55,970 bases of DNA from positions 1 to 55,970 of the IMG/VR virus record IMGVR_UViG_3300015241_000004. The stretch is one strand, 5' to 3'. A program made the position numbers and the translations under genes. The notes under the pieces are model-generated. The model saw only the letters and a list, made by a program, of their open reading frames with translations. It was not told where the DNA came from and searched no databases. Below, one piece after another: positions 1 through 55,970 of the stretch; positions within the stretch are counted from its first letter, which is position 1; the number at the start of each line of letters is the position of its first letter. This stretch comes from a virus.

Positions 1-77
1 AAGTCCTCCCGCCAACGCTCCCGCGTATTGGCTGTTGCATTGATCGGTTAAATCGAGCGAGTTGGAGCAAGTAGGCG
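1..77. repeat. Terminal direct repeat, left copy
   Basis: These 77 bases are identical to the last 77 bases of the window (55894-55970). An exact overlap of this length is what a de Bruijn assembler leaves when a contig closes on itself (k = 77 is a common setting). I therefore read the window as a circular map of 55,893 unique bases rather than a virion with 77-bp physical ends. The repeat lies inside a gene that continues across the junction. Confidence 0.9.
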
Positions 78-207
78 GTGGTGGGGTCACGCCCGCGGAC
101 ACACCGCAAAATCCTGCCGGGCAGCCGTTGAACTGCGCGAATGCCGCGCCTCCCGCCAGCGCCGCCAGCAGCAGCGCGGTGCCGCCGGCAATCCAACGTC
201 GGGGCAT
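1..207 (-). CDS. Small exported protein, interrupted by the contig ends
   Basis: The ATG at 207 overlaps the TGA of the upstream gene (TGATG). The frame stays open to base 1 and, on the circle, continues at 55893 to a TGA at 55885-55887, giving 71 residues. The N-terminus MPRRWIAGGTALLLAALAGG followed by AAFA-Q is a clear Sec signal peptide; the short mature part is proline- and cysteine-containing (PPPP, several Cys). Its stop overlaps the next ATG at 55888. I do not recognise the family. It sits among other exported tail-region proteins. The second partial copy at 55885-55970 is the same gene. Confidence 0.7.
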   Translation of the reverse strand, partial: MPRRWIAGGTALLLAALAGGAAFAQFNGCPAGFCGVSAGVTPPPPTCSNSLDLTDQCNSQYAGALAGGL

Positions 208-674
208 CACTGCCACCACCCGGTCACCAGCACCGATGTACCCGTACTGATCATTGAAATCGCGTTCGGCTCGGTCATGCCGTCAGGCGTCGAATACGAG
301 CCGCCGTCGCCGGCATTGGCGCTGGACGCCCCCTTCAGGCACCAGGTGCCGGCCGCGCCGATCACGGCCGTGCCGAACTGCGAAAAGCAGACCGCGGTGG
401 CGCCCTCTACCTTGAGGATGACCTTGTTGTGCGTGCCGCTGGCCAGCAGCGCTGTGGCCGTACTCGGTGTACCGCTGGTTGCGGCTGAGATATTGGTCGG
501 CGCGGCGCTCGCCGCACCACCACACGGCACTGCCACAGTACCATTCCAGCACATCTCGACCTTGCCATCGACATTGCTGCCGCCAACGGTCGGGAAGCTC
601 GATTGTGCGAAGGATGCACTCGACCACAACAGCGCAAACACAAGCGCCACGAAAAAGCGGGAAATCATTCTCAT
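207..674 (-). CDS. Exported tail-region protein of unknown function
   Basis: A 155-residue protein. I chose the ATG at 674 because AGAGGA lies just upstream; an in-frame ATG at 668 is also possible. The N-terminus ends in a classical Sec cleavage region (SSASFA-Q). The mature part is rich in Ser, Thr, Gly and Ala with a few cysteines and looks like a beta-rich fibre or decoration module, ending in VTGWWQ. It lies downstream of a tail-spike-like gene and is coupled by TGATG to the next gene. A secreted accessory of the adhesion apparatus is an inference. Confidence 0.65.
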   Translation of the reverse strand: MRMISRFFVALVFALLWSSASFAQSSFPTVGGSNVDGKVEMCWNGTVAVPCGGAASAAPTNISAATSGTPSTATALLASGTHNKVILKVEGATAVCFSQFGTAVIGAAGTWCLKGASSANAGDGGSYSTPDGMTEPNAISMISTGTSVLVTGWWQ

Positions 675-744
675 TTTGGATGTCCTCTGGTGATGAGCCG
701 CGCCGATTGAGCGTGTCAAGCGCGAGCTGGCAGATCCGCTTCTC

Positions 745-2208
745 TCAGTGCGTCTGGCAATTCGTAGCGGTGTAGGCTGCGCCTGTGCCCGGAATGGTTA
801 GCCCGTTCATGGTCAGGACGCCGTAATCGACGCAACTGCCCTGCGCCCCCGTAGCGGTGCCGTTGAAGCCTCCGCTAAAATTGGCGTTCGCTCCCGCGCC
901 CTTTATGTCGATGAATTTCTGCCCGATGGCGCGCCCCGTTACATCAATCCATGTTCCAGACAGAAATTTTGTGGCACCGAATAGCCGGGCAAAATTGCCG
1001 AAATCGACCACCGCGGAGATGCCGGGATTGCCAGCTCCAGGAGTCCCGACTTGGGAGATGTTGGTTGAGCCCAAATTATCTACATCGAATATGCTCAAGA
1101 AGTTTCCGGTGCGGACGCTGTTTACGTCCAGCACACTGCCTTGCCCGGCAAAAAAAGCTTTATCAGTCTGAGTATTGACGGTATCCACCGTCAGACACTG
1201 CACGATCGCAATCCCGAGATCGCGCGACTGAAACAATGTCCCGCCCGCTAATCCCGTATAGCGAACGACGACATTGGTCTCAGTCGCAGGAAGGCTGGAG
1301 CAATCCCCCTGAAGTGTCACGAGATGATAGCCGAGAGGAGAGCCGAAGAAGTTGATGGTCGATGCAGTGAGATAGGTACCATTGCAGAGTTGCACCAACA
1401 CAGGGTTGCCCTGCGTGTCCATGTTGAATTTGGCGTACTGCAGCGCAGCTGCCGGCGTCGCAAAATTGCCAGACCCGGCACATCCACCAAGCCCGTCGGA
1501 GACCGTATCGCTCGGCGAAGCGCCTCCGACATAAATGGTATAGGTATTTGCAGCCCATCGCTGTACGCGCTGCAAATCAGGCACATTCCAAGCCGATGAG
1601 ATGACCTCATACTTAAGAGACTGGCCCGGCTGCAGTCGCGTCGTGGTGACACCAGGTGCGACGATGCGCTTTCCACGCGTATCGATGTTCTGAAACTCGA
1701 TCACGCACGGAACGGTTGTGTAATTCGATGTTGCCGTCAGCGTGACGTCATAGAACGCCGCGCCAGCCAGCGGCACAATCGTATTGCAAGCCGCGTTCGT
1801 GAGCGTCGTGGGTGCGGAAAGCGGAGTTCCTATGGAGCCAGGAAAAGGCGATGCCCATACTCCATCCCCGCGCCAGAAGGTCGAGGCAGAAGCGCCAGCC
1901 CCCGAATTCAAATTGGCGGCCGGCAGGTTTCCGGTGACGTCCGAACCGAGCCGAACGCTGCATGTATTGCTGGCGCAGTTGATTGTCTTGTTCGTCAGCG
2001 CCTGGCTTGCGGCAAGCGTTGCGAGCGTATCCGATGTGTTCGGAAGCGCGTAGGTCTTCACCGAAGAGGCAGGCCCGGTAAACTGCATGAACGCGTTGTT
2101 GGTGCCGCCCTTCGGTCCCGTCAAAGGCGACGTGCCCGGTGTCACCTGCGCGTGCACGGGCGCGCAGCAAAGCGTAAGCGCCAGCACAAGAATGCTGCGA
2201 AACTTCAT
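745..2208 (-). CDS. Tail-fibre/tail-spike-like protein with signal peptide
   Basis: A 487-residue protein; start at 2208 chosen for the upstream AAGGA and the signal peptide MKFRSILVLALTLCCAPVHA-Q. After the signal comes a segment of the type common in tail fibres (SDTLATLAASQALTNKTI), then a long beta-rich Gly/Asn/Thr region that resembles a right-handed beta-helix or spike. Eleven or more cysteines in the mature part would suit disulfides in the periplasm. Probable receptor-binding or adhesin-like protein. The export signal on a fibre-like protein is odd, because virion proteins normally assemble in the cytoplasm. Confidence 0.7.
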   Translation of the reverse strand: MKFRSILVLALTLCCAPVHAQVTPGTSPLTGPKGGTNNAFMQFTGPASSVKTYALPNTSDTLATLAASQALTNKTINCASNTCSVRLGSDVTGNLPAANLNSGAGASASTFWRGDGVWASPFPGSIGTPLSAPTTLTNAACNTIVPLAGAAFYDVTLTATSNYTTVPCVIEFQNIDTRGKRIVAPGVTTTRLQPGQSLKYEVISSAWNVPDLQRVQRWAANTYTIYVGGASPSDTVSDGLGGCAGSGNFATPAAALQYAKFNMDTQGNPVLVQLCNGTYLTASTINFFGSPLGYHLVTLQGDCSSLPATETNVVVRYTGLAGGTLFQSRDLGIAIVQCLTVDTVNTQTDKAFFAGQGSVLDVNSVRTGNFLSIFDVDNLGSTNISQVGTPGAGNPGISAVVDFGNFARLFGATKFLSGTWIDVTGRAIGQKFIDIKGAGANANFSGGFNGTATGAQGSCVDYGVLTMNGLTIPGTGAAYTATNCQTH

Positions 2209-2231
2209 GTTGAAAAATTCCTTGGATGATT

Positions 2232-2774
2232 TTAGTAAGCGCCGGTGCCGTCCGGCAGCGGTGTCAGCGTGATCGATCCGCCATTGCCGTCGATCGGGTA
2301 GGAGTAGTTCACCACCGCAAATTGGGTCTGGCCAGCAGTCGGCGTGATGGTGATGTTGTTGATCGCCGCATCGCCCTTGCCGTCGACCACGCGCAGTGGC
2401 TTGAGCCGCGCCGACCAATCGACCGTGACCGCGAAAGGCGCGCCCGCAGCCTGTTTGACAATCAGCACGTCATCGCCGGGTAGCGCCGCATAGGGTGAGG
2501 TGAACGCACCGACACCGGTCAGGATTTTCACCGTGCGGCTCGCGGCGTCGATGCCTGATATCGGCACCATCGAGACGACATTGGTCAATGCGTTCCACGC
2601 CGGAACGTAGGTATTGGCCGGATCCGGCAGAACAGCTGTTTTTGCAACGCCGGCAAAGTTGATCGAGACTGTCCAAACGCCATTGTTCTTTGCAATAGCA
2701 ACAAGCCCTGACCCCGTCACCCTGGACGGAAACGGCGCCGCCGTATTGACGCGGATGTTGGCTGGCAGCGTCAT
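2232..2774 (-). CDS. Tail-region structural protein, unknown family
   Basis: A 180-residue protein starting MTLPANIRVN, overlapping the upstream gene by ATGA (2771-2774). It has no signal peptide. The composition is Ala/Val/Thr-rich with alternating hydrophobic residues, as in beta-sandwich virion proteins. Its position between two tail-type genes suggests a baseplate or fibre-attachment part; this is inference from context. Confidence 0.6.
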   Translation of the reverse strand: MTLPANIRVNTAAPFPSRVTGSGLVAIAKNNGVWTVSINFAGVAKTAVLPDPANTYVPAWNALTNVVSMVPISGIDAASRTVKILTGVGAFTSPYAALPGDDVLIVKQAAGAPFAVTVDWSARLKPLRVVDGKGDAAINNITITPTAGQTQFAVVNYSYPIDGNGGSITLTPLPDGTGAY

Positions 2775-3478
2775 GGCAGGCCGTAGGGGTTGGAGGCAGG
2801 TTGAGCAACCGGCATGGAGGTGACACCACCGCTGATGATCGGCAGCTTGCCGACAAACAATTGTCGTGTGTCGGCACCATCGAACATTGTCATCGCGGCG
2901 CCATACGTCTTGTGCCCCAGTTTAGCCATGAGCGACGCCGGAATTCTGATCTCGACGCGCCCAAGATCGACGACGGTCAGCATGTTGCCGAGCTGGGCTG
3001 CAATGATTGGTCCGCCCTCGCCGATCGATCCGACCGACGAAAACCCGCCAAAACCGCCGTCATGATGATGGTGGTAGCCCCGGATCTCGAATTGGAACGC
3101 AGAACCGATCTGGCAGACCATGACGCCGGTCGAAGGCACGTAGCTGGTCACGTAGCCGGTCATGGTGTTTTTGCCGGTCGGGTCAGCGATTGTCACGGAC
3201 GCCCCAGCCAGGATTGCAAGGTTGAGCTCGACCACAGGCGCGATCGCCTGCATCTCGTTGCCGAACGGATAGTCCTTGATTGTGAGTGGCGTGACTGATG
3301 CGGTGACGATGACGCCCGAGGTCACCGTCCAATTGCTGCCGGCAAAATCTCCCGGTTGCGCCAATGTCCGCCCCGAAAGATCGATCGCCTCGCCGGTATC
3401 GTCATCGAACAGACTGACCGTGCGAAGAAAGTCTTCGCGGTTGGTCTGCTCGGGGAAAAGAACGGGGTTCGCGTACAT
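2771..3478 (-). CDS. Tail-region structural protein with His-rich loop
   Basis: A 235-residue protein with no signal peptide. Near residue 136 there is a run YHHHHDGGFGG followed by Gly/Ser-rich sequence; such His clusters in phage fibres sometimes bind metal along a trimer axis (general knowledge, not shown here). Beta-rich throughout. It overlaps both neighbours by a few bases, so translation is coupled. Exact role unknown; probably a baseplate or fibre subunit. Confidence 0.6.
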   Translation of the reverse strand: MYANPVLFPEQTNREDFLRTVSLFDDDTGEAIDLSGRTLAQPGDFAGSNWTVTSGVIVTASVTPLTIKDYPFGNEMQAIAPVVELNLAILAGASVTIADPTGKNTMTGYVTSYVPSTGVMVCQIGSAFQFEIRGYHHHHDGGFGGFSSVGSIGEGGPIIAAQLGNMLTVVDLGRVEIRIPASLMAKLGHKTYGAAMTMFDGADTRQLFVGKLPIISGGVTSMPVAQPASNPYGLP

Positions 3479-4563
3479 CAGAGCTTGATGTAGATGGTTG
3501 CGAGCCCTACCGGAGATACGATCGGGTGCGCCGCGCCGCTGGTGTTGTCTGACGTGACATGGATGGTATTGTTGCCGCTAAACGTCGAAGTGGCGCCCCA
3601 ACTGCCAGAATTCGAGGCCGGAACAACAACGCAACCCCCGCCGCCGCAGTTCGCTACCGAAGCGGCGCTGACGTTCGCAGGCGTCGAGGTTAATGGAATG
3701 CCGGTACCACCACCTCCCGGAGCGACCGATATGGAGTTGAGGGCACTTGACGTGATCCCCGCAGGCAATTGGTTGACGGCAAGCGTCTGGCTTTCAGATC
3801 CGCCAAAGCATCCCAATGTGCTTGCGAGACACCCGCCAACGCTCGTTGTTCCGAAATACGTGGCGGTCAGTCTTCCTTTCGCGCCGGCGCCCTGGTCATC
3901 AAGCGCTGCAAGCGTGCGGCCCGACCAATCGGGCAGCGCGATGGTCTTGTTCGCATTGTAGTCATTCAACGCGTTACCGCTACGGCCGCCAGGCGCTACA
4001 ACGAGATTTGAATCGACACCATAGAGATAAATGAACAGCGCCTGCGTGTCCGCATTCGCGCGCTCGGTTGCGCCGCTTGTTGCGTTGCCGATCGTCAGGC
4101 CATTGGTGCGGGCAAAGCCTGTGAGGGGGCCCGTACCGTACCTTGCCTTGAGATCGCCGGTGGCAAGCACCGTTGTCGGATCAACCGTGCCACCACCACC
4201 ACCACCACCACTCGACGGGCCCAGCACCTGCATCGTGGTATCGACCAGCGGCGAGCCGCCTGAATCCGTCAAACGGATATGGATCAGCCCGTCCGCCAGC
4301 CAGTGCATGGGCACCCGGCCTGCCTGGTCGCAGCTTAAGGGGTTGGAGAGCGGCTGGGTCAGCCCAAAGTCAGCAAAGGCATTCTGCGGCGTGCCGACCG
4401 TACCCGCAACGAAGAAGCTGAGCAGGCAGCCCGAGGCGACATTGCCGGACGAATCAACCTGTGGGACCAGGGCGAGCGGGGTGGTGCCGGCGGCATGGAC
4501 GGGCGCCGACGCCAGGCATAAAGCGACAATTGCTAGCAATTTCAGCCGCTTGAGAAGCGTCAT
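3478..4563 (-). CDS. Tail-collar/fibre-like protein with signal peptide
   Basis: A 361-residue protein. The N-terminal 24 residues (MTLLKRLKLLAIVALCLASA then PVHA-A) are a Sec signal. Around residue 200 the segment NKTIALPDWSGRTLAALDDQ resembles phage tail-collar/short-fibre domains, which carry a 'LPDxRGRxxxGxD' core. The C-terminal part has Gly-rich loops (GGGGTG, CGGGGC) and paired cysteines. Likely part of the host-recognition apparatus, again with an export signal. Confidence 0.7.
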   Translation of the reverse strand: MTLLKRLKLLAIVALCLASAPVHAAGTTPLALVPQVDSSGNVASGCLLSFFVAGTVGTPQNAFADFGLTQPLSNPLSCDQAGRVPMHWLADGLIHIRLTDSGGSPLVDTTMQVLGPSSGGGGGGGTVDPTTVLATGDLKARYGTGPLTGFARTNGLTIGNATSGATERANADTQALFIYLYGVDSNLVVAPGGRSGNALNDYNANKTIALPDWSGRTLAALDDQGAGAKGRLTATYFGTTSVGGCLASTLGCFGGSESQTLAVNQLPAGITSSALNSISVAPGGGGTGIPLTSTPANVSAASVANCGGGGCVVVPASNSGSWGATSTFSGNNTIHVTSDNTSGAAHPIVSPVGLATIYIKL

Positions 4564-4694
4564 GTTAAGATTTCCCGTGAGAATTGAGGGCCGTGGTTGC
4601 GTGGAGTCCGTGCCGCGGGTAGTTTTGTCGGATGCAATACGCTTTGACCGCCGCTATGGCCGCAGCTTGGCTCTGTGTCAGCTACCCCTATGGG

Positions 4695-7295
4695 TTAGCT
4701 CTTTTCGTCCTGGGCGCTGCTTGGCATCGGGCCCTGCAGCGACCGCATCACATGGTCGGGCAACTGAAGTCCCCTCATGAAGTCGTTGGGTGAGGCCTTG
4801 ACGCCGATCGCCTTTGCCGTTCCCGCAAGGTTGCGTGACGCGATCCTGAATAGCCCAACGGTTCCGGCTGAAGGCTTCGTGATCAGGCTCTCGTAAGCCG
4901 CCGCCCATTTGGCCGCGCTCGATGCAGTCGCGGGCGCCGCCAGCACTTTGGCGAGGACGGTACCGCCCAACACGCCGCCTAGGATCGCAATCGGCGTGAC
5001 AATGTCACCATGCGCAATTGCCGTGCCTGCGGTCACAGCCGTAGCGGCGAGCCCTGCAGCATTGACCGTCTGGCCCGAACCAGACGGATTCCCGAATTTC
5101 GAACCTACTTCCTTAAGCCGCTGCGAAATCATCGCAATGTCGTCGAGCGCTTGACGTTGTTTCCCGGCGTTCCCAAACAGAACCGCTTTGGCCTGCGGGC
5201 TGTAAGAACTCCATTGCGACACAAAAACGTCGGGAGAAAACTGCCCCGTGCGCGGAGAGACACCAAGGTTGCGGATGATCGCGCCAGCTAGGTCGGTTCT
5301 ATCTTCCTGGGGGATAGCCCGCACAAGTTTGGCGAGTGTTGCAACATCCCCCCGACTTCCTGACTTCGCATAGGAATCGATTGCCGAAAACAGCGCCTCG
5401 TCGCTCTTTTGACCGCGCCCGATCACAGAATCCGCAAGCTGTTTCATCGGTCCATGCGGTACTGGCATAGCGTCAGGTCGCGTCGTCTCGGCCAATTCCC
5501 CAATCAATTGCCGCGCATCTTGGCCATTACGCAAGGTGTCGGCATAGGCTCGCATCAGCCGGCGCTGCTCTGGCGAGAAACGACGCTCGGCAACGTCGCG
5601 CCCCGAGCCGTACAGAAATTCCATGATGTCTTTTGCCGTAGTCGTCGCCGGTTTCGCTGGAGTGCCTTCCGTGGTCTGGGACAACCTGTTCCAGATTGCG
5701 CCGTCAATGGCCTGCATGGCTTCCGGGTCATTGCCAGTAGCCCTCTCGATCGCCGTCAGAAGGCGTGAGGAAACACCCTTGGCACCGACCTGGCCGGCAC
5801 CCACCATGTAGTTGGCAACCTCCTGTGGCGTCACCTCGCCGGTAACGATCCGGTTTACCAACCGACCGGCATCGTCTTCGTCGTTGAAGAAGCGATTGCG
5901 CCATTCCGTGTTTGCGGCTCGAGCTTGCCGAAATACAGCGAGAGCACGGTCATCCCCCGAAAGCAGCGCGTTCTCGAAGGCATGCGATTGCCAATCGTCG
6001 AAACGATCCATCACAAGACGGGATGCGCGGCGATCAGAATCGTTGTTGGCCGCCTGACGAATGCTGACAAGCCGCTTTCGTGCCTGCTCGATCCCCTGCA
6101 CTGTGACGCCAACGCGCTCGTCACCAGCCGCGGCCGGCCTTGCCAACTGTGCCCGGTTTGGAATGTTCAACTGCGCAATTCGCTCAACCTCGTCGAGCAT
6201 TCGATTGGCGGCAGGGGTAAGTTGTGCATCAATGACGACGCCCGCGTTTTCCAGTCCCTCGACAATATACGGTCTGGCGTTGTGTACTTCTTCGACCCGG
6301 ATCGATGCATCCGCACGACCGGCTTGGTCATATAGAGTGTCCTTATTTATTCTGGCTTCACGCTCCGAGGTGCGCAATCTATCGATCAGCCTCACCCCCA
6401 TATCCTGCGGCGACATATCGCCGACCGCGGCGCGAACATCTTCGAGCGATTGAGTCTCACGACCGGCTACATTTCGGTGCGCTGCATCAACATCGCGCTG
6501 CCATGCCGCGCGCACAACCTCATCGGATTGCCGCGCTACACCGCTTGCGGCTGCGGTTTCTGATTCCGCCGCATCCACGACCGATCGGCCAATCCGGTTT
6601 GCTATGTTCGGACCGGAGCCAGAACCATATTGATCGGCAATGCTTCGGGTGGCGCCGGAAAGACTGTCCGTTAGGTTTTGTGTTGCCTTCGGGATTGCAT
6701 CTCCCACCAGCGGAACGTTGCGCACACCCTGCCCGGCGCGCTGCACCGCAGTGCTATCGCTCGCAATAGCTCGAGGTACGGCAACGTCTGATCCAGTGAC
6801 ATCCGACAAGCGCTCTGCGGCTTGAAGTACAGGCAGGCCCTCAACCTTAGCTGGTGAGCCCGTGGCCGCGGCAACGGGCATACGCGCTGCTGCGGACGGG
6901 GCCGCCATCGGCGCCGCGAATATCCCCCCTGTGCCTTTTGGAGCGGCCGGCCCAATAACGGATGCAGCTCGAAATGCTTCTCCCGGGCCCTGTTTACGAC
7001 CTTCATTCTGTTGAAATTGTTCTTCCTCGGTTTGAGGAGTGGACGTCGCAGCTATTGACCCTTCAACAGCCCCCCTAGCTCCCTGGACGAACTCTTTGGC
7101 GAGCCACAACGGGCCGCCCTTTGTTGCATTATCCCACGCATATTGCATACGCTCGGTGATGCTTTTACCGGTGGCAGACGAACCCTTTTGAGACTTCACA
7201 ATCTCATCGACCGCAGCATGTTGCTGCTCACTCGACATTTGCAAAAAGCTGTCGTCGACATTGATCTTTTTGCCTTCGATGTTAAGCGTTGGCAT
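4695..7295 (-). CDS. Large internal virion / DNA-ejection protein
   Basis: An 866-residue protein. The first 35 residues (MPTLNIEGKKINVDDSFLQM and on to VDEIVKS) match a short N-terminal motif that recurs in large ejection proteins of podoviruses. The middle is long, helical and charged. Near residues 770-800 there is a hydrophobic Gly/Ala-rich stretch (TAIAHGDIVTPIAILGGVLGG) that could insert in a membrane. By position (third of three large ejection-type genes) it is the likely counterpart of P22 gp16 or T7 gp16. I see no clear transglycosylase catalytic motif. Confidence 0.65.
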   Translation of the reverse strand: MPTLNIEGKKINVDDSFLQMSSEQQHAAVDEIVKSQKGSSATGKSITERMQYAWDNATKGGPLWLAKEFVQGARGAVEGSIAATSTPQTEEEQFQQNEGRKQGPGEAFRAASVIGPAAPKGTGGIFAAPMAAPSAAARMPVAAATGSPAKVEGLPVLQAAERLSDVTGSDVAVPRAIASDSTAVQRAGQGVRNVPLVGDAIPKATQNLTDSLSGATRSIADQYGSGSGPNIANRIGRSVVDAAESETAAASGVARQSDEVVRAAWQRDVDAAHRNVAGRETQSLEDVRAAVGDMSPQDMGVRLIDRLRTSEREARINKDTLYDQAGRADASIRVEEVHNARPYIVEGLENAGVVIDAQLTPAANRMLDEVERIAQLNIPNRAQLARPAAAGDERVGVTVQGIEQARKRLVSIRQAANNDSDRRASRLVMDRFDDWQSHAFENALLSGDDRALAVFRQARAANTEWRNRFFNDEDDAGRLVNRIVTGEVTPQEVANYMVGAGQVGAKGVSSRLLTAIERATGNDPEAMQAIDGAIWNRLSQTTEGTPAKPATTTAKDIMEFLYGSGRDVAERRFSPEQRRLMRAYADTLRNGQDARQLIGELAETTRPDAMPVPHGPMKQLADSVIGRGQKSDEALFSAIDSYAKSGSRGDVATLAKLVRAIPQEDRTDLAGAIIRNLGVSPRTGQFSPDVFVSQWSSYSPQAKAVLFGNAGKQRQALDDIAMISQRLKEVGSKFGNPSGSGQTVNAAGLAATAVTAGTAIAHGDIVTPIAILGGVLGGTVLAKVLAAPATASSAAKWAAAYESLITKPSAGTVGLFRIASRNLAGTAKAIGVKASPNDFMRGLQLPDHVMRSLQGPMPSSAQDEKS

Positions 7296-7296
7296 C

Positions 7297-9174
7297 TTAT
7301 TCGACTTTCCACTTCACGCCACCGGGCGTCGTGCCGCTGACCGAGACGCCAGACGCTGATTCCTCACTCTTATTGCCACCAAGCGCGGCAAGCGTGCCAG
7401 GTAGCAGCATGTTGCCGAAATCCTTCGATTTGGTCGCAACCTCATACTGCTTGCGCAGCCCGCGAAGCTGACCGAGCGCAAGCTTCTTATAATTTTCGAC
7501 CAGTTCGGCGAGTTGCTTTGGCGAGGACGCGCGATCGAGATCCTTCTTGACTTCCTCGCGATCGGCCAGTGCGCCGGCACTGCCGACCACGGCTTTCACA
7601 ATTTCATCGCCAACCAGAGCCTTCACTCCATCGAAATTCGTCGGGGCTGTCTCGCCCTGTTCGGCTGCCCATGTCTGCTTCCAGCTATTGAAGCGACGAA
7701 TATCGCCGTTCTTCAATGCCGCAGCCGCATTACTTAACGTATCGAGATGGTCCACCAACACATTGAATGACCGAATGGTGTTCCCCTGCGGGCCGGACGT
7801 GAAGCGCTGCTTCGCAACCTGCTGGGCTTTGAAGTCCTGCCACTTCGACGGCAGCGTCGCCATGTCGATGCCGCGCTGCTGCGCCAGTTCCGTCGCGTGG
7901 TTTTGAATGGCACTCATCGTGGCCGAGCCTTGCACGCCGCGCCCGAGGTTCGGCGGCAACTGCCCGGTTTCGAGGTAGCGCTCCGCGGCGGCATTGACCG
8001 CATCCGGAGAAAGTGTCGGCTGGTTACCCTGATATAGCGGCTGGCCGGTTCTCGGATCCAGCATCGTTTTGCCGGCGCTCATTTCGACCGGCTGGATCGA
8101 TTGCTCGATGCGTTCTGCCCAATTCTTCAATTCATCGACCTGTCCGCGCGCCCGTGGGTTTGCCGACAATCTTGCGGCTTCCGTGCGCAGCGCCAGGATT
8201 GCCGCTTGCGGATCGGAAAAGCCTTTCGGCAATGGGACCTGCGGCCGCAGCGGCTGCTGTTGCGGCTGGGCTTGAGGTTGAGCCGCGGGTGCGCCAATTG
8301 GCGCAGGCTGCGGAGCCTGCGCCGGCGCACCCGCCTGCGGCTGTCCGGCCGGCGACCGCCCACCATCGGCTGAAGGGGGTGCGGCAGCCGGTGGCGCCGG
8401 CTGGACGGCATTCGCCGACGGCGGGAGTGTGCCGCCATCAGTCCCACCAAACCGATCCTTGAACGACGTGTCCTGCCCGCCAGGCCCTGCATCCGCGGCA
8501 GCCTGTGGCTTACCCGCCGGAGTCTCGGTCGTGGGCACATAGCGCTGGATCAGGCCTTGCGCGCGGCGCAACTGCCCCGGCGTCAGCGTGGCGTTTGGAT
8601 CAATACCCATCGTCTGCGCGATCTTGGCAATCGTCTGGCCCGTGACGGCATCTTGCCCCGGCAACCTATCTGTCACGATCGAGGCGATTGTCCCCGTGCC
8701 CGGATCGCCCTGCGGGGATCCTGCGGCCGGCGGTGGCAGGGGCTTTGCTGGGAGCGAGGTTGGCTGGCCTTGCGGAGCGCCCTGCGGCCGTCCCTGCGAC
8801 GGCTGCGAGCCGCCCGTGAGCATCGGCGACATGTTGGTGGCGCTCTGCGACAGCATGGCGTCCGCGCCGTTCCACAGCGCGGCGGTATCACCCCTTTGCG
8901 CCAGCATCGCGACTGCTTTTTTGTAATCGATCGCGCCGGTTGCGGGATCGACCGGAAGTCCGCCCTTGAAGGTCTGGGCGATCTCGGCCTGCCGCTGATT
9001 ATCGGCGATGCGCTGTGCGTTGAGCTGCTGTTGCTGGTTGTTCTGCTCTTTCTGTTGCGCGTCAAATCCAGCCTGCCGGTAGACGCTCGGCAGTTTTCCG
9101 ATATCGGTGAAGTCGAGTAGCGGCGCCGTGTAACTCGCACCACCCGGGACCGCGACGCCGTTATCGAAGGCCAT
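7297..9174 (-). CDS. Internal virion / DNA-ejection protein (gp20-like position)
   Basis: A 625-residue protein; start at the ATG at 9174, which forms an ATGA-type overlap with the upstream gene. The first about 80 residues are Gln-rich and helical; residues about 115-330 are low-complexity Pro/Gln/Ala/Gly; the C-terminal 280 residues are helical and charged. This layout is common in podovirus ejection proteins. It carries one copy of the 16-bp palindrome (8290-8305), read as A-P-I-G-A within the Pro/Gln linker. Confidence 0.6.
   Translation of the reverse strand: MAFDNGVAVPGGASYTAPLLDFTDIGKLPSVYRQAGFDAQQKEQNNQQQQLNAQRIADNQRQAEIAQTFKGGLPVDPATGAIDYKKAVAMLAQRGDTAALWNGADAMLSQSATNMSPMLTGGSQPSQGRPQGAPQGQPTSLPAKPLPPPAAGSPQGDPGTGTIASIVTDRLPGQDAVTGQTIAKIAQTMGIDPNATLTPGQLRRAQGLIQRYVPTTETPAGKPQAAADAGPGGQDTSFKDRFGGTDGGTLPPSANAVQPAPPAAAPPSADGGRSPAGQPQAGAPAQAPQPAPIGAPAAQPQAQPQQQPLRPQVPLPKGFSDPQAAILALRTEAARLSANPRARGQVDELKNWAERIEQSIQPVEMSAGKTMLDPRTGQPLYQGNQPTLSPDAVNAAAERYLETGQLPPNLGRGVQGSATMSAIQNHATELAQQRGIDMATLPSKWQDFKAQQVAKQRFTSGPQGNTIRSFNVLVDHLDTLSNAAAALKNGDIRRFNSWKQTWAAEQGETAPTNFDGVKALVGDEIVKAVVGSAGALADREEVKKDLDRASSPKQLAELVENYKKLALGQLRGLRKQYEVATKSKDFGNMLLPGTLAALGGNKSEESASGVSVSGTTPGGVKWKVE
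8290..8305. repeat. Palindrome TGCGCCAATTGGCGCA, copy 1
   Basis: A perfect 16-bp palindrome inside an ejection-protein gene, in frame as Ala-Pro-Ile-Gly-Ala. The downstream flank GGCTGCGG is shared with the copy at 45717. Confidence 0.85.
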
Positions 9175-10055
9175 CAAGCGGCCTCAAGAAAGCGCGACAG
9201 ATCGGCGGCATACTCAGTCGCCTTGTTGTAATTGACCGCCTTGAAGCCTGAGATCTCGGTCACGGCATCGGGATTCGTCTTCTCCACGTCCTGTGCCATC
9301 AGCCCGATCTGGAACACGGGACTGCCGATATAGCGGTACTTGTAGACCGGCTGGCCGTCGCGAAGCGAGCCGACCTCTTCGATGTCTTCCTTCAGCCGTT
9401 CGTCGGAGAACATCGACGCAAGCATGCTTGCAGCGCCGGTGCCAGCCTTAATAATATTTCCGCTCGCCGTGAGCCCCGCCAGATCAGCGTTCGCATTGGC
9501 GTTTCCGATGCCGGTCGCGGTCGAGTAATTGAGATTGGCCAGTTGATCCTGCTGGCCCGCCACGGCGTTTCCAAGCCCGGTTTGAACGCCCGCGCCACCC
9601 GCCGCCGCCGCGTTCGATGCCCCCAAATAAGGCTGCAGCTGGCCGACATAGTTGTTGTAGGTGGAGTCCGCGAGGCTCTGGTTGACCTTGTTCAAGGCAA
9701 GCAACTGGTTGCCGGAATTAAGCGTACCGTTGGCGGCAGCCGCGGCATTGACGCTGTCATCCAGCGTACCCTGCTGGAATTTATAGCCGGGCGTGTTGCG
9801 CAGCGCCGTCAGCGCAGCATCGCTGCCGCCCTGACCATTGAGGCCCAGCACGTTGCCAAGTTGTGTGGTGCCGGCATTCGCCATCTGCTGGTTTTGCAGG
9901 TAGGGCTGCAGCGCCGAAGTATAGTTGGTGTTGAGCGAGCCGATCGCCGAATTGATGTTGCCGGTCGCTTGCGACTGTCCGGTCTTAAGGCCGGCGATCT
10001 GATCCTGCGCGGCCTTCTCTTGATCATCCGTCGTGAAAATATCGAAGATGCCCAT
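9174..10055 (-). CDS. Ejection-type virion protein with C-terminal S74-like chaperone domain
   Basis: A 293-residue protein, start at the ATG at 10055 (TGATG overlap). Residues 1-210 are Asn/Gln/Ala/Gly-rich with NxxY-type repeats, as in gp7-like ejection or minor virion proteins. From about residue 215 (MFSDERLKEDIEEVG, then YKYRYIG, GLMAQDVE, PDAV) it matches the peptidase-S74 intramolecular chaperone found at the C-termini of tail spikes. The known S74 domain trims itself with a Ser/Lys dyad; the SDERLK start fits. This domain on a non-fibre protein is notable, though phage examples exist. Confidence 0.7.
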   Translation of the reverse strand: MGIFDIFTTDDQEKAAQDQIAGLKTGQSQATGNINSAIGSLNTNYTSALQPYLQNQQMANAGTTQLGNVLGLNGQGGSDAALTALRNTPGYKFQQGTLDDSVNAAAAANGTLNSGNQLLALNKVNQSLADSTYNNYVGQLQPYLGASNAAAAGGAGVQTGLGNAVAGQQDQLANLNYSTATGIGNANANADLAGLTASGNIIKAGTGAASMLASMFSDERLKEDIEEVGSLRDGQPVYKYRYIGSPVFQIGLMAQDVEKTNPDAVTEISGFKAVNYNKATEYAADLSRFLEAA

Positions 10056-10294
10056 CAAACGACCCTCACCATCAGGATTGAACCATTGCGGTATTGCTGC
10101 CCGACATTGACGCCGGCGAGAGCAGCAGCGGCATCATCGACGGCATTGACGAGATTAGCCGAAACGTTGCCGGCGGCGAGTGCCGCAACCAACGCGTCAA
10201 GTTTCGACAGGTAATCCCGAAACGTCTGCGACGCGGCCCCCGCCGAATTGAGCGCGTATTGAGGATCGAATCTATTCTTGACCGGCAACGTCAT
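10055..10294 (-). CDS. Small virion-operon protein, unknown
   Basis: A 79-residue, Ala/Val/Asn-rich, mostly helical protein beginning MTLPVKNRFDPQYALNSAG. It overlaps the gp10-like gene upstream and the S74 protein downstream, so it belongs to the head-tail block. No known motif seen. Confidence 0.6.
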   Translation of the reverse strand: MTLPVKNRFDPQYALNSAGAASQTFRDYLSKLDALVAALAAGNVSANLVNAVDDAAAALAGVNVGQQYRNGSILMVRVV

Positions 10295-11997
10295 GGCGAG
10301 ACTTCACGCGGGTCGGATGACATCGAAGCCCCCATCAAGCCGCGATAGACGGGATCGGTGATATCGATCCGCCAGCGCACGCCCATCGGGCCGCCTTGAC
10401 CCCGGTTCTTTACCGAAGCCCGAGATCGCTTGGTCTTGCTCTGTTGTCCGATCGAGCGCAGCGACGGGTTATCGAACGATAGTCCGCCATCCTTCGAGCA
10501 CGAGATCGCCGCATGCGGATCGACCGCACCCACGGGAGCCGTGATATCGATCGCGGTACCGCCTGCGGTATAGGCGTTGACGAATTTCACGGGAATTTCA
10601 ATGTGCGTGGCATCGACCACGGTCATCGGAAACACACCGTTTGCTTCGACAGTACCGCCGACATTGGCGATCTGGACTTCGTCACCGCTTTTGGCCTGCG
10701 ACGTCTGGTTGACGGTGAGGCGAACATTGCCGCCGGTCCCTGAAGCTGTGCCGAGCACCGTCATCTGATAGTTGCCCGTCACCGCGCCGACGCCCATCAC
10801 GAAATCGAAGTCGGCGCGCGCGATGCGTTGCTGTTGCGGGAAATCCCGAATGGGGCCGGATTCAATCCGGAACAGCATCGGCGATCCGTTTTCCGAGAAA
10901 TTCACGTCATCGACGAACAGGATGTTGCCGGACTGCTGATCGCCGACCAGCCATTTATTGAACGCCGGATGACCACAAGTGGCGCGCCAGCGGCCGTATT
11001 GTCCAGCCTTCCACGACCAGCGCTCGGTCCACTTCCGGGTCGAGAGATTGATCTCCCACGACCATGCCGGCGAGGAGATATGCCAGAACTTCTTGCCGCC
11101 AACCGAGTAACAACCCGCCTCGATCAGGTTGCCGGCGCGCACCTGCACTTCGATCAGCCGGTCGAGATCAGGCGGCGAGACGGCATCGCCCGGATCGAGC
11201 GAGCCAGGCCGCATCCAATAGACCCGGAAATCCTGTGCCACCCACAACAGCTCGGAAAAACCGGTCTCAAAGCCTGCGATCGCGGCCGACTGGATCAGGC
11301 CCTTCTCGCCGATGGTCAGCCGGCCATACGGGAAGTTCGGTGCCACGTTGGCGGCGTCCTGCCATGCCTCGAAATGGCCCGTGGTAAAGAACAGCATCAC
11401 GCCAGAGAAGGGAATCGGCCGCAGCAATGTCACGTCGGACTTGGCTTGAATCGTGATCGTGGTCAGCGCGTTCATCGCGAGCGAATTCAGCGCGGTTGCA
11501 AACACTCGGCAGTCGGCGATCGTAAAGAACAGATAGCCGTCCTGGAACGCCACCCCGTTGGGCTGCGGCAGTATGCCGGCGGCGTTGTAGAATGCCGGCG
11601 CTCCACCGGTTGATAGTTGATACGCCCCGTTGTCGACATCGACGGCGACCACATCGGGAGCGGCGGCCTGGTTGCGCGCGATCGAGACTTTCTTCGCGCC
11701 GGGAAACGCGCCAAGGATGTTCGTCACCCCCGCCACATCAACCGTCACGGCGGTATTGAGAAACACCTCATACGACAGATTCTTGACCAACAAGCCGCCG
11801 CGGTAGCCGGTTTGAGGCGTGATCGCATGCTGCGAAAGCCCGGCCGATCCACGCCACACAACCGGCGCCGGCGCCGACGGCTTGGACGCTTCACCCAAGG
11901 GCTCCGCGTAGCAATTGATCAGCCGTCCGGCGCCCTCTTGCGGGTTGGCGCCCGGAAACGACGACAGCGGAAACGGAATGGGCGAGGGTCTGGCCAT
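10291..11997 (-). CDS. P22 gp10-like DNA-stabilisation / head-tail protein
   Basis: A 568-residue protein beginning MARPSPIPFPLSSFPGANPQ with the ‘GRLINCYAEP’ element typical of packaged-DNA stabilisation proteins. A repeated beta-propeller-like Trp/Gly pattern follows, and residues about 430-500 carry an inserted beta module (VQIANVGGTVEANGVFPMTV) that recurs in phage structural proteins. The Arg-rich C-terminus (KTKRSRASVKNRGQGG) resembles that of gp10. It overlaps the gp4-like gene by one base, the same order as in P22-type phages. Function: closes the portal after packaging. Confidence 0.7.
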   Translation of the reverse strand: MARPSPIPFPLSSFPGANPQEGAGRLINCYAEPLGEASKPSAPAPVVWRGSAGLSQHAITPQTGYRGGLLVKNLSYEVFLNTAVTVDVAGVTNILGAFPGAKKVSIARNQAAAPDVVAVDVDNGAYQLSTGGAPAFYNAAGILPQPNGVAFQDGYLFFTIADCRVFATALNSLAMNALTTITIQAKSDVTLLRPIPFSGVMLFFTTGHFEAWQDAANVAPNFPYGRLTIGEKGLIQSAAIAGFETGFSELLWVAQDFRVYWMRPGSLDPGDAVSPPDLDRLIEVQVRAGNLIEAGCYSVGGKKFWHISSPAWSWEINLSTRKWTERWSWKAGQYGRWRATCGHPAFNKWLVGDQQSGNILFVDDVNFSENGSPMLFRIESGPIRDFPQQQRIARADFDFVMGVGAVTGNYQMTVLGTASGTGGNVRLTVNQTSQAKSGDEVQIANVGGTVEANGVFPMTVVDATHIEIPVKFVNAYTAGGTAIDITAPVGAVDPHAAISCSKDGGLSFDNPSLRSIGQQSKTKRSRASVKNRGQGGPMGVRWRIDITDPVYRGLMGASMSSDPREVSP

Positions 11998-12398
11998 CAG
12001 AAGTTGCAGAACCGCAGCGGCTCATATGTGGGTTTGCCGCGCGACATGATCTTGAGCGACTTGGCCGCCGTGCCGGCGCCGATATCGACGCTGCCGACAC
12101 CACCAAGACCCTTGTTGACCTTGTCCATGAATTCCTGACCGACCAGGCCAAACTTGCTGGCGCATTCGCCGGCAACGATGTCAGCAAGATCCGAAAACCA
12201 CGCGCCCGGGATGTTGTTCGGGTCAGGAACGTAGCAGATTTCGAGCCCCGCAAGCTTGCGGTAGATGGAGTCCAGCTTCTCATTCACCCAGTTGAAATCT
12301 TCCGGGTCGATCGCCTGACCCGCGGCGAGCACGCCAAGATTGGCGAGCGCCTCGGTAATCAGGTCGGAAGATGATCGGTATGGAGAAGTGACCGCCAT
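11997..12398 (-). CDS. P22 gp4-like head-completion protein
   Basis: A 133-residue protein. The N-terminal helix pattern (LITEALANLGVLAAGQAIDP then NEKLDSIYRKLA) is that of gp4/tail-accessory adaptors, which dock on the portal ring. Length is slightly below P22 gp4 (166 residues). It is placed directly before the gp10-like gene, which supports the call. No lysozyme motif is visible. Confidence 0.65.
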   Translation of the reverse strand: MAVTSPYRSSSDLITEALANLGVLAAGQAIDPEDFNWVNEKLDSIYRKLAGLEICYVPDPNNIPGAWFSDLADIVAGECASKFGLVGQEFMDKVNKGLGGVGSVDIGAGTAAKSLKIMSRGKPTYEPLRFCNF

Positions 12399-12404
12399 CG
12401 ATCG

Positions 12405-12938
12405 TTACCAGGGCAACTGGTTGATGCCGTGGTTGATCCACAAGCTAGCAACCTGCCCTTCGGTCAACTCGTCACCCTTGGCGAATTCATGCAGCTTTGG
12501 CATGAACAGCGTCGAGAGATAGGAAAAATCATCCGATCCGACTTCGCAGGAAGTCTGCAAATCGCGATCCTGCGCGAACCGCTCGATCAACTGATCAGCG
12601 TGCTGGATTGCAGGGTCCTGCAACCAACCCACCATGTAGGCGCGGTATTCTTCCGCCGTCTGGGGCCGCCCGTGAGAATCGCGCCTTGGCGCGCGTCCTT
12701 GGCCGACACTGAAATGTTTGTTGTCGCGCGCGCGCTCAATCAGCTGATGGTTGAGCCGTTCTCGTTCCGAGCCGCCGGGATGCCCCGTGATTTCCTTGGC
12801 GATGTTGGCGCGGAACGTGTGACCACACCATGTCACGCTGTTTGGATCTCCCAATCCCGGAATATAGGTCACGGATTCAGTCAACGACTTCATTTCGGGC
12901 TCATCGCCCTCGGTCATCGGTTTCGGCATGCGTGCCAT
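12405..12938 (-). CDS. Conserved virion-operon protein, unknown
   Basis: A 177-residue soluble, charged protein: residues about 20-45 hold a small motif SVTWCGHTFRAN, the rest is helical, ending WINHGINQLPW. It sits between the capsid block and the gp4-like gene. I do not recognise a family. A head or adaptor role is only suggested by position. Confidence 0.6.
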   Translation of the reverse strand: MARMPKPMTEGDEPEMKSLTESVTYIPGLGDPNSVTWCGHTFRANIAKEITGHPGGSERERLNHQLIERARDNKHFSVGQGRAPRRDSHGRPQTAEEYRAYMVGWLQDPAIQHADQLIERFAQDRDLQTSCEVGSDDFSYLSTLFMPKLHEFAKGDELTEGQVASLWINHGINQLPW

Positions 12939-12979
12939 GATTGGTTCCTTGCTTTAAAAATTAAAGGCGGCTTAAGGAT

Positions 12980-13012
12980 CGATCCCGCTTCGTATGGGAC
13001 GAGGCGGGATCG
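12980..13012 (-). terminator. Hairpin after the capsid block (possible attenuator)
   Basis: A 9-bp perfect stem (CGATCCCGC / GCGGGATCG) with a 15-base loop, placed 7 bases after the stop of the exported capsid-neighbour gene. On the minus strand the stem is followed by ATCC and, later, T-rich sequence (TTTAATTTTT), so it may be a partial terminator that lowers expression of genes downstream of capsid, or an mRNA end-stabiliser. Confidence 0.45.
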
Positions 13013-13018
13013 AGAGCG

Positions 13019-13633
13019 TCAGCAGGATGGGGCGGTAGCACCCAGCGGCACGGAGATGCAGTCGCCATCGTTGGGCGCGATGTACTGGATGATAAAGATC
13101 GCCCTGCCCTGCGTGCCCTGGCTGCCGGCGGCGCCGACAGTATAGGTGGCGTAGATGTCGAAGCCGCCATTCTGGCCGGTTGGAGTTGCGTTCGCACCCG
13201 TGACGAGTTCGCCGGCCCCGGTGAAGGACGTGTCATAGACGGCGGTCGTCGCCTGTCCCGTGAACACGTTGAATGCCGCCATCAGGCCAGCCGACTGGCC
13301 GGAGGTTCCGAATGCGATCGTCGCCGACGTGGTCGGGTTGAAGGTGGTGATGATCTGCTTTGAGATCGACACCAGGAACGCGTTGTAGGGCAGCGAGGCG
13401 ACACGGTACGAACACGCGGTATCCGCCGCGCGAAGCGGACAGTCACCAAAGTCGATCGCAAAGCGGACATAGTGTGTCTGCTGCGTCGTCATCACCCGCG
13501 GCGGCAGGTTCTGCAGCGGCGTGATCGTCAGCGTGGTGGCAAGTGCAGGGCCCGCGACCAGCGAAGCGATGCCGAGCGCGACAAGCACATTAGCGTTGAT
13601 ACCCGCCAGCATGCGCAAGAGTTTAGTCTTCAT
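13019..13633 (-). CDS. Exported protein next to the major capsid gene
   Basis: A 204-residue protein; start at 13633 chosen for the GAGGAGG upstream. The N-terminus (to about residue 33, GPALA-T) is a Sec signal with a rather long n-region. The mature part is beta-rich with five cysteines (FGDCPLR, TACSY, DGDC, the final residues APSC), suggesting disulfides. Such a position directly after capsid usually holds a decoration protein, but a signal peptide argues for a periplasmic or surface protein. Function unknown. Confidence 0.6.
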   Translation of the reverse strand: MKTKLLRMLAGINANVLVALGIASLVAGPALATTLTITPLQNLPPRVMTTQQTHYVRFAIDFGDCPLRAADTACSYRVASLPYNAFLVSISKQIITTFNPTTSATIAFGTSGQSAGLMAAFNVFTGQATTAVYDTSFTGAGELVTGANATPTGQNGGFDIYATYTVGAAGSQGTQGRAIFIIQYIAPNDGDCISVPLGATAPSC

Positions 13634-13717
13634 GATGAGAGGCCTCCTCGGCCCGATGAATGATGGTTGAGAGATGAGGCGGCGCGGCGTTGGTGCCGCG
13701 CCGGTATTCATCAGGCC

Positions 13718-14881
13718 TTAATTGTCGGCGACCGCGGCAAAGAAGCCGGTATAGACGCCCCAATCCTTGAAGTTGCCGGCGGCGTTGAGCTTGGCGATCT
13801 TGCCAACGCCATACGCCATCTTGATGCCGGCGCCGCGGAGGAACTGATAATCATCCTCCTTCAGGAAGGTCGGCGTCGGCATCTTGCCCCAACACCAGGC
13901 GACCGCACCCTGACCGCAGAGATGCGCGGGTGCGACCTGAATGCCGGCAGCACCAGCACCCTGGTAGAACACGGGCAGCCGCAACGAGAGTTCGGGAATT
14001 TCCCGGATGATCACGCCGTTGTAGAGCAAGTCGCCGTCGACGAAGATCGGGTTCTTCAGATAACCCTGCTGTTCGCGCGCGCGGCTGTTCTGGTTGGCGG
14101 CCTTGATGTCCGCGTCGTTCTGCGCGTCGCGGAACTGCTCTTGACCCACGAAGAGAACAAACCACTCGGTTCCGTTTTCCTTCAGCTTGAAGGGGCGTAT
14201 CCGGGGGTTGGCTTTCTTTGCCGACCGCTTCATGCGGTTGACCAGCGCACCCGAGAGCGTCATGGCACCGGTAATGTTGGCCATGGAAGCCGCGAAGTTG
14301 CCGGCGACCAGATTCGCCGTATTGCCGCTGCCGATCAGAAGGCGATCGGCGTTGTCGGTAATCCAGGTATTGCGCTGGGCAGCGGTCGCGGCATCGAATA
14401 GCACGCCGTTGACGCGCTGGCCGTTGGCAGACCCAAGACCGGCGGGAGCCGCCTGCGAGGGGACCGCGTAGAAGCCGTCGACGATTTCGTCGCGCTGCTT
14501 TTCCTGACCCCAATCGACCAGTGCGGGCTTGACCTCGCCCCACAGATCTACGGAGGACTTCTGTTCCTCGGCATTGTTGATCGTGACCGCGTTGCGGGCC
14601 CAATCGATCCAGAAGCGGGTGCCCTGGTTGTCGAGGGATTCTTCGTTGCCCCGCAACTGGCCGGAGCCGACGCCTTGCGAGTTGAGACGGGCGCGCAGCG
14701 GGATATTGATCTGCTCGCCGCCGTTCTTCCCGCCCTTGTCGAGATCGGTGATGACCCGAATGATCGAGTTCAGCGACGTTCCCATATAGGGCGAGAACAG
14801 ATTTTCGCGAACGTATTCGCGGTAGACTTCCTTGCGGTAGACAACGAGTTTGTTGTTTGCGGCAGTGGTCGTGAGCGCCAT
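13718..14881 (-). CDS. Major capsid protein, N4-gp56 family
   Basis: A 387-residue protein beginning MALTTTAANNKLVVYRKEVY with the early motif REYVRENLFSPYMGTS and the ‘GGEQINIPLRARLNSQGV’ element typical of the N4-gp56 (HK97-fold) capsid family. Lengths in that family are about 380-400. It follows the scaffold gene, as expected. The upstream region carries AAAAGGAC before the ATG at 14881. This should be the most abundant virion protein. Confidence 0.88.
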   Translation of the reverse strand: MALTTTAANNKLVVYRKEVYREYVRENLFSPYMGTSLNSIIRVITDLDKGGKNGGEQINIPLRARLNSQGVGSGQLRGNEESLDNQGTRFWIDWARNAVTINNAEEQKSSVDLWGEVKPALVDWGQEKQRDEIVDGFYAVPSQAAPAGLGSANGQRVNGVLFDAATAAQRNTWITDNADRLLIGSGNTANLVAGNFAASMANITGAMTLSGALVNRMKRSAKKANPRIRPFKLKENGTEWFVLFVGQEQFRDAQNDADIKAANQNSRAREQQGYLKNPIFVDGDLLYNGVIIREIPELSLRLPVFYQGAGAAGIQVAPAHLCGQGAVAWCWGKMPTPTFLKEDDYQFLRGAGIKMAYGVGKIAKLNAAGNFKDWGVYTGFFAAVADN

Positions 14882-15000
14882 GTTGGCGGTGTCCTTTTGT
14901 CAAAGGCCCGCGCTGATCGGCACTCTCAATCGTCAAAGCAGTCTGCTTCAGCCCGCGCATGAAGCGCGGCGGCCGGACACTCTCAAAATCGAGAAGTGGA

Positions 15001-16083
15001 TCAGCGCCAGGCGGCGTCGGCGAGCGCTTGCTCGGAACTATCTGACGCGCGCGTATCGGTTCGATCGGCCCCGAGATTGGAGCCGCTCGCGCGGTGCAGA
15101 GACTGAGGCAAGCGGGTTGAGGTACGCGGATTACCATTGTCCCCGGTCGCAGCCTCGCCTCGAAGTTCGGCGATCAACTGCTTTTTAAACTCGGGGTCCT
15201 TCATCAGGGCTTCGCGGGTTTCCTTGGCGACGCGCTCCCGGTAGGCCGCCGGGTCATCGCCGACTTCCGCCAGGGTTTGCGAACGCTTGTGCCAGCTCAC
15301 CAAGGCTTCGCCCGGATTGGGCGATTTGTAGATGCGCTGGACGGTTACCCGGTCGTCAGGGTTGTTCGGGTTGAGCTTGTTGATCGCCTCGAAGGCTTTT
15401 TCGAACCCATCCTTGTGGAACGCGTGCGCGATCGCCATTGAGGTTTCGACCCGGTTGTTTTCAAGGACCGTGTCGCGTTTCGCAAACTCGCTCTGGAACC
15501 CTTGCGTGAGGTGATCGACGAACCCTTTCGGGTCCTCGAAGATGTCAGGAATGGCTTTGGGCTCAACCGGCTTCGGCGCTTCCGTGCGGACGGCACCACG
15601 CTTGAGATCGTTGATCTCGCGCATGACCAGATCGAGTTGACCCTTCAGCGACGTGCTGTCGCCTTTGGATTTCTCGATCTCCGCTTTCAGCGCATCACGT
15701 TCGGCTTCCGCTGATCGCGCGCGCTCGGCCACCTCACGGTACCGGCCAGGAGGCACGCGGCCTTCCGGTTCAGTCCTTGCGGCCGGCTTCGGAGCTACCT
15801 CGCCCGCCGCCTTGGCAGCAGCTGCGGCAGCAATCTCCGCTTCCGTTTGACCTTCAGCTTCTTCGCCTTCACCCTCACCGTCTTCGCCTTCGGCTTCCTC
15901 ACCTTCAGCGTCGTCGGCATCCTCTTGCTCGTGCTGGCCTTCGAGCCCCCCGCCGATATCCTCGAGCGCGCGGTCTCCGGTAGCATCGCCCAAATCAGTA
16001 TCTTCCTGACCCCACGCGTCTCCTGCGATTTCACGCTCGGTTGCGATGATCGCATCGGAGATGGCGTCTACTTCCCTGATCAT
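15001..16083 (-). CDS. Scaffold-like protein
   Basis: A 360-residue protein with a very acidic N-terminal third (EGEEAEGEDGEGEGEEAEGQ near residues 60-80), a coiled-coil centre (about 120-175, ERARSAEAERDALKAEIEKS) and a charged helical C-terminus. Acidic-helical proteins directly upstream of capsid are capsid scaffolds. No protease motif is present. The last 30 residues are Ser/Arg-rich (DTRASDSSEQ) and may contact capsid. Confidence 0.75.
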   Translation of the reverse strand: MIREVDAISDAIIATEREIAGDAWGQEDTDLGDATGDRALEDIGGGLEGQHEQEDADDAEGEEAEGEDGEGEGEEAEGQTEAEIAAAAAAKAAGEVAPKPAARTEPEGRVPPGRYREVAERARSAEAERDALKAEIEKSKGDSTSLKGQLDLVMREINDLKRGAVRTEAPKPVEPKAIPDIFEDPKGFVDHLTQGFQSEFAKRDTVLENNRVETSMAIAHAFHKDGFEKAFEAINKLNPNNPDDRVTVQRIYKSPNPGEALVSWHKRSQTLAEVGDDPAAYRERVAKETREALMKDPEFKKQLIAELRGEAATGDNGNPRTSTRLPQSLHRASGSNLGADRTDTRASDSSEQALADAAWR

Positions 16084-16271
16084 GATGGCAGTCCTTCACT
16101 TCGCGTTTCGTCGCGATGACGGCAGTCCAGTTCGCTCAACATCGAAAAAAGACCGATGCGAAACACGCCGGGACTGAATTAAAAGCGTTGCGCCGTATGG
16201 AGGACGCCTGCCGCAGGGCTCAGAGGTGGCAACCCGTAAATGCCATGCGCCGTTTCGTGGCGCGGACGAAT

Positions 16272-16577
16272 TCAGTTGGCGAGAAGAGCGCTTCGTTCCT
16301 CTTGCTGCTTACTCAGCATATCCAGCGCCTTTTGCAGCGCGTCGATCAGCATGATCGCGGCTTGCGGCGAACAACGTATGTGTGCCGCACACGACATTTC
16401 GGCGACCACGCTGCCGTCGGGCTTTGGCATCAGGTGCCTTGCTGCAAGTTCAAGTTCGATATTGCCGGCGTAGGTGCCAAATACCGGCGCGTTGTCGAAA
16501 TAGACCAGCGGTGCGGAGGCCGAGTTCTTCAGCATCGGCATTGCGCCCGGCGCGGCCGGTTTTCCTTTGATCGACAT
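16272..16577 (-). CDS. Conserved small protein after portal
   Basis: A 101-residue protein, start coupled to the portal stop. Contains VYFDNAPVFGTYAGNIELEL and EMSCAAHIRCSPQAAIMLID, a small alpha/beta fold with a C-terminal amphipathic helix ending in KQQEERSALLAN. I do not recognise its function; its position suggests a head-assembly accessory. A 188-bp stretch without a gene follows (16084-16271), in which I see no clear signal. Confidence 0.6.
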   Translation of the reverse strand: MSIKGKPAAPGAMPMLKNSASAPLVYFDNAPVFGTYAGNIELELAARHLMPKPDGSVVAEMSCAAHIRCSPQAAIMLIDALQKALDMLSKQQEERSALLAN

Positions 16578-18562
16578 CAGGCCGCGCCTGCGCCAATTGG
16601 CGCACCCTGCCCGGCTTGCGGCGGCGGGTTGAGGAACGGCGCCATGATCTTATGGGCTTCAAACAGTGAATCCCGCACGAATTCATGCGCCGATAGTTCA
16701 CGCATGTCCGTCTGATGCCCGATGCCGGCGCGCTTCTCTTCGGCGGTAGCCGCGGCCTGGTCGGCGCCGGCCAGCGTCTTTTGCGTCTCGGCAGCTTGTT
16801 TCGCGTTCTTGCCGGCGAGGCCTTCCAGATGCAGCCGCTTGACGGCTTCGGCGATCGGGTCCGGCGGCTTCTGCTGTGGCTGCATCATTTTCAGAATGCG
16901 GTCCTTCTCCGAGCGCGGCAGATGCGGATTCATCTCGATCAGGACCTGCGGCGGGAAGGTGCCGGGCGGGTAGCCCTTGAGCATGTCGTAGGTCTCATCC
17001 ATCATCGAGATCACGTCCGGGCCTTCGTCGAGCACGATGTTCACGTCGAGCGAGCCGACCGCGTTGACGATCGTGGGACGGCCCCATTCGTCAACGTCGA
17101 GCCCGTTCAACTGGATGAACTGCGCGATCTTCTCGTTGGAGTTGACGCGAATCCAGCGCTCTGCGGTCCAATGCCGGGAGACCGCGTTCCAGATTTTTCG
17201 ATAGAGCCCAAGCTTGAACGCCCGATGCGCCAGCACGAACGGCCCGAGTTCGGCCATGCCAGGCTCGCGCAACAATTCCAGCGCCCTGCCCGAGATGTTG
17301 CCGACGCCGCCCGGGCCCGTGATGGCCGCGATGTTGGAGTTGGCAAAGCCATCGAGCTCGGCCTTGGCGTCATCGGTAAAGCTCGTGAACGTCGCGATAT
17401 CCGGATGGGTATCATCGACTTTGAACTGCTTCTGCGGATTGATCTCGACGAGCCCGTCGTGGCGCGCCACTTCGCGCCGCGCGATCTCGACGTCATCGAC
17501 CGCACCCTTTTCCATGATGACGCGGCGCGAGTTCGCCAGCGCCAACGTCTTCGACTTGCCTTGATTGAGCGCGTCCTGCGGACCCTTGAAGCCACGCACG
17601 AACGAATAGCGGTCGCCGTCCTGATCGATCGCAGCCGAAAACATCTCGAAAGAGGATTCCGAATTGCCGCGCTCGTCCTTGAAGGGCGAGACGCCCTGAT
17701 CGAGCAACACGTTGGCGACGTAGAACGCCCAGCACCATCGTCCCTTGTGCTTGTACCAGTGTTCGACCATGCGCAGCCGGCGCTCGGTCGAGATGATCCA
17801 CTTCATCTCCCGGTCGGAATTGGTGGTGAGGTCGCTGTCACCCTGGAACAGGCCCTCGAGCAGGTCTTCTTTGCCCGGAAACATCTCGATCGCCGCGTCG
17901 AGATCCATCCACTTCATCAGGCCTTCGTAGCGACTGTCGCGGAAATTGAACTGGTAGGACCGGGGATCATAGAAATATTCGTCGCCGATCACCCAATGCA
18001 GACCAACGTCCGGATCGCCCTTGTCGCCCTTTTGCAGCACCAACTGGATGCCGGCGATGCCTTCAATGCCGGCCTGCAACAATACCACCGGTCCGAGCGC
18101 GTTCTTGAACTGGTTGCCATCGAGCACAGACCGGATCGATTGGGTCGCGATCTCCGCACCCGCCTCCGACTTCGGATCACGCCCTTCTGCCTTGGGGTCA
18201 CAACGCGCACGTTCGACGACGCCGACGATGCCGTTGATCTTGCGCCCGACCCGCGGCCAGATCTGCACGGGTTGATGGCGGGCTTTGAGGATCCGGTATT
18301 GGTCTGCCGTGAGCTGCGCGCCGTGATAATAGCGGCGGGAATCCTTCTGTTCCTCGATCTCATCGACCTTGCTGTCGAGATAGTCCTGCACTTGTACGCG
18401 TAAGGTACGTACCGGCAGGAACATCTCGTCATCGTCGTCAACCACCCGCTCGCGCTTGTCTTCGACCGGATTGTTGTCCTGCCGGTCCCCGACGAGCGGC
18501 GCCAGGCGCGCGTTATCCGCGCGGTCCATGGCGTCGAGAGGGGAATATTCCGTCAGTGGCAT
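16577..18562 (-). CDS. Portal protein, P22 gp1-like
   Basis: A 661-residue protein, close to P22 portal in length (725). The N-terminal region has an acidic stretch (VVDDDDEMFLPVRTLRVQVQ) and the block KDSRRYYHGAQLTADQYRIL that is diagnostic of P22-type portals, followed by VGRKINGIVG and the DPRSYQFNFRDSRYEGLMKW segment. The C-terminus is helical and Gln/Ala-rich. The last residues (QGAPIGAGAA) come from a palindrome copy. Forms the dodecameric DNA channel and binds terminase. Confidence 0.88.
   Translation of the reverse strand: MPLTEYSPLDAMDRADNARLAPLVGDRQDNNPVEDKRERVVDDDDEMFLPVRTLRVQVQDYLDSKVDEIEEQKDSRRYYHGAQLTADQYRILKARHQPVQIWPRVGRKINGIVGVVERARCDPKAEGRDPKSEAGAEIATQSIRSVLDGNQFKNALGPVVLLQAGIEGIAGIQLVLQKGDKGDPDVGLHWVIGDEYFYDPRSYQFNFRDSRYEGLMKWMDLDAAIEMFPGKEDLLEGLFQGDSDLTTNSDREMKWIISTERRLRMVEHWYKHKGRWCWAFYVANVLLDQGVSPFKDERGNSESSFEMFSAAIDQDGDRYSFVRGFKGPQDALNQGKSKTLALANSRRVIMEKGAVDDVEIARREVARHDGLVEINPQKQFKVDDTHPDIATFTSFTDDAKAELDGFANSNIAAITGPGGVGNISGRALELLREPGMAELGPFVLAHRAFKLGLYRKIWNAVSRHWTAERWIRVNSNEKIAQFIQLNGLDVDEWGRPTIVNAVGSLDVNIVLDEGPDVISMMDETYDMLKGYPPGTFPPQVLIEMNPHLPRSEKDRILKMMQPQQKPPDPIAEAVKRLHLEGLAGKNAKQAAETQKTLAGADQAAATAEEKRAGIGHQTDMRELSAHEFVRDSLFEAHKIMAPFLNPPPQAGQGAPIGAGAA
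16589..16604. repeat. Palindrome TGCGCCAATTGGCGCA, copy 2
   Basis: A perfect copy in the last codons of the portal gene, read A-P-I-G-A seven residues or fewer before the stop, so the palindrome extends the portal C-terminus. Confidence 0.85.
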
Positions 18563-18783
18563 TACGCTGCGAGCCTACTGCGCAAGAGGATGCGAAGCCC
18601 AAACCAAGACAAGACGGACTGCGGCGGATTGACGAACTTGACTTCGATCATCCCGTCAGGGCGAGACATTTCGCGCCGCAACGTCGCACCATCGACGACC
18701 GGCGTGTAATCGCACCAGCGCGCACGCTGCTGCGGCGACCACGCATCTGCATCCATGAGAGCTTCGAATTCGTCGCGGGTCAC
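18562..18783 (-). CDS. Small conserved protein upstream of portal
   Basis: About 73 residues from a GTG at 18783 (sequence after start: TRDEFEALMDADAWSPQQRA). The frame is open further upstream (…GELEIRWRADRWCKQ), with natural-looking sequence but no ATG, so the true start may be an unusual codon nearer 18830. Contains a Trp/Arg-rich helix and a basic C-terminus (LRILLRSRLAA). It overlaps portal by one base. Function unknown. Confidence 0.55.
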   Translation of the reverse strand: MTRDEFEALMDADAWSPQQRARWCDYTPVVDGATLRREMSRPDGMIEVKFVNPPQSVLSWFGLRILLRSRLAA

Positions 18784-18832
18784 CTGCTTGCACCAGCGAT
18801 CGGCACGCCAACGGATTTCGAGTTCGCCATAA

Positions 18833-19129
18833 TCAGGCCCTGCCTTTTGCGAGTTGTTCCTGCCGGATTTCGTGACGCTGATTCATCATCTTCTCGACGA
18901 TTGCGATATCGGTCGAATAGTTGCGCGCCTGCATCACGGGCGTAAAACCATGCTGGTTGATCAACATCCGCCAACCCATCGACAATGAGTCGATCTTGGC
19001 CATAATGTCGGCGCGGTCGTAGTCGTTCTCGCCGCGGTATTCGCTTGGCGTTATTGGCCGAGCAGCCATGTTGCGTTCGCGTAAGCGGACCATGCGCCAG
19101 TAGGATCGACCGCCGCGGCGCATCGCCAT
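18833..19129 (-). CDS. Small basic protein, unknown
   Basis: 98 residues; the start overlaps the ATP-grasp stop (TGATG). Strongly basic N-terminus (MRRGGRSYWRMVRLRERN) followed by two helices (DRADIMAKIDSLSMGWRMLI and IAIVEKMMNQRHEIRQEQLA). An in-frame ATG at 19069 is an alternative start. Part of the block between terminase and portal; function unknown. Confidence 0.55.
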   Translation of the reverse strand: MAMRRGGRSYWRMVRLRERNMAARPITPSEYRGENDYDRADIMAKIDSLSMGWRMLINQHGFTPVMQARNYSTDIAIVEKMMNQRHEIRQEQLAKGRA

Positions 19130-20466
19130 CAGCCTCGCGCCATCATCTTGTCGAGCTGCCGGTCCGAAATCTTGCCGGCCTTGTGCAGCTCGCGCGCCTT
19201 GCGCTGGTCTTTCGTTTCCGGCTTGTCGGGCCCGAGCACCTGCTCGAGCTGCTCGCGCGCGATATCGAGCGCGTCGATCGGCTTGTCCAGCAGATGTCCC
19301 TCGACCAGATCGGCGATCCGCTTGACTTCTGCGATCGCTTCATCGGGCGTATCGCCGATCCCGACCACGGCGCCAATCTCGGCGCATCCCGTCCATTGCG
19401 GGATCACGTAGTACTCGCCCTCGATGCAGCAGAAGTTGCGGAGCTTGACGTTCTCTCGCACACTTTCCGGAAACGAAACTTGCATCCAGTTCTCGTCTGC
19501 CCAGTCGGAGATCAAGAGCACTTCCGCACCCCATTTAGCCTTGAAGTCCGGCTCGATCACGATGCCTTCGGCGCCGTACCAGATCACGTCGGCGAGGTTG
19601 CTGATCATGACCTGGTAGAGCTCGTTCGGCGGCGAGCCGGCGCGACAACACGGATCGATCAGATAGGACTTGCCGTCCTTGGTGACGCGAACTTCGGTCG
19701 AGATGAAGCCGCGATAGCCGTAGCGCTTGAGCGCCGGCGCCAGCTTTTCGTTGACGGTCCGTACCGGTTCGGGCAGATCGCGCCAGGCGACCGTCTTCAT
19801 CAGATAGGCTTCGTCCTTGACCTCGACGCCGGTCATGGCGCCCTTCGGGTACTTGCCGTCGATGCAGTAGCCGTCATAGCCGGTCTCAACCGCATCGTTG
19901 ATGCCTTGCTCGACGGTGAACTTCATCACCTTCTTCAGCGCGCCGAGATTGTGTTCGAGTTCGTCCAGACGAACCTCGACCTTCTCGTAAGACTTGGCGC
20001 CGAAGGTTTCCATGTCGCCGCGGGTGCCGGAGATTTTCACCCACTGGTCGTCATTGGCCTTGAGATGCTTGCGCAGCGCGTCGAGCCCCGTGATCACCTT
20101 GTAGGGCCCGACGTCGATGCCGAGCTTTTTGGATGTTTCCTTCGAGGTCGGGCGGTCGATCTCGAGTTCGGCGCCGAGCCGGCAGCCCCACACCCGCTTG
20201 CCCTGCGAGGCCAGCCACTCCTGCAGATCGCCCTCGTAAACGTCGGGGAAAATCCAGATGTCGATCTCGTCGAAATGAGCCCATGGCGATGCGACGCGCT
20301 CGACGCCATCGATGCCTTCGCCGATCATCAGCGCGTTGGACTTCGGCATACCCGAGGTCCATGGCACGTAGTAGAGCATGCGACCGAAATCCTTGGCGAG
20401 CGTCACGGCGATCTCGGTAAAGATGCCGTTGTCCCAGACCAGCGCGGTTTTGGATTTGAGGCTCAT
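19129..20466 (-). CDS. ATP-grasp ligase-like protein
   Basis: A 445-residue protein with the overall plan of ATP-grasp carbon-nitrogen ligases such as PurD: an N-terminal alpha/beta domain (residues 1-85), an ATP-grasp core (about 90-330) with the nucleotide-binding segment WVKISGTRGDMETFGAKSYE and the acidic metal-site region FISTEVRVTKDGKSYLIDP followed by NEL, and a C-terminal domain. It is not a housekeeping PurD: sequence identity to the consensus motifs is loose. ATP-grasp enzymes join a carboxylate to an amine; the substrate here is unknown. It lies five bases after an AdoMet-decarboxylase-like gene and upstream of portal, so modification of a virion protein or DNA-linked group is conceivable. 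Confidence 0.65.
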   Translation of the reverse strand: MSLKSKTALVWDNGIFTEIAVTLAKDFGRMLYYVPWTSGMPKSNALMIGEGIDGVERVASPWAHFDEIDIWIFPDVYEGDLQEWLASQGKRVWGCRLGAELEIDRPTSKETSKKLGIDVGPYKVITGLDALRKHLKANDDQWVKISGTRGDMETFGAKSYEKVEVRLDELEHNLGALKKVMKFTVEQGINDAVETGYDGYCIDGKYPKGAMTGVEVKDEAYLMKTVAWRDLPEPVRTVNEKLAPALKRYGYRGFISTEVRVTKDGKSYLIDPCCRAGSPPNELYQVMISNLADVIWYGAEGIVIEPDFKAKWGAEVLLISDWADENWMQVSFPESVRENVKLRNFCCIEGEYYVIPQWTGCAEIGAVVGIGDTPDEAIAEVKRIADLVEGHLLDKPIDALDIAREQLEQVLGPDKPETKDQRKARELHKAGKISDRQLDKMMARG

Positions 20467-20470
20467 CGGC

Positions 20471-20851
20471 TCACTTCAAATCGAGTTCGTGATAAAACCG
20501 CCGCGACGGATGCAAAACCACCTTCAGGCCGAACCGCTCCGCGACTAGATCAATGTCAGCCGTGTAATAGGAGCGGCACGAGCAGACGAGCAGGTATGCG
20601 CCGTGGTGGTCCGCCCAGGTATCGAGTGCCAGAAAGGATTCCGTGACGGGCAGTACGATGGTCTGGCCACTGCCGCCCTTGCCGTCGAGCGCCGGATAGG
20701 TCCAGACCTTGGCCTCATCCACCGCCGACATGCCGATCGCCTTTGCAACTTCGGCGAGGAATTCCAGCCAACGCGCTGGCGTCAATACGCCCTGCAGAAC
20801 CAGTCCCGCCGAATGCATCCGCGTTCCGAGAACAGGTTCGGCATAGCCCAC
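20471..20851 (-). CDS. S-adenosylmethionine decarboxylase-like protein
   Basis: A 126-residue protein (GTG start at 20851; an ATG at 20818 is possible). Residues 62-95 hold GSGQTIVLPVTESFLALDTW followed by GAYLLVCSC. This parallels the self-cleaving core of bacterial AdoMet decarboxylases (ESH-LSIHTWPE…TCG): the Glu-Ser cleavage pair and a downstream Cys are kept, but the usual His after Ser is Phe. Length is near that of class 1b enzymes. Such enzymes make decarboxylated AdoMet for polyamines using a pyruvoyl group. Whether this copy processes itself is uncertain. It is followed by the ATP-grasp gene. Confidence 0.5.
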   Translation of the reverse strand: MGYAEPVLGTRMHSAGLVLQGVLTPARWLEFLAEVAKAIGMSAVDEAKVWTYPALDGKGGSGQTIVLPVTESFLALDTWADHHGAYLLVCSCRSYYTADIDLVAERFGLKVVLHPSRRFYHELDLK

Positions 20852-20852
20852 C

Positions 20853-21026
20853 TCAGTAATCCTTCAGGTGGCGCTTGGCGGCCTTTTCGGAGATCATGCC
20901 GCGCTTGATCGCGCGCTTGGCACCCTTGCGAACCACGGACTTCTTCGCAGCGCCGGATACTTCGCGGGTGACCTTGTCGCCGAAATCGACGGGCTTGTTG
21001 TTTGGTGCCGTTGTGGTGTCAGACAT
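20853..21026 (-). CDS. Small basic Lys/Arg-rich protein
   Basis: 57 residues; start coupled by TGATG at 21026. After an acidic-neutral beginning (MSDTTTAPNNKPVDFGDKVT) the C-terminal half is very basic (AAKKSVVRKGAKRAIKRG). Could bind DNA or the acidic scaffold. Part of a string of very small overlapping genes between terL and the AdoMet-decarboxylase-like gene. Confidence 0.6.
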   Translation of the reverse strand: MSDTTTAPNNKPVDFGDKVTREVSGAAKKSVVRKGAKRAIKRGMISEKAAKRHLKDY

Positions 21027-21163
21027 CAGAGCCTCGCCATCTGCCACGCCAACCGCGCAGCCTTGAACGGTCCAAAATGCATGCGGCGATAGCCGAGATA
21101 GATGCAGACAATGCGCTGTAAGAACGGACGGCGACGCAAGTGGATGGTATTGGTGTCAGCCAT
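21026..21163 (-). CDS. Very small basic protein
   Basis: 45 residues from an ATG at 21163 with GGGGAAG upstream. Sequence is Arg-rich with a hydrophobic-aromatic centre (LQRIVCIYLGYRRMHFGPFK). Its start overlaps the end of a 40-residue acidic gene by eight bases. Unknown function; the tight overlaps on both sides are the main support. Confidence 0.5.
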   Translation of the reverse strand: MADTNTIHLRRRPFLQRIVCIYLGYRRMHFGPFKAARLAWQMARL

Positions 21164-21278
21164 CGTCATCTTCCCCATGCGGATCGAAGCTTTCGTCGTC
21201 GCAGATGTCGCGCCATTCGTCCGGATCGTCGGCGTCGAGATCGTCAACCGGAAGCGCGCCGCCCGCGTCTTCCGGCAT
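21156..21278 (-). CDS. Very small acidic protein
   Basis: 40 residues from an ATG at 21278 that overlaps the stop of the upstream gene (TGATG). About 18 of 40 residues are Asp or Glu (VDDLDADDPDEW, ICDDESFD, HGEDDDG). It ends eight bases into the next gene. The charge is opposite to that of the next two small proteins, so a small complex is possible. Short length makes this tentative; the coupling pattern is the evidence. Confidence 0.45.
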   Translation of the reverse strand: MPEDAGGALPVDDLDADDPDEWRDICDDESFDPHGEDDDG

Positions 21279-21595
21279 CAACTGGCGAGCAGCGCCTTCA
21301 GCTCGGACACCATCGCGAGCGTCATCGGCGAGTTGGTGCTGACCGCGTGTTCGAAGCTTGCCAGCAGCGCCTTGCTGCGCTCGGCCCGGTCATCGTTGGA
21401 TGCCTTCAGCGCCTCGGTGTTGCGATCGATCTGGGCATTCGCGGAAGCCAGCGCCTTCTCGGTCACGCTCTTGGCGTCGATTGCTGCGGCCAGCTGCGCT
21501 TGCAAATCGGCGATGTTGCCGTGCAGTTCCTTCTCGGATGCGGCGATGTCGGAAGCCGCAGATACGGTTGCGGCGGGTTGGGTTTCATCGGTCAT
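21278..21595 (-). CDS. Coiled-coil protein downstream of terminase
   Basis: 105 residues; start at 21595 chosen for GAGGAGAG upstream. Residues 20-75 form a continuous predicted coiled coil (SEKELHGNIADLQAQLAAAI and beyond, with regular Leu/Ala heptads). No enzymatic motif. It lies 11 bases after terL and starts the small-gene string. Possible head-assembly factor. Confidence 0.6.
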   Translation of the reverse strand: MTDETQPAATVSAASDIAASEKELHGNIADLQAQLAAAIDAKSVTEKALASANAQIDRNTEALKASNDDRAERSKALLASFEHAVSTNSPMTLAMVSELKALLAS

Positions 21596-21605
21596 CACAC
21601 TCTCC

Positions 21606-23144
21606 TCAAATCGTGGCGGTTGATTCATCGTAACGTTCATCGCGCGCTTCGCGGAAGGCGTCGCGCTTCTGGCCCTCGTCTTTCGGCAACGACTTGATCC
21701 AGGGGCGGGATAGACACGCATAGCGGCCATCGTCGGCGGCGTGATCTTCGGCATCGGTATCGAGATCTTCAGCGCGGTTCTTGTCGTGCTGCAGGACCGG
21801 AACCGTCCGGATGAAGTCACTGCACGTTGAAAACACATATAAGGCCGGACGCCCGGTCGACCAGTTGATCGAACCGTCTTCGAGACGCTTGGCCGTTCCG
21901 ACCAACCGCGATCGCATCTGATCCCAACCACCCATCGCGCCGGCCTTTTCGCGATCTCCCGTCTGTCGGGTAACGCGCGCGTTGTCGGCTCGTATAAAGC
22001 TCGCAAGCTTTGCGGTTTCGGCGAGCAACTCATCATTGATGCGCTCAGCTATCGACGGGCCGCCGTCTTCGGCGAATGCGGACGGATCGAGCACGCCGTA
22101 GCTGAGTTTACTGCGGTCGTCGCGTTCGCGGCTTACAATACCCCTACCAACCTGTTCGGCAGTTAGCTTGCCGCCAACCGCGCCATACCACTCGCGGTAC
22201 CGAACGAGGGACCCGCGCGGAATGACGCGCCCGTCCGGTAACCTAAAGTCTTCGCCAGCGACCGCCCACCATCCGATAGAAAAAGGCGCGTACGACCCCC
22301 AGTCACCGGACCGAAACCGCAACCAATGTCCCGGGATCAAGAACGGTGCGACGACGTGCTGTTCGTTGCTCCATTCGGCAAAGAATGCGCCTTCGATGGC
22401 GGTCCAGTCGCCTTCCAGCCAGGCTTTGACGAGCTGAGCAGAGCCAACCAGATGAAGCCGCGAGATGTAGCCGGGATCACTATTGAGCAGGATGCGGTTA
22501 TTGGATATCCGCGACGGGATCACGGCAATCCGATGCTCATCGCCGTTCGGCAGCTTGCGGCGCAACACCTTCGGATGCAGCGGAAACGGATGCAGTTGGT
22601 AGCGTTGCCGGATCCAGTGCTGCCCGGCACCGCCGGGGTTGGCGGTCAGGATCAGTTGAACGGGAACACTGTGCGCGGAACGTAAGACGCCGAACAGCCG
22701 CTCGATCGGAGCCGGGGCAGGATACTGGCCGGCTTCCTCAACCCACGCATCGGTGACGTTGCGGCCCTGGTATTCATCGGCATCCTGCACGCTTTCGAGA
22801 TACTTGAACCGGACCTTGCCGCCGTTTGGCATCAGCCATCCGCGATTTTCGATGTAGCGGCCACCCAGCGGGGTGTAGATTTCCTTGGAGCGGTCGATTG
22901 CATCTTCGGCAGAGACCGACGTTCGGCGAAACATGATGGCGTTGAAGTGTGCGCCGTAGCGGCGTTCTTTCAACGCCCATTTGCCCAGAACGCCATCGGT
23001 CTTGCCGCCGCCTCGGGCACCGCCGAACAGGACTTCTGCAAACGGGCAACAACACAGGTCGTCTTGCGGGCCTTCCTGTGGCGACCAGGAACGGTCGCGG
23101 TCGTGGGCCACATGGGCATCGACCAGCGGCGCAGGAACGTTCAT
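21606..23144 (-). CDS. terL: Terminase large subunit
   Basis: A 512-residue packaging motor. Residues 41-49 (GGARGGGKT) are the Walker A loop; residues 130-139 (VTDAWVEEAG) are Walker B with the catalytic Glu; LTANPGG near residue 166 is the coupling motif. The C-terminal RNase H-type nuclease shows its acidic residues in SGDWGS, VLDPSAFAED and EDHAADDGRYA. It begins four bases after terS ends. It cuts and pumps DNA through the portal. Confidence 0.92.
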   Translation of the reverse strand: MNVPAPLVDAHVAHDRDRSWSPQEGPQDDLCCCPFAEVLFGGARGGGKTDGVLGKWALKERRYGAHFNAIMFRRTSVSAEDAIDRSKEIYTPLGGRYIENRGWLMPNGGKVRFKYLESVQDADEYQGRNVTDAWVEEAGQYPAPAPIERLFGVLRSAHSVPVQLILTANPGGAGQHWIRQRYQLHPFPLHPKVLRRKLPNGDEHRIAVIPSRISNNRILLNSDPGYISRLHLVGSAQLVKAWLEGDWTAIEGAFFAEWSNEQHVVAPFLIPGHWLRFRSGDWGSYAPFSIGWWAVAGEDFRLPDGRVIPRGSLVRYREWYGAVGGKLTAEQVGRGIVSRERDDRSKLSYGVLDPSAFAEDGGPSIAERINDELLAETAKLASFIRADNARVTRQTGDREKAGAMGGWDQMRSRLVGTAKRLEDGSINWSTGRPALYVFSTCSDFIRTVPVLQHDKNRAEDLDTDAEDHAADDGRYACLSRPWIKSLPKDEGQKRDAFREARDERYDESTATI

Positions 23145-23147
23145 GGT

Positions 23148-23780
23148 CTAGCCAGGAGCGGCGCGCTGAGCTTCCCAATCCGCTTCCGACATCGGCTTTT
23201 CCGAGATCAAATACAGTGAAGCTGGTCCCTTGCCGCTCGGATCGGTCAGGGCGGTCTTGGTGACCGACTTGAAGCCGTGCATGTCGCGCAGTTGCGCGAT
23301 GGCCTGCAACGCGTTGTCGCGCTCGAAGTCAACCAGAACCCCGGTATCCTTGTCGAACTTGAAGCCGGCAATGATCGCGCCGTACTCGGATGCCGCGACC
23401 TTATCCCAGTCGATCAGCGGCGACTTGACGACCTTTTCTTCGGTATCATCCTCGCCCTTCTGAATGATGATGACGCGGTCGACCATCGTCGCAAAATCAA
23501 AGATGTTCCCATAAGCCGCGCGCTCCAGCCGCTCTTCCAGCCGGGCGCGCTTGGCCGCGATCATCGCCTCATCCTGACCGAGCGAACGGTAATAGGCAAT
23601 CTGCGCCAGCACGGCATTATCGTTCTCCCACTTGGTGGCCAGGCCGTTCTCGACCTTGCCGCCGGCGCGTCGACAGGCTTCCGCCGGCGGAATGCCGAGC
23701 GAGCGCTCGAAGGCGTAGGCCTTCTTCTGCACGCTGATTTTCTTCGGCGGCTGGATTGTGGGATGCGCAACGTCGGACAT
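23148..23780 (-). CDS. terS: Terminase small subunit
   Basis: About 210 residues from the ATG at 23780; an in-frame ATG at 23804 is possible and neither has a strong ribosome site. N-terminal HTH region: QKKAYAFERSLGIPPAEACR followed by GGKVENGLATKWENDNAV, as in DNA-recognition domains of small terminases. The next part (KRARLEERLERAAYGNIFDF) is the oligomerisation segment. It is the first gene after the terminator cluster, so it heads the late operon. Confidence 0.8.
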   Translation of the reverse strand: MSDVAHPTIQPPKKISVQKKAYAFERSLGIPPAEACRRAGGKVENGLATKWENDNAVLAQIAYYRSLGQDEAMIAAKRARLEERLERAAYGNIFDFATMVDRVIIIQKGEDDTEEKVVKSPLIDWDKVAASEYGAIIAGFKFDKDTGVLVDFERDNALQAIAQLRDMHGFKSVTKTALTDPSGKGPASLYLISEKPMSEADWEAQRAAPG

Positions 23781-23943
23781 GGGCGTGAGTGGATTCCAAA
23801 ACATTCCGGGCTGACTCAGTTTCGCCGCAATAGAAAATCGGGCCGCTTGCTTTGGAGGGCTCCGTACAAGCGGCCCAAGTCTAGGGAGGAAACGCCCAAG
23901 GAGGGCAGCGGAGGCTCCGTAGCTACCGCACACCCTATGCAAA

Positions 23944-23972
23944 TGAAAAAGCCCGGCACTGAGGGCCGGGCT
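23944..23972 (-). terminator. Rho-independent terminator in front of terminase
   Basis: Perfect 8-bp stem AGCCCGGC / GCCGGGCT with a 7-base loop, followed on the minus strand by TTTTTCATTT. It would stop leftward transcripts before terS unless the polymerase is modified. Confidence 0.85.
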
Positions 23973-23974
23973 AT

Positions 23975-23992
23975 GCCGCTTTCGAAAGCGGC
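23975..23992. promoter_or_regulatory. 18-bp perfect palindrome between two terminators
   Basis: GCCGCTTTCGAAAGCGGC forms an 8-to-9-bp hairpin and lies just upstream (in leftward direction) of the 23.95-kb terminator. It lacks a T tail in either direction. It could be a protein site, an RNA hairpin for antitermination, or a helper for the neighbouring terminator. Confidence 0.6.
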
Positions 23993-24086
23993 CAAAATGC
24001 TAATACTCTCCAAAGTACATCAGGAAGGGGCTGTTACATGACGATCTCCCGGGACTGAGGCCGCTCAGTACGGCTGTCTATAAATG

Positions 24087-24117
24087 CAAAAAGCCCCACG
24101 CGTTTCCGCCGGGGCTT
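24087..24117 (-). terminator. Rho-independent terminator after the early-left operon
   Basis: Stem AAGCCCC / GGGGCTT around a 13-base loop that can extend pairing, followed on the minus strand by TTTTTGCATTT. It lies 24 bases after the stop of the 68-residue gene. With the one at 23.95 kb it makes a tandem block in front of late genes. Confidence 0.8.
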
Positions 24118-24140
24118 ATGCGAAGCGGAAATTCGCGGCC

Positions 24141-24347
24141 TTAAAGCGGCTCTCCAAGAGACCAAGATGGCATCGGCAGGCCTTGGTGCCTGCATCGCTC
24201 AAACTCTTGAGCGATACGATCCCAAGCTTCGCCCATTGTTTTCCAGCGCGCTTCGCGACTGGCTTGGTCAGGCTCGGTATCGAGAGCAAGCTGAACCGGG
24301 GATCTCGCAGCTAGCGCGAATATCTCAACAAGAGATTTTTCAGCCAT
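24141..24347 (-). CDS. Small helical protein after the NusG-like gene
   Basis: 68 residues from an ATG at 24347 with GAGGAG five bases upstream. Sequence MAEKSLVEIFALAARSPVQL then a charged helix with Trp (ARWKTMGEAWDRIAQEFERC). No known motif. It is the last gene before the tandem terminators and lies in the untranslated interval where an antiterminator would act. Confidence 0.65.
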   Translation of the reverse strand: MAEKSLVEIFALAARSPVQLALDTEPDQASREARWKTMGEAWDRIAQEFERCRHQGLPMPSWSLGEPL

Positions 24348-24370
24348 GACGCTCCTCAAAATCTATTGGC

Positions 24371-24412
24371 GGGGGAGCCGGTCTTCCCGCAAAGTTGATC
24401 CGGCTCTCCCCC
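24371..24412 (-). promoter_or_regulatory. Long GC-rich hairpin downstream of the NusG-like gene
   Basis: GGGGGAGCCGG (24371-24381) pairs with CCGGCTCTCCCCC (24400-24412), 11 pairs with a two-base bulge. No T-run follows in either direction, so it is not a simple terminator. With the small ACTCGC/GCGAGT hairpin at 24454-24471 it makes a structured RNA between the NusG-like gene and the terminators, a candidate cis-acting antitermination RNA. Confidence 0.5.
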
Positions 24413-24453
24413 ACTGGCGATCCCTACCGCTACCGGACCCCGAAAGCTCCGCT

Positions 24454-24471
24454 ACTCGCCTATAAGCGAGT
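24454..24471 (-). promoter_or_regulatory. Short perfect hairpin
   Basis: ACTCGC and GCGAGT pair around a 6-base loop (CTATAA on the plus strand), 22 bases after the NusG-like stop. It is part of the same structured interval; role unknown. Confidence 0.35.
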
Positions 24472-24492
24472 TGCGCGAGCTAGAGCTTCCAG

Positions 24493-25164
24493 CTATCTCG
24501 CCATTCCAGCGGCAGGGTCCGCTGTAACTGGCTCGATCCGGTCCGCCGTCGTCTTGACGCGAACCGTGCGCTTCATGATTTCCATCAGTAGGCTGATTCG
24601 TCCATCATCGTCTATGTCGGCGACGACGCCGCGGCGTCCACCCAACACCTCTTCCACCAAAAACCTGACGGTTTCGCCCACTTTCGGGATGTAAACCGGA
24701 GCGTTTTTGCGGCCTTTTTTGCGATAATACATCTCGCGCTCGCCGGCTTCGATGTACTGGATCACCTGCATGGCGATCGGCCGCACGATGGCAAAATCCT
24801 CACCGAACTTCATGAATGGGTTGGAGAGCATGCCCGGGGTGGAGCGGATGCAGTCATGCTTTGCTTCGACGACCTTTTCGCTGACCAGGATCATCCGGGG
24901 AAACAGCGGCATCGCAACGTCAGGATGATCCTCGCCTTCGGCATGCCGGCGCGCCGAAATGCGGGCTGCTCTAAGGATCGTCGGCAGGTAGAACGGAACC
25001 TTGCGAAGGATCAGGTTGGCTTGAGCCGTCATCTCGCGGCCGGGCTCCGTGTGCAGGATGAAATAGGTGGCATCTGGCGCTGGCGTCAGATCGATCGTTT
25101 CCTCGATCGGCACGTAGCCGACGAACTGGCCGATTTTGTACAGGGTTGGTGCGCTGGTAGCCAT
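24493..25164 (-). CDS. NusG-like (NGN-KOW) transcription factor
   Basis: 223 residues from the ATG at 25164, preceded by GGAGGG at ideal spacing; an in-frame GTG at 25185 overlaps the upstream stop and is an alternative. The region YFILHTEPGREMTAQANLIL with a later FPRMILVSE matches the NGN domain, which binds the RNA polymerase clamp. The C-terminal block beginning IPKVGETVRFLVEEVLGGRR and continuing GVVADIDDDGRISLLMEI is a KOW domain. NusG paralogues such as RfaH make polymerase read through terminators. Its place just ahead of tandem terminators and the late operon suggests the late antiterminator. Confidence 0.75.
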   Translation of the reverse strand: MATSAPTLYKIGQFVGYVPIEETIDLTPAPDATYFILHTEPGREMTAQANLILRKVPFYLPTILRAARISARRHAEGEDHPDVAMPLFPRMILVSEKVVEAKHDCIRSTPGMLSNPFMKFGEDFAIVRPIAMQVIQYIEAGEREMYYRKKGRKNAPVYIPKVGETVRFLVEEVLGGRRGVVADIDDDGRISLLMEIMKRTVRVKTTADRIEPVTADPAAGMAR

Positions 25165-25181
25165 GCTTTTGCCCTCCGTTT

Positions 25182-26357
25182 TCACTTGAAATCCGCCAGT
25201 TCCGCCTCGTTCATTTCGCCCGCCGGGCTAGCCTCGGCTGTGTAGATTTTGCCCGTGACCGACGGTGCCCATGGCCAGGGCACGCGATCGCCTTCCTTGA
25301 AGTGTTTGCGAACCGCGATCGACACGGTTTCGCGCAACAGCGCTTCCCATGAACCGGCGCCTTGGCGCGTCGCGATCACCCATTCCGAAGCGGGCGGTAT
25401 CTGCGCCAGCGCCAGCAGTTGCGGCGTCATCGGTTTGCGGTACGATACGCCATCGGAACGGGCGTAGATCGCGCGGAACCCTTGGGCACAGCCGGCGATC
25501 TCGTGCAGCGCCATCAGCGCCTTGGCCTCGATGCTGTCGCGGGCGAACACTGCGTTCGGCGCGATGCCAGCCGCTTTCTGCGCCTCCAGCAGCGTCCAGC
25601 GTTTTTGCTCGAGGTAGTTCCAGCCTGCCGGAACGTTTTTCCGCCCGAGGCGTTTGAGATTTTCGAGGAACGGCATGATGCCGGCGAGCGCATCGACCTC
25701 CTCGGGCTCCGTCAGCGCTTCGGCGGCATAGGCGGTTCGCTGGCGATCATCCGCAGCCGCTGTTGGCCACCTCGCTTCGAACGAATTCAGGAATTTTACT
25801 TTTCGATCCTTCGCGCGCGCATCTCTCTCACGTTCAATGAGGGGACGTTCTAAGGGGACGTTCTTGGTGCCAACGTATGGATTGGCACCCGTGCCATCCC
25901 ATGCATTGGCACCCGGGTGCTGATCTGTTGGCACCCCCTCCTCTGAATTCTGGGGGGTGCCAACCGGTTGGCACCCCCCCTCTTCGGATACGGTTTCTGC
26001 ATGGCTCGGCTCGGTCTCTTCATCTGCGTCCGGGGTGATGCTTTCGAAGGCATAATCGTCGCGATCGAGCAATACGCGATATGCATAGGAGCGCGACGGA
26101 CGGCCGCCGGCCTCCTCGACCTCGATATCTCGCCGCTTTTTTTCGACCCATTTTGCTTCATAGAGCCGTTCCAGCGAATTTTGTAAGGAGGCGCGGGAAC
26201 ACGAAATCTCGCTTGCCATCTTCACTTGGCTGCGCGTGCACCATCCGGCCTTGTCGGTATGACGGCCCAACAGGCAGAGCACCTGAAGGTCGCGCGGTTC
26301 CAGCGAACGATCGGTGACGGCGCCGGCTGGGATGATGGAAAAACGGGGGTGGCTCAA
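25182..26357 (-). CDS. Winged-helix DNA-binding protein, possible replication initiator
   Basis: About 391 residues from a TTG at 26357 that overlaps the upstream stop (TTGA); the open frame extends further upstream but without natural-looking sequence. Residues 1-85 (SHPRFSIIPAGAVTDRSLEP then CLLGRHTDKAGWCTRSQVKM) form a MarR/replication-type winged helix. The middle is acidic and low-complexity, the C-terminus is mixed alpha/beta (WEALLRETVSIAVRKHFKEG). Proteins of this layout in alphaproteobacterial phages are usually taken as replication proteins; that is inference. No primase or helicase motif is seen. Confidence 0.6.
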   Translation of the reverse strand: MSHPRFSIIPAGAVTDRSLEPRDLQVLCLLGRHTDKAGWCTRSQVKMASEISCSRASLQNSLERLYEAKWVEKKRRDIEVEEAGGRPSRSYAYRVLLDRDDYAFESITPDADEETEPSHAETVSEEGGCQPVGTPQNSEEGVPTDQHPGANAWDGTGANPYVGTKNVPLERPLIERERDARAKDRKVKFLNSFEARWPTAAADDRQRTAYAAEALTEPEEVDALAGIMPFLENLKRLGRKNVPAGWNYLEQKRWTLLEAQKAAGIAPNAVFARDSIEAKALMALHEIAGCAQGFRAIYARSDGVSYRKPMTPQLLALAQIPPASEWVIATRQGAGSWEALLRETVSIAVRKHFKEGDRVPWPWAPSVTGKIYTAEASPAGEMNEAELADFK

Positions 26358-26566
26358 ATTTGGTCCTGTGCAGAAGTCGGAGAACGGGGACAAGCGGAAG
26401 GATTTTCGCCCTCGCGAGGCGACGAAGGGACTGCGGCATGAGACGATGCGAGGCTGGGGGAGCAACATGTCCAGATGTCGCGCTGCCAGACACGCCAGCG
26501 CGTTGGCGGTTCCAGGAAGAGCATGCCGCCGCGCGTGAAACCGACGGTTTCGGATTTGAGGATCAT
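26354..26566 (-). CDS. Small protein, unknown
   Basis: 70 residues; the start overlaps the upstream stop by ATGA and its stop overlaps the TTG of the next gene. N-terminus MILKSETVGFTRGGMLFLEP with several Trp (RWRVWQRDIWTC), then a Ser/Pro-rich tail with low structure. Support rests on the overlaps at both ends and on the natural N-terminal half. Confidence 0.5.
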   Translation of the reverse strand: MILKSETVGFTRGGMLFLEPPTRWRVWQRDIWTCCSPSLASSHAAVPSSPREGENPSACPRSPTSAQDQI

Positions 26567-27060
26567 TGCCCCGCCTCTTTCAGCCTTCGCTCATCAAGCG
26601 CGGAGCGGCCCGGCAGCGGGTCGCCGAAGAACGCTGCGGTCAGCGTTGGATGTTCCAATTTCTTGCGCGCGTCGCGATCGAGCAACGCCGCGATAACCTC
26701 GGGGCGCAGCACCATGCCGCCGGGCGGCACATTGCTATGCCGCGCGCCGTGATACCTGCCACAGGACGAGCCAGCGGGACGGCCGAGCCGCGTGTCGATC
26801 TCCGACCAGGTCGCGTGTTCGACTTCGCGGAGCCGGTTCATTTCCGCAATGTCGGCGTCAGTCCAGTCGCGGCGGGTTCGGGTAGTGGTTTTGCCGACAA
26901 CCCGCCCTCGCCGTATCCGGGATAGCATGGTGTGGCAGGTCCCCTTGGAGCGTCCGAGGAAGGCTGCGATATCGACCATGTCGAGGCCTTGACCGTGCAT
27001 TCGCACGAGCGTGGCTTTGTCATCGTCGGTCCAGGGCTGTTGCGGCGCGCGCTCTTTCAC
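26563..27060 (-). CDS. SANT/GcrA-like DNA-binding protein
   Basis: 165 residues from a GTG overlapping the previous stop (GTGA). Two repeats resemble Myb/SANT or GcrA-type HTH units: QPWTDDDKATLVRMHGQGLD with IAAFLGRSKGTCHTMLSRIR, and RDWTDADIAEMNRLREVEHA with RLGRPAGSSCGRYHG. GcrA is the alphaproteobacterial cell-cycle regulator that acts with sigma-70 at CcrM-methylated promoters. A phage-encoded relative could steer host or phage transcription. Confidence 0.55.
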   Translation of the reverse strand: MKERAPQQPWTDDDKATLVRMHGQGLDMVDIAAFLGRSKGTCHTMLSRIRRGRVVGKTTTRTRRDWTDADIAEMNRLREVEHATWSEIDTRLGRPAGSSCGRYHGARHSNVPPGGMVLRPEVIAALLDRDARKKLEHPTLTAAFFGDPLPGRSALDERRLKEAGQ

Positions 27061-27239
27061 GTCGGCACCCCGCAAGCCGGGCAGCCGTGAATCCACTCGC
27101 CGCCGAATTTTCTGACCTTCCAGCCCTCGCGCTGCATGATGGTGCGGCACTCGGAAAAGTCTTTTGTGTCGGTATCCAGTACCTCATCGTAGCTGTCGCA
27201 TTCGACATGGAGGATGCCGCCGTTTTGCCGGTCGATCAT
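27057..27239 (-). CDS. Small zinc-ribbon-like protein
   Basis: 60 residues, ATGA-coupled. Contains HVECDSYDE and a C-terminal HGCPACGVPT, so two Cys pairs could bind zinc. Similar small proteins occur widely in phage early regions; function unknown. Confidence 0.6.
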   Translation of the reverse strand: MIDRQNGGILHVECDSYDEVLDTDTKDFSECRTIMQREGWKVRKFGGEWIHGCPACGVPT

Positions 27240-27952
27240 GATGCCTCCGGCTCTAACGCTGCCGCGTGGTGATGAGTGTCAGAGAGGTAGAGGCAGCGCG
27301 ACGCATCCTTAAGGTTTTGGGCGACTAACCACGCTTCGGCGGCGGCCGTGAGTTCAGCTTCGAAAGGTGCATCATTTTCCAACGCGACCAACAGCGGATC
27401 AAGATCGTCCGCTACCAGCGGCTCTTTGCGGCGCGCCCCCTCAATAATTGGCGGAATCAGATCGGGGCGGCCATGCCGAAATAGCGCTGCGGCGAAGATG
27501 TCTTTGAGGTCCGCGAGTAGCGGACCCCAATTCGCAGCCGCGAATTCATCACCTACCTCGCCTTCGTAATTATGATCTTCGTTCGCCCCTTCGAAGTGCC
27601 AAACGATGTCGGCATAGATGTCGCCTTTAGTACAACCATCGTGTAGCCAAAGCACAAACATTTCGCGCAGGTCCGGCACGTCCAGTTCGTGGGGAATGCA
27701 GAAGCCGGTCGAACAGGCTTCATCCGGATAGTCGCGCTGCGCTTCTGCGAGAGCATCCTCGCGCGTATCGAAAGGACCGTTCCAGTATTCCCCGTCTTGG
27801 ATGCTATAGCCCCACCATCCCTTGGTGGGCTCAACCGGAAGCGGTGGTGCCATGGTTGCCTCAGGGGCAGCAACTGCTGCGGAAGGCATGCAAGCGACTG
27901 CGGCAGCCGCTGCCGCACCGATCAGGACTTCACGTCGCGATAGATTTGTCAT
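27236..27952 (-). CDS. Protein with Tat-type signal peptide
   Basis: 238 residues. The N-terminus MTNLSRREVLIGAAAAAAVA then CMPSAAVAA is a twin-arginine (Tat) signal: S-R-R-E-V-L, then a hydrophobic Ala run and an A-x-A site. The mature part begins with a short module (KGWWGYSIQDGEYWNGPFDT, then REDALAEAQRD) that looks like a common cytoplasmic phage module, followed by an acidic helical region. Tat exports folded proteins, so the two parts are an unexpected match. Function unknown. Confidence 0.65.
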   Translation of the reverse strand: MTNLSRREVLIGAAAAAAVACMPSAAVAAPEATMAPPLPVEPTKGWWGYSIQDGEYWNGPFDTREDALAEAQRDYPDEACSTGFCIPHELDVPDLREMFVLWLHDGCTKGDIYADIVWHFEGANEDHNYEGEVGDEFAAANWGPLLADLKDIFAAALFRHGRPDLIPPIIEGARRKEPLVADDLDPLLVALENDAPFEAELTAAAEAWLVAQNLKDASRCLYLSDTHHHAAALEPEAS

Positions 27953-27964
27953 CGTTCTCCCCCA

Positions 27965-28216
27965 TCACTTCCGTTTTTCGAGAAACGCATCCAGCACGGT
28001 CGGCGGCACTTCCCCGCGCGCCATTCGAGCAGCCCGCGTAAGACCTTCGGCCAGACGGTCGGCATCCTCGGGACGCATGTATTTCATCAGCGAGAACTCG
28101 CCCTGCATTTCGACTGTGGGAAAGCCGAAAGTCTCATGGTCTCCATAGATTGAAATCTTGTTCGACAACCCACCGAAATCGACGATTGCGGCCGGTATGT
28201 CTTGGCGCCTCGCCAT
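27965..28216 (-). CDS. Small early protein, unknown
   Basis: 83 residues from the ATG at 28216, coupled to the GapR-like gene by TGATG. Contains AAIVDFGGLSNKISIYGDHE and a C-terminal helix (EDADRLAEGLTRAARMARGE). No family recognised. Confidence 0.55.
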   Translation of the reverse strand: MARRQDIPAAIVDFGGLSNKISIYGDHETFGFPTVEMQGEFSLMKYMRPEDADRLAEGLTRAARMARGEVPPTVLDAFLEKRK

Positions 28217-28491
28217 CACAACATCCCCAATGCCTGCATATACGTCTCCAGGATCGTCTCGGATTCCGCCCGCTCGTTCGGGTCCTGCTTTCGCATCTTC
28301 ACGATGGTGCGAAGTGCCTTGACGTCGTAGCCGTTACCCTTGGCCTCCGCGTAAACCTCGCGGATGTCATCGGAGATTTGCTGTTTTTCCTCTTCGAGCC
28401 GCTCGATGCGCTCGATGATCGATTTCAGCTGGTCCTTGGCGAAGCGGGTTGAGGGTTCGTCTTTGACGGCAGGTTCTGCGCGCGCAAGCAT
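28216..28491 (-). CDS. GapR-like nucleoid protein (DUF2312)
   Basis: 91 residues from an ATG at 28491 preceded by GGAGACC. The core ([20 protein letters not shown], then [20 protein letters not shown]) is the GapR/DUF2312 helical fold, and the length equals that of host GapR. GapR of Caulobacter clamps overtwisted DNA and helps topoisomerases during replication and transcription. A phage copy may aid phage replication or compete with the host protein. Confidence 0.85.
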
Positions 28492-28540
28492 CGCGGTCTC
28501 CTTTCGGGTTTCAATTTTTTGGGACGCGGGACGCAACAGG

Positions 28541-28601
28541 AACCAGATTTGATTCAGCGCGGCACTGCCGGCGCTTCGGCCGCGGAGAAGTCAGGCGGCA
28601 G
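28541..28601. repeat. Dispersed repeat, left-half copy (R1)
   Basis: Sixty-one bases starting AACCAGATTTGATTCAGCGC, nearly identical to 36450-36510 and to the left halves of 48954-49072 and 50792-50910. On the minus strand it encodes the peptide [14 protein letters not shown]-stop in one frame. Here it lies just after a gene stop (28614), so it is not translated as part of that gene. Confidence 0.85.
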
Positions 28602-28613
28602 CTCGACCCGCTT

Positions 28614-28904
28614 CTAGGCGGGGCAAAAAGCCGATCCGTCCGGCAGGACAACCGGCGCGAGATCGGGCCGCATATGATCATGCATCGCCATCATAGCGTT
28701 GGCGAACCACGTGACCATGATGTCTTCCGGGACGCTCGAATTCGGATTGCATTTCATAAAGAATGCAGCCCACGCCCGCGCGTCGGGGTTAGTATGGATC
28801 GACATATCGTAATCGTGCGCGGCAGCGGCCTCGCTCGCAGGTGATCGCAAACCAGCCACAGTTGGCTCCCTGTCCGATTGAATCATCTTCTCTTCCTCCA
28901 TCAT
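28614..28904 (-). CDS. Small conserved early protein with repeat-derived N-terminus
   Basis: 96 residues from the ATG at 28904 (TGATG overlap; ATGs at 28925 and 28901 are alternatives). Residues 8-24 (IQSDREPTVAGLRSPA) come from the dispersed repeat. The body begins SIHTNPDARAWAAFFMKCNP and continues DIMVTWFANAMMAMHDHMRP, a compact helical domain that looks conserved. It lies between a right-half and a left-half repeat, as if placed inside a split element. Confidence 0.65.
   Translation of the reverse strand: MMEEEKMIQSDREPTVAGLRSPASEAAAAHDYDMSIHTNPDARAWAAFFMKCNPNSSVPEDIMVTWFANAMMAMHDHMRPDLAPVVLPDGSAFCPA
28839..28884. repeat. Dispersed repeat, right-half copy (R2)
   Basis: CAGGTGATCGCAAACCAG followed by the CGATTGAATCA end, matching the right halves of 48954-49072 and 50792-50910. 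It codes residues of the N-terminus of the gene at 28614-28904. Confidence 0.8.
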
Positions 28905-29122
28905 CACAACGGCTCGATCTTCCATCCAGCCTCGGTCAAACTCGATAATATTGACTGCACCACGGCATCATCTGGATCCAGAATCCGGTTCGGCTTCCAC
29001 CGTGTTGTCGTCAGCACGATCGCAATCACTTCTGAAGGCGTTACCGTGGGTGAAGCCGATGGCTTGCGCAGCACCTTGGCGAGGTCATCGATGATGAAGT
29101 GGCGATCGGAGGCTAGCTTCAT
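28904..29122 (-). CDS. Small early protein, unknown
   Basis: 72 residues, ATGA-coupled upstream. Sequence MKLASDRHFIIDDLAKVLRK, then SPTVTPSEVIAIVLTTTRWK; an alpha/beta mini-protein without a known motif. Part of the translationally coupled string. Confidence 0.55.
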   Translation of the reverse strand: MKLASDRHFIIDDLAKVLRKPSASPTVTPSEVIAIVLTTTRWKPNRILDPDDAVVQSILSSLTEAGWKIEPL

Positions 29123-29331
29123 GCTTCCACCTCAACCGGCTCACACACCGGCGTCCCCTTCCCCTCGATCTTCTCCCCGTCCTTCCAGAATTCGACCCAG
29201 TGCTCCCGTCCTTCACGGCCGTCCGGATGCATCGTGACCTTGATGGTTCCGCAATTACGCGTGCATTCGCGCTCGGTTTTTTGGGCTAGGCGGTTCGGCT
29301 TGCCCCAGCGATGGCGGGTAGATTGAGTCAT
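29119..29331 (-). CDS. Small Cys/His-containing early protein
   Basis: 70 residues, ATGA-coupled at both ends. RHRWGKPNRLAQKTERECTR with CG and a later WVEFWKDGEKIE plus CEP resembles a small zinc-binding phage protein that is common in rhizobial phages as I recall; function unknown. Confidence 0.6.
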   Translation of the reverse strand: MTQSTRHRWGKPNRLAQKTERECTRNCGTIKVTMHPDGREGREHWVEFWKDGEKIEGKGTPVCEPVEVEA

Positions 29332-29477
29332 GCCCAGACGAGCCCCGGCATCGCGGCGAAGCAGTCATGCTCAACCCGTCGATCCATCTCGGGATATGCG
29401 CGCAGGAGGCGCCAGTACCAGCGCCAACCTGCGATGGGCCTATGTCCAGTTTCGAACGGCGAAAAGAATTTTGTCAT
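29328..29477 (-). CDS. Very small Trp/Arg-rich protein
   Basis: 49 residues: MTKFFSPFETGHRPIAGWRW then YWRLLRAYPEMDRRVEHDCF. The stop overlaps the next ATG by ATGA. Its own ATG would overlap the stop of the Dam-type gene by ATGA if that gene ended in the alternative frame (see the C13 tract), which supports it as real. Confidence 0.6.
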   Translation of the reverse strand: MTKFFSPFETGHRPIAGWRWYWRLLRAYPEMDRRVEHDCFAAMPGLVWA

Positions 29478-29480
29478 GCG

Positions 29481-31451
29481 TCAGCCTCCGCTAGGTTGCT
29501 GTCGTCGAGGGGGGGGGGGGGTATTGGCCGCGATCAATTCCGCCATGTTGAACAATGGTGGATTGAGTTCATCGAGGGCTTCGGCGCACCGCGGATTGAG
29601 CCAAAGCACTTCGGTTCGATCAAGCGCGCCGTCGGCGTGCGTCTCGACCACCTCGCGGCGCCAGGCGGAAAGCTTCTCTTCATAAAGTGCACTCGAATAT
29701 CCCGAGATTACGATCATCGCGCGCGCCTGCAGCACGCGGTCCAATAGTGCGACATGATCATCGTCAGATAGCTCGAAGGCATAGGCGTGGAACGCGCGTC
29801 CGCCGCGCCGCTTGGCCGAACGGGTTTCCTGCACGTAAGGCGGATCCAGATAAATCAGCGTATCGGCAGCGTCGTACCGCTCGATCACTTGCAGTGCGGG
29901 ACGGCATTCCAACAGCACGCCTTGAATGCGATCAGTGATCGCCTGCAGGGCCCCGGGCATGCCGGGCCACTCGCCCGCAGGCAGCGCGCCACCCCTGTTT
30001 ACGAGCGAGGCCCGAAACCCCGTCGATCTCTCGGAAATAGCAGATGAAGAGCCGTGCCCCATGTAGGAGCGGACGATCAGCCGCCTCGCGCGTTCTATCG
30101 GGTCTTCCGTAGTCTCGAATGCCGAATCGTATTCGTCGCGCGCAAAGGGCGTCAGCACCAGGCGCCGGCACAGCTCGGACGCCATCTCCAAGTCCCGCAA
30201 TACGGCGAAGAGATTCACCAAATTGCCATCGATGTCGTTATAGCACTCGCCGGCCGATCGCGGCTTGCGCAGCAGAACGGACGCCGCGCCGCCGAATGGC
30301 TCAACATAGACCCGATGCGGAGGGAAATGGGAAATGATCCAAGGCGCAAGCCTGAACTTGCCGCCCAGATATCGCAGGACCGGACGCTCAACCTCCCTCG
30401 GATGCGCGTAGACCTTGCCGAAGTCCAGCAGCATCTTTTGCGTTTCCGTGATCGGCTGCGGCTCCCGCCACGCCAGGTCCGTCGCCGCCCGCAATAGCTC
30501 CGACCAATCGTCCTGTGGTTCGGCCGCCATGTCTGCCGCAACCAAGCCTGCGCCAATTGGCGCATCCTCTAAAAGGGTCGAGCCCGCGCCGGATGGGGGC
30601 GCGTGAGGCGCGGGCTCTGATCGCATGGCGCGTGGGGCCGCGTCTGCGATATCGGAAGAAGGGGCGTCCGCGCCGTGGATGCCTGCACTATCAGGCGCGG
30701 ACGCGATCGACGCGGGTTGGCCTATCGCGTCGGGTTGGGATTTCTTTTTTCGTTTCGGTTTGACGGCCGGCGCCTCGCCGCCGATCGGCTCGCCGCGCCC
30801 GTCGATCTTGTCTGCGGTCGCATCGAACTTCTGCCAGTGCGCCTCGATCGCGGCATCCATCCGTTCGTGGCCGGCGCTGCCATAGGCATAGGAGAAGGTT
30901 TCGCCGCAGCTGCAGGTGCCTAAGGTGACCATGTGGCCGTTGATGACGGGGTTGGTCATCGCGAAAGTATGCCCGGCGGGGAAGATTTTGCGGGTGCGGT
31001 GGGTCTCGATCAGGGAGTGGACGATGGGATCGGTTATACCGAGAGTATCTTTTTCGGCGTCGGTAATAGGTTGATTCAAGCTGCCAGCGTGATCGCTGGT
31101 AGAATCTTCGATCACCCTGTCTTCGTCACTTGCGGCAACTTCCCTGCCCGGGTGATCGATAGGCGCTCCCACATCGGCAGTGGCCGCTTGAACCAGCCCT
31201 TCTTCCTTCAACAGCAATGCCCATTCGATGATCCGTCCGGCATAGCCTTCGGTCCATCGTGTTCCTTCGCCATCCTTGGCGCGCATGTAGCGGCGGGCGC
31301 GGCGGATCATCTTTGCGATGCCCTCGCGCAGGTACTGGTTGCGGTCTTCGTCGACATCGATCGACGGCAGCGTGATAGTGACGCCGGGCGAACGCTCGCG
31401 GTCGAAGTAGAAGGTTTCGGGCTGAGAGGTGGCGCGGGCTGTTGCGGTCAT
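29481..31451 (-). CDS. Fusion protein with C-terminal Dam-type N6-adenine methyltransferase
   Basis: 656 residues from the ATG at 31451. Part 1 (to about residue 85) is a helical module ending EWALLLKEEG. Then comes repeat-derived linker (LVQAATADVGAPIDHPG…). Part 2 (about 135-225) has VTLGTCSCGETFSYAYGSAG, a possible metal site. After a second low-complexity linker with a palindrome copy comes a D12-class methyltransferase (from about residue 320): RYLGGKFRLAPWI, VEPFGGAASVLL and the catalytic YLDPPY. It methylates adenine in DNA. An internal ATG at 30530 (MAAEPQDDW) could give a 349-residue methyltransferase alone. The frame is also open upstream to 32720. The C-terminus passes through a C13 tract. 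Confidence 0.75.
   Translation of the reverse strand: MTATARATSQPETFYFDRERSPGVTITLPSIDVDEDRNQYLREGIAKMIRRARRYMRAKDGEGTRWTEGYAGRIIEWALLLKEEGLVQAATADVGAPIDHPGREVAASDEDRVIEDSTSDHAGSLNQPITDAEKDTLGITDPIVHSLIETHRTRKIFPAGHTFAMTNPVINGHMVTLGTCSCGETFSYAYGSAGHERMDAAIEAHWQKFDATADKIDGRGEPIGGEAPAVKPKRKKKSQPDAIGQPASIASAPDSAGIHGADAPSSDIADAAPRAMRSEPAPHAPPSGAGSTLLEDAPIGAGLVAADMAAEPQDDWSELLRAATDLAWREPQPITETQKMLLDFGKVYAHPREVERPVLRYLGGKFRLAPWIISHFPPHRVYVEPFGGAASVLLRKPRSAGECYNDIDGNLVNLFAVLRDLEMASELCRRLVLTPFARDEYDSAFETTEDPIERARRLIVRSYMGHGSSSAISERSTGFRASLVNRGGALPAGEWPGMPGALQAITDRIQGVLLECRPALQVIERYDAADTLIYLDPPYVQETRSAKRRGGRAFHAYAFELSDDDHVALLDRVLQARAMIVISGYSSALYEEKLSAWRREVVETHADGALDRTEVLWLNPRCAEALDELNPPLFNMAELIAANTPPPPRRQQPSGG
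29509..29521. repeat. G13/C13 homopolymer in the methyltransferase gene
   Basis: Thirteen G in a row on the plus strand (C13 in the gene), 26 bases before its stop. With C13 the protein ends PPPPRRQQPSGG. With C12 or C15 it would end LDDSNLAEADA and its TGA would overlap the next ATG by ATGA. Such tracts slip easily; this is a candidate phase-variable tail or an assembly length error. Confidence 0.75.
30549..30564. repeat. Palindrome TGCGCCAATTGGCGCA, copy 3
   Basis: A perfect copy in the linker of the methyltransferase fusion, read A-P-I-G-A (LLEDAPIGAGLVAADM), just before the possible internal start at 30530. Confidence 0.85.
31071..31199. repeat. Divergent full-length dispersed repeat (R8)
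   Basis: It has the family ends TTGATTCA…TTGAACCAGCC and internal GTGATCG boxes, but a diverged centre. It is read through in frame by the methyltransferase fusion (LVQAATADVGAPIDHPG to HAGSLNQ) and lies between two protein modules. Confidence 0.6.
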
Positions 31452-31459
31452 GGATTGCA

Positions 31460-31663
31460 TCCCGAACCGAGCCCAGAGAGTTCGGATCGCATACGCTGCT
31501 TCCAGCGGGACAACGCCGTTGCCGAGCATGCGAAGTCGGTCCACGCGAGCAACGTCCAGCCGGGAGGCCAGCCCATCAGCCACTCGACGAAAAGCGGGTT
31601 CAAGCTCCGGCGCTCTTTCGAGGGCACCCCGCCAACCGGATAGATCGGATGGGCCGGGAGGGA
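31460..31663 (-). pseudogene. C-terminal part of the cytosine methyltransferase in a shifted frame
   Basis: In the frame +1 to the Dcm gene, this stretch encodes FPPGPSDLSGWRGALERAPE… and VDRLRMLGNGVVPLEAAYAI, which is the conserved C-terminal block (motifs IX-X) of C5 methyltransferases. It has no stop before the downstream fusion gene. Removing one T from the T4 run at 31663-31666 would join it to the N-terminal frame as TAFPPGPSD. Confidence 0.65.
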
Positions 31664-32724
31664 AAAGCGGTCGACCGCCTGGCGTCCTCAGACCGTCCTG
31701 CGAAGTCGGCGACGATCCCTTGCGGTTGGTGTTGCCGTTGACCGTCGGCGTTGACCATTGCATCGCTTGCGCCGGCAGCGGCGTCCCGCCCGCTCCAAAG
31801 CTCTGGTTCGGTCCGCCCTTCTCGCCGTCCGTCGCCCTCGGGGTGGACCAGTTCGCCGCAACCCGGCCCAGAAGGCCGTTCTCCGGCACGTTCGCCAGAT
31901 TGCCGGTATCCTTCCAGTCGCGTGAGGTCGGAGTTGGCCAGTTCGACACGGCATCGTCGAGATTGCTGCGACCGCTCTTGATCCGCGCCGCCGCCAATTC
32001 CGGCGACGGAAAACCCCTCCGATCGTCCCCAAGCTTCGCCGACGGAGTCGGCCAAGCCTTCGCCGCTATCGCGAGTGGCGTCCCCATGCCGTTGCCGTTG
32101 ATGCCCTTCGCCTTGATTTCCTGCCGGCGCGCGAAGAACGTTTCCGGCTGCTCGCCATCGTTGCTGACCGCCGCGTCCATTGTCGGCCACAGCGAGGATA
32201 AACAACCGTTCTCTCTTGTGGCTCGCGCCAACCTCTGCCGCCGTAAACAGTCCCGCCTCAACCCGGAAACCCAGTCTTTGTAGGTCACGGCGGACCCGGA
32301 GCGCTCCCGGATCGAGGCCGGGCTTCGCCGAAAGCATGCCGGGGACGTTTTCGATGAGGACGAACCAGGCTCCGGACTGCACGATGATGCGCCGCGCATC
32401 ACTCCAGAGGTCGCGCTCGTCATCGCTGCCGCGTCGTTTTCCGGCGAGGGAATGAGGCTGGCACGGGATGCCGCCAATGACGCCATCCACGAGGCCGCGC
32501 CATGGGCGGCCGTCGAAGGTTCCAACATCGCTCCAAATAGCGGCTTCAGCCAGGAGACCTTTTTGTATCGCGCAGACCAGTTGTGAGGCCGCGAATGCTT
32601 CCCTCTCCACACACACGACTGAGCGAGCATCTGGCATTGCCAGCTCGACGCCGAGATCGAGGCCGCCGCCTCCGGTGCAGAGGCTGATGAGGTTGAAGCG
32701 TCGGGGATGTAGAGCCACATTCAC
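31600..32724 (-). CDS. DNA cytosine-5 methyltransferase, frameshifted before its last motif
   Basis: 374 residues from a GTG overlapping the upstream stop (GTGA). Motif I is LCTGGGGLDLG (15-25), motif IV is GGIPCQPHSLAG with catalytic Cys88, motif VI is IENVPGM (124-130), and motif VIII is SHKRERLF (168-175). After about residue 180 the frame is Arg/Gly-rich and loses homology; motif IX-X (LGNGVVP) lies in the other frame at 31460-31663. So the protein as read lacks the C-terminal segment that closes the fold and is probably inactive unless a +1 frameshift or an assembly error is involved. It could protect phage DNA from host restriction. Confidence 0.75.
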   Translation of the reverse strand: MNVALHPRRFNLISLCTGGGGLDLGVELAMPDARSVVCVEREAFAASQLVCAIQKGLLAEAAIWSDVGTFDGRPWRGLVDGVIGGIPCQPHSLAGKRRGSDDERDLWSDARRIIVQSGAWFVLIENVPGMLSAKPGLDPGALRVRRDLQRLGFRVEAGLFTAAEVGASHKRERLFILAVADNGRGGQQRWRAAGNVLRAPAGNQGEGHQRQRHGDATRDSGEGLADSVGEAWGRSEGFSVAGIGGGADQERSQQSRRCRVELANSDLTRLEGYRQSGERAGERPSGPGCGELVHPEGDGRREGRTEPELWSGRDAAAGASDAMVNADGQRQHQPQGIVADFAGRSEDARRSTAFPSRPIRSIRLAGCPRKSAGA

Positions 32725-32969
32725 TTTTTGCCTTTCGCGCCCCGCGGAAGCGGCCTGCCTGCATGGGCCTTGATCACGGCCGCGAGGTTATCGAGATACT
32801 CATCTCCATATTCGACACGGGCGTAATCGGCAGCGATGCCGGCGACGACGCAGCAAGCTTCATCGATCGCCATGCCGCGCTGAAGCGCGAAGTGAATTGC
32901 CGAAGAGACTGCATTGGCGAGCTCGCGAGGTAGCGGCCCGGTAATGCTGATGATTTGAGGCATCTTCAT
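32721..32969 (-). CDS. Small early protein, unknown
   Basis: 82 residues, ATGA-coupled. MKMPQIISITGPLPRELANA and then CCVVAGIAADYARVEYGDEY; a helical Ala-rich protein of a type seen before DNA methyltransferases in rhizobial phages. Function unknown. Confidence 0.6.
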   Translation of the reverse strand: MKMPQIISITGPLPRELANAVSSAIHFALQRGMAIDEACCVVAGIAADYARVEYGDEYLDNLAAVIKAHAGRPLPRGAKGKK

Positions 32970-33739
32970 TCAACCACCTCCACCTCCACGCCGCCAGGGT
33001 GATCGCATTCCGTCTCCACAACGGCAGAGACAGCTTGAACCAGCACTTCCCTGCCCTGCTGCACATGCCACTCAACCGGATAGACGCAAGGCATCGTCAC
33101 CCGTTCTCTTGCTGCCCCTGCCAAGGCTTCCGCTTTCGCATAGACGTGCAATTCCCCGTCCCCGATCGTGATGTAGAACGACCCCTTCGGCATGCCGGCG
33201 GCGATCAGATCACCCGACAACAGCGAAGCCGCAACATCCAGCCGGTCGCGTTTTCCCGCTGCATCGCGCTTGTGCTTTGCCGGGCTGTCGGTTGCGGCGA
33301 GCGAGCCGAAGAACGTCAGCCAGTAGAACCCGTCATCGCAGGGGCCGATGATGCCGGGTTCGTCCAAGGTCGGATCGCAGACCACCTCGCCGTCACAGCA
33401 CACCACGCAATGGTTGGCACCGATCTTCGATAGCCCGGAAAGAATGAACACGGGCTTCGTCGCAGGGTTGCACCACATCACCGAGTTGAGAATTTGCTCA
33501 ACTTCTACATCCGCCGCGGGATAGGCGATCGCGATGCTGACGATGCCGCGCGCGTTCAGCCACGCCTCAAGTTTTGCCTGCGCGATGCTACCGCCACCCT
33601 TCTCATACGCCGAAGCGTCCATGAAGTGCGGCACGTCCTTGGCGTCCATATCGAGCACGCAGGCGATTGCGGTCCGATGGCAGTCGCCGAAGATGCCCTC
33701 GGTGGGGCGATGGCGGAAGAGCTGTTTTTGCGGCTTCAT
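32966..33739 (-). CDS. Papain-like cysteine peptidase fold protein (tentative)
   Basis: 257 residues from the ATG at 33739 (TGATG overlap). The N-terminus has RHRPTEGIFGDCHRTAIACV, with Cys in a helix start after GD, and later SKIGANHCVVCCDGEVVCDP with His then Asp. Cys-His-Asp in this order and spacing suit a papain-like or C39-type peptidase or amidase fold. Residues near the C-terminus (EVLVQAVSAVVETECDHPGG) are from the dispersed repeat. No enzyme activity can be claimed. Confidence 0.5.
   Translation of the reverse strand: MKPQKQLFRHRPTEGIFGDCHRTAIACVLDMDAKDVPHFMDASAYEKGGGSIAQAKLEAWLNARGIVSIAIAYPAADVEVEQILNSVMWCNPATKPVFILSGLSKIGANHCVVCCDGEVVCDPTLDEPGIIGPCDDGFYWLTFFGSLAATDSPAKHKRDAAGKRDRLDVAASLLSGDLIAAGMPKGSFYITIGDGELHVYAKAEALAGAARERVTMPCVYPVEWHVQQGREVLVQAVSAVVETECDHPGGVEVEVVE
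32998..33045. repeat. Dispersed repeat, right-half-like copy (R9)
   Basis: GGTGATCGC…GCTTGAACCAGC, diverged between. It encodes the last residues of the upstream protein (LVQAVSAV…), in the same frame as the R8 copy (LVQAATAD). Confidence 0.5.
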
Positions 33740-33924
33740 CAAACCCCCGCCACTTTTGCCGCGATCACCCACAACGCGCCGCAGAGAAGCAGCGAGATCA
33801 AGCTCTGACCGCAGACCTGCACTGGCGTCTCGTAAGGATAGCGATGCGTGATGGCGGTGACGGAGCACACGCCGCAAAACAGCCCCAACAGCCAGAACGG
33901 AATTGATACCATTGTCCAAACCAT
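33739..33924 (-). CDS. Small membrane protein
   Basis: 61 residues; start coupled by TAATG. Two hydrophobic segments (SIPFWLLGLFCGVCSVTAIT and LISLLLCGALWVIAAKVAGV) separated by a short polar loop, so a two-span inner-membrane protein. Function unknown. Confidence 0.65.
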   Translation of the reverse strand: MVWTMVSIPFWLLGLFCGVCSVTAITHRYPYETPVQVCGQSLISLLLCGALWVIAAKVAGV

Positions 33925-34460
33925 TACCGCCCTCTTCCTGTTTTCCGCGCGCGATCGAATTTTTCCAGTTCTGCCAGGATCAGCGCAGCCGCCTTGACCA
34001 AATTGCGGCGCGTATCCTTTGCCTTCCACCAATCGGAAGTCCAAGGCCAGATGTCACGTCCGTTAAAAGGTGTCGTCGTGCCGTACTTGGAAATAACGAC
34101 GCTGTTCATCGCGAGCGCATAGGCTGCGCCAGCCTGCGCCAGTTCGCCCGGCAGGTGCGCGTCATCGTGCGCTTCATCCCAGCCCTCGACTTCCTTTTGC
34201 CGGAAGCGCTCGGCGATCACGGCTTGCACCGCAGGCGACAACGGCCTGCGAATATGCAGCGCTTCGAACATCCTGCGCACCACAAATTGCCGCGCAATCG
34301 AGACAGCCGTGAAGATCAGCGTGATCAGCAGGTTTTCATGAAACTGCGGATGAAAACCGAATAGCGGGAAGACGAAGATTTGTGTTGCCAGCGCAACAGC
34401 AAAGCCGATCGCGGTCGAGAGCGCGGTTTCGAGGAAGGACATCAGCTTCGTTTGTTTCAC
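33924..34460 (-). CDS. Membrane-anchored phage protein with conserved C-terminal domain
   Basis: 178 residues. Two N-terminal hydrophobic segments (ALSTAIGFAVALATQIFVFP and ENLLITLIFTAVSIA), then a soluble helical part: AERFRQKEVEGWDEAHDDAH and WPWTSDWWKAKDTRRNLVKA, ending LAELEKFDRARK. The second part occurs in many phages as a free protein (recalled, not searched). Here it is fused to membrane spans. Unknown function. Confidence 0.65.
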   Translation of the reverse strand: MKQTKLMSFLETALSTAIGFAVALATQIFVFPLFGFHPQFHENLLITLIFTAVSIARQFVVRRMFEALHIRRPLSPAVQAVIAERFRQKEVEGWDEAHDDAHLPGELAQAGAAYALAMNSVVISKYGTTTPFNGRDIWPWTSDWWKAKDTRRNLVKAAALILAELEKFDRARKTGRGR

Positions 34461-34475
34461 GTGAAATCCTTTTCC

Positions 34476-34739
34476 CTATGGTCCCAACACATGCCGCAAC
34501 GCTTCGAAGTCGCTCAATTCCGCGCGGGCGAAATAGACGATACTGCCATCCGGTGTACTGACGACACGCCGCGTGTAGCGCGTCTGCTTGATCTCGATGG
34601 ATGCCGCTGCAAGCCCGAAGTTTCGGTGTGCGGCGCGCACGGGCACGGTATCTGTCAGCACGACCTCGGCCTGGTCGTCATCGACCTTCTGGACGCGGCC
34701 TTCGTGCGGACCGCCGATTAGTCGGACCCAGAGGCTCAT
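34476..34739 (-). CDS. Small early protein, unknown
   Basis: 87 residues, ATGA-coupled. MSLWVRLIGGPHEGRVQKVD; beta-rich with VVLTDTVPVRAAHRNFGLAA. Similar short ‘GPHxG’ proteins are common in phages. Function unknown. Confidence 0.6.
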   Translation of the reverse strand: MSLWVRLIGGPHEGRVQKVDDDQAEVVLTDTVPVRAAHRNFGLAAASIEIKQTRYTRRVVSTPDGSIVYFARAELSDFEALRHVLGP

Positions 34740-36097
34740 GCGGCTTGCTCCTCACTGTCGATTTCGAGCGACGGTTGCTCCGGCGCTTCGTTCCCCCACG
34801 ATATCCATCCATCCCGCGCCCGCCGCGCGTTCAACTCGACCTTGGGCAGGCTTGGGAAATAATGTTCCGCGATTTCGTACTGGAAATCCGGCTTCTCGGA
34901 ATGATCACCCTTGGGTGCCTCGATCGCTGAATCGAATTGGTCGCCCATCGCGGGGCACGGCACCTTGCCCTTGACGCCGATCAACAGCAGTTCATGCCTG
35001 TCCCGCACCCAAAAACCTGTGCCGATCGAAGGCTTGATCCAGCAGAATTGCGAGACGTAGGTAAAACCCTGTAGCTCCATCACCTTGTGAGCGATCGCCG
35101 AAAACGACGCCGGACACCACATCAGATGGATACAATCTTCCGCGGCGATGCTCATGCGCTCGCGCTGGCGTTCGACGATCGCTTCCGGCGTCGAGGCTTC
35201 CTTGGCCGTGACGTAGTGGTTGGAGGCGTGGCGATCCATCCCGGTTTCCTCCGAGCGCACCTTGAAGTGCCATTCGAAGTCCGAGAGGATCAGGCCGGCC
35301 TTGATATCCGGCAGTGCGCGGATTTTGGCGCCGAGCTTTTGCTCCCGCTCGCCGCGCTTGCGCTTTTTCTCGGCCTGGTCCTCGACGCGGACCTCCTTCG
35401 CGGCTTTACGGATTTCTTTCTTGGCTTCCGCCGTGAGTTTGCCGGCCTCATCGCGGGGGAGCGCGTCGAGAATGGCCTTCTGCTCTTCCGATGGAAGGCG
35501 CGCCAACGCAGCCCCCGTATCGAGCGACACGGGCCCGGTCCTGACCGCCTCCATCAATTCTGGCGTGGCGCCAGCTTCGATGACCGCGGCACGTTCGACG
35601 CTGCGGCGCGGCACATTCATCAGCGTCGAGGCTTCGCCCAGGGAAAGCGGCGACGATCTTTCCTCCGTCGCGTGCTGATCTTGCTCTCCGAAATCAAGCG
35701 AGGGTCCGCCAATTGGCGCAGCCTGCCGCGAATGTTGATTGGCACCAAGCCTTAGCGTTGCGATCGAGGCCGCGATCAACGCCCGTTGCTTGTCGGTGAG
35801 ATCGCGCCGCTCAAGATTTTCGGCGATGACAAATTTGAGCGCGAATTCGTCGGTCCCTGTAAAAATCGCGTAGGCAACCGGCTTTCCGAGTTCGGCGAGT
35901 TCGCGCTCGCGATTGCGGCCGTCGAGGACGAAACCCTTGTGCAGAATGATCGGGTGGTTTTGGCCTTCGGCAAGAGAGGCGCGGAAACTCTCCCGACGTT
36001 CATCCGCCAGCATCGGGAACAGATTTGCGAACGGATGATGCTTCGGGCGCGGGGAGCCCGGCATCAACAAGCCGCCCGCTGCGAGGAAGGGGTTCAT
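34736..36097 (-). CDS. ParB-domain / MT-A70 adenine methyltransferase with variant active site
   Basis: 453 residues. Residues 20-100 form a ParB/Sulfiredoxin-like N-domain (HPIILHKGFVLDGRNRERE, then NLERRDLTDKQRALIAASIA). The second half is MT-A70-like: SFSAIAHKVMELQGFTYVSQ, then WVRDRHELLLIGVKG and ARDGWISWGNEAPEQ. At the catalytic DPPW/DPEW site the sequence is DFEW (273-276), so the proline after Asp is missing. It may be a weak enzyme or a DNA-binding decoy. A palindrome copy lies in the linker (AAPIGGP). It is ATGA-coupled on both sides. Confidence 0.7.
   Translation of the reverse strand: MNPFLAAGGLLMPGSPRPKHHPFANLFPMLADERRESFRASLAEGQNHPIILHKGFVLDGRNRERELAELGKPVAYAIFTGTDEFALKFVIAENLERRDLTDKQRALIAASIATLRLGANQHSRQAAPIGGPSLDFGEQDQHATEERSSPLSLGEASTLMNVPRRSVERAAVIEAGATPELMEAVRTGPVSLDTGAALARLPSEEQKAILDALPRDEAGKLTAEAKKEIRKAAKEVRVEDQAEKKRKRGEREQKLGAKIRALPDIKAGLILSDFEWHFKVRSEETGMDRHASNHYVTAKEASTPEAIVERQRERMSIAAEDCIHLMWCPASFSAIAHKVMELQGFTYVSQFCWIKPSIGTGFWVRDRHELLLIGVKGKVPCPAMGDQFDSAIEAPKGDHSEKPDFQYEIAEHYFPSLPKVELNARRARDGWISWGNEAPEQPSLEIDSEEQAA
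35705..35720. repeat. Palindrome copy 4 (one mismatch)
   Basis: TCCGCCAATTGGCGCA within the ParB-MT-A70 gene, read A-A-P-I-G-G. One base differs from the perfect palindrome. Confidence 0.75.
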
Positions 36098-36324
36098 CGC
36101 CGCACCATCCGCGCGTTAACGAACGCCACCACAAATTTCGGCCACAGCACGATCACCATCAAAATCGCCAGCCCGAATGCCACTGGCGTCAGTTCCTGCC
36201 CGCGCGCGGCCCATCTTTTGCGCTGGTAGTCGACCAGGCCAAGGCCGTAGAGCAGCATCCAGACTGCGGCGCCGATCGAGATGTGGATCAGCGCAAGCGA
36301 GATGAGGTTATGGGCCGATGGCAT
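36094..36324 (-). CDS. Small membrane protein
   Basis: 76 residues from the ATG at 36324 (GGAGCGCCCG upstream). Two hydrophobic segments (LISLALIHISIGAAVWMLLY and FGLAILMVIVLWPKFVVAFV) and a basic loop between. Inner-membrane protein, unknown role; overlaps the ParB-MT-A70 start by ATGA. Confidence 0.6.
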   Translation of the reverse strand: MPSAHNLISLALIHISIGAAVWMLLYGLGLVDYQRKRWAARGQELTPVAFGLAILMVIVLWPKFVVAFVNARMVRR

Positions 36325-36449
36325 CGGGCGCTCCGAAAACAAGAGACAAGCGTTCTTGCGTCCGGAAGATGACCGGACGGGCAAAACGGCTTAAGAGGAT
36401 TTTACGCCAGGTGATGCAACTGGAACGCGGATACGCGTGGAAACTAAGA

Positions 36450-36510
36450 AACCAGATTTGATTCAGCGCGGCACTGCCGGCGCTTCGGCAGTGGAGAAGT
36501 CAGGCGGCAG
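36450..36510. repeat. Dispersed repeat, left-half copy (R3)
   Basis: Nearly identical to R1 over 61 bases. Here it overlaps the end of the gene at 36463-37134 and encodes its last residues, [15 protein letters not shown]. Confidence 0.85.
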
Positions 36511-37134
36511 CGATGAGGCTTCATCAGATTTCCGCGTGAGGTCGACATGATCAGTGTGCGGTGACCGAAGGGGCATCAGGGCGCCAATACCGCCATCGAA
36601 GCGGAAGAAAAGTGGTTTCATGCTTTGATCAGCCGCCAGCGTCTCGATCTCAATGCCGGGAAGCGAAAGAATCTGGCGGATATACTTGAGACTAAAAGGC
36701 GTCGGGCCGATCGATACCGACATGTTATTTTCGGGGTTAACTTCGCCCTTGCCGTCACAGGCCCCGCAGATACATCCACAACTCGGGCAATCATGTTCAT
36801 GTCCTCGCCCGTCGCATGCGGCGCATCCAACAGGCGCAGGCACCGGCGGCGGCAGAAAATATTCAGGCTTAAAGAACGATGCGCTCTCAAAGTCTTGCAA
36901 CGGTCCGGCGATGTTGAACTTTTTGTCGACATCTGAAATGTCGGACCGCAGTGTCACACGAACCAGAATATGCCCGTTGGTGGCCCAGGTGAATCCGTGC
37001 CGCGAAAACGGCTTCATCAGGTAAGGCCGGACTTCATCCGTGCTGCAGAATGGCTGCAGGTCCAGTGGCGAAGCATCTTCCGCTGCAGCCTGACCGATAG
37101 GCGCCGACGCGGCTTCAGTGGCAAGGTGAACCAT
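36463..37134 (-). CDS. DnaJ-type zinc-finger protein bounded by repeat halves
   Basis: 223 residues from the ATG at 37134, preceded by GGAGGG; an upstream in-frame ATG at 37185 lacks a good site. Residues about 100-135 hold four CxxC pairs (GCAACDGRGHEHDCPSCGC then CGACDGKG), like the DnaJ zinc finger. Both ends derive from repeats: the N-terminus resembles the right half (HLATEAASAPIGQAAAE) and the C-terminus is the left half. Perhaps a chaperone-like or nucleic-acid-binding protein. Confidence 0.65.
   Translation of the reverse strand: MVHLATEAASAPIGQAAAEDASPLDLQPFCSTDEVRPYLMKPFSRHGFTWATNGHILVRVTLRSDISDVDKKFNIAGPLQDFESASFFKPEYFLPPPVPAPVGCAACDGRGHEHDCPSCGCICGACDGKGEVNPENNMSVSIGPTPFSLKYIRQILSLPGIEIETLAADQSMKPLFFRFDGGIGALMPLRSPHTDHVDLTRKSDEASSLPPDFSTAEAPAVPR
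37093..37133. repeat. Weak right-half-like repeat (R10)
   Basis: GATAGGCGCCGACGCGGCTTCAGTGGC…GTGAACCAT resembles the right end of the family (compare GATAGGCGCTCCC…GGCAGTGG in R8). It codes the N-terminus of the zinc-finger protein. Low similarity. Confidence 0.4.
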
Positions 37135-37314
37135 CAAAAAGCCCTCCGGCAAAACGGTGTAAGGGATCGGGCGACGGCGGGGCATTTAGCGCGATCACGC
37201 GCCCTTCCCGATGGAGCTGGCGACCTTGACTGTCCGCCCCATGTCATTGACCCGGGCTGTTGGATGCCAAGGCCGTCGCCCGAACTGGAATTAGGTGAGC
37301 GTCTCTCAGGCTTG

Positions 37315-37602
37315 TCACCGCTTTGGAACGATCTTGAAATTTCGCATGGAGTGGCGACGGAGAATTTCGGCGACGACGGCAGCAAGCGCGTCGCCGGACC
37401 AATCGCGCGCGCCTTCCATGTAGCGTTCGACCGTGCGCGGATCGCATTTGATGATCGCCGCGAGTTTGGCCGGCGCACATTCACCCCAGAGGTGCCAAAC
37501 AATCCCGGTGAGAACGTCTCCGACCATTCGGTCGGTCGCCGGCCCATCCGGTCGGTCGATTTCGCGAGCATCAACCGCCCGCCTCTGTATAGTACCGTGC
37601 AT
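37315..37602 (-). CDS. HTH-type DNA-binding protein
   Basis: 95 residues from the ATG at 37602, with GGAG seven bases upstream. The motif CAPAKLAAIIKCDPRTVERY is a helix-turn-helix (turn at the CDP). The last residues are basic (RRHSMRNFKIVPKR). A small regulator at the head of the leftward early genes; target unknown. Confidence 0.65.
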   Translation of the reverse strand: MHGTIQRRAVDAREIDRPDGPATDRMVGDVLTGIVWHLWGECAPAKLAAIIKCDPRTVERYMEGARDWSGDALAAVVAEILRRHSMRNFKIVPKR

Positions 37603-37688
37603 AAACTTTCTCCACGCAACGCAACTAACGCGATATTTACCGAAAACCGTGTACTTCTCAGGAACCGCAACTGTGAAAGAGCCCCGCC

Positions 37689-37874
37689 ATGAACCGACTT
37701 CGCGACATCCTGCTCGGGCTGCTGGCCATCGCAGCACTCATTGCGCTCAGCGTGCTTTTCAGCGGAATGACCTACCATTCCATCTGCCACAAGATCATCC
37801 AACCCGACGGCCGCATCGAAAATCCCGGATGCATGCTGGATCAGCAGGGCAGGGGCATGGGCATGCCGGACTAG
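37689..37874 (+). CDS. Single-span membrane peptide on the opposite strand
   Basis: 61 residues: a 22-residue hydrophobic helix (DILLGLLAIAALIALSVLFS) then a polar, Cys-containing tail (HSICHKIIQPDGRIENPGCM). High GC at third codon positions fits a real gene. It faces the other way from its neighbours, so it would need its own promoter, which I cannot see. A superinfection-exclusion-type peptide is possible but unproven. Confidence 0.45.
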   Translation: MNRLRDILLGLLAIAALIALSVLFSGMTYHSICHKIIQPDGRIENPGCMLDQQGRGMGMPD

Positions 37875-37885
37875 GGCGCTATCGT

Positions 37886-38077
37886 TCACGGCTTATTCCC
37901 TCCGGGGCCCGGAGGCGGAAACGTCAGGTCCTTTGCGACTTGATGCAGTTCTTCCGCGATCATGTTGGCCATGCGTCCGACGCACTCGCTGCAGATCTTG
38001 CAGCCGTCGGAGGTGATCAGCCGAAACACCTGGGCCGCAGACTTGCCACAGAACGAGCAATTACCATTGGCGCTCAT
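37886..38077 (-). CDS. ClpX-type zinc-finger protein
   Basis: 63 residues from the ATG at 38077 (ATGA overlap). CSFCGKSAAQVFRLITSDGC then CSECVGRMANMIAEELHQVA matches the N-terminal zinc-binding domain of ClpX, which captures adaptors such as SspB and substrates. There is no AAA+ motor. A free ClpX zinc domain could block or redirect ClpXP, for example to spare a phage regulator; this is inference. Confidence 0.75.
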   Translation of the reverse strand: MSANGNCSFCGKSAAQVFRLITSDGCKICSECVGRMANMIAEELHQVAKDLTFPPPGPGGNKP

Positions 38078-38580
38078 GGCATGCTCCACAAGGAATTGGG
38101 AGCAACCAAATTATGCTGTTGAAGCGTGGAACTGAGCCTTACGAACGTCCGCGCCAGAAATCTTCCGCGCTTCCGCCAATTCGAGACAACAGATTGCCGG
38201 TTGCCGGTAAGCTTGGCGACGGCATTGGTGCCCCCGAGCGCCTCGACAAGCGAACTGACCGTGTTCTGGTTGCGCTCGCTGAGAGGAGCATTTCGTTTGG
38301 TCGGAAACTCAGCGCGCTTACCCAATTGAAGGGCTGCATCTACAGCAGCAAGGACCTTCGGATGGGCACTAAACCATTCGCCACTCGTTCGGAAATAACG
38401 CAGGGTCCGATGGATTTGTTTTTCCTGCGAAAGAGTGCCCTCAATCGCGCCAAGCAATGTTACCGGCCAAGGACAGTCGCTTTGGATTTTCGCCATCCGG
38501 CGGAACGGGTTGAAGCTCGTGGTGCCGATTTTGATCGGACCGCCGTTCGCCGCCTGAATGAAATAAATATACGAGGTCAT
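38074..38580 (-). CDS. GIY-YIG-like nuclease fused to a HTH domain
   Basis: 168 residues from the ATG at 38580. Residues 4-80 (YIYFIQAANGGPIKIGTTSF, then RRMAKIQSDCPWPVTLLGAI) are a T5orf172/Mug113-type GIY-YIG module, with the F-I-Q and K-I-G core. Residues about 105-160 (SLVEALGGTNAVAKLTGNRQ, then SVVSNWRKRGRFLARTFV) are a HTH of the same type as the gene just upstream. A fusion of DNA nicking/binding and operator-like recognition. Confidence 0.7.
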   Translation of the reverse strand: MTSYIYFIQAANGGPIKIGTTSFNPFRRMAKIQSDCPWPVTLLGAIEGTLSQEKQIHRTLRYFRTSGEWFSAHPKVLAAVDAALQLGKRAEFPTKRNAPLSERNQNTVSSLVEALGGTNAVAKLTGNRQSVVSNWRKRGRFLARTFVRLSSTLQQHNLVAPNSLWSMP

Positions 38581-38804
38581 GAGGCGACCTCGATATGCTT
38601 GACGGCCCAGGCCCATAGCGAGCGCGGCGCGCATTTGCCGATTTTCTGGAGTTCGTCCTCGATGACATCGAACGTATAGGTTGGGAACCGAGCGTCCTTT
38701 CGCCAGTTCGAAACCGCAGGATCCGTGCGCCCGAACAAGGTGGCGACTGCCTTGGTTCCCCCGAGCGCCTCCACGACTTCATCGACTGAATCAAGTTGGA
38801 CCAT
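38577..38804 (-). CDS. Small HTH regulator, first gene of the leftward operon
   Basis: 75 residues: SVDEVVEALGGTKAVATLFG then RTDPAVSNWRKDARFPTY is a Cro/YdaS-like helix-turn-helix. The ATG at 38804 lies only about six bases after a TATAAC -10 box, so the mRNA may be leaderless, as is lambda cI from PRM. It is ATGA-coupled to the GIY-YIG-HTH gene, whose HTH is similar (ALGGT-AVA…VSNWRK). Candidate repressor or Cro. Confidence 0.75.
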   Translation of the reverse strand: MVQLDSVDEVVEALGGTKAVATLFGRTDPAVSNWRKDARFPTYTFDVIEDELQKIGKCAPRSLWAWAVKHIEVAS

Positions 38805-38809
38805 GCCCC

Positions 38810-38839
38810 GTTATATTTTCAGATTCTCTGAACGGTCAA
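38810..38839 (-). promoter_or_regulatory. Leftward early promoter with internal operator
   Basis: Minus strand: TTGACC (38839-38834), an 18-base spacer, TATAAC (38815-38810). The spacer holds the operator TTCAGA-GAA-TCTGAA (38818-38832), one base after the -35. The same operator is found in the rightward promoter. Confidence 0.75.
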
Positions 38840-39007
38840 TCCTTCATGAGAAATAAATATGAATTTCCCCCCATATGTACGATCCTTAAGAAAGGGAGCC
38901 GCTCGAATGCGACCTTCGGCTAATATGGTAAAAACAGCGCTTTTCTGCCCGTTAAATCAGCCGGTCGCGCCTGTAAGTATGCCAACGGAGACAATGGAAG
39001 CCTAACG

Positions 39008-39307
39008 ATGCATACGAAACAAAGCGGTGGAAAATTCAGTCCGATGGCCCAGCGGCTACGCCAGATCCGGCTCGCAGAGGCCGAAACGAACTCTTCCAGG
39101 TGGGCAAAACGGATGGGATGGACCCTGCCGCAGCTCTCCAACTACGAAAACGGCGTGCTTATTTCGCGAGATGCGGCCATTCAGATGGCGAATCGCGTCC
39201 CGGGCCTCACCACCGACTATATTTTGAGAGGCGTTACCGACGGCCTCACCGTGGACCTGCGTCGCCGGCTTGAAGAAGTCGAGATCGCCGAAAAGCAGAG
39301 CGGCTAG
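39008..39307 (+). CDS. XRE-family HTH regulator (repressor/Cro-like)
   Basis: 99 residues starting MHTKQSGGKFSPMAQRLRQI. Residues 12-70 are an XRE-type HTH: RLRQIRLAEAETNSSRWAKR then LPQLSNYENGVLISRDAAIQ. It lies between the two divergent operator-bearing promoters, as repressor or Cro genes do. Its own promoter is unclear; TAATAT at 38922 is a possible -10. It overlaps a minus-strand gene by four bases at its end. Confidence 0.75.
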   Translation: MHTKQSGGKFSPMAQRLRQIRLAEAETNSSRWAKRMGWTLPQLSNYENGVLISRDAAIQMANRVPGLTTDYILRGVTDGLTVDLRRRLEEVEIAEKQSG

Positions 39308-39492
39308 CCGGGCCGGAACGGGATGATGTTGCTCGTGGTCTCGGCCTTTTCGGCGTGACCCATCAGGAACTTTTCGACCAGTTCCTTGGCGGCCTCGAGC
39401 ACCAACAGCGCTTCATTGGGATCTTCCGGCAACTGGCCAGCCAGGATAACCGCGGCACGCCTGTGCCATCCTAAGATCATTCCCATTCCCAT
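39304..39492 (-). CDS. Small protein convergent to the XRE gene
   Basis: 62 residues; GAGGG lies before the ATG at 39492. WHRRAAVILAGQLPEDPNEA, then a helix (LLVLEAAKELVEKFLMGHAE) and the C-terminal NIIPFRPG. The sequence looks natural and GC at third positions is high. It could be an antagonist of the regulator it converges on; function unknown. Confidence 0.5.
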   Translation of the reverse strand: MGMGMILGWHRRAAVILAGQLPEDPNEALLVLEAAKELVEKFLMGHAEKAETTSNIIPFRPG

Positions 39493-39666
39493 CGAACCCT
39501 CGCAATATTTTCTTGGAACGTTTCAGGAACATTCCGCGATGGCGCCCGTTTTGTGTCAGGTAGCGGACAGAAGCGTGACACGCTGATTAACCTATGTAAA
39601 GTTGCGTTCTTCAGAGGCCATGGAACTACGGCCACCATTTATTTTCATATGTTCTGAAATTATCTG

Positions 39667-39695
39667 TTGACGTTTCAGAAGTTCTGAACCAGATT
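39667..39695 (+). promoter_or_regulatory. Rightward early promoter with internal operator
   Basis: TTGACG (39667-39672), 17-base spacer, CAGATT (39690-39695). The spacer contains TTCAGA-AGT-TCTGAA (39674-39688), the same operator and the same offset as in the leftward promoter. A further half-site TTCTGAA lies at 39652-39658. Confidence 0.7.
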
Positions 39696-39725
39696 AGCCC
39701 CATCGAAACCCCGATGGAGCCGCCG

Positions 39726-39944
39726 ATGTCCGCCGACCTCGCCCTCACCACCAAGATCATCCAAACCTCCGATAACCGCTTCTATCAAGTCACCGAAACC
39801 GGTGACGCCAACCTCGCCCATGTCTGGAACGGCATCGAGGTAAAACTCGTGAGCGGACGCAAGGGCACTTGGGCGCCCAAGAAGAACGCCAGCACTGAGC
39901 TGGTCCGCAAGGCCGCCGCTCGCGTCATCGTGGAGGCCGTGTGA
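39726..39944 (+). CDS. First gene of the rightward operon, small protein
   Basis: 72 residues from the ATG at 39726, chosen because GGAG lies six bases upstream; an in-frame ATG at 39714 lacks one. Contains VTETGDANLAHVWNGIEVKL and a basic region (SGRKGTWAPKKNA). The N-terminus SADLALTTK is shared with the next protein (SDLALTTT), which suggests a local duplication of the start. Function unknown. Confidence 0.65.
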   Translation: MSADLALTTKIIQTSDNRFYQVTETGDANLAHVWNGIEVKLVSGRKGTWAPKKNASTELVRKAAARVIVEAV

Positions 39945-40309
39945 TGTCGGACCTCGCCCTCACCACCACCCTTCCCGCCGTCCCCGCCAAGAGCAACCCG
40001 ATCGAGGCTGCACGTCTGGCCCTGATCAAGCGCCTGCTCGAGCTGAAAGCCCCAAAAGCCTATCCGTCATTCCCCTCGCCGGGCCACCACGAAGGCGTAG
40101 CGCAACATATCCGCGATGCGGCCCTGATTTTCGACGAATGGCTCGCCGCGGTTGGTCACGAAGTCCGCGACAATTCGACAGTCGGAATCCATTTCGGCCT
40201 GTTCGCGGGGTCCTTTACCGGCGCGATCGATGGCAATGAAACGGGCGCGGTAGAGGAAGCCGCGGAGGCGCTGCGCGAAGATCGCCGTTCGATGCGGAGG
40301 GCGATGTGA
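39944..40309 (+). CDS. Small early protein, unknown
   Basis: 121 residues from an ATG overlapping the previous stop (TGATG). N-terminus SDLALTTTLPAVPAKSN; helical body with EGVAQHIRDAALIFDEWLAA and an acidic C-terminal region ending RRSMRRAM. Likely a recombination or replication accessory by position. Confidence 0.6.
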   Translation: MSDLALTTTLPAVPAKSNPIEAARLALIKRLLELKAPKAYPSFPSPGHHEGVAQHIRDAALIFDEWLAAVGHEVRDNSTVGIHFGLFAGSFTGAIDGNETGAVEEAAEALREDRRSMRRAM

Positions 40310-40737
40310 TGGCCGCCAAGAGCAAGTCGACCAAAACGATAACGATCGATGACATCTACGCCGCGATCAATCCGCTGCCGGCGAAGCTGAGCGCCAAGGG
40401 CAAGGTCGCACCTTCCGTTGATTGTCGGATCGAAGCTAACGCCAACGTTTGGGTCGCCATGAGCTGGCGGAAGAGTCTGACTGCCAACGATTGGGACAAG
40501 AATTACGAGCACTTCATGGGAAACGATTTCCCTCAAGCGTTCAATAAGGCCGTGGCGTTCATCGACGCACTGCCGAGCGCCGAGCAAGCTAGAATCCAAG
40601 AGTTTATGGGGCAGCTTGGAAAGCTGATCGATACCGGCAAAGCCGCTGGCATCACCGTTGATTACATGAATCCGCTCTTGGACACGATGAAGCGTCTCTC
40701 CGAGAACATCATCACGTACCAGCCGGAGAAACCGTGA
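40309..40737 (+). CDS. Early protein before the RecA-fold ATPase
   Basis: 142 residues, TGATG-coupled. Basic N-terminus (AAKSKSTKTITIDDIYAAIN), then beta-rich segment VDCRIEANANVWVAMSWRKS and a helical C-terminus. It could be a partner of the ATPase encoded next; no motif is recognised. Confidence 0.6.
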   Translation: MAAKSKSTKTITIDDIYAAINPLPAKLSAKGKVAPSVDCRIEANANVWVAMSWRKSLTANDWDKNYEHFMGNDFPQAFNKAVAFIDALPSAEQARIQEFMGQLGKLIDTGKAAGITVDYMNPLLDTMKRLSENIITYQPEKP

Positions 40738-42386
40738 TGCACGACCGCACCAACCACAACCTCCTCGCCGAGCAATTCGCCGCCCGCATGCGCGAGCCGG
40801 ATCCCGCCTACGTCGCGTCCGGCGTGGCGCGGATGGAGGCCTTCGAGCGCAGAGCCAGCGGCCTCGCCAATCCGTTTTCTCAATCCACTCATCCCTCCCG
40901 GCCAACGACCGCCGCCAAGGTCGCATCAGAAGGAACGTCACGCATGTCATCGCTGTTCAAGCCCGCCGAAGTCACGTCTGCCTACATGAAGCTCGGCCTG
41001 TTGGGCTTTCAGGGCTCCGGCAAAACCAAGACCGCCAGCAAGGTCGTCATCGGCCTTGTGCAGTACATGCGCGAACACGGCATCAGCTACGCCAACAAAC
41101 CCGTGATGTTTCTCGATACCGAAACGGGTAGTGACTGGTTGATCCCGCATTTCAAGACTGCCGGCATCAAGTTGGAAGCCGCCAAGACGCGCTCCTTCGC
41201 CGATCTTCTGACGGCTGTCGATGATGCCGAGGCGAACGGCTCCGCGCTGATCATCGATTCCATCACACATTTCTGGATGGAGCTCACCACATCCTACATG
41301 AGGAAAAGGAACCGCACCCGCCTGCAGTTCGAGGATTGGGGCTGGCTTAAATCCGAGTGGGCGAAGTTCACCGACCGCTACGTCAATTCGTCGGCGCATA
41401 TCGCGCTGTGCGGCCGCGCCGGCTTCGAATATGACTACACCGTCGATGACGAAACCCAGAAGAAGAACCTCGAAAAGACCGGCGTCAAGATGAAGGCCGA
41501 AGGCGAGATGGGCTACGAGCCGTCGCTGCTGGTCTTGATGGAGCGCCAGCAGGAGATCGAGGGCAACAAGATCAAGCGCGTCTGGCGCACCGCCACCATC
41601 CTCAAGGACCGCGCCGCGCTGCTTGATGGCCAGTCGTTCGAAGATCCGGGCTTCGATGAATTTCTGCCGCATATCCAGATGCTCAATCTGGGCGGCCGGC
41701 AGATGGGCGTCGACACTAGCCGCAACAGCCAACACATGATCACGATCGACAAGCGCGACTGGCAGCCGGTGCAGCGGCGCGTCGTCCAGGACGAGATCAA
41801 GGACCTTCTGCTGTTGCATTTCCCCGGCCAGACCGCACAGGAAAAAACCGGCAAGGTGAAGTCTCTCCTGGCCGCTTTCAATGCCTCATGGGCCGAAATC
41901 GAGGAGGTGATGCCACTACGCGACCTGCGCGCCGGCTACGACAGCCTCTACCAGGCACTGGAGGGCAAGCCCTCGAAATACGCATCCGCGATAGCGAAGG
42001 ACAATCAGTCCAACGACCTCAACGACAGCCTGCCCGACTTCGCGCCCCTCAAGGACATCACGCCCTCTGCGGAGCTTTTGGCCTCGCGTATCGTGGTGGA
42101 AGCCGCCAAGGTCGCCGCACCGGTTGAGCCCGCATTCGATGAATCCCGCTGGCTTGCTGATCTGACCAAGGCGTTCGACGATTGCATGGATTTCGTCTCC
42201 TTCGGGCAAAAGCAGCAGGCCATCATGATCCCGGCAAAACCGCTGGCTTCGCCACCGACCTGGGCAAAGGCGCTCAAGCTCGCCAAGCGCTGCACTTCGC
42301 GGTTGCTCGACATGGATACCGAGCCGCAGCTTGTGGCCGCCGCCGTGCTCGACGGCCAGCCGGAATTTGCGGTCGCGGCCGGTTAA
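40737..42386 (+). CDS. Sak4-like RecA-fold ATPase (AAA_24 type)
   Basis: 549 residues, start coupled by TGATG. Walker A is GFQGSGKT (90-97), Walker B is LIIDSITHF (171-179). DTETGSDW (127-134) sits on the next strand. This is the ‘phage nucleotide-binding’ AAA_24 family, to which Sak4 recombinases belong; Sak4 binds ssDNA and aids annealing. The last 180 residues are a helical extension not found in short Sak4 proteins. Probable role: recombination-dependent replication. Confidence 0.75.
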   Translation: MHDRTNHNLLAEQFAARMREPDPAYVASGVARMEAFERRASGLANPFSQSTHPSRPTTAAKVASEGTSRMSSLFKPAEVTSAYMKLGLLGFQGSGKTKTASKVVIGLVQYMREHGISYANKPVMFLDTETGSDWLIPHFKTAGIKLEAAKTRSFADLLTAVDDAEANGSALIIDSITHFWMELTTSYMRKRNRTRLQFEDWGWLKSEWAKFTDRYVNSSAHIALCGRAGFEYDYTVDDETQKKNLEKTGVKMKAEGEMGYEPSLLVLMERQQEIEGNKIKRVWRTATILKDRAALLDGQSFEDPGFDEFLPHIQMLNLGGRQMGVDTSRNSQHMITIDKRDWQPVQRRVVQDEIKDLLLLHFPGQTAQEKTGKVKSLLAAFNASWAEIEEVMPLRDLRAGYDSLYQALEGKPSKYASAIAKDNQSNDLNDSLPDFAPLKDITPSAELLASRIVVEAAKVAAPVEPAFDESRWLADLTKAFDDCMDFVSFGQKQQAIMIPAKPLASPPTWAKALKLAKRCTSRLLDMDTEPQLVAAAVLDGQPEFAVAAG

Positions 42387-42425
42387 ACCAGCTACCTTCT
42401 TGGCGGACACGGCGAGGGAAAGGCG

Positions 42426-42454
42426 CGGCGACGGTTCTAGCGAGGCCGTCGCCG
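42426..42454 (+). promoter_or_regulatory. Hairpin between early gene clusters
   Basis: Perfect 9-bp stem CGGCGACGG / CCGTCGCCG with an 11-base loop, 40 bases after the ATPase stop. No T tail follows, so it may be an mRNA processing or stabilising structure. The rest of 42387-42623 holds nothing I can name. Confidence 0.4.
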
Positions 42455-42623
42455 CCGACCTCTTCACCCGAATTGAGTATCGATGGACAGACGAGCACTT
42501 CAATGAGGCAATCCTTGCGAAGTGTCGGGTCACGAGCACACACCGTCGATCCGGCCCCAGTAAGTGTGACACGGGCTTCGTCTGTCCTTCGATGTTCAAT
42601 TTTCAACAACCCGGAGGGGCACC

Positions 42624-42824
42624 ATGCCCGTACTTGATACCATCGATCGCGTCCGCGTCACGACCTATCGGGGCGATCCAGCGGAGATCGCGGCAATCTT
42701 CGCCTGCGCGCCCGCCGATCCGTTCCGGATCGAGAGCGACTGCCTCAACCCGGCCGGCCACAGCATGATCGTCTCTTGCGGCGATATCGTGTGCCGGCAT
42801 TGCTCGAAGGTGTTTTGGCTATGA
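42624..42824 (+). CDS. Small Cys-containing protein
   Basis: 66 residues; GGAGGGG lies just upstream. DPAEIAAIFACAPADPFRIE then CLNPAG and CGDIVCRHCSKVF: the C-terminal CxxxxCxxC and His could bind zinc. It heads a string of coupled small genes. Confidence 0.6.
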   Translation: MPVLDTIDRVRVTTYRGDPAEIAAIFACAPADPFRIESDCLNPAGHSMIVSCGDIVCRHCSKVFWL

Positions 42825-43060
42825 AGGTCGCTCGCGTCTTCACCATGATCGAGGGCAACCTTTCGACGCGACGATCGGATGTCGTGAGCCTCATGGCCGC
42901 CGATCTGATCAAGCACGACGCGGTCGGCAACGAAAACGATGCGATCCGCGTCTTGATGTGGGGCGGACGCTACAATGCCTTTGACGTCGCCCTGATGGTC
43001 GATGACGCGCGCCAGGTGGCGATGCAGGATGTGGTGGCGCGGGAGATGAGCAAGTCGTGA
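42821..43060 (+). CDS. Small protein, unknown
   Basis: 79 residues, ATGA-coupled. MKVARVFTMIEGNLSTRRSD followed by helices (LMAADLIKHDAVGNENDAIR). A small helical protein without a recognised family. Confidence 0.55.
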   Translation: MKVARVFTMIEGNLSTRRSDVVSLMAADLIKHDAVGNENDAIRVLMWGGRYNAFDVALMVDDARQVAMQDVVAREMSKS

Positions 43061-43266
43061 GCCTCGATTGGATCAGAAAAAACTACAACGTGCCTGCCGC
43101 TCGCGGAGGCCGCGTCGAATACATGGGTGACGGCAAGCCCGAACTCGGCACGATCTGCGGCGCGAGCGGCAGTCATTTGAGCGTCAAGCTCGATAGCGCC
43201 AAACACAGCATGCCGTTCCATCCGACGTGGAAGCTTCGGTATCTCGACGCGGAGGCGAAGTCGTGA
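43057..43266 (+). CDS. Small beta-rich protein
   Basis: 69 residues from a GTG overlapping the previous stop (GTGA). RGGRVEYMGDGKPELGTICG then HLSVKLDSAKHSMPFHPTWK resembles a small SH3-like barrel. Function unknown. Confidence 0.55.
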   Translation: MSLDWIRKNYNVPAARGGRVEYMGDGKPELGTICGASGSHLSVKLDSAKHSMPFHPTWKLRYLDAEAKS

Positions 43267-43703
43267 CCCTTCCCCGCCCCCAACGTCTCTTCCCGCTCGC
43301 CCCGGTCGGCAGCATGCTCAAGCGCGTCCCAGCCCCCGCGCCGCGTGTGCACAAGACCTGTTGCGAGCGGGATGGCGCGTATCTCGCGATGGTGCGGCAG
43401 TGCCCGTGCCTTAGCTGCGGGATGGAGCCGTGTGAAGCGGCACACGTCCGGATGGCGAGCGCGGCGTTCGGGAAGGCCTCAGGGCTTGGCAAGAAGCCCG
43501 AGGACCGCTGGGCTTTGCCGCTGTGTTCGGGAGATCATCGACTGTTTGCGACGTCGCAGCATTCGCGCGGCGAGCATGCGTTCTGGCAGGATCTTGGGAT
43601 CAATCCGTTGATCACGTGCGAGAAGTTGTATGCGCAGCGCGGCGATTTGGTCGCGATGCGGGCGGTTGTTTTTGTGGCGATAGCGGAACGGAGCAGGATA
43701 TGA
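43263..43703 (+). CDS. HNH/DUF968-like recombination nuclease
   Basis: 146 residues from a GTG (GTGA overlap). CPCLSCGMEPCEAAHVRMAS, then GLGKKPEDRWALPLCSGDHR and a downstream Trp-rich helix. The CxxC, AHxR and PLCxxxHR elements follow the order of HNH nucleases of the Ref/DUF968/NinG group, which trim or nick DNA in phage recombination. It fits next to a Sak4-like ATPase. Confidence 0.65.
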   Translation: MTLPRPQRLFPLAPVGSMLKRVPAPAPRVHKTCCERDGAYLAMVRQCPCLSCGMEPCEAAHVRMASAAFGKASGLGKKPEDRWALPLCSGDHRLFATSQHSRGEHAFWQDLGINPLITCEKLYAQRGDLVAMRAVVFVAIAERSRI

Positions 43704-43728
43704 CCCCCATCAAAGCAGGGAGCGAGAA

Positions 43729-43950
43729 ATGAACGAACGCCCAATCTTGATGACAAAAGAGCAGATGCGCGAAGGCTTCACTCGCGGGGAAACCTTGACT
43801 CAAGAGGAATGGGCCAATCCGCAGGAAATCAAGTGGGTTGACGAACTTATTTCCGAGGGCGCGGCAACAGTCTCTGCGCCATGGGAGTACAAAGACTATT
43901 TTCAATGCGAGCGGCGTCGAGTTACTGGCGTTGCAGCTTCTAAGGCCTGA
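43729..43950 (+). CDS. Small acidic protein
   Basis: 73 residues; GGGAGCGAG lies upstream. MNERPILMTKEQMREGFTRG then WVDELISEGAATVSAPWEYK. A short regulator-sized protein; the last codons run into the dispersed repeat at 43946. Confidence 0.5.
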   Translation: MNERPILMTKEQMREGFTRGETLTQEEWANPQEIKWVDELISEGAATVSAPWEYKDYFQCERRRVTGVAASKA

Positions 43951-43996
43951 TTCAATCGGATACGGAGCAAACTGGTTCTGGTTTGCGATCACCTGA
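43946..43996. repeat. Dispersed repeat, right-half copy in opposite orientation (R4)
   Basis: GATTCAATCGGATACGGAGC…GGTTTGCGATCACCTG, the reverse complement of the right half seen at 49020-49072. It lies upstream of the DHH gene; an inverted partner lies at its end. Confidence 0.75.
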
Positions 43997-44015
43997 ACAG
44001 AGAGGAATTTGAGAT

Positions 44016-44942
44016 ATGTGGAAGCCAGACATTTGCATCTACCACGGCGGCTGTGACGATGGTTTCGGCGCAGCATGGGCGATCTGGAAGCGCTGGCCGG
44101 ATTGCCGGTTTGTGCCCGGCATCTACGGCGAAGCCATCGACGGCGAGGAGGCGCGAGACAAGAATGTTTTGTTCGTCGATTTCTCGTTTAAGCGCGAGCC
44201 GATGCGCGTACTGGCTGCGGTCGCAAAATCCGTCATTGTGATCGACCACCACAAAACCGCCGAAGCCGAGCTCGCACCTTGGGACGTTCACCTCGGGAAT
44301 GGTCAGTCGGCAACGCCGGAGTTTTTGGTTAACCACCTATACGATCCAGCCCACGCCTACGATCCGCCCATCGTTGCTTGGTTCGACATGACCCAATCCG
44401 GCGCCGTGATGGCGTGGAAGTTTGCCCGTCCCGAAAAAACCGTTCCGCTGTTCCTTGAATTAATTCAGGATCGCGACCTCTGGAAATTCGAGTTTGGCGA
44501 AGCGACGAAGCAATTCTCTGCCGCCCTCCTCACCTATGAGCAGGAATTCAACCTCTGGGATAAGCTCGCCGAACGGGAGTCGACGTCGCACTTGATCTCA
44601 GACGGCGCCGTGATCCTCCGTGCGCACAATGCCAACATCCGGAAGTTCATGGCCGATTGCTACATGGACACGATCGACGGACATTCGGTTCCCGTCGTCA
44701 ACGTCCCCTATCACTACGCCAGCGACATGGCTCACGCGCTGCTATCGCGCTTTCCCGGCGCGCCCTTCACCGCATGCTGGTTCCGGCGCCGCGATGGCAT
44801 GATCCAGTATTCGCTGCGCTCCGAGAATCATCGGCTTGACGTCTCCGAGATCGCCAAGAAATTCGGCGGCGGCGGTCATCGCAACGCGGCGGGCTACCAG
44901 GTGATCGCAAACCAAGGGCCGGTTGCTCCGATGGTCGCTTGA
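44016..44942 (+). CDS. DHH-family phosphoesterase
   Basis: 308 residues. YHGGCDDGFGAAWA (9-22), VDFSFKREP, VIVIDHHKTAEAE (the DHH signature) and the C-terminal GGGGHRNAAGYQ give the DHH-DHHA1 plan of RecJ-like and nanoRNase phosphoesterases. These cleave short oligonucleotides, cyclic dinucleotides or ssDNA with two metal ions. The last residues (VIANQGPVAPMVA) are repeat-derived. Could remove oligonucleotides or nucleotide signals made by host defence; substrate unknown. Confidence 0.8.
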   Translation: MWKPDICIYHGGCDDGFGAAWAIWKRWPDCRFVPGIYGEAIDGEEARDKNVLFVDFSFKREPMRVLAAVAKSVIVIDHHKTAEAELAPWDVHLGNGQSATPEFLVNHLYDPAHAYDPPIVAWFDMTQSGAVMAWKFARPEKTVPLFLELIQDRDLWKFEFGEATKQFSAALLTYEQEFNLWDKLAERESTSHLISDGAVILRAHNANIRKFMADCYMDTIDGHSVPVVNVPYHYASDMAHALLSRFPGAPFTACWFRRRDGMIQYSLRSENHRLDVSEIAKKFGGGGHRNAAGYQVIANQGPVAPMVA

Positions 44943-44947
44943 ACCAA
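44896..44947. repeat. Dispersed repeat, right-half-like copy (R5)
   Basis: CAGGTGATCGCAAACCAAGG…CGCTTGAACC, inverted relative to R4, covering the last codons of the DHH gene. R4 and R5 thus bracket that gene as inverted repeats with about 75-80% similarity by eye. Confidence 0.65.
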
Positions 44948-44980
44948 ATCTTCCCCTAAAACCCGAAAGCCCTCAACCCC

Positions 44981-45268
44981 ATGACGATCAGCAAATTCAC
45001 CCGCATCAACTTCGACGAGCACATCACCCTGTTGGAAGCCAGCACCCATGACGCCGCGATCGCCAGTAACGAGGCCTTCGTTCTGGCGATGGGTCGCGCC
45101 GTCAAGCGTGGCCGCGAGAAGGCGAAGTCCGGCACTTTCGTCGACCATACGCCGGCAATCGGCGCCAGGCGCATCTACGGCACGTTTCCGGTGTCCAGCT
45201 GCGGCTCGCCGGCCGCGATGTGTGCCGAGCGCGGGGCTAATCCTGCGGGAGCTGCAACCTTGCGATGA
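44981..45268 (+). CDS. Early protein, unknown
   Basis: 95 residues from an ATG at 44981. TISKFTRINFDEHITLLEAS then KRGREKAKSGTFVDHTPAIG; mixed alpha/beta, basic centre, Cys-containing C-terminus. No motif known. Confidence 0.5.
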   Translation: MTISKFTRINFDEHITLLEASTHDAAIASNEAFVLAMGRAVKRGREKAKSGTFVDHTPAIGARRIYGTFPVSSCGSPAAMCAERGANPAGAATLR

Positions 45269-45319
45269 AACAACGAAGACTACGCCGATCACACGTAAGC
45301 ATAAACAGAAGAGGAATAT

Positions 45320-45709
45320 ATGATGGAAAACGTACTTTTTACGGCCGCTACCGGCATTGTTATTATCATCGGCTTTTCGCTTTGGTTTTTCCCGACATGG
45401 AACGTCTGGAGTTCTCGCAAGGCTGGCGAAGCCGATTTGGCTCAAGCCAATTTCGAACAACAAATTCAGATCGCCGAGGCCAATGGTCGCCTACAGGCCG
45501 CGCAATTGAACAAACAAGCGGCAATCATCGAAGCCGAGGCGGTTTCTCAACAAATAACGATCATCGGCGAACACCTCAAACAGCATGACCTTTATCTGCG
45601 CTGGCAATGGATCGAGATGATGAAGCATCGCGATGGCGAGACGATCTATGTTCCGACCGAAGCAAACCTTCCGATCCTGGAAGCGATGCGGAGATCGTCC
45701 GAACACTAA
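45320..45709 (+). CDS. Membrane-anchored coiled-coil protein with SPFH-like tail
   Basis: 129 residues; AGAGGA lies before the ATG. One N-terminal span (TAATGIVIIIGFSLWFFPTW), a heptad coiled coil (FEQQIQIAEANGRLQAAQLN, onward), and a C-terminal part WIEMMKHRDGETIYVPTEAN, then LPILEA, that resembles the last segment of stomatin/prohibitin (SPFH) proteins. The SPFH core domain is absent. It may sit in the inner membrane and alter membrane domains or block superinfection. Confidence 0.6.
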   Translation: MMENVLFTAATGIVIIIGFSLWFFPTWNVWSSRKAGEADLAQANFEQQIQIAEANGRLQAAQLNKQAAIIEAEAVSQQITIIGEHLKQHDLYLRWQWIEMMKHRDGETIYVPTEANLPILEAMRRSSEH

Positions 45710-45716
45710 CGGAGGC

Positions 45717-45732
45717 TGCGCCAATTGGCGCA
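45717..45732. repeat. Palindrome TGCGCCAATTGGCGCA, copy 5
   Basis: A perfect copy, here in the short gap between two genes, with the flank GGCTGG shared with copy 1. It reads A-P-I-G-A only in an untranslated frame. Confidence 0.85.
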
Positions 45733-45750
45733 GGCTGGAAGGAGGGAAAC

Positions 45751-45939
45751 ATGACCGTAATCACATTGATGGCCGTAGCCCTGCAGCGGCAGCTTCTTGA
45801 CCGGCGGGAACTATTCAAATTCGGCCTCAACACCCTGCCGCTCTCTGAGTGCGAAGAGAGCATGACGGCCGTGCTGGAGGAATCCGGGAAGGCCGCCGAA
45901 GCGGCCATATCCGAGCCAGATATGGGGAAACCCTCCTAA
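45751..45939 (+). CDS. Small helical protein
   Basis: 62 residues; GGAAGGAGGG precedes the ATG at ideal spacing. TVITLMAVALQRQLLDRREL then acidic helix SECEESMTAVLEESGKAAEA. Function unknown. Confidence 0.6.
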   Translation: MTVITLMAVALQRQLLDRRELFKFGLNTLPLSECEESMTAVLEESGKAAEAAISEPDMGKPS

Positions 45940-45940
45940 A

Positions 45941-46420
45941 ATGCCCCGCCAAGCCCTTGCCAGCGGTCAGGAACGCCCTGCCCTCCAATCGATCGGTCTG
46001 CACCCAACCGCTGACTGGCTCAACATCGAGCAAGCCGCCGCTCACCTTCGCCTATCGATCGAAGACTTCAATTACTATCGCCTGCTCAACAGGATCCCGG
46101 CGCCACTAAATGGCGAATTTTGGTCGCGTGCGAGCCTTGTCCTGCGTTCTCGCGCGCCCGACAAAGAGCGACTCTATGGCATTTACGTGATTCAGTTCAT
46201 GGAATTCATCAAGATTGGCTTTTCAAGCCACCTTTACCATCGGCTGGCGAGCTTACAGACGGGCTTGCCCCTCCGGATGAAGGTGCACAAGGTCATCGAA
46301 GGTCCGGGCCGCGCCCGCGAGCGACAGTTGCACCACCGGTTTGCCACATATCGCACACAAGGCGAATGGTATCGGCACGAAGGACGGTTGGCCCTTTGGA
46401 TAGAGGCGGGTTGCAAATGA
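45941..46420 (+). CDS. GIY-YIG-like (T5orf172) protein
   Basis: 159 residues. First about 65 residues hold a HTH-like segment (WLNIEQAAAHLRLSIEDFNY). The second part, YGIYVIQFMEFIKIGFSSHL then ERQLHHRFATYRTQGEWYR, is a GIY-YIG/T5orf172 module with the G-I-Y…I-K-I-G core and the conserved Arg/Glu/His positions. Similar in plan, with reversed domain order, to the gene at 38074-38580. Confidence 0.65.
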   Translation: MPRQALASGQERPALQSIGLHPTADWLNIEQAAAHLRLSIEDFNYYRLLNRIPAPLNGEFWSRASLVLRSRAPDKERLYGIYVIQFMEFIKIGFSSHLYHRLASLQTGLPLRMKVHKVIEGPGRARERQLHHRFATYRTQGEWYRHEGRLALWIEAGCK

Positions 46421-46800
46421 CCTTCGCGGCCATCGATCTCATCCCCGAGGAAGTCCGAGCCGCCTTTGCGGGGTCCCCTCACTTGACGATGCCGGCGCTA
46501 GCCAAGGCACTCCGGATGGACTTAAAGACGCTTACCAGGCACCGGGAGGCCCAAAATCTCCCGGTGCATATCAAGGGAACCGGCCTTGAGCGGCGGCACT
46601 ACGTCTGTACCCTTGCCGACGTGGTCGAGTTCTACCGGCGTACGGGGGTGGCATGTCAGTCTTTCGGGTCCGAGGTTCGCCCTATTTCCAATTCGATTTC
46701 CAGATCAAGGGTCATCGCTTTTACGGGACCACGTCCCTTGCGAATGAACGTAAGGCTCGTGAGTTCGAAGACGGCCGCAAAGCCGAAGCCCGGCGCCTAG
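46417..46800 (+). CDS. Probable excisionase / HTH protein
   Basis: 127 residues, ATGA-coupled. LTMPALAKALRMDLKTLTRH then ERRHYVCTLADVVEFYRR is a winged HTH of the MerR/excisionase type. It overlaps the integrase gene by 148 bases; the last about 45 residues use that overlap and are less natural, so the ancestral protein probably ended near YRRTG. Likely directs integrase towards excision. Confidence 0.6.
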   Translation: MTFAAIDLIPEEVRAAFAGSPHLTMPALAKALRMDLKTLTRHREAQNLPVHIKGTGLERRHYVCTLADVVEFYRRTGVACQSFGSEVRPISNSISRSRVIAFTGPRPLRMNVRLVSSKTAAKPKPGA

Positions 46801-47810
46801 TCAAGGAATCCCTTGAGGCCGGCCGGCGGCCGATGACGGTCGGCGCGGCGTGCGATCGATGGTGGGATCAGGTCGGCCAGCACGGCAGCGACCCGGATCT
46901 GGAGCGGGCATTGGACTGGCTGAAAACCCAGATCGGCCCTGAGGTTGCGCTGCACGACATCAACGACGATATGGTCTCCGCGGCCGTCGAGGCCCGCAGG
47001 AAAGGCGTCATGCGCGCCGGCCGGGACGCCAAGGGCACCCAGCTTTATCGACCGATCGGCAACCGCACGGTCAACAAGACCGTTCCATCACTCTTGCGCC
47101 GCGTCATGAACAAGGCGCGCAAGGCATGGTCGGTCACGATCCTGAAGGAACCGGACTGGAAAGAGCACTTTCTCCCCGAACGCAAGCAGCCGGTTCGCGA
47201 GATTACCCCTGCGGAAGATGCCATACTCGACGCCGTCGAGAGCCGCGAATTCGCCGGGCTTCGGGAATTTGCCGAGATCATGGGCCTGCGGCGAAAGGAA
47301 ATGCTTCTGACGTGGCCGCAGGTGGATTTTGATCAGCGTATCATCCGGATCGTCGGCAAAGGCGGCGTGCCGGCCATTCTGCCGCTGACCATGCGGGCCT
47401 ATGAAATCCTTTGGCGCCTGCGCGGCCACGACAAGCTTTGGGTGTTTACCTTCGTTGCCCAGCGCACCAGGCGCTGCCCGAAGACCGACCGCAAGTTCAT
47501 CAAGGGCCAACGCTACCCGATGACCTATTATGGCATCGGCACCAACCGGCGCCGCAAATGGGCCAAGGCGGGCGTGGATGCGCGCTTGCACGATACGCGT
47601 CACACGACAGGCCAGCGCACCCTGCGCGCCACGGGTAACCTGAAGCTCGTGCAGACGCTATTGCGGCACACCGAGATCAGAACGACCGCGATGTTCTATA
47701 CCGATACCACTTTCGCCGATCTGCGCGCTGGCATGGAAAGCGTGGAATCCCAGAAAAAATCCCAGAGCGGAACTCTGCCGGATGCCAAGCCATTGAAGGA
47801 CAAAGCGTAA
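46653..47810 (+). CDS. int: Tyrosine integrase
   Basis: 385 residues. N-terminal arm-binding domain (SVFRVRGSPYFQFDFQIKGH), core-binding domain (60-180) and catalytic domain with Arg213 (GLRRKE), Lys236 (GKGG), His313-x-x-Arg316 (HDTRH), His339 (LRHTEIR) and nucleophile Tyr349 (MFYTDT). Its stop lies 18 bases before the tRNA-like att core, with direct repeats on both sides. Integrates the circular phage genome at a host tRNA gene. Confidence 0.92.
   Translation: MSVFRVRGSPYFQFDFQIKGHRFYGTTSLANERKAREFEDGRKAEARRLVKESLEAGRRPMTVGAACDRWWDQVGQHGSDPDLERALDWLKTQIGPEVALHDINDDMVSAAVEARRKGVMRAGRDAKGTQLYRPIGNRTVNKTVPSLLRRVMNKARKAWSVTILKEPDWKEHFLPERKQPVREITPAEDAILDAVESREFAGLREFAEIMGLRRKEMLLTWPQVDFDQRIIRIVGKGGVPAILPLTMRAYEILWRLRGHDKLWVFTFVAQRTRRCPKTDRKFIKGQRYPMTYYGIGTNRRRKWAKAGVDARLHDTRHTTGQRTLRATGNLKLVQTLLRHTEIRTTAMFYTDTTFADLRAGMESVESQKKSQSGTLPDAKPLKDKA
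47748..47766. repeat. 19-bp repeat flanking attP, left copy
   Basis: TCCCAGAAAAAATCCCAGA in the integrase 3' end; 18 of 19 bases match 48002-48020. Candidate integrase arm-binding or IHF-linked site. Confidence 0.6.
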
Positions 47811-47827
47811 ATCCTACACGACCCCCG

Positions 47828-47874
47828 TCTTTCGATTCCGAGGGTCGGGAGTTCGAATCTCTCCGAGTGCGCCA
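47828..47874 (+). other. attP core: 3' part of a tRNA-Arg-like gene
   Basis: From about the anticodon loop to CCA. It shows a T arm (GGGAG-TTCGAAT-CTCTC), then acceptor CGAGTGC, discriminator G and CCA; the loop part TTTCGAT fits anticodon TCG of an Arg tRNA. The 5' half of a tRNA is absent, so this is the identity segment that restores the host gene after integration. The tRNA type is inferred. Confidence 0.75.
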
Positions 47875-47948
47875 GAGGAAATCATCATCAAATGTTGATT
47901 TTGTTGGGTTTTCGTTCGTTTTCGGCCTTGGAGGAAATCACCCCTCGC

Positions 47949-47999
47949 CGCGAACGCAACGGGATCAAAGCGGACGTAACACCGCGCTAGCGGACGCAA
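47949..47999. repeat. Three direct repeats with 20-bp spacing
   Basis: CGCGAACGCAA (47949), AGCGGACGTAA (47969) and AGCGGACGCAA (47989) start exactly 20 bases apart, about two helical turns. They lie in the attP arm next to the core and fit arm-type binding sites for integrase or excisionase. Confidence 0.65.
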
Positions 48000-48001
48000 A
48001 G

Positions 48002-48020
48002 TCCCAGAATAAATCCCAGA
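48002..48020. repeat. 19-bp repeat flanking attP, right copy
   Basis: TCCCAGAATAAATCCCAGA; one base differs from the left copy at 47748. The att core lies between the two. Confidence 0.6.
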
Positions 48021-48053
48021 CCCGTTCGCATTCTGTCCGCACGCTGACAAAAA

Positions 48054-48083
48054 GACCCGCCGTCCGGCTAAGGACAGCGGGTC
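48054..48083 (-). terminator. Terminator of the late leftward operon
   Basis: Minus strand: GACCCGCTGTCC, loop TTAGCC, GGACGGCGGGTC, then TTTTTG. Twelve pairs with one T-G pair. It ends the leftward late unit before attP and the convergent integrase gene. Confidence 0.88.
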
Positions 48084-48157
48084 AAGGGCGATCGGGGTTC
48101 TAATTCGACCGCAAGGTTCCGCTCCGGGGAGCAGTTCCCGGGTGCGGTTTTCGGAAT

Positions 48158-48490
48158 CTACCAGCCCTGTTCCAGGCGTTTGTCGGCCGAAAGCCGCTCG
48201 CGCAGCAAATATCCCTCCAGCGCCCAAATCTTGTTCCGGGCATTGTCGCGGGCGATGCGCCGGCCGATCGACTCATCGAAGTTGGCGTAGCTAGCCGCGG
48301 CACTTTCTCCGAGAACGATGAAACCATTGCGCAAGGTCAGCGCACAGACCGTCATCGTGGTGCCCGGAAAGACGTGATAGGCCTCCGACACGATCGCAGC
48401 ATCGATCAGCGTGGGCGTGAGGCGTGGGGCATTGAGGCCCTTGGTTTGCAGTTCGGCCTCGATCGAGGCCTCAGTTGCAGCGAGTGGCAT
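48158..48490 (-). CDS. Gp49/Sf6 gp66-family phage protein
   Basis: 110 residues. VSEAYHVFPGTTMTVCALTL, then NGFIVLGESAAASYANFDES and GRRIARDNARNKIWALEGYL: this is the conserved block of the N4 gp49/Sf6 gp66 family. Length is typical. Function of the family is unknown; it is usually found among early or late accessory genes. Last gene of the late operon. Confidence 0.85.
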   Translation of the reverse strand: MPLAATEASIEAELQTKGLNAPRLTPTLIDAAIVSEAYHVFPGTTMTVCALTLRNGFIVLGESAAASYANFDESIGRRIARDNARNKIWALEGYLLRERLSADKRLEQGW

Positions 48491-48541
48491 GGTGGTTCTT
48501 CCTCTTGCGGGATTGCCGGCATCCGGCCGGCGCGGTTTCTC

Positions 48542-48871
48542 TCAAAACGGGATATCGCTCATCACGCCCCGGAACGCCGGAACTACCGGGGTTGCGCGGA
48601 TGCCGTATTGCTTGGCACGGTTCTCTTTGGCCGTGAGCCAGGCGAGCTGGGCCCGGCCTCGATCGTTGACGCGGCGGTTGTCGAGGCTGGCGCCGTTGTC
48701 GTGATCGACGAAGTGTTTGTCGGAGGGTCGCGGTAGCCCCATCCGTTCGGTGATGATGACCCGATGCATCAGGACCGTGACGTTCTGGTCGCCTTGGCGG
48801 ATTGATCGTCGGGCATAGACCAGGCCGCCATGCATTGGATGGGACACGGCATAGGTCCACTTCCACTGCAT
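48542..48871 (-). CDS. HNH-like endonuclease, possibly 5'-truncated
   Basis: 109 residues from the ATG at 48871. LMHRVIITERMGLPRPSDKH, VDHDNGASLDNRRVND, then QLAWLTAKENRAKQYG: the pattern of small HNH homing-type nucleases. The frame stays open upstream with natural sequence (RTIIIGARTQYVVKVSPEDY) up to the edge of a dispersed repeat at 48954, but no ATG is there. The start may have been lost when the repeat was placed, or a rare start codon is used. Confidence 0.65.
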   Translation of the reverse strand: MQWKWTYAVSHPMHGGLVYARRSIRQGDQNVTVLMHRVIITERMGLPRPSDKHFVDHDNGASLDNRRVNDRGRAQLAWLTAKENRAKQYGIRATPVVPAFRGVMSDIPF

Positions 48872-48953
48872 CAGGAAGTCGTAGTCTTCCGGGGAGACTT
48901 TGACGACGTATTGGGTGCGGGCGCCGATGATGATGGTGCGGTGAGGAAGAATA

Positions 48954-49072
48954 TGATTCAGCGCGGCACCTTCGATGCTTCGGCAGCGGAGAAGTCAGGC
49001 ATCAGCGAATGCGCTGCGCAGGTGATCGCAAACCAGAAGCAGCTTGCTCCGTGTCCGATTGAATCAAGCCTT
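48954..49072. repeat. Dispersed repeat, full-length copy (R6)
   Basis: About 119 bp, TGATTCAGCGCGGCACC … GATTGAATCAAGCCTT, close to 90% like the copy at 50792 by eye. The ends TGATTCA…TGAATCA form short inverted repeats. It fills the interval between the HNH gene and the membrane-protein gene. Confidence 0.9.
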
Positions 49073-49081
49073 CTTCCGACC

Positions 49082-49597
49082 TCACACCCCACCCGGCTGC
49101 ACGTAGCAATAAACGTAAAGCCCCCGGCTCAAGAACAGCACGCCATGCCCGGTCGGATTCCCCCGGTCCCATTTCAACTTGTGGTCCGGGATCTCGATCT
49201 CGGTGCCGTTTTCGACATGCGGTCGATGCAGCGGCGCATCGTCGCGCGGATCCGTGATGGTGACGTAGGTTTTGCCGTCCCGGATATGGATCTCGTCCGC
49301 CCAATAGGCGTCCGCTTCACCGCAGCAAGAGACGCTGGGATTGTCCGGCTGCATCAGGCCCTGATACCAATCACGCACGGCCGGATCCGATTTGCCCCAT
49401 TGTCCTTCGTCATGGGCGTGCGCCAGCCCGATCGCAGCGAGCCCGACAACAAGCACGAGCATCAGCATGATGAAGAACCGCCCGACCAGGCCCATGTTTG
49501 GCCGGAAGCGATCGACCAACGTTTCGACGACAAATGCGACGGCGCCGAGCGCGAGTGTCACGAGCAGCGTGAGAGCCAGTTTGCGAGGTTCCATCAT
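49082..49597 (-). CDS. Membrane protein with periplasmic Cys domain
   Basis: 171 residues from 49597 (an ATG at 49594 is also possible). Two spans (LALTLLVTLALGAVAFVVET and GRFFIMLMLVLVVGLAAIGL), then a soluble domain: HDEGQWGKSDPAVRDWYQGL, then SVSCCGEADAYWADEIHIRD. The Cys pair and Trp-rich strands suggest a periplasmic fold. Found in the lysis block; role unknown. Confidence 0.65.
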   Translation of the reverse strand: MMEPRKLALTLLVTLALGAVAFVVETLVDRFRPNMGLVGRFFIMLMLVLVVGLAAIGLAHAHDEGQWGKSDPAVRDWYQGLMQPDNPSVSCCGEADAYWADEIHIRDGKTYVTITDPRDDAPLHRPHVENGTEIEIPDHKLKWDRGNPTGHGVLFLSRGLYVYCYVQPGGV

Positions 49598-49956
49598 CAG
49601 TGCTTCGGCGGCCAGAGGATGACCATCAGCTCGTGCGCGATGTAACCAAGCCCGGCCGCGAAGGCGAGGACACCACCCCACAGCAGTTTGGCAAGCGAGC
49701 GGGCACCCGCCTGCCGCTGTCGTTCCGCCTCGAAACGCTTGATCGCCGGCTCGACCTCCGCAAGCTTTTTGGTCTGTAGCGCAACGGTTGAAGCGAGCGC
49801 CTCCTGTTGCGATTTCAGGCCATCCATTTTCTCATGGAGCCGCCTTCGGCCTTCCGTGGCTTCGCGGTCCTGCCGCTGCCAGGTCTCGGTCAAATTGGTG
49901 ACCGAGGCCTCGAGCGAGCCGATCGAGCGGCTCACCTCATGCATGCTGTCGGGCAT
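49597..49956 (-). CDS. Coiled-coil protein with C-terminal span (holin/spanin-like)
   Basis: 119 residues from the ATG at 49956. A coiled coil (VSRSIGSLEASVTNLTETWQ through ALASTVALQTKKLAEVEPAI) is followed by a C-terminal span (LLWGGVLAFAAGLGYIAHEL). This resembles DUF1515-type proteins of rhizobia and small holin-like proteins. It overlaps the next membrane gene (TGATG). Confidence 0.6.
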   Translation of the reverse strand: MPDSMHEVSRSIGSLEASVTNLTETWQRQDREATEGRRRLHEKMDGLKSQQEALASTVALQTKKLAEVEPAIKRFEAERQRQAGARSLAKLLWGGVLAFAAGLGYIAHELMVILWPPKH

Positions 49957-49972
49957 CGGCGGGGCCAGCCGG

Positions 49973-50743
49973 CTACAGTATCGGCATCGCGAGCCCAAGC
50001 CCCGGCGCCAAGGCATCGAGCCCGACCTTGACGCCGACCAGCCCCATCAGCTTGGCGAAGATCGCAGCCTCATCGCCCAACAATGGCGCGCAGCCGAGCT
50101 TAAGATAGACCGGCAGCCCCGCCTTGATCTGGGCTACGAAGTCACGCTTCTTCTGGAACAGCTGCACCAGGATGAACTGGCCGGTTGGAGCGGACGCCGT
50201 CGGCAGCGATAGCAGAAATTTGACCGCGGCCGGGTAGCAGGCATGGCTGATCGGATCGCTGAAGCTGGTCGGGTCGCTGGCATTCGTCAGCGTTGCCGCG
50301 TCGGCGTCCGCCGCGTTGAAGTCGGCAACGATGCCGTCGACCACTTCCTTTTTGATCGCGGCGAGATCGCCCATGAACTTCGTCAGCGGATCCGTGCGGG
50401 GTACCGCCGACGCGGTAGCGATGAGCGGCTTCAGCCGGATCTCCGCGGAAGCGTCGCCCGGAAAGGCGAACATGCCGCCGAGCAGGATCGCGAGGATGAC
50501 GGCCGGCTTGATGGCGCTCGCCGGCACACTGACCAGCGGTCCCACCTTGCTCGAGGAGATGCCGATCAGCGCCGTCAGGATCACGCCATTGGCTTGTGCA
50601 ATCATCCCGACCACCCACTGCACGGAGGGTGCGTACTGCTGAATGATCGTTGGAGCATGATCGATGCCGTAGCCGGCAATGAAGACAAGAAGGTTGGTCC
50701 AGATACCGAACCAGAAGGTGAATTTCGGATCAATCTGCGGCAT
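49973..50743 (-). CDS. Multi-span membrane protein, possible holin
   Basis: 256 residues; AGGAACC precedes the ATG. Hydrophobic segments at about 10-30 (FWFGIWTNLLVFIAGYGIDH), 45-65 (VVGMIAQANGVILTALIGIS) and 78-98 (AVILAILLGGMFAFPGDASA), then a 150-residue soluble part with two Cys. Neither classical holin length nor a pure holin layout. It may hold a holin-like membrane part with a periplasmic domain. Confidence 0.5.
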   Translation of the reverse strand: MPQIDPKFTFWFGIWTNLLVFIAGYGIDHAPTIIQQYAPSVQWVVGMIAQANGVILTALIGISSSKVGPLVSVPASAIKPAVILAILLGGMFAFPGDASAEIRLKPLIATASAVPRTDPLTKFMGDLAAIKKEVVDGIVADFNAADADAATLTNASDPTSFSDPISHACYPAAVKFLLSLPTASAPTGQFILVQLFQKKRDFVAQIKAGLPVYLKLGCAPLLGDEAAIFAKLMGLVGVKVGLDALAPGLGLAMPIL

Positions 50744-50791
50744 GTTTTAGGTTCCTTTTTCTAGGTGATCGATTTGAGGTGAGGGAAAGGT

Positions 50792-50910
50792 TTGATTCAG
50801 CGCGGCACTGCCGGCGCTTCAGCAGTGGAGAAGTCAGGCATCAGCGAACGCCCTGCCCAGGTGATCGCAAACCAGAAGCAGTTTGTTCCGTGTCGGATTG
50901 AACCAGCCTT
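50792..50910. repeat. Dispersed repeat, full-length copy (R7)
   Basis: About 119 bp, TTGATTCAGCGCGG…GATTGAACCAGCCTT. On the minus strand it reads LVQSDTEQTASGLRSPGQ…stop overlapping a 14-codon frame [14 protein letters not shown]-stop. It fills the interval between two late genes. Confidence 0.9.
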
Positions 50911-50947
50911 CAATGATCGATTTGAACGTGGCTTGAGAGGATCAGCA

Positions 50948-51412
50948 TCAAGTCTCTAAGTCTCTTGGCGAGATGTGATGGAACGGCACCGTCAGCGGCA
51001 TCGGGAAATAGCCGCAGGTCCGCAACGCCCACACCATGAACGCCGAACAGATGATGTGATCGACGTCGTGATGATGGCCGGGATCGACAAAGCCGAAGAT
51101 GGCCTTGTGGTCATAGGCGGTACCGATCTTCGAATGCACGAAGCCGTAGAATTTAGATTCCTGCTCATCACTGCACGGCAGGTGCACCAGCCGTTCGGAC
51201 TTGGAGCCATCCGGCAGCGTCAGCAGCGTATCGACGTCATAGCCGACCGGGCGCGCCGCCACCCCGAGATCGATATGCGCGCCGACGCAATCCCGCCCGT
51301 CCGGAGTCAGCGCCTCGACGTGGCTTGGCGTGAACGGCATCGAGACGCCGGCCTGAAGGCGGATCAGCTTCGAGGACAGGCTCGATCCGGTGACGAAGCG
51401 GAGCGTGATCAT
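50948..51412 (-). CDS. Permuted NlpC/P60 (YiiX-like) papain-fold protein, tentative
   Basis: 154 residues from the ATG at 51412 (ATGA overlap). SLSSKLIRLQAGVSMPFTPS followed by HVEAL, VGAHIDLG, and later DHIICSAFMVWALR: His first and Cys later in sequence, as in permuted papain-like amidases. Such enzymes cut peptide or lipid amide bonds. It lies with the endolysin, so cell-wall work is plausible. Confidence 0.5.
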   Translation of the reverse strand: MITLRFVTGSSLSSKLIRLQAGVSMPFTPSHVEALTPDGRDCVGAHIDLGVAARPVGYDVDTLLTLPDGSKSERLVHLPCSDEQESKFYGFVHSKIGTAYDHKAIFGFVDPGHHHDVDHIICSAFMVWALRTCGYFPMPLTVPFHHISPRDLET

Positions 51413-51699
51413 TTCAGGCCGTCCCGGGCGTTCTTGTCGTCTTCGGATGCGACGCACTTCGGAATTTCCCCGGAGCGCGTCGGGCCGTAGCCCCAACCAT
51501 CCGGGCACACCTGTATCATCGGATTGCCGGACCGCACGGGGTCGCCGGGGTACACGCAGTCGAGAGCGCGACAGCGGGGCTCGCTTTGATAGCTCTCACC
51601 GATCGAGCGGGCATAGTCGCCGCGCGGCGCGCCGAAGTTCTGGGCGAGTGCAGTGCCGGCGAGAGCCGCCAGTGCCATTGCGAGGAGAAACCGGTTCAT
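51409..51699 (-). CDS. Small exported Cys protein of the lysis block
   Basis: 96 residues with Sec signal MNRFLLAMALAALAGTALA-Q. The mature part is short with four Cys (RCRALDC, VCPDGW, KCVAS), probably disulfide-bonded. No lipobox, so not a typical o-spanin. ATGA-coupled to endolysin on one side and the amidase-like gene on the other. Confidence 0.6.
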   Translation of the reverse strand: MNRFLLAMALAALAGTALAQNFGAPRGDYARSIGESYQSEPRCRALDCVYPGDPVRSGNPMIQVCPDGWGYGPTRSGEIPKCVASEDDKNARDGLK

Positions 51700-52568
51700 G
51701 CCCGCTCCAATCCGAGACTGTCGATGGTTTCGGGTCCAGCCAGGCCGTCGACATGCAGGCCCCTGGCTTTCTGGTAGGCGCGAACCGCGTTAGCCGTCTC
51801 ACGGTCGTAATTGCCGTTGACGACGATCGGCGCGGACAGCACTCCCGAAGCGTTGAGCGCGAGCTCCAGCGCCTTGACGCTGTCGATATCGCTGGTATCG
51901 AGCAGTCCGACTCCGAGGCCCTGCGGAACGGGCGCAATCTGCGGAACGATCACCGGCGCTTCGAGATGCGGCAGCGCCGTGCCGATCGCAAATTCCGGCC
52001 GCAGCTGCGCGATCCGCAGCAGCACCGGCACGATGCCGAGCTGCACGTCATAAGTGGTCGGCGACCAGACGCCGTCAGAGACGTACTTGCCGCCCGCACC
52101 CGTCGGTCTGTCGTAGATCGAGGTGCCGGCCCAGAGGTAACCGGTCGGTCGGCCGCGCATGCGCGGGCCCCAGCCATTCCATCCCTCGCCTCTGTAGCAA
52201 CCATACTCCATCGCCCACGGATGGGTGTTGTCGTCGATGCCGTCGTAATGGATGTAGAATTTCATCGCGTCGAGGCGGGATTTGAACGGCCCTTTGCCGC
52301 GCGGCACGTTGACGGAGACGCGGTCCCAGCGGTCGCCCTGCCCCAGCGCCCGGGTCGGATCGCAGTTGCTTTCACGCAGCTCGAGCACGCCGATGAAGGC
52401 AGCCGGGATCTGCGTGCCCTCAACCGCGGCCTGGTAGACGTCCATGTTCTCAGGCCGCAGGATCCGCTTCGCTGCCGCATCGATCGCGCCGGTCTTGGAA
52501 GGCGTCACCGACAAATGCGCCAGATAGGCCGCGTACTCGCTCTCCAGCACCGCGTAGGGGTGTTGCAT
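51696..52568 (-). CDS. Endolysin: lysozyme-like domain plus peptidoglycan-binding domain
   Basis: 290 residues. The N-terminal 200 residues include FIGVLELRESNCDPTRALGQ, with Glu in a lysozyme-like position, and a long Trp/Gly loop (MEYGCYRGEGWNGWGPRMRG). The C-terminal 65 residues (SDIDSVKALELALNASGVLS, then VNGNYDRETANAVRAYQKAR) are a PG_binding_1 domain. No signal peptide, so it needs a holin. Position in the lysis block agrees. Confidence 0.75.
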   Translation of the reverse strand: MQHPYAVLESEYAAYLAHLSVTPSKTGAIDAAAKRILRPENMDVYQAAVEGTQIPAAFIGVLELRESNCDPTRALGQGDRWDRVSVNVPRGKGPFKSRLDAMKFYIHYDGIDDNTHPWAMEYGCYRGEGWNGWGPRMRGRPTGYLWAGTSIYDRPTGAGGKYVSDGVWSPTTYDVQLGIVPVLLRIAQLRPEFAIGTALPHLEAPVIVPQIAPVPQGLGVGLLDTSDIDSVKALELALNASGVLSAPIVVNGNYDRETANAVRAYQKARGLHVDGLAGPETIDSLGLERA

Positions 52569-52601
52569 GCATCTGCTCCAGTGGATGATGAGGGAAAAGG
52601 A

Positions 52602-54479
52602 TCAGGCCGCCTTGGCGAGCCAGATCGGATCGTTGTCGTTCGATGCCGGAACGAGGTCGCGCTTGAGCAGCCAGTTGACGAAGAACTTGGTCGGCAGGTC
52701 GGCCGCGATCGGCACAGCCGCCGCAGAGTAGGTGTTCAGCGTGCCGTGGGTGCCGTCGCCGGTGCCGAAAAACGGAGTGCCGTCTGCCACCCAGAGGCAA
52801 TCGATCGGAACAGTCGCGCCGCCGCCGCCCACGTTCGACAGGTACTGCGCAAAATCAATCCCCGCATCCGGATCGCCATTGGCGGGCACCAGCGTGCCGA
52901 GGATGTACGGATTCCAGCTCGTGTAGACGAAGCCACTCAAAGCAAAACTACCGGTGCACGACTGGGCACCGGCATTGCGCGCATTCCATTGACTGCCGCT
53001 GACCTGTGTCGTGAGCGGCGACATCGTGATCGCAACCAGCCGGGTAGAGGTTGGCACAGCCGCCCGCAGCGTCGCCCAATAGGTCTTTTCGATGGCAATG
53101 AGCGCCGCGCCGTTTGCCGCCGCGGAGACGTCGTTATGGACCATCTCCACCATCAGGCCGTGCGCACCCCGCGCGAGATACTGCCGGACCAGGCCGCCGC
53201 CGAAGCTGTTTTCGGTGTTGGCCGCCGTTCCAGGCACGGCCACCGAATAAAACGGATAACCAGCCAGCGTGAAGGCGCGCTTGAAAGCGCCGGTGGCGCC
53301 GTATTGATCGCCCTTGATCACGCTACCGGTCGGATTGGCTTGGTTGGCATCGTTGACTTGCGCCGCGATACTGTCGCCGAACAAGGCAATTACCTTCTTG
53401 CCGGCCGCAGAGGTGCAGGCGACGCGGGCGACACCTTCCATGCTGGCGTTGTCGCCAGTGATGCTGGTGTTGAAGGCCGACCAGTTCGTGCTGGTGTTCG
53501 GGGTCGAGGCCGCGGCGGTTGAGGTGGCCTGGATGTCGCCAAACCCGTTGGTGGCAACCGTCGATTGCGATCGTACCGTGTTGGGTTTGGTGGACTGGAT
53601 GTTGCCGAGCACCGTGACGGCGCCAAGGCCGGCGGTACGCTGATAAGTCAACGTGGTGCCATCCACCACCGTGATCGTCGCCGGCGTCGAGGCCGTGGTG
53701 TTATAGGTCGATGGCGTGAAGCCGGAGAAGTTCAGCTTGTTGCCGGTGCGGTAGTTCGCCGTGCTTGCGACCGTGATCGTGACTGTAGTACCGACCTGAA
53801 CCGCCGTCAGTGCGGTCTGCTGCACCGGCCGGTCGCTCTCGAGCTGGATCGCATAGGCGGTCTGGGCCGTCAGCGTCACGCCCACCGCGGGGTCGTGAGT
53901 GACGACGTAGCCGCTCGGCACCGTCAGCGTGTTGCCGGAGATCGCGCCGCCATCGGCCTGCATCTGCGCGAAGGTTTTTGGCGTCAGCGTCGATGGCGTC
54001 ACCGTGTCATCCAGCTTCTGGATATTACCAGCCGCCGTGCTGTCGTTGACGACATTGCTCCACGTCACCTGAACCAATGTCGCGCCGGACTGGTTGTAGC
54101 CGGCCGCTGTATTGGCTTGGGTGGCGTTGACCCCGGTCAGATAGGAGATTTTGAGATTGGTCGAGGTGCCGAGTGCGGTTTCCTGGCCCGCACCTGCGAT
54201 CGCGGCATTGACCCAGATGTTGGCGTAATCGGCCTGCGGAGCCGTGCAGGTCTGCATCGGAAAGTCATAGATGCGGGTCGAAATAATATGGTTGGTGCCG
54301 ACCGCTCCGGTATCGAACGGCACCTGCGCGCGGGTTGCGCCGGAGATTGTCGTCGGCGTTACGCTACCGCCGCTGCCGCCGGAGGTAAATCCGGATGTGC
54401 CATAGCTGTTGGCAAATTGCGCCGATACCTGCGCCGGAGCGACAATCGCCAACAGGAAGGAAAGAAGAATTCTGAACAT
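52602..54479 (-). CDS. Tail protein with SGNH/GDSL hydrolase domain and signal peptide
   Basis: 625 residues from 54479. Sec signal MFRILLSFLLAIVAPAQVSA-Q. Residues about 200-290 are a beta-rich repeat region. Residues about 385-610 form an SGNH hydrolase: KVIALFGDSIAAQ (block I with Ser), VEMVHNDVSAAA (block III-like Asn), and DGTHGTLN (block V Asp-x-x-His). Such tail enzymes deacetylate or cut surface glycans. The export signal is unexpected for a virion part. Confidence 0.75.
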   Translation of the reverse strand: MFRILLSFLLAIVAPAQVSAQFANSYGTSGFTSGGSGGSVTPTTISGATRAQVPFDTGAVGTNHIISTRIYDFPMQTCTAPQADYANIWVNAAIAGAGQETALGTSTNLKISYLTGVNATQANTAAGYNQSGATLVQVTWSNVVNDSTAAGNIQKLDDTVTPSTLTPKTFAQMQADGGAISGNTLTVPSGYVVTHDPAVGVTLTAQTAYAIQLESDRPVQQTALTAVQVGTTVTITVASTANYRTGNKLNFSGFTPSTYNTTASTPATITVVDGTTLTYQRTAGLGAVTVLGNIQSTKPNTVRSQSTVATNGFGDIQATSTAAASTPNTSTNWSAFNTSITGDNASMEGVARVACTSAAGKKVIALFGDSIAAQVNDANQANPTGSVIKGDQYGATGAFKRAFTLAGYPFYSVAVPGTAANTENSFGGGLVRQYLARGAHGLMVEMVHNDVSAAANGAALIAIEKTYWATLRAAVPTSTRLVAITMSPLTTQVSGSQWNARNAGAQSCTGSFALSGFVYTSWNPYILGTLVPANGDPDAGIDFAQYLSNVGGGGATVPIDCLWVADGTPFFGTGDGTHGTLNTYSAAAVPIAADLPTKFFVNWLLKRDLVPASNDNDPIWLAKAA

Positions 54480-54480
54480 C

Positions 54481-55413
54481 TTATTGAATCCCCGGTCGCA
54501 CATCGATACTCTGGGAAGCCCCGCCGCCCGATGGCGCCGTGATCGTGATGCCGGTGTTGGACCCCATGTCAAAGCTGTTGGAGGCGGTAAACGTCGCGCC
54601 GCCCGAGAACGTCATCGAGCGGAACGAGCACCACATGCATGTCGCCGTGCCGCTGCCGACGCTGATCGTGTGCGCCGGCGTGATGACGTTGTTGGTCATG
54701 AAAGAGATCAGCTTGGTCGTCGTACCCGTCAAAGTGAAGGCATTGGTGACCGTCGTCGTCCCGCTGGTCGGGAATTCCAGAATGTTCGGCCCGGTGATAC
54801 CCAGCGTCGCGAACGTGTTGGACCCCAGGACATTGACGCCATTGTTGGCGGTGAAATTGACGATGCTGTAGCTAAGCCCGCCACCGCTGAACGCCACGAA
54901 AAAGGCCGCACTGACGCCGGTCATGGAGATGGTCGAGCTATTCGCCGCGAATGTCAGGTTGGTGGTGGTTGCCATGTTCCACGCAGTGGCGATTCCGCTT
55001 AGCGTCCATGTACCGCTCCCCATCTTCAGGTTGCGCGTGCCGGTGCCGGTGCCGCTGAATCCACCGTTGGCCGTCAGCGTCACATTATTGTTGTTGACGC
55101 TGAAATCGAGAATGCAGCCGGTCGTCGATGCGGTGCAGGCGCCGAAGGTGATCGACTGCACCGCCACCGTGGTGTTGACGGTGATCGTGCAGGTTACACC
55201 GCCGACGCAGGTAGCGGCGTCGAAGGTCACGGTATCAGCCGAGCCGGGCACGGACGCGCCGGTGGCGCCGCCGGTGGATGCCGACCACATCGCCGTGCTG
55301 GCGCCATCCCATGTGCAGGTAACCGTGCAGACACCGAACCGCGATGCGGCATCGGCGGGGCAGACGTAAAGCAGCGCGAGGAAAAGAAATGCGAGAATGC
55401 TGCGCAGGTTCAT
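54481..55413 (-). CDS. Exported beta-rich tail-region protein
   Basis: 310 residues, Sec signal MNLRSILAFLFLALLYVCPA-DAA. The rest is Thr/Gly/Asn/Ser-rich with short beta repeats (NTTVAVQSITFGA, NNNVTLTANGGFSG), like pectate-lyase-type or autotransporter-like beta-helices. Possible adhesin or receptor-binding part. Confidence 0.65.
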   Translation of the reverse strand: MNLRSILAFLFLALLYVCPADAASRFGVCTVTCTWDGASTAMWSASTGGATGASVPGSADTVTFDAATCVGGVTCTITVNTTVAVQSITFGACTASTTGCILDFSVNNNNVTLTANGGFSGTGTGTRNLKMGSGTWTLSGIATAWNMATTTNLTFAANSSTISMTGVSAAFFVAFSGGGLSYSIVNFTANNGVNVLGSNTFATLGITGPNILEFPTSGTTTVTNAFTLTGTTTKLISFMTNNVITPAHTISVGSGTATCMWCSFRSMTFSGGATFTASNSFDMGSNTGITITAPSGGGASQSIDVRPGIQ

Positions 55414-55414
55414 G

Positions 55415-55888
55415 TCAGTTGTCCAGGTAATAGACCGTGCCGGAGCACTGCACTGCGGAGCCGAGGTTCAGCACGAAATTGTTGGTGCTGGTGGTCGTGA
55501 AGTACGGCTCGCCGGAAATCGGCAGCATGAAGGTGTTGACCGTCATGGCGCCGGTGACGCCGGTCGAGGTCCCGTTCTGCAGCGTGGCCACCACCGCCGA
55601 GGCGCAGGCAAAGAAGATGCCGTAGACCTTGATGATGCCGACAGATCGGGTCACCAGCGTGTTGTTGCCGCTCGAGGCCGCGCTGACCACCGCGCTGGAG
55701 AGCTGCGCCGCGCCGAAATACGCGGAAGGCTGCGGCGACTGCACGCCGGAGCCGACATCGCGGGATTTCATCGTGACGCCAGTCCCAGGCGTCAGCACGA
55801 TGGTGTTGTCGGCCGCAAATGCCGGGGACGTCATCAGCGCGTGGGCAATAAGCGCGGATGAGAGCAGTAGCGCTGTGAGACGTTTCAT
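55415..55888 (-). CDS. Exported protein of the tail region
   Basis: 157 residues from the ATG at 55888 (ATGA overlap with the junction gene). Sec signal MKRLTALLLSSALIAHALMT, ending SPAFA-A. Beta-rich mature part with one C-terminal Cys (VQCSG). Function unknown; part of the exported-protein run. Confidence 0.65.
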   Translation of the reverse strand: MKRLTALLLSSALIAHALMTSPAFAADNTIVLTPGTGVTMKSRDVGSGVQSPQPSAYFGAAQLSSAVVSAASSGNNTLVTRSVGIIKVYGIFFACASAVVATLQNGTSTGVTGAMTVNTFMLPISGEPYFTTTSTNNFVLNLGSAVQCSGTVYYLDN

Positions 55889-55893
55889 GGGGC

Positions 55894-55970
55894 AAGTCCT
55901 CCCGCCAACGCTCCCGCGTATTGGCTGTTGCATTGATCGGTTAAATCGAGCGAGTTGGAGCAAGTAGGCG
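55894..55970. repeat. Terminal direct repeat, right copy
   Basis: Identical to bases 1-77. It holds a second copy of the middle of the junction-spanning gene and should be dropped when the genome is circularised. Confidence 0.9.

Follow-up and report, generated by a model that had tools for sequence, protein, structure and literature searches.

Both kinds of enzyme considered here are already known, and so are phage SpeD homologues with a shifted substrate: SpeD homologues of phages and bacteria have turned into arginine or ornithine decarboxylases (PMC9992855, PMC10407285). The pair that we describe consists of SPED, a SpeD homologue, and ATPG, a PurD-like ATP-grasp protein. SPED resembles the class 1b S-adenosylmethionine decarboxylases (AdoMetDC; SpeD, PF02675; 1tlu/1vr7) in its predicted fold, in an active-site stretch that aligns with that of cellular SpeD without gaps, in a Glu-Ser motif, in a hydroxyl residue at the position of Ser55 and in a Cys, but it differs from them by an Asp at the position of His68, by a Pfam score below the cut-off and by its location in the packaging block, and no aminopropyltransferase was found in its phage. 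Like the SpeD-derived arginine and ornithine decarboxylases, it is phage-borne, derived from SpeD and probably not an AdoMet decarboxylase; SPED has ATPG beside it, whereas an ATP-grasp partner is mentioned in neither of the two reports (PMC9992855, PMC10407285). Unlike SPED, a pelagiphage SpeD relative, which belongs to a group reported to be arginine decarboxylases, has His68 in place, and its neighbours are genes of nucleotide metabolism.

ATPG resembles PurD (TIGR00877) in architecture over its whole length and has the ATP-grasp motifs in the same order, but is only 14-17% identical to it, has the GGREHA loop replaced and Cys, Thr or Met in place of the metal-site Asn, and occupies a different genomic role. 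The ATP-grasp/amidoligase clusters of LUZ24-like phages and their kin (PMC3890496; predictions of Iyer et al. 2009) also contain phage ATP-grasp enzymes predicted to make amide-linked products. Those enzymes, of about 290 aa, are encoded in the early region, where their neighbours are amidoligase, glutamine amidotransferase and GGCT-like genes, whereas the PurD-like ATPG has 445 aa and belongs to the late block, next to a SpeD homologue; no amidoligase, glutamine amidotransferase or GGCT-like gene was found among the window proteins scanned, which represent part of its ORFs.

The locus and its distribution

The window, that is the whole stretch of DNA analysed, comprises 55,970 bases (positions 1-55,970 of the IMG/VR virus record IMGVR_UViG_3300015241_000004). 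Among its products are a P22-like portal, the major capsid protein (Phage_capsid_3), a terminase and an integrase of the tyrosine type; with such a gene set the phage is probably temperate. The gene order on the minus strand, as transcribed, is terL, P41, P64, SPED, ATPG, P98, P73, portal (Table 1; P41 is a mechanical ORF, predicted only). An earlier note on this DNA had described two enzyme-like genes five bases apart between terL and portal, with small charged proteins beside them. Both ORFs proved real and the coordinates agree with this position, charged small ORFs flanking the pair on either side; the gap, however, is 4 bases. The SPED start codon is GTG in the window and ATG at the same place in relatives. 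Elsewhere in the window, a NusG-like protein, perhaps a late antiterminator, is encoded upstream of the terminase genes (24493-25185, Pfam NusG E 1.7e-6), and two adenine methyltransferases were found, a large D12-type protein (29481-32720) and an MT-A70 protein (34736-36097).

Table 1. Position of the cassette, of its flanking genes and of predicted functional sites in the window.
Feature	Position	Strand	Evidence
Terminase large subunit (terL), left boundary gene	21606..23144	-	PHROG 979 E 5.4e-24
P41, short acidic ORF, conserved DDPDEWRD motif	21156..21281	-	motif at same place in ~17 loci
P64, small basic protein, C-terminal tail RGMISEKAAKRHL	20853..21047	-	in most related podovirus-type loci
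SPED, 126 aa, AdoMet-decarboxylase fold, predicted self-cleaving pyruvoyl enzyme	20471..20851	-	Pfam, model, Foldseek
SPED Ser72 codon, predicted cleavage/pyruvoyl serine (T. maritima Ser63)	20636..20638	-	Ser 52/52, alignment
SPED Asp77 codon (T. maritima His68, catalytic/processing position)	20621..20623	-	alignment, 52-member count
SPED Cys92 codon (catalytic Cys83 of AdoMetDC)	20576..20578	-	Cys 52/52, alignment
ATPG, 445 aa, PurD-like ATP-grasp ligase (predicted)	19129..20466	-	model, Foldseek, Z 30.6
ATPG metal-site stretch E258-D271, then C273, R275	19654..19695	-	E258/D271/R275 74/74
ATPG C-terminal tail GKISDRQLDKMM, common to P64	19135..19215	-	HMM of small-protein tails
P98, small protein downstream of ATPG, right edge of cassette	18833..19129	-	directly after P64 in L126
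P22-like portal protein, right boundary gene	16577..18562	-	Pfam P22_portal E 9.9e-72

IMG/VR was scanned with each of the two proteins and then with alignments as queries, yielding 159 relatives of ATPG (80 loci kept) and 30 of SPED. Pairing was counted on the distinct ATPG contigs that extend more than 600 bases upstream of the gene (n = 80), SPED being detected by an iterated profile. SPED was present in 56 of these 80 contigs, including all 19 of the nearest, so the co-occurrence across phages that the earlier note had proposed as a check was indeed found, and the same ATPG/SPED order recurs in dozens of independent phage contigs. The other 24 contigs carry ATPG without SPED, which makes SPED an accessory supplier or partner of ATPG that is not strictly required. 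No intact SPED without ATPG was seen among the loci examined: the sole SPED found without ATPG, on a 32.8-kb contig (L103), has an in-frame TAA in the SPED-like gene just before the T-E-S cleavage site (L103:5900-6310). All portal relatives that are at least 54% identical to that of the window and have sufficient sequence upstream come with ATPG, save for one exception (L126), while portals at most 46% identical to it come without ATPG. In the exception, whose portal is 79% identical, the P64 stop codon runs straight to the P98 start, TGACGTCATG (L126:2980-3160), and both SPED and ATPG are missing from this junction; the contig measures 8.5 kb and a copy elsewhere is possible. A chance neighbourhood of the two genes was also considered and is ruled out by their co-occurrence, by their joint loss in L126 and by the decay of the lone copy in L103.

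In several types of phage, ATPG lies in a region of head or packaging genes. The terminase adjoining the cassette (21606-23144) is of two types among close relatives, with 44-48% versus 68-76% identity to that of the window, and portal, capsid and ATPG stay alike while the terminase type differs. This suggests terminase swapping beside a conserved head module, and for the same reason the cassette would track the head module more than the terminase.

The nearest named hosts of cassette phages are Rhizobiales: Bradyrhizobium sp. YR681 has the cassette in a prophage, and a Rhizobiales MAG contains it as well. An Acidobacteriaceae MAG contains a more distant ATPG, without SPED. Two of the 265 Bradyrhizobium genomes examined have the prophage; both carry SPED and ATPG, and in both the prophage gene is the sole AdoMet_dc match. 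An ordinary SpeD was found in 56 other genomes of this set.

Folds, active sites and the shared tail

The window SPED matches the Pfam family AdoMet_dc with E 6.9e-5 and 23.6 bits, under the gathering cut-off of 25. This cut-off is passed by relatives in the same slot (L018, L042, L105, L047, L055, L061); several Asp/Glu-type members are above it, and His-type relatives match at 4.7e-17. These intermediates support the homology of SPED to AdoMet_dc. The AlphaFold2 model, built on an alignment of 15 relatives, has a pLDDT of 90, and its best PDB matches are the AdoMetDC of T. maritima and A. aeolicus (Foldseek E 8.5e-5 to 1vr7; Z 12.6, rmsd 2.4 over 106 residues to T. maritima AdoMetDC 1tlu), the structure of the trypanosome AdoMetDC prozyme being also among the matches. 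SPED thus has a predicted S-adenosylmethionine-decarboxylase fold, as the earlier note had supposed. Some members are longer, with a C-terminal extension of roughly 55-60 residues (L012:2-496 and L014:4880-5431). In Microcystis phage MaAM05, two SpeD homologues lie in tandem, adjoining a spermidine synthase (L124:86-1002), one with the canonical motif, the other divergent with its His kept.

Conservation of SPED, scored over 52 distinct sequences, is low overall (mean column conservation 0.47), and Gly62, Ser72 and Cys92 are invariant (52/52). The aligned sites are named by T. maritima AdoMetDC numbering, His68, Cys83, Trp70 and Glu72. Ser72 is preceded by Glu71 (Glu in 46 of 52 members), which aligns with the general base, and Thr64 provides a hydroxyl residue at the Ser55 position. 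The self-cleavage serine and the catalytic cysteine being kept in all 52 members, SPED looks catalytic. The change that the earlier note had read as loss of the key decarboxylase His to Phe turned out to lie elsewhere: Phe73 aligns with T. maritima His64, a position that varies within the SPED family (F, H, A, L, C or G), and the real replacement is that of His68 by Asp77. Position 77 is Asp or Glu in 45/45 members of the window's clade; of the seven members of the sister clade, six have His there and one has Asp. Every one of the 52 thus has an acid-base residue (D, E or H) at position 77. Of the AdoMet-contact positions Trp70/Glu72, the main clade keeps the Trp (Trp79) and has Asp81 instead of the Glu, and the His-type clade has lost both although its His is kept. 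The roles of Ser63, Glu62 and Ser55, and of human His243, are documented for AdoMetDC, and cofactor formation is slowed in the human H243A mutant (PMC3975893). The change from His68 to Asp could impair processing or catalysis in SPED. A canonical AdoMetDC serving spermidine synthesis is unlikely, His68 being lost and no spermidine synthase (aminopropyltransferase) having been found in seven of the cassette phage records.

By the alignment, Asp or Glu at the His68 position marks a distinct SPED subfamily, and in other phages the same slot is occupied by the second, His-type subfamily. The two clades are well separated in the tree, with cellular SpeD on the His side, whereas their ATPGs are intermixed (AU p 0.055, a borderline value, in a test for a single clade of His-type loci). 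It is therefore likely that the SPED type has been exchanged at least once within the slot.

ATPG gave no significant match in Pfam, PHROGs or NCBIfam, where the PurD family TIGR00877 scored 13.1 bits for a cut-off of 288. Its model (pLDDT 85) corresponds over the full length to glycinamide ribonucleotide synthetase (PurD), which ranks ahead of PurT, PurK and biotin carboxylase (Foldseek E 8e-19 to 2yw2; Z 30.6 across 371 residues to 3lp8). The structure prediction thus agrees with the ATP-grasp identity first proposed and makes ATPG a full-length PurD-like ATP-grasp enzyme; the profile alignment with cellular PurD is also full-length, yet weak (hhalign probability 26%, E 7e-4). The conservation of ATPG amounts to 46-87% identity. 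K144, E215, K217, E258, D271 and R275 are invariant in all 74 homologues compared, and since K144, E258, D271 and R275 are among them ATPG, too, looks catalytic. ATP-grasp enzymes generally have the metal-site motif D/E ... E-x-N-x-R, to be compared with the ATPG stretch from E258 to R275, in which the Asn metal ligand is absent and replaced by Cys273 (C in 58, T in 11 and M in 5 of the 74). The PurD substrate-phosphate loop GGREHA aligns with DNGIFTE, whose D12 is present in 71/74; such a replacement would suit a non-phosphorylated, possibly cationic substrate. In one ATPG gene (L023:1-1833) the metal site is interrupted by an intein-like insert, which falls precisely between P272 and C273. 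The insert has canonical splice-junction residues, starting with CFADDTEIL and ending with VPNHTVYV...SSN before the C, and Pfam Hint_2 matches it only at E 0.19.

The C-terminus of ATPG is common to neighbouring small late proteins. When an HMM of the C-terminal tails of 32 small proteins, P64 and others like it, was run against 1,095 long ORFs, 16 of the 19 matches were ATPG C-termini (best ATPG E 3.5e-7). The common pattern R/K-G-x-I-S-x-K appears in the window as RGMISEKA in ATPG (19135-19215) and GKISDRQ in P64 (20853-20930), a sharing that would befit a docking or oligomerisation motif. In more distant loci, neither P64 nor P41 was found beside ATPG. Other loci have a further small portal-side protein with the tail (e.g. 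L003:6503-6937 and L041:7432-7704). Some tail-bearing small proteins contain four cysteines spaced like those of a high-potential iron-sulfur protein (L031:2708-3028, L032:5191-5511 and L034:5361-5891); that of L031 matches Pfam HIPIP at E 0.0013, below the cut-off.

A candidate late pathway and its alternatives

The earlier note had suggested a pathway in which one enzyme makes an amine and the other joins it to a carboxylate. The folds, the pairing and above all the invariant catalytic residues make this a sound hypothesis; the absence of SPED from 24 of 80 ATPG contigs goes against a strict coupling of the two. SPED and ATPG are probably both active enzymes of one pathway. From the folds, the genetic pairing, the invariant catalytic residues and the position, all of them observed, we infer activities, substrates, order of steps, product and target as follows. 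SPED and ATPG would be transferred together, as an enzyme cassette belonging to the late (head/packaging) block. SPED would cleave itself between Glu71 and Ser72, Ser72 becoming the pyruvoyl cofactor, and would decarboxylate a small amino acid or an AdoMet-like substrate to an amine, with Asp77 taking the acid-base role of His68 and Cys92 ensuring reprotonation. ATPG would use ATP (K144, Mg at E258/D271) to activate a carboxylate and would join the amine to it as an amide. SPED would supply ATPG in most members, and phages with ATPG only would take the amine from the host. The product, which may be a cationic amide in free form or an amine tag attached to a head protein or a small late protein, would serve head assembly or DNA packaging; this place of use is proposed because the cassette has a late position and appears to follow the head module, and because ATPG and small late proteins have a tail in common. 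The late-block position shows timing and not target. We give this late two-step pathway, from amine formation by SPED through amide coupling by ATPG to use in the head, a probability of about 0.45, slightly below even odds. Its most specific form, an amide conjugate dedicated to head assembly in which an unusual amine from an Asp-type pyruvoyl decarboxylase is placed by a new PurD-like ligase onto a head protein or a small packaged polycation, is a speculative proposal that we regard as rather doubtful.

The same genes could serve an auxiliary polyamine supply, SPED (and ATPG) tuning the amine metabolism of the host and the place between terL and portal meaning late expression with no role in the head. 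Phage SpeD homologues with arginine or ornithine decarboxylase activity are known as metabolic genes (PMC9992855), and in the two Bradyrhizobium genomes that contain the prophage pair AdoMet_dc matches nothing but the prophage gene. Against such a supply, ATPG lies among the head or packaging genes of several types of phage, its C-terminal tail is common to a neighbouring small late protein, and no spermidine synthase was found in the seven cassette phage records; we consider it unlikely.

The loss of His68 in the main clade, the presence of the trypanosome prozyme among the fold matches and the fact that intact SPED was never seen without ATPG, whereas ATPG can stand alone, would all fit a SPED that does not decarboxylate but supports or activates ATPG, for which that prozyme would be a parallel in principle. 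A purely structural partner, however, should be able to do without the cleavage serine and the catalytic cysteine, while Ser72 and Cys92 are kept in 52/52 members and no residue but D, E or H occurs at position 77, which makes this role quite improbable. A peptide or protein modification by ATPG, with graspetide-like or RimK-like action on P64 or P41 and SPED making the amine or trimming a tag, seems to us more improbable still. The tail common to P64 and ATPG could dock the two, P41 has its conserved acidic motif and phage ATP-grasp peptide ligases have been predicted (PMC4431377), but the architecture of ATPG is that of PurD, a small-molecule ligase, P64 and P41 were not seen in the more distant ATPG loci, and L126 has P64 without ATPG. 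Attachment of the amine to phage DNA is very improbable: putrescinyl-type DNA bases do occur in other phages, but only adenine methyltransferases (MT-A70, D12) and no hypermodified-base pathway were seen among the proteins scanned, and the cassette lies in the late block, away from the replication genes.

Significance for phage biology

Searches of the open-access literature retrieved no description of the SPED/ATPG pair, of a PurD-like ATP-grasp protein encoded among phage packaging genes, of a SpeD clade that has Asp in place of His68 or of polyamine and ATP-grasp chemistry together in phage heads. No match to ATPG was found in 50,697 GenBank phage records (tblastn, several ATPG queries), and isolate-based annotation has thus missed this family. 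The window SPED had no match in GenBank phages either, and its relatives used as queries retrieved only known SpeD-type phage genes. A BFVD search showed no close viral relative over the full length (best query TM 0.45).

SPED and ATPG represent a two-gene, widely conserved and so far unannotated candidate phage pathway, with two small proteins to work with, and the pair, carried by a family of phages of soil bacteria, suggests from its sequences and models that phage chemistry has a late step so far undescribed. The substrate shifts known for SpeD would be joined by an active site in which the change from His to Asp/Glu is fixed across a clade, and ATPG would add a virus-specific branch to the ATP-grasp enzymes. 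If true, the head-assembly amide conjugate would be a virion-maturation chemistry without described counterpart. The pathway might show that some phages finish their heads chemically, or neutralise their packaged DNA, with a product of their own.

Follow-up and report, generated by a model that had tools for sequence, protein, structure and literature searches.

The interval between the replication genes and the late genes of this phage is probably a late-gene processive-antitermination cassette run by a NusG paralogue, as judged from sequence and its conservation. The window, that is, the whole stretch of 55,970 nucleotides analysed here, is an IMG/VR virus record. It carries an integrase gene at 46653-47810 and a tRNA-Ser close to one end, which together point to a temperate phage or prophage. 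On the minus strand, a replication-initiator-like gene (26468-25182) is followed by the NusG-like gene, a leader of ~700 nt, the first late ORF and terL (Table 1), and beyond terL by portal, head-closure, ejection and tail genes. A first-pass annotation had placed terS, terL and the virion genes downstream of the leader. This held for terL and the virion genes, whereas terS is presumed from position only, its ORF having no family match in Pfam or PHROG. The small ORF upstream of T1a had no family match in Pfam.

Table 1. Features of the cassette and its surroundings (window positions)
Feature	Positions	Strand	Remarks
NusG paralogue, 223 aa, NGN + KOW	24493..25164	-	Pfam/PHROG, AlphaFold2 model and PDB matches
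Small ORF, 68 aa, between nusG and T1a	24141..24347	-	RBS good by eye
Intrinsic terminator T1a	24088..24117	-	hairpin 24117-24091, z = -3.7, then TTTTT
ATAGA motif after T1a, extra terminator-ATAG unit	24077..24081	-	extra units in 7 loci
Intrinsic terminator T1b (main T1)	23946..23972	-	hairpin 23972-23950, z = -4.3, then TTTTT
ATAGG motif after T1b, candidate NusG-paralogue signal	23934..23938	-	tracks NusG
GTGCGGTAG + variable stem P1 of leader RNA	23910..23932	-	P1 poorly formed in window
MmgR/suhB-family RNA (RF00519)	23825..23913	-	59.1 bits, gathering 41, E = 3e-11
Terminator T2 (3' hairpin of the RNA + T-run)	23835..23876	-	hairpin 23876-23840, T-run to 23835
First late ORF, presumed terS	23148..23780	-	position only
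Terminase large subunit (terL)	21606..23144	-	PHROG 979, 5e-24

NusG paralogues such as RfaH suppress termination, and lambda Q does the same job by other means. RfaH has an alpha-helical autoinhibitory C-terminal domain, which refolds, and its recruitment goes via the ops element. The phage gene, with a GGAGG RBS directly 5' of it, encodes a protein that matched Pfam NusG above the cut-off (1.6e-6) and PHROG 6386, 'transcription antiterminator' (E = 9.4e-7). NusG families alone were matched in Pfam and PHROGs, and no homology to Q proteins was found there. The first-pass annotation had read NGN and KOW domains in this gene, and both folds were indeed adopted in the AlphaFold2 model (pLDDT 89.6). 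The closest match of the modelled NGN (residues 31-140) was RfaH in its elongation complex (Z 10.6), with the NGN of NusG at Z 9.1, and the modelled C-terminal barrel (residues 158-213) matched the KOW domain of NusG (Z 9.5). This C-terminal domain was a beta barrel only, in one AlphaFold2 model, a single model covering one fold. A profile of 51 relatives matched the solved structures of E. coli NusG (9e-36) and RfaH (1e-17). The Pfam search detected KOW in 11 of these 51 relatives and not in the window protein itself. As matched and modelled, the product is thus a diverged NusG paralogue with an NGN domain and a KOW barrel. Searches with this protein as query returned almost no relatives because the family diverges fast, and searches seeded with the terminase or the RNA were productive.

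Downstream of the gene, the two T-tailed terminators proposed at first were both recovered with their T-runs, and T1b was found in nearly all relatives. The absence of a strong promoter in the interval was likewise borne out: scanning 22500-27500 for promoters of the sigma70 type, the type covered, gave 0 against 1.2 expected. The RNAs proposed at 24371-24412 and 24454-24471 do fold (hairpin 24420-24365, z = -2.0 only; hairpin 24475-24450, z = -4.7), and the perfect palindrome is present at 23992-23975 (z = -2.1), but all three fall outside the conserved layout. They were discarded as parts of it, together with the 68-aa ORF, as not conserved among relatives; a hairpin after the nusG stop was seen among relatives in L001 only.

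What is conserved in the leader is, by its family match, an MmgR-like RNA at 23934-23835. It had been overlooked in the first-pass annotation, and its 3' hairpin is a third terminator, T2, lying 54 nt from the first late ATG (23780). The fold of 23934-23825 gave z = -2.8, and our RNA model R1 scored 86.8 bits against 23944-23870. Relatives scored 62.8 (L172), 50.3 (L106) and 42.3 bits (L084) with RF00519. The arm-to-arm pairing of P1 exceeded that of all 1000 shuffles, with compensatory changes at 7 of 10 pairs in relatives. The U-tract of T2 is weak in some phages. The leader also carries an ops-like string, GCGGTAG(CG).

The layout was first seen among terminase-seeded relatives, and a search with the RNA-core pattern GCTGCCCTN{2,8}GGGCGTTTCCTCC yielded 90 stretches in viral contigs. 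By construction of this pattern, the RNA core is invariant among them. In contrast, T1, the ATAGG motif, GTGCGGTAG, P1, T2 and the gene context lie outside the pattern and so constitute independent evidence. The order NusG paralogue, terminator, ATAGG, MmgR-like RNA, terminator, late genes was found in >50 viral contigs, as well as in two isolated Bradyrhizobium phages and several prophages. A NusG paralogue stood on the same strand ~70-930 nt upstream of the RNA at 58 of 91 oriented loci, the window included, and Pfam NusG was confirmed for 49 of the 51 paralogues tested. One pattern match in an unrelated MAG (L183), where the RNA is absent, was rejected as a chance match. The long ORFs downstream of the cassette encode large terminase subunits from several PHROG families and form three large unrelated clusters and others. 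These clusters are mixed on the NusG tree (11 changes), and the nearest NusG relative of the window (L169, 54% identity) has its terminase in another cluster. This indicates that the NusG gene and leader move between phages independently of the terminase.

The strongest link within the cassette is between the NusG gene and the terminator-ATAGG unit. At loci with at least 1 kb of upstream sequence, and with an AGG-type motif set picked after viewing the sequences, T1-motif and NusG occurred together 47 times, NusG alone 5 times, the T1-motif alone 0 times and neither 23 times (p = 8e-15), that is, the unit was present in 47/52 loci with NusG and 0/23 without. Each of the five NusG-only loci has a hairpin or a near-miss motif. 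A narrower motif followed 53/154 terminators located ≤1.3 kb downstream of NusG, against 29/1581 elsewhere (p = 3e-39); since related contigs are not fully independent and loci are often truncated, both p-values overstate the evidence. The motif lies 10-12 nt, rarely 14, from the first T of the terminator. The unit was also present 3' of NusG at loci not found via the RNA (L003, L007 and L013). Judged by this distribution, T1-ATAGG is the only leader element specific to the NusG gene, because GTGCGGTAG and P1 likewise occur in host copies that lack NusG. For the same reason, the ops-like string being kept in host copies without NusG, an ops element was not adopted as the recruitment site. A k-mer search of the NusG-to-T1 interval returned mainly pieces of further terminators.

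A late promoter of the lambda Q type carries a Q-binding element. We wondered whether the T1-ATAGG segment might hold a weak, factor-dependent late promoter resembling lambda pR', with the RNA starting near GTGCGG, T1 acting only as an insulator, and the paralogue loading in early elongation and passing T2 alone. We consider this unlikely. The start of the RNA may be conserved, as the sigma70-like promoter of the host copies ends right before GTGCGG, and many copies of TAGGNT still show the T, A and T expected of a -10 box. Yet no -35 hexamer is visible, the expected site being the variable terminator stem, and TAGGNT was rejected as an ordinary -10 box on this ground. Moreover, extra terminator-ATAG units lie between NusG and the main T1 at 7 loci including the window, where the remaining sequence of these loci would predict 0.05, and these units are not followed by the RNA.

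Antitermination at T2 is further suggested by the lack of space for a promoter behind it in many relatives. Behind the terminators of the window, no late promoter of the sigma70 type was detected. About half of the loci have an ORF of ≥90 codons starting ≤25 nt from T2, as judged from mechanically called start codons in GC-rich sequence. The GenBank annotation of the two isolated phages agrees, placing the first late gene ~15 nt after T2. Transcripts of such genes must therefore pass T2. It seems highly improbable that the paralogue targets Rho-dependent polarity or transcription-translation coupling along the late operon rather than the leader terminators. More distant phage paralogues do exist without the leader (L011, L014, L026, L034, L039), and RfaH, itself a NusG paralogue, is a strong Rho inhibitor (PMC5449661), but neither the expression of late ORFs starting 5-25 nt after T2 nor the near-perfect link between NusG and T1-ATAGG would be explained.

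A cluster of GANTC (CcrM) sites, GAGTC-N6-GAATC-N5-GAATC with a spacing of about one helical turn, occupies the gap between T2 and the first late ORF (23820-23780). Clustered sites are common to the terL group of the window (L003-L007, L087, L094), and the cluster could be a cos/pac or a methylation-sensitive site. Within the early operon, 29481-32720 encodes 1079 aa that include a D12-class adenine methyltransferase domain, and 34736-36097 encodes an MT-A70 protein (both minus strand).

The isolated carriers are the Bradyrhizobium phages ppBeUSDA76-1 and ppBdUSDA122-1, which laboratory Bradyrhizobium strains produce spontaneously (PMC10127595). Their NusG genes carry the labels 'ABC transporter substrate-binding protein' and, in the second phage, 'hypothetical protein'; the former label is the one given in GenBank to the paralogue at 4995-5672 of L172 (OP596613). 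In both phages the element lies mid-genome beside the terminase genes, and for this reason it was rejected as a phage attachment site in this layout. NusG also adjoins the RNA in prophages of G001 (B. viridifuturi, via L176), G009, G011 and G013, the NusG stretch in G011 having two stops inside the match. Two recorded Microcystis phages, PP395640 (L174 5001-5036) and OM681334 (L175 5001-5040), contain a 36-40 nt MmgR core near one late-gene end, beside the integrase in OM681334. This core may mark an attachment site within an sRNA gene of an alphaproteobacterium, in which case the recorded host would be doubtful.

The RNA model matched 96 of 98 Bradyrhizobium genomes, mostly with one copy of ~69-71 bits. 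In the core-type host copies inspected, a conserved sigma70-like promoter (CTTGCN ... CATATT) stands right before GTGCGG, and no terminator unit was found. The phage copy thus resembles a host sRNA in which the terminator-ATAGG unit stands where the promoter would be, and the sequences suggest a capture from host to phage. It is conceivable, though we hold it only tentatively, that phages captured a host core sRNA gene, swapped its promoter for a paralogue-responsive terminator-ATAGG unit and employ it as the late leader, the paralogue choosing between a host-mimicking sRNA and late mRNA. Terminator-ATAGG would then be a novel type of recruitment signal, one that is read at the terminator. Another class of MmgR-like copies with P1, also in Bradyrhizobium (L193, L194, L195, L197, L198, L203), shares an upstream block, ATTGAGCCGC..GATCGCGATC..TTAGCTAGGG, and no NusG gene was found near them. 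The L178 and L193-L195 copies have neither NusG nor a clear phage context.

Given the RF00519 homology, we also considered that the RNA acts mainly in trans, as a phage mimic of MmgR with an anti-Shine-Dalgarno stretch, its position before the late genes being incidental and the late genes being controlled otherwise. MmgR of Sinorhizobium is an Hfq-dependent trans-sRNA (PMC7143759), and L003, found without the RNA pattern, keeps GTTTCCTCCC despite a degraded P2. Replacement of the promoter region by a terminator speaks against this view, as does the NusG-to-late-gene position kept across unrelated terminases, and we regard it as improbable. A trans-acting role may nevertheless exist alongside the antitermination cassette.

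Collectively, the folds, the lack of promoter space in many relatives and the co-occurrence of NusG with T1-ATAGG support the candidate late antitermination switch of the first-pass annotation, the paralogue being the presumed antiterminator. The early (replication) operon would end with production of the paralogue. Polymerase leaving this operon would halt at T1a and T1b, and any leaked polymerase at T2, so that no more than a short MmgR-like RNA would result. With enough paralogue, elongating polymerase would be bound, most likely at the terminator-ATAGG units since no other leader element tracks the NusG gene, and the modified polymerase would pass T1 and T2 and so reach the genes for terminase and virion proteins. 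We infer from the layout the recruitment at T1-ATAGG, the read-through, the timing and the production of a short RNA. If true, this would explain how many temperate phages of alphaproteobacteria control their late genes, and would be a clear example of a phage genetic switch built around a host sRNA gene. Since the cassette is widespread, its conserved signal is short and mutable and its Bradyrhizobium phages are spontaneously produced, the proposal is directly testable.

The literature searched, of which coverage was partial, contained no account of a NusG paralogue serving a phage as late regulator. Like the MmgR/suhB sRNA (RF00519), the phage RNA has P2, the GUUUCCUCCC linker and a 3' terminator, and scores above the family cut-off. 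It differs in its extra 5' stem P1, also present in Bradyrhizobium host copies, in having T1-ATAGG at the promoter position and in sitting in a late leader. With lambda Q/pR'/tR' the locus shares the order of a regulator at the early operon's end, a short terminated leader RNA and the late genes, but the protein lacks Q homology and no recognisable promoter separates the regulator gene from the terminator. The RfaH/ops system resembles it in the NusG paralogue, the phage NGN being closest to RfaH, and in the ops-like string; in contrast, the phage keeps that string in common with NusG-less host copies, its modelled C-terminal domain is a beta barrel, and its gene adjoins the target. By analogy, LoaP is the closest working precedent. 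This NusG paralogue needs a leader hairpin and promotes read-through of leader intrinsic terminators (PMC12691694). In Bacillus, as here, a structured leader precedes the intrinsic terminators of a long operon, and the gene adjoins its target (PMC7819879). LoaP differs in that it needs a UNCG hairpin, a type not seen by eye in the conserved hairpins of the leader, the linked signal here being a terminator with ATAGG, and in that it targets biosynthetic clusters instead of phage late genes. The best reading is that the cassette would work like LoaP, RfaH or lambda Q while being filed under none of them.

Follow-up and report, generated by a model that had tools for sequence, protein, structure and literature searches.

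It has long been asked how accessory genes enter and leave phage genomes while operons stay intact. The boundaries of such events are usually too diverged to be seen. The 55,970-base IMG/VR virus record analysed here over its whole length (the window) raises this question through a family of repeats dispersed at its gene boundaries, for which the original prediction offered two readings, a phage mini-element or recombination seams for module swapping. The boundaries in this system are explicit, paired and countable, and one locus shows five contents, including an empty state. The record is complete phage-like sequence with a 77-bp direct terminal repeat, and it encodes several DNA methyltransferases besides the landmark genes of Table 1. 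The replication initiator shares 51% identity with its counterpart in Bradyrhizobium phage ppBdUSDA122-1, which makes a host among the Rhizobiales likely.

Table 1. Landmark genes, repeat units and neighbouring genes in the window (R and L, right-half and left-half type of module).
Feature	Position	Strand	Remark
Portal	16577-18562
TerL	21606-23144
Replication initiator	25182-26468
GapR-like gene, conserved right neighbour of unit A	28216-28536	-	Pfam PF10073; orthologues in G002, G038, G043
Unit A end module, L type, inward-facing	28545-28603	+
Cargo gene of unit A, encoding 90 aa from ATG 28886; without a Pfam match	28617-28886	-	interior differs in relatives here
Unit A start module, R type, ATG and N-terminus MIQSDREPTVAGLRSP	28838-28890	-
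Conserved left neighbour of unit A	28904-29122	-	orthologues in G002, G003, G038, G043
Empty unit G of 124 bp between tips, both ends R-type and facing inward	31066-31204	.
Single R-type end H, no partner detected, just upstream of gene 32721-32969	32987-33050	-
Unit B end module, L type	36454-36512	+
Unit B cargo, 223 aa from ATG 37134, no Pfam match, 15-residue module-derived C-terminus	36463-37134	-
Unit B start module MVHLATEAASAPIGQ	37079-37134	-
R-type left end of unit E-F, upstream of DHH gene	43942-44005	+
Unit E-F cargo, DHH-family phosphoesterase	44016-44942	+	phrog_4771, E 6.6e-87
Unit E-F right end, R type inverted, gives the DHH protein's C-terminus	44894-44954	-
Tyrosine integrase	46653-47810
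Empty unit C of 113 bp between tips, with end L and start R; follows gene Z (49082-49681) by 15 nt	48947-49076	.
TGATCGATTTGA, left copy of 12-bp direct repeat around unit D; second copy 50914-50925	50766-50777	.
Empty unit D, 113 bp between tips	50786-50910	.

All the repeat copies listed originally are present in the window, far above chance. With the copy at 50.8 kb as a BLAST query, the other copies were recovered at E-values from 1e-36 to 2e-5, and those at 31071 and 32998 constitute a diverged subtype (E 4e-5 to each other; nhmmer E 1e-9 to 6e-12). The left half, which is also dispersed on its own and carries the conserved blocks CTGACTTCTCC and CGCGCTGAATCA, aligns with the right half (TTTGATTCA...) over its whole length once it is turned around. 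The homology of the copies, on which both original readings depended, is thus borne out, and by sequence the left and right halves are one family of inward-facing ends of about 55 bp in opposite orientation. The module consensus (TTTGATTCA...GATCACC) has a start codon within it; it varies hardly at all in its outer block TTTGATTCA or in an inner block that contains TCA (GATCACC or AAGTCAGG), and the middle is variable, with length changes of one base that shift the frame of the inner block.

A profile search with the right half revealed eight copies in one IMG/VR contig, and pattern scans together with iterated profiles added the carriers G031-G033, G035, G038, G039, G042 and G043. The profile merged from both halves found 59 ends in nine records, as well as four further, diverged ends in G002 and G003, which are closer relatives of the window; on reversed sequences, used as a control, it had zero matches. 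Relatives thus carry the repeat at other positions. A BLAST search of the repeat against TerL relatives had returned nothing convincing, and the view that the closest relatives are repeat-free was dropped once the merged profile found the diverged variant there. The repeat had no match among INPHARED phages and PLSDB plasmids, nor did the module match the cultured relatives Bradyrhizobium phage ppBdUSDA122-1 and Sinorhizobium phage phi2LM21. Bacterial genome contigs, scanned with one fixed-spacing pattern that misses the longer spacer type, gave a weak Verrucomicrobial match that is probably due to chance. Every carrier record is a metagenomic assembly, and the carriers are a group of temperate phages that probably infect Rhizobiales. 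The carrier phages are uncultured and of soil type.

The left and right halves are real as sequences but, with the sole exception of that at 32998, they do not stand alone, being the two ends of units. The copies at 28541 and 28839, taken originally as separate halves, are both ends of one unit around a gene of ~90 aa, and those at 43946 and 44896 likewise enclose the DHH phosphoesterase gene as the ends of another unit. The left half at 36450 is present but has an overlooked partner, located by the merged profile at 37079-37134, and the diverged copy at 31071 is a complete short inverted pair. The window holds six convergent end pairs (at 28.5, 31.1, 36.5-37.1, 43.9-45.0, 48.9-49.1 and 50.8-50.9 kb) and the single end H, and several partnerless modules occur in G035 and G042. 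Across the merged profile, 18 of the 22 neighbours less than 1.1 kb apart are convergent, three divergent and one in the same direction, against 5.5 convergent pairs on average and 14 at most in 20,000 trials with randomised orientations; counted earlier by separate profiles for R and L, the convergent pairs were 20 of 28. Units either contain one gene, and then measure ~0.26-1.0 kb, or are gene-free at a near-fixed length of 113-127 bp. Tip to tip, the gene-free units with two inward R-type ends (R-R') span 124, 126, 127 and 127 bp in four phages, and the gene-free R-L units 113 bp (C and D of the window) or 116 bp (G043).

The locus between the gene at 28904-29122 and the GapR-like gene, just upstream of the latter, is the most telling, as five phages have five interiors there behind homologous modules. 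At this locus the window has MIQSDREPTVAGLRSP... followed by the rest of a 90-aa protein of no known family; G002 has MDHRATEPATAVIGHP... followed by DUF4326 (E 4e-20), G003 has MDHRATEPASAVIGYP... followed by a NADAR domain (E 2e-28), and G038 has MVHRTTESASAPIGHP... followed by another protein of no known family. In G043, an empty R-L unit lies directly upstream of the GapR gene, after one further small gene. The cargo proteins of the window and G002 share no similarity once the N-terminus is removed, those of G002 and G003 are separated by Pfam, and the whole protein of unit A found no convincing similarity in G002, G003 and G038. The flanks are retained: the 396 bp that span the end module and the GapR gene show 80% identity between window and G043, and the end module of the window is 87% identical to those of both G043 and G038. 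The end sequence of G002 differs, and G003 yielded no more than the left neighbour and the start module. Since these comparisons show that interiors are replaced between homologous boundaries, the repeats are probably boundary modules of exchangeable single-gene cassettes, in other words recombination seams.

Further loci also differ in content. In the region upstream of gene P (36094-36384), homologous start modules lead into different genes in the window and G003, and G038 shows an empty unit. An end lies downstream of gene X (43227-43703) in the window, G031 and G038, and its surroundings differ. The module downstream of gene Z starts 15 nt past the stop codon in the window and 14 nt past it in G031, and the window has an empty R-L unit versus a gene-bearing unit of 0.79 kb in G031. 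A module-started gene of its own is seen in G002 at 12.5 kb.

At the gene Z locus the module is 79% identical, against 64% for the preceding 200 coding bases, as would be expected if the modules were sites for regulation or RNA processing where genes begin and end, kept by selection on expression, with the variation in genes being ordinary phage mosaicism. The purine-rich stretch and start codon where the module begins, and the fold scores of the short units given below, agree with such a role. However, modules are found both sense and antisense to genes, RNAalifold found no shared structure in either the R or the L halves (pair counts were at shuffle level), an Rfam scan of positions 26000-52000 matched no family, and no sigma-70 promoter-like site was seen at 48800-51100, which covers units C and D, with terminator-like matches lying outside both units. 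Selection on expression is thus quite unlikely to account for the repeats.

The start modules supply an ATG, GTG or TTG and a conserved stretch of ~17 codons into the gene, often preceded by a purine-rich stretch, and the resulting N-termini look like a protein family (M-I/V-Q/H-x-x-T-x-x-A-S-A...). The repeats had been said to provide terminal residues of proteins, and this holds for the N-terminus IQSD...GLRSP of the gene at 28.6 kb and for the 15-residue C-terminus of that at 36.5 kb, but in the 28.6-kb gene a stop codon precedes the C-terminal stretch. In start modules, variation at third codon positions is 0.48 against 0.38/0.39, a mild excess in a small sample; in copies away from gene starts it is 0.40 against 0.38/0.41, no excess, in a similarly small sample. 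Conservation appears to act mainly at the nucleotide level, because copies away from starts are also conserved and lack codon-position bias, and the pattern fits a nucleotide-level site that gene starts have reused as coding sequence. Peptide function as the sole cause was also considered, and its role as the main cause was rejected: when the spacer differs by 1 nt, the second block falls into another frame, yet it is conserved all the same.

The strict convergent pairing and the terminal inverted repeats in six units of the window and in other carriers call to mind a non-autonomous mobile element of the MITE or REPIN kind, whose ends would be moved in trans, with empty units as the bare element and genes as passengers. 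Like MITEs and REP/REPIN elements, these are short inverted-repeat units, some gene-free, with no enzyme of their own. The short units of 124-127 or 113 bp lie in unrelated gene junctions, including one between two genes of G039, and similar extra copies occur within one genome (units C and D are 86% identical, and the L ends of units A and B 95%). Moreover, the predicted folds of the short R-R' units are long imperfect hairpins (z -2.5 to -4.7 against shuffles), although C and D fold weakly (z -0.6 to -2.1), and the 12-bp direct repeat TGATCGATTTGA flanks unit D (p below 1/300); it is not directly at the tips and is the sole case among 16 pairs. In contrast to MITEs and REP/REPIN elements, there is no consistent target-site duplication (absent in 15 of 16 pairs), the cargo consists of accessory genes, and the phage loci are fixed and orthologous. 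No recognisable transposase was present among the unit proteins scanned, and the phage and plasmid collections gave no match. Further, ends lie at orthologous positions beside neighbours of only ~60% identity, which suggests old, fixed sites. The original alternative is thus supported in part: seams for gene swapping have good support from the differing interiors behind homologous boundaries and from the copies at other positions in relatives, and a defined inverted-repeat unit with empty forms of near-constant length exists too, but a transposing mobile element as the whole explanation is rather unlikely.

Single-gene units, two of which (R-gene-L each) abut in tandem at 3416-4238 of G042, might also suggest integron-like gene cassettes with attC sites and no integrase. 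Integron gene cassettes and CALINs in phages are likewise single-gene exchangeable cassettes (PMC9892861). The attC core pair RYYYAAC...GTTRRRY was, however, found in 0 of 66 module hits, and the gene is bounded by two inverted modules rather than by one attC site at the 3' end of each cassette. The missing core motif largely refutes an integron-like origin, which is highly improbable.

Exchange at seams has precedents among phages, of which the functionally closest are PeSL-mediated shuffling and the internal-protein cassettes of T-even phages. In T-even phages, variable small genes with a shared N-terminal coding segment are exchanged as cassettes, the shared N-terminus being a capsid-targeting signal that is cleaved during head maturation; the present modules differ in that conservation extends to copies elsewhere than at gene starts, which have no codon-position bias. 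PeSL elements, the subject of work reportedly by Arbiol et al. in 2010 and Comeau et al. in 2014, offer the parallel that one locus holds various genes framed by conserved elements, as beside GapR in five phages. PeSLs are small promoter plus stem-loop composites dispersed between genes in T4-type phages and thought to mediate the shuffling of small genes between related phages (PMC4503421). Here, by contrast, inverted pairs surround one gene, the start codon and N-terminal codons lie in the module, and the two units scanned (C and D, for sigma-70 type sites) have no promoter or terminator signature. Cluster K mycobacteriophages have start-associated sequences, 13-bp GGGATAGGAGCCC-type and 17-bp repeats upstream of starts that are tied to particular gene families, and the extended forms contain inverted repeats (PMC3203893). 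They share with the present modules the genome-wide link with translation starts, whereas here a module of ~55 bp enters the coding region, has a partner at the 3' end and precedes unlike genes at one locus. Among all these systems, we know of no precedent for paired inverted boundaries that combine a start codon with a standard empty unit.

How might cassettes move between such seams? With a start module of ~55 bp at the 5' end of the gene and a related inverted module at its 3' end, co-infecting phages or prophages would share modules, and homologous or annealing recombination between these could replace or remove the interior while both boundaries are retained. Accessory genes would thereby be traded at fixed loci with the neighbouring genes undamaged, an incoming gene would bring a working translation start, and gene-free units of 113-127 bp would represent the empty state. 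We infer exchange from deep comparisons (47-86% neighbour identity), close relatives having yielded no recombinant genome, and the recombination route and translation from the module are likewise inferred. A pure seam requires neither inverted boundary copies nor empty units of near-fixed length; these features, unexplained by seams alone, suggest either a dedicated enzyme or descent from an inverted-repeat mini-element, which possibly gave the boundaries their inverted relation. A dedicated gene-capture system would have a specific enzyme act at the modules to insert, remove or exchange single, possibly counter-defence genes at reserved loci, leaving a standard empty unit and tagging proteins with a common N-terminus; no carrier-specific phage recombinase was identified, and we regard such a system as unlikely.

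These boundaries allow testing whether the length of a module suffices to drive exchange, and reading between two modules provides a direct handle for finding accessory genes. A PADLOC scan of the cargo returned one SspD-like match (E 1e-15), the rest being weak, and the cargo seen so far comprises DUF4326, NADAR, the DHH phosphoesterase and this SspD-like PAPS-reductase-type protein.

Central to the boundary repeat family is its end module, a ~55-bp sequence that occurs mostly as inward-facing pairs, either around a single cargo gene or as an empty unit. In the related phages G002 and G003, genes started by the MDHRATEPASAVIGHP-type module have a different conserved end sequence after them, TAACCTGACAGG..GGTCATTGTCC, which is probably a second end subtype, and a similar sequence in G003 lies before the orthologue of window gene 44981-45268. 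In another relative, G031, two end modules flank an in-frame tandem repeat. Unit G, a short empty inverted pair of R-type ends, is itself spanned in frame by a 1079-aa open frame of the window. This open frame overlaps the same-strand methyltransferase frame at 31600-32724.

Positions of features in the window and in G031
Feature	Position	Details
Tandem repeat, in frame	G031 ~23400-23800 (~6400-6800 in L168)	encodes GSGYGSGDGSGDG-like sequence
Open frame, 1079 aa	29481-32720	phrog_56-type methyltransferase stretch and region spanning unit G
GapR-like DNA-binding protein, phage-encoded	28216-28536	PF10073, E 8e-36
Two proteins	38074-38634; 45941-46420	both match phrog_8130 and phrog_4284 (unknown PHROG families)
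Palindrome CGCCAATTGGCG	8292; 16591; 30551; 35707; 45719	
Direct terminal repeat	1-77; 55894-55970	77 bp, exact

The GapR-like gene adjoins the variable cassette locus, and this placement is conserved. One of the two proteins at 38074-38634 and 45941-46420 has a weak homing-endonuclease match. The direct terminal repeat marks the record as a complete or circularly assembled genome.

A perfect palindrome, CGCCAATTGGCG, mostly as TGCGCCAATTGGCGCA, is present in five copies (0.01 expected), within which all window occurrences of CCAATTGG fall. Among the relatives searched, it occurs twice in G038 and once in G039 and is absent from G002, G003 and G031; it may serve as a site of regulator or partition type.
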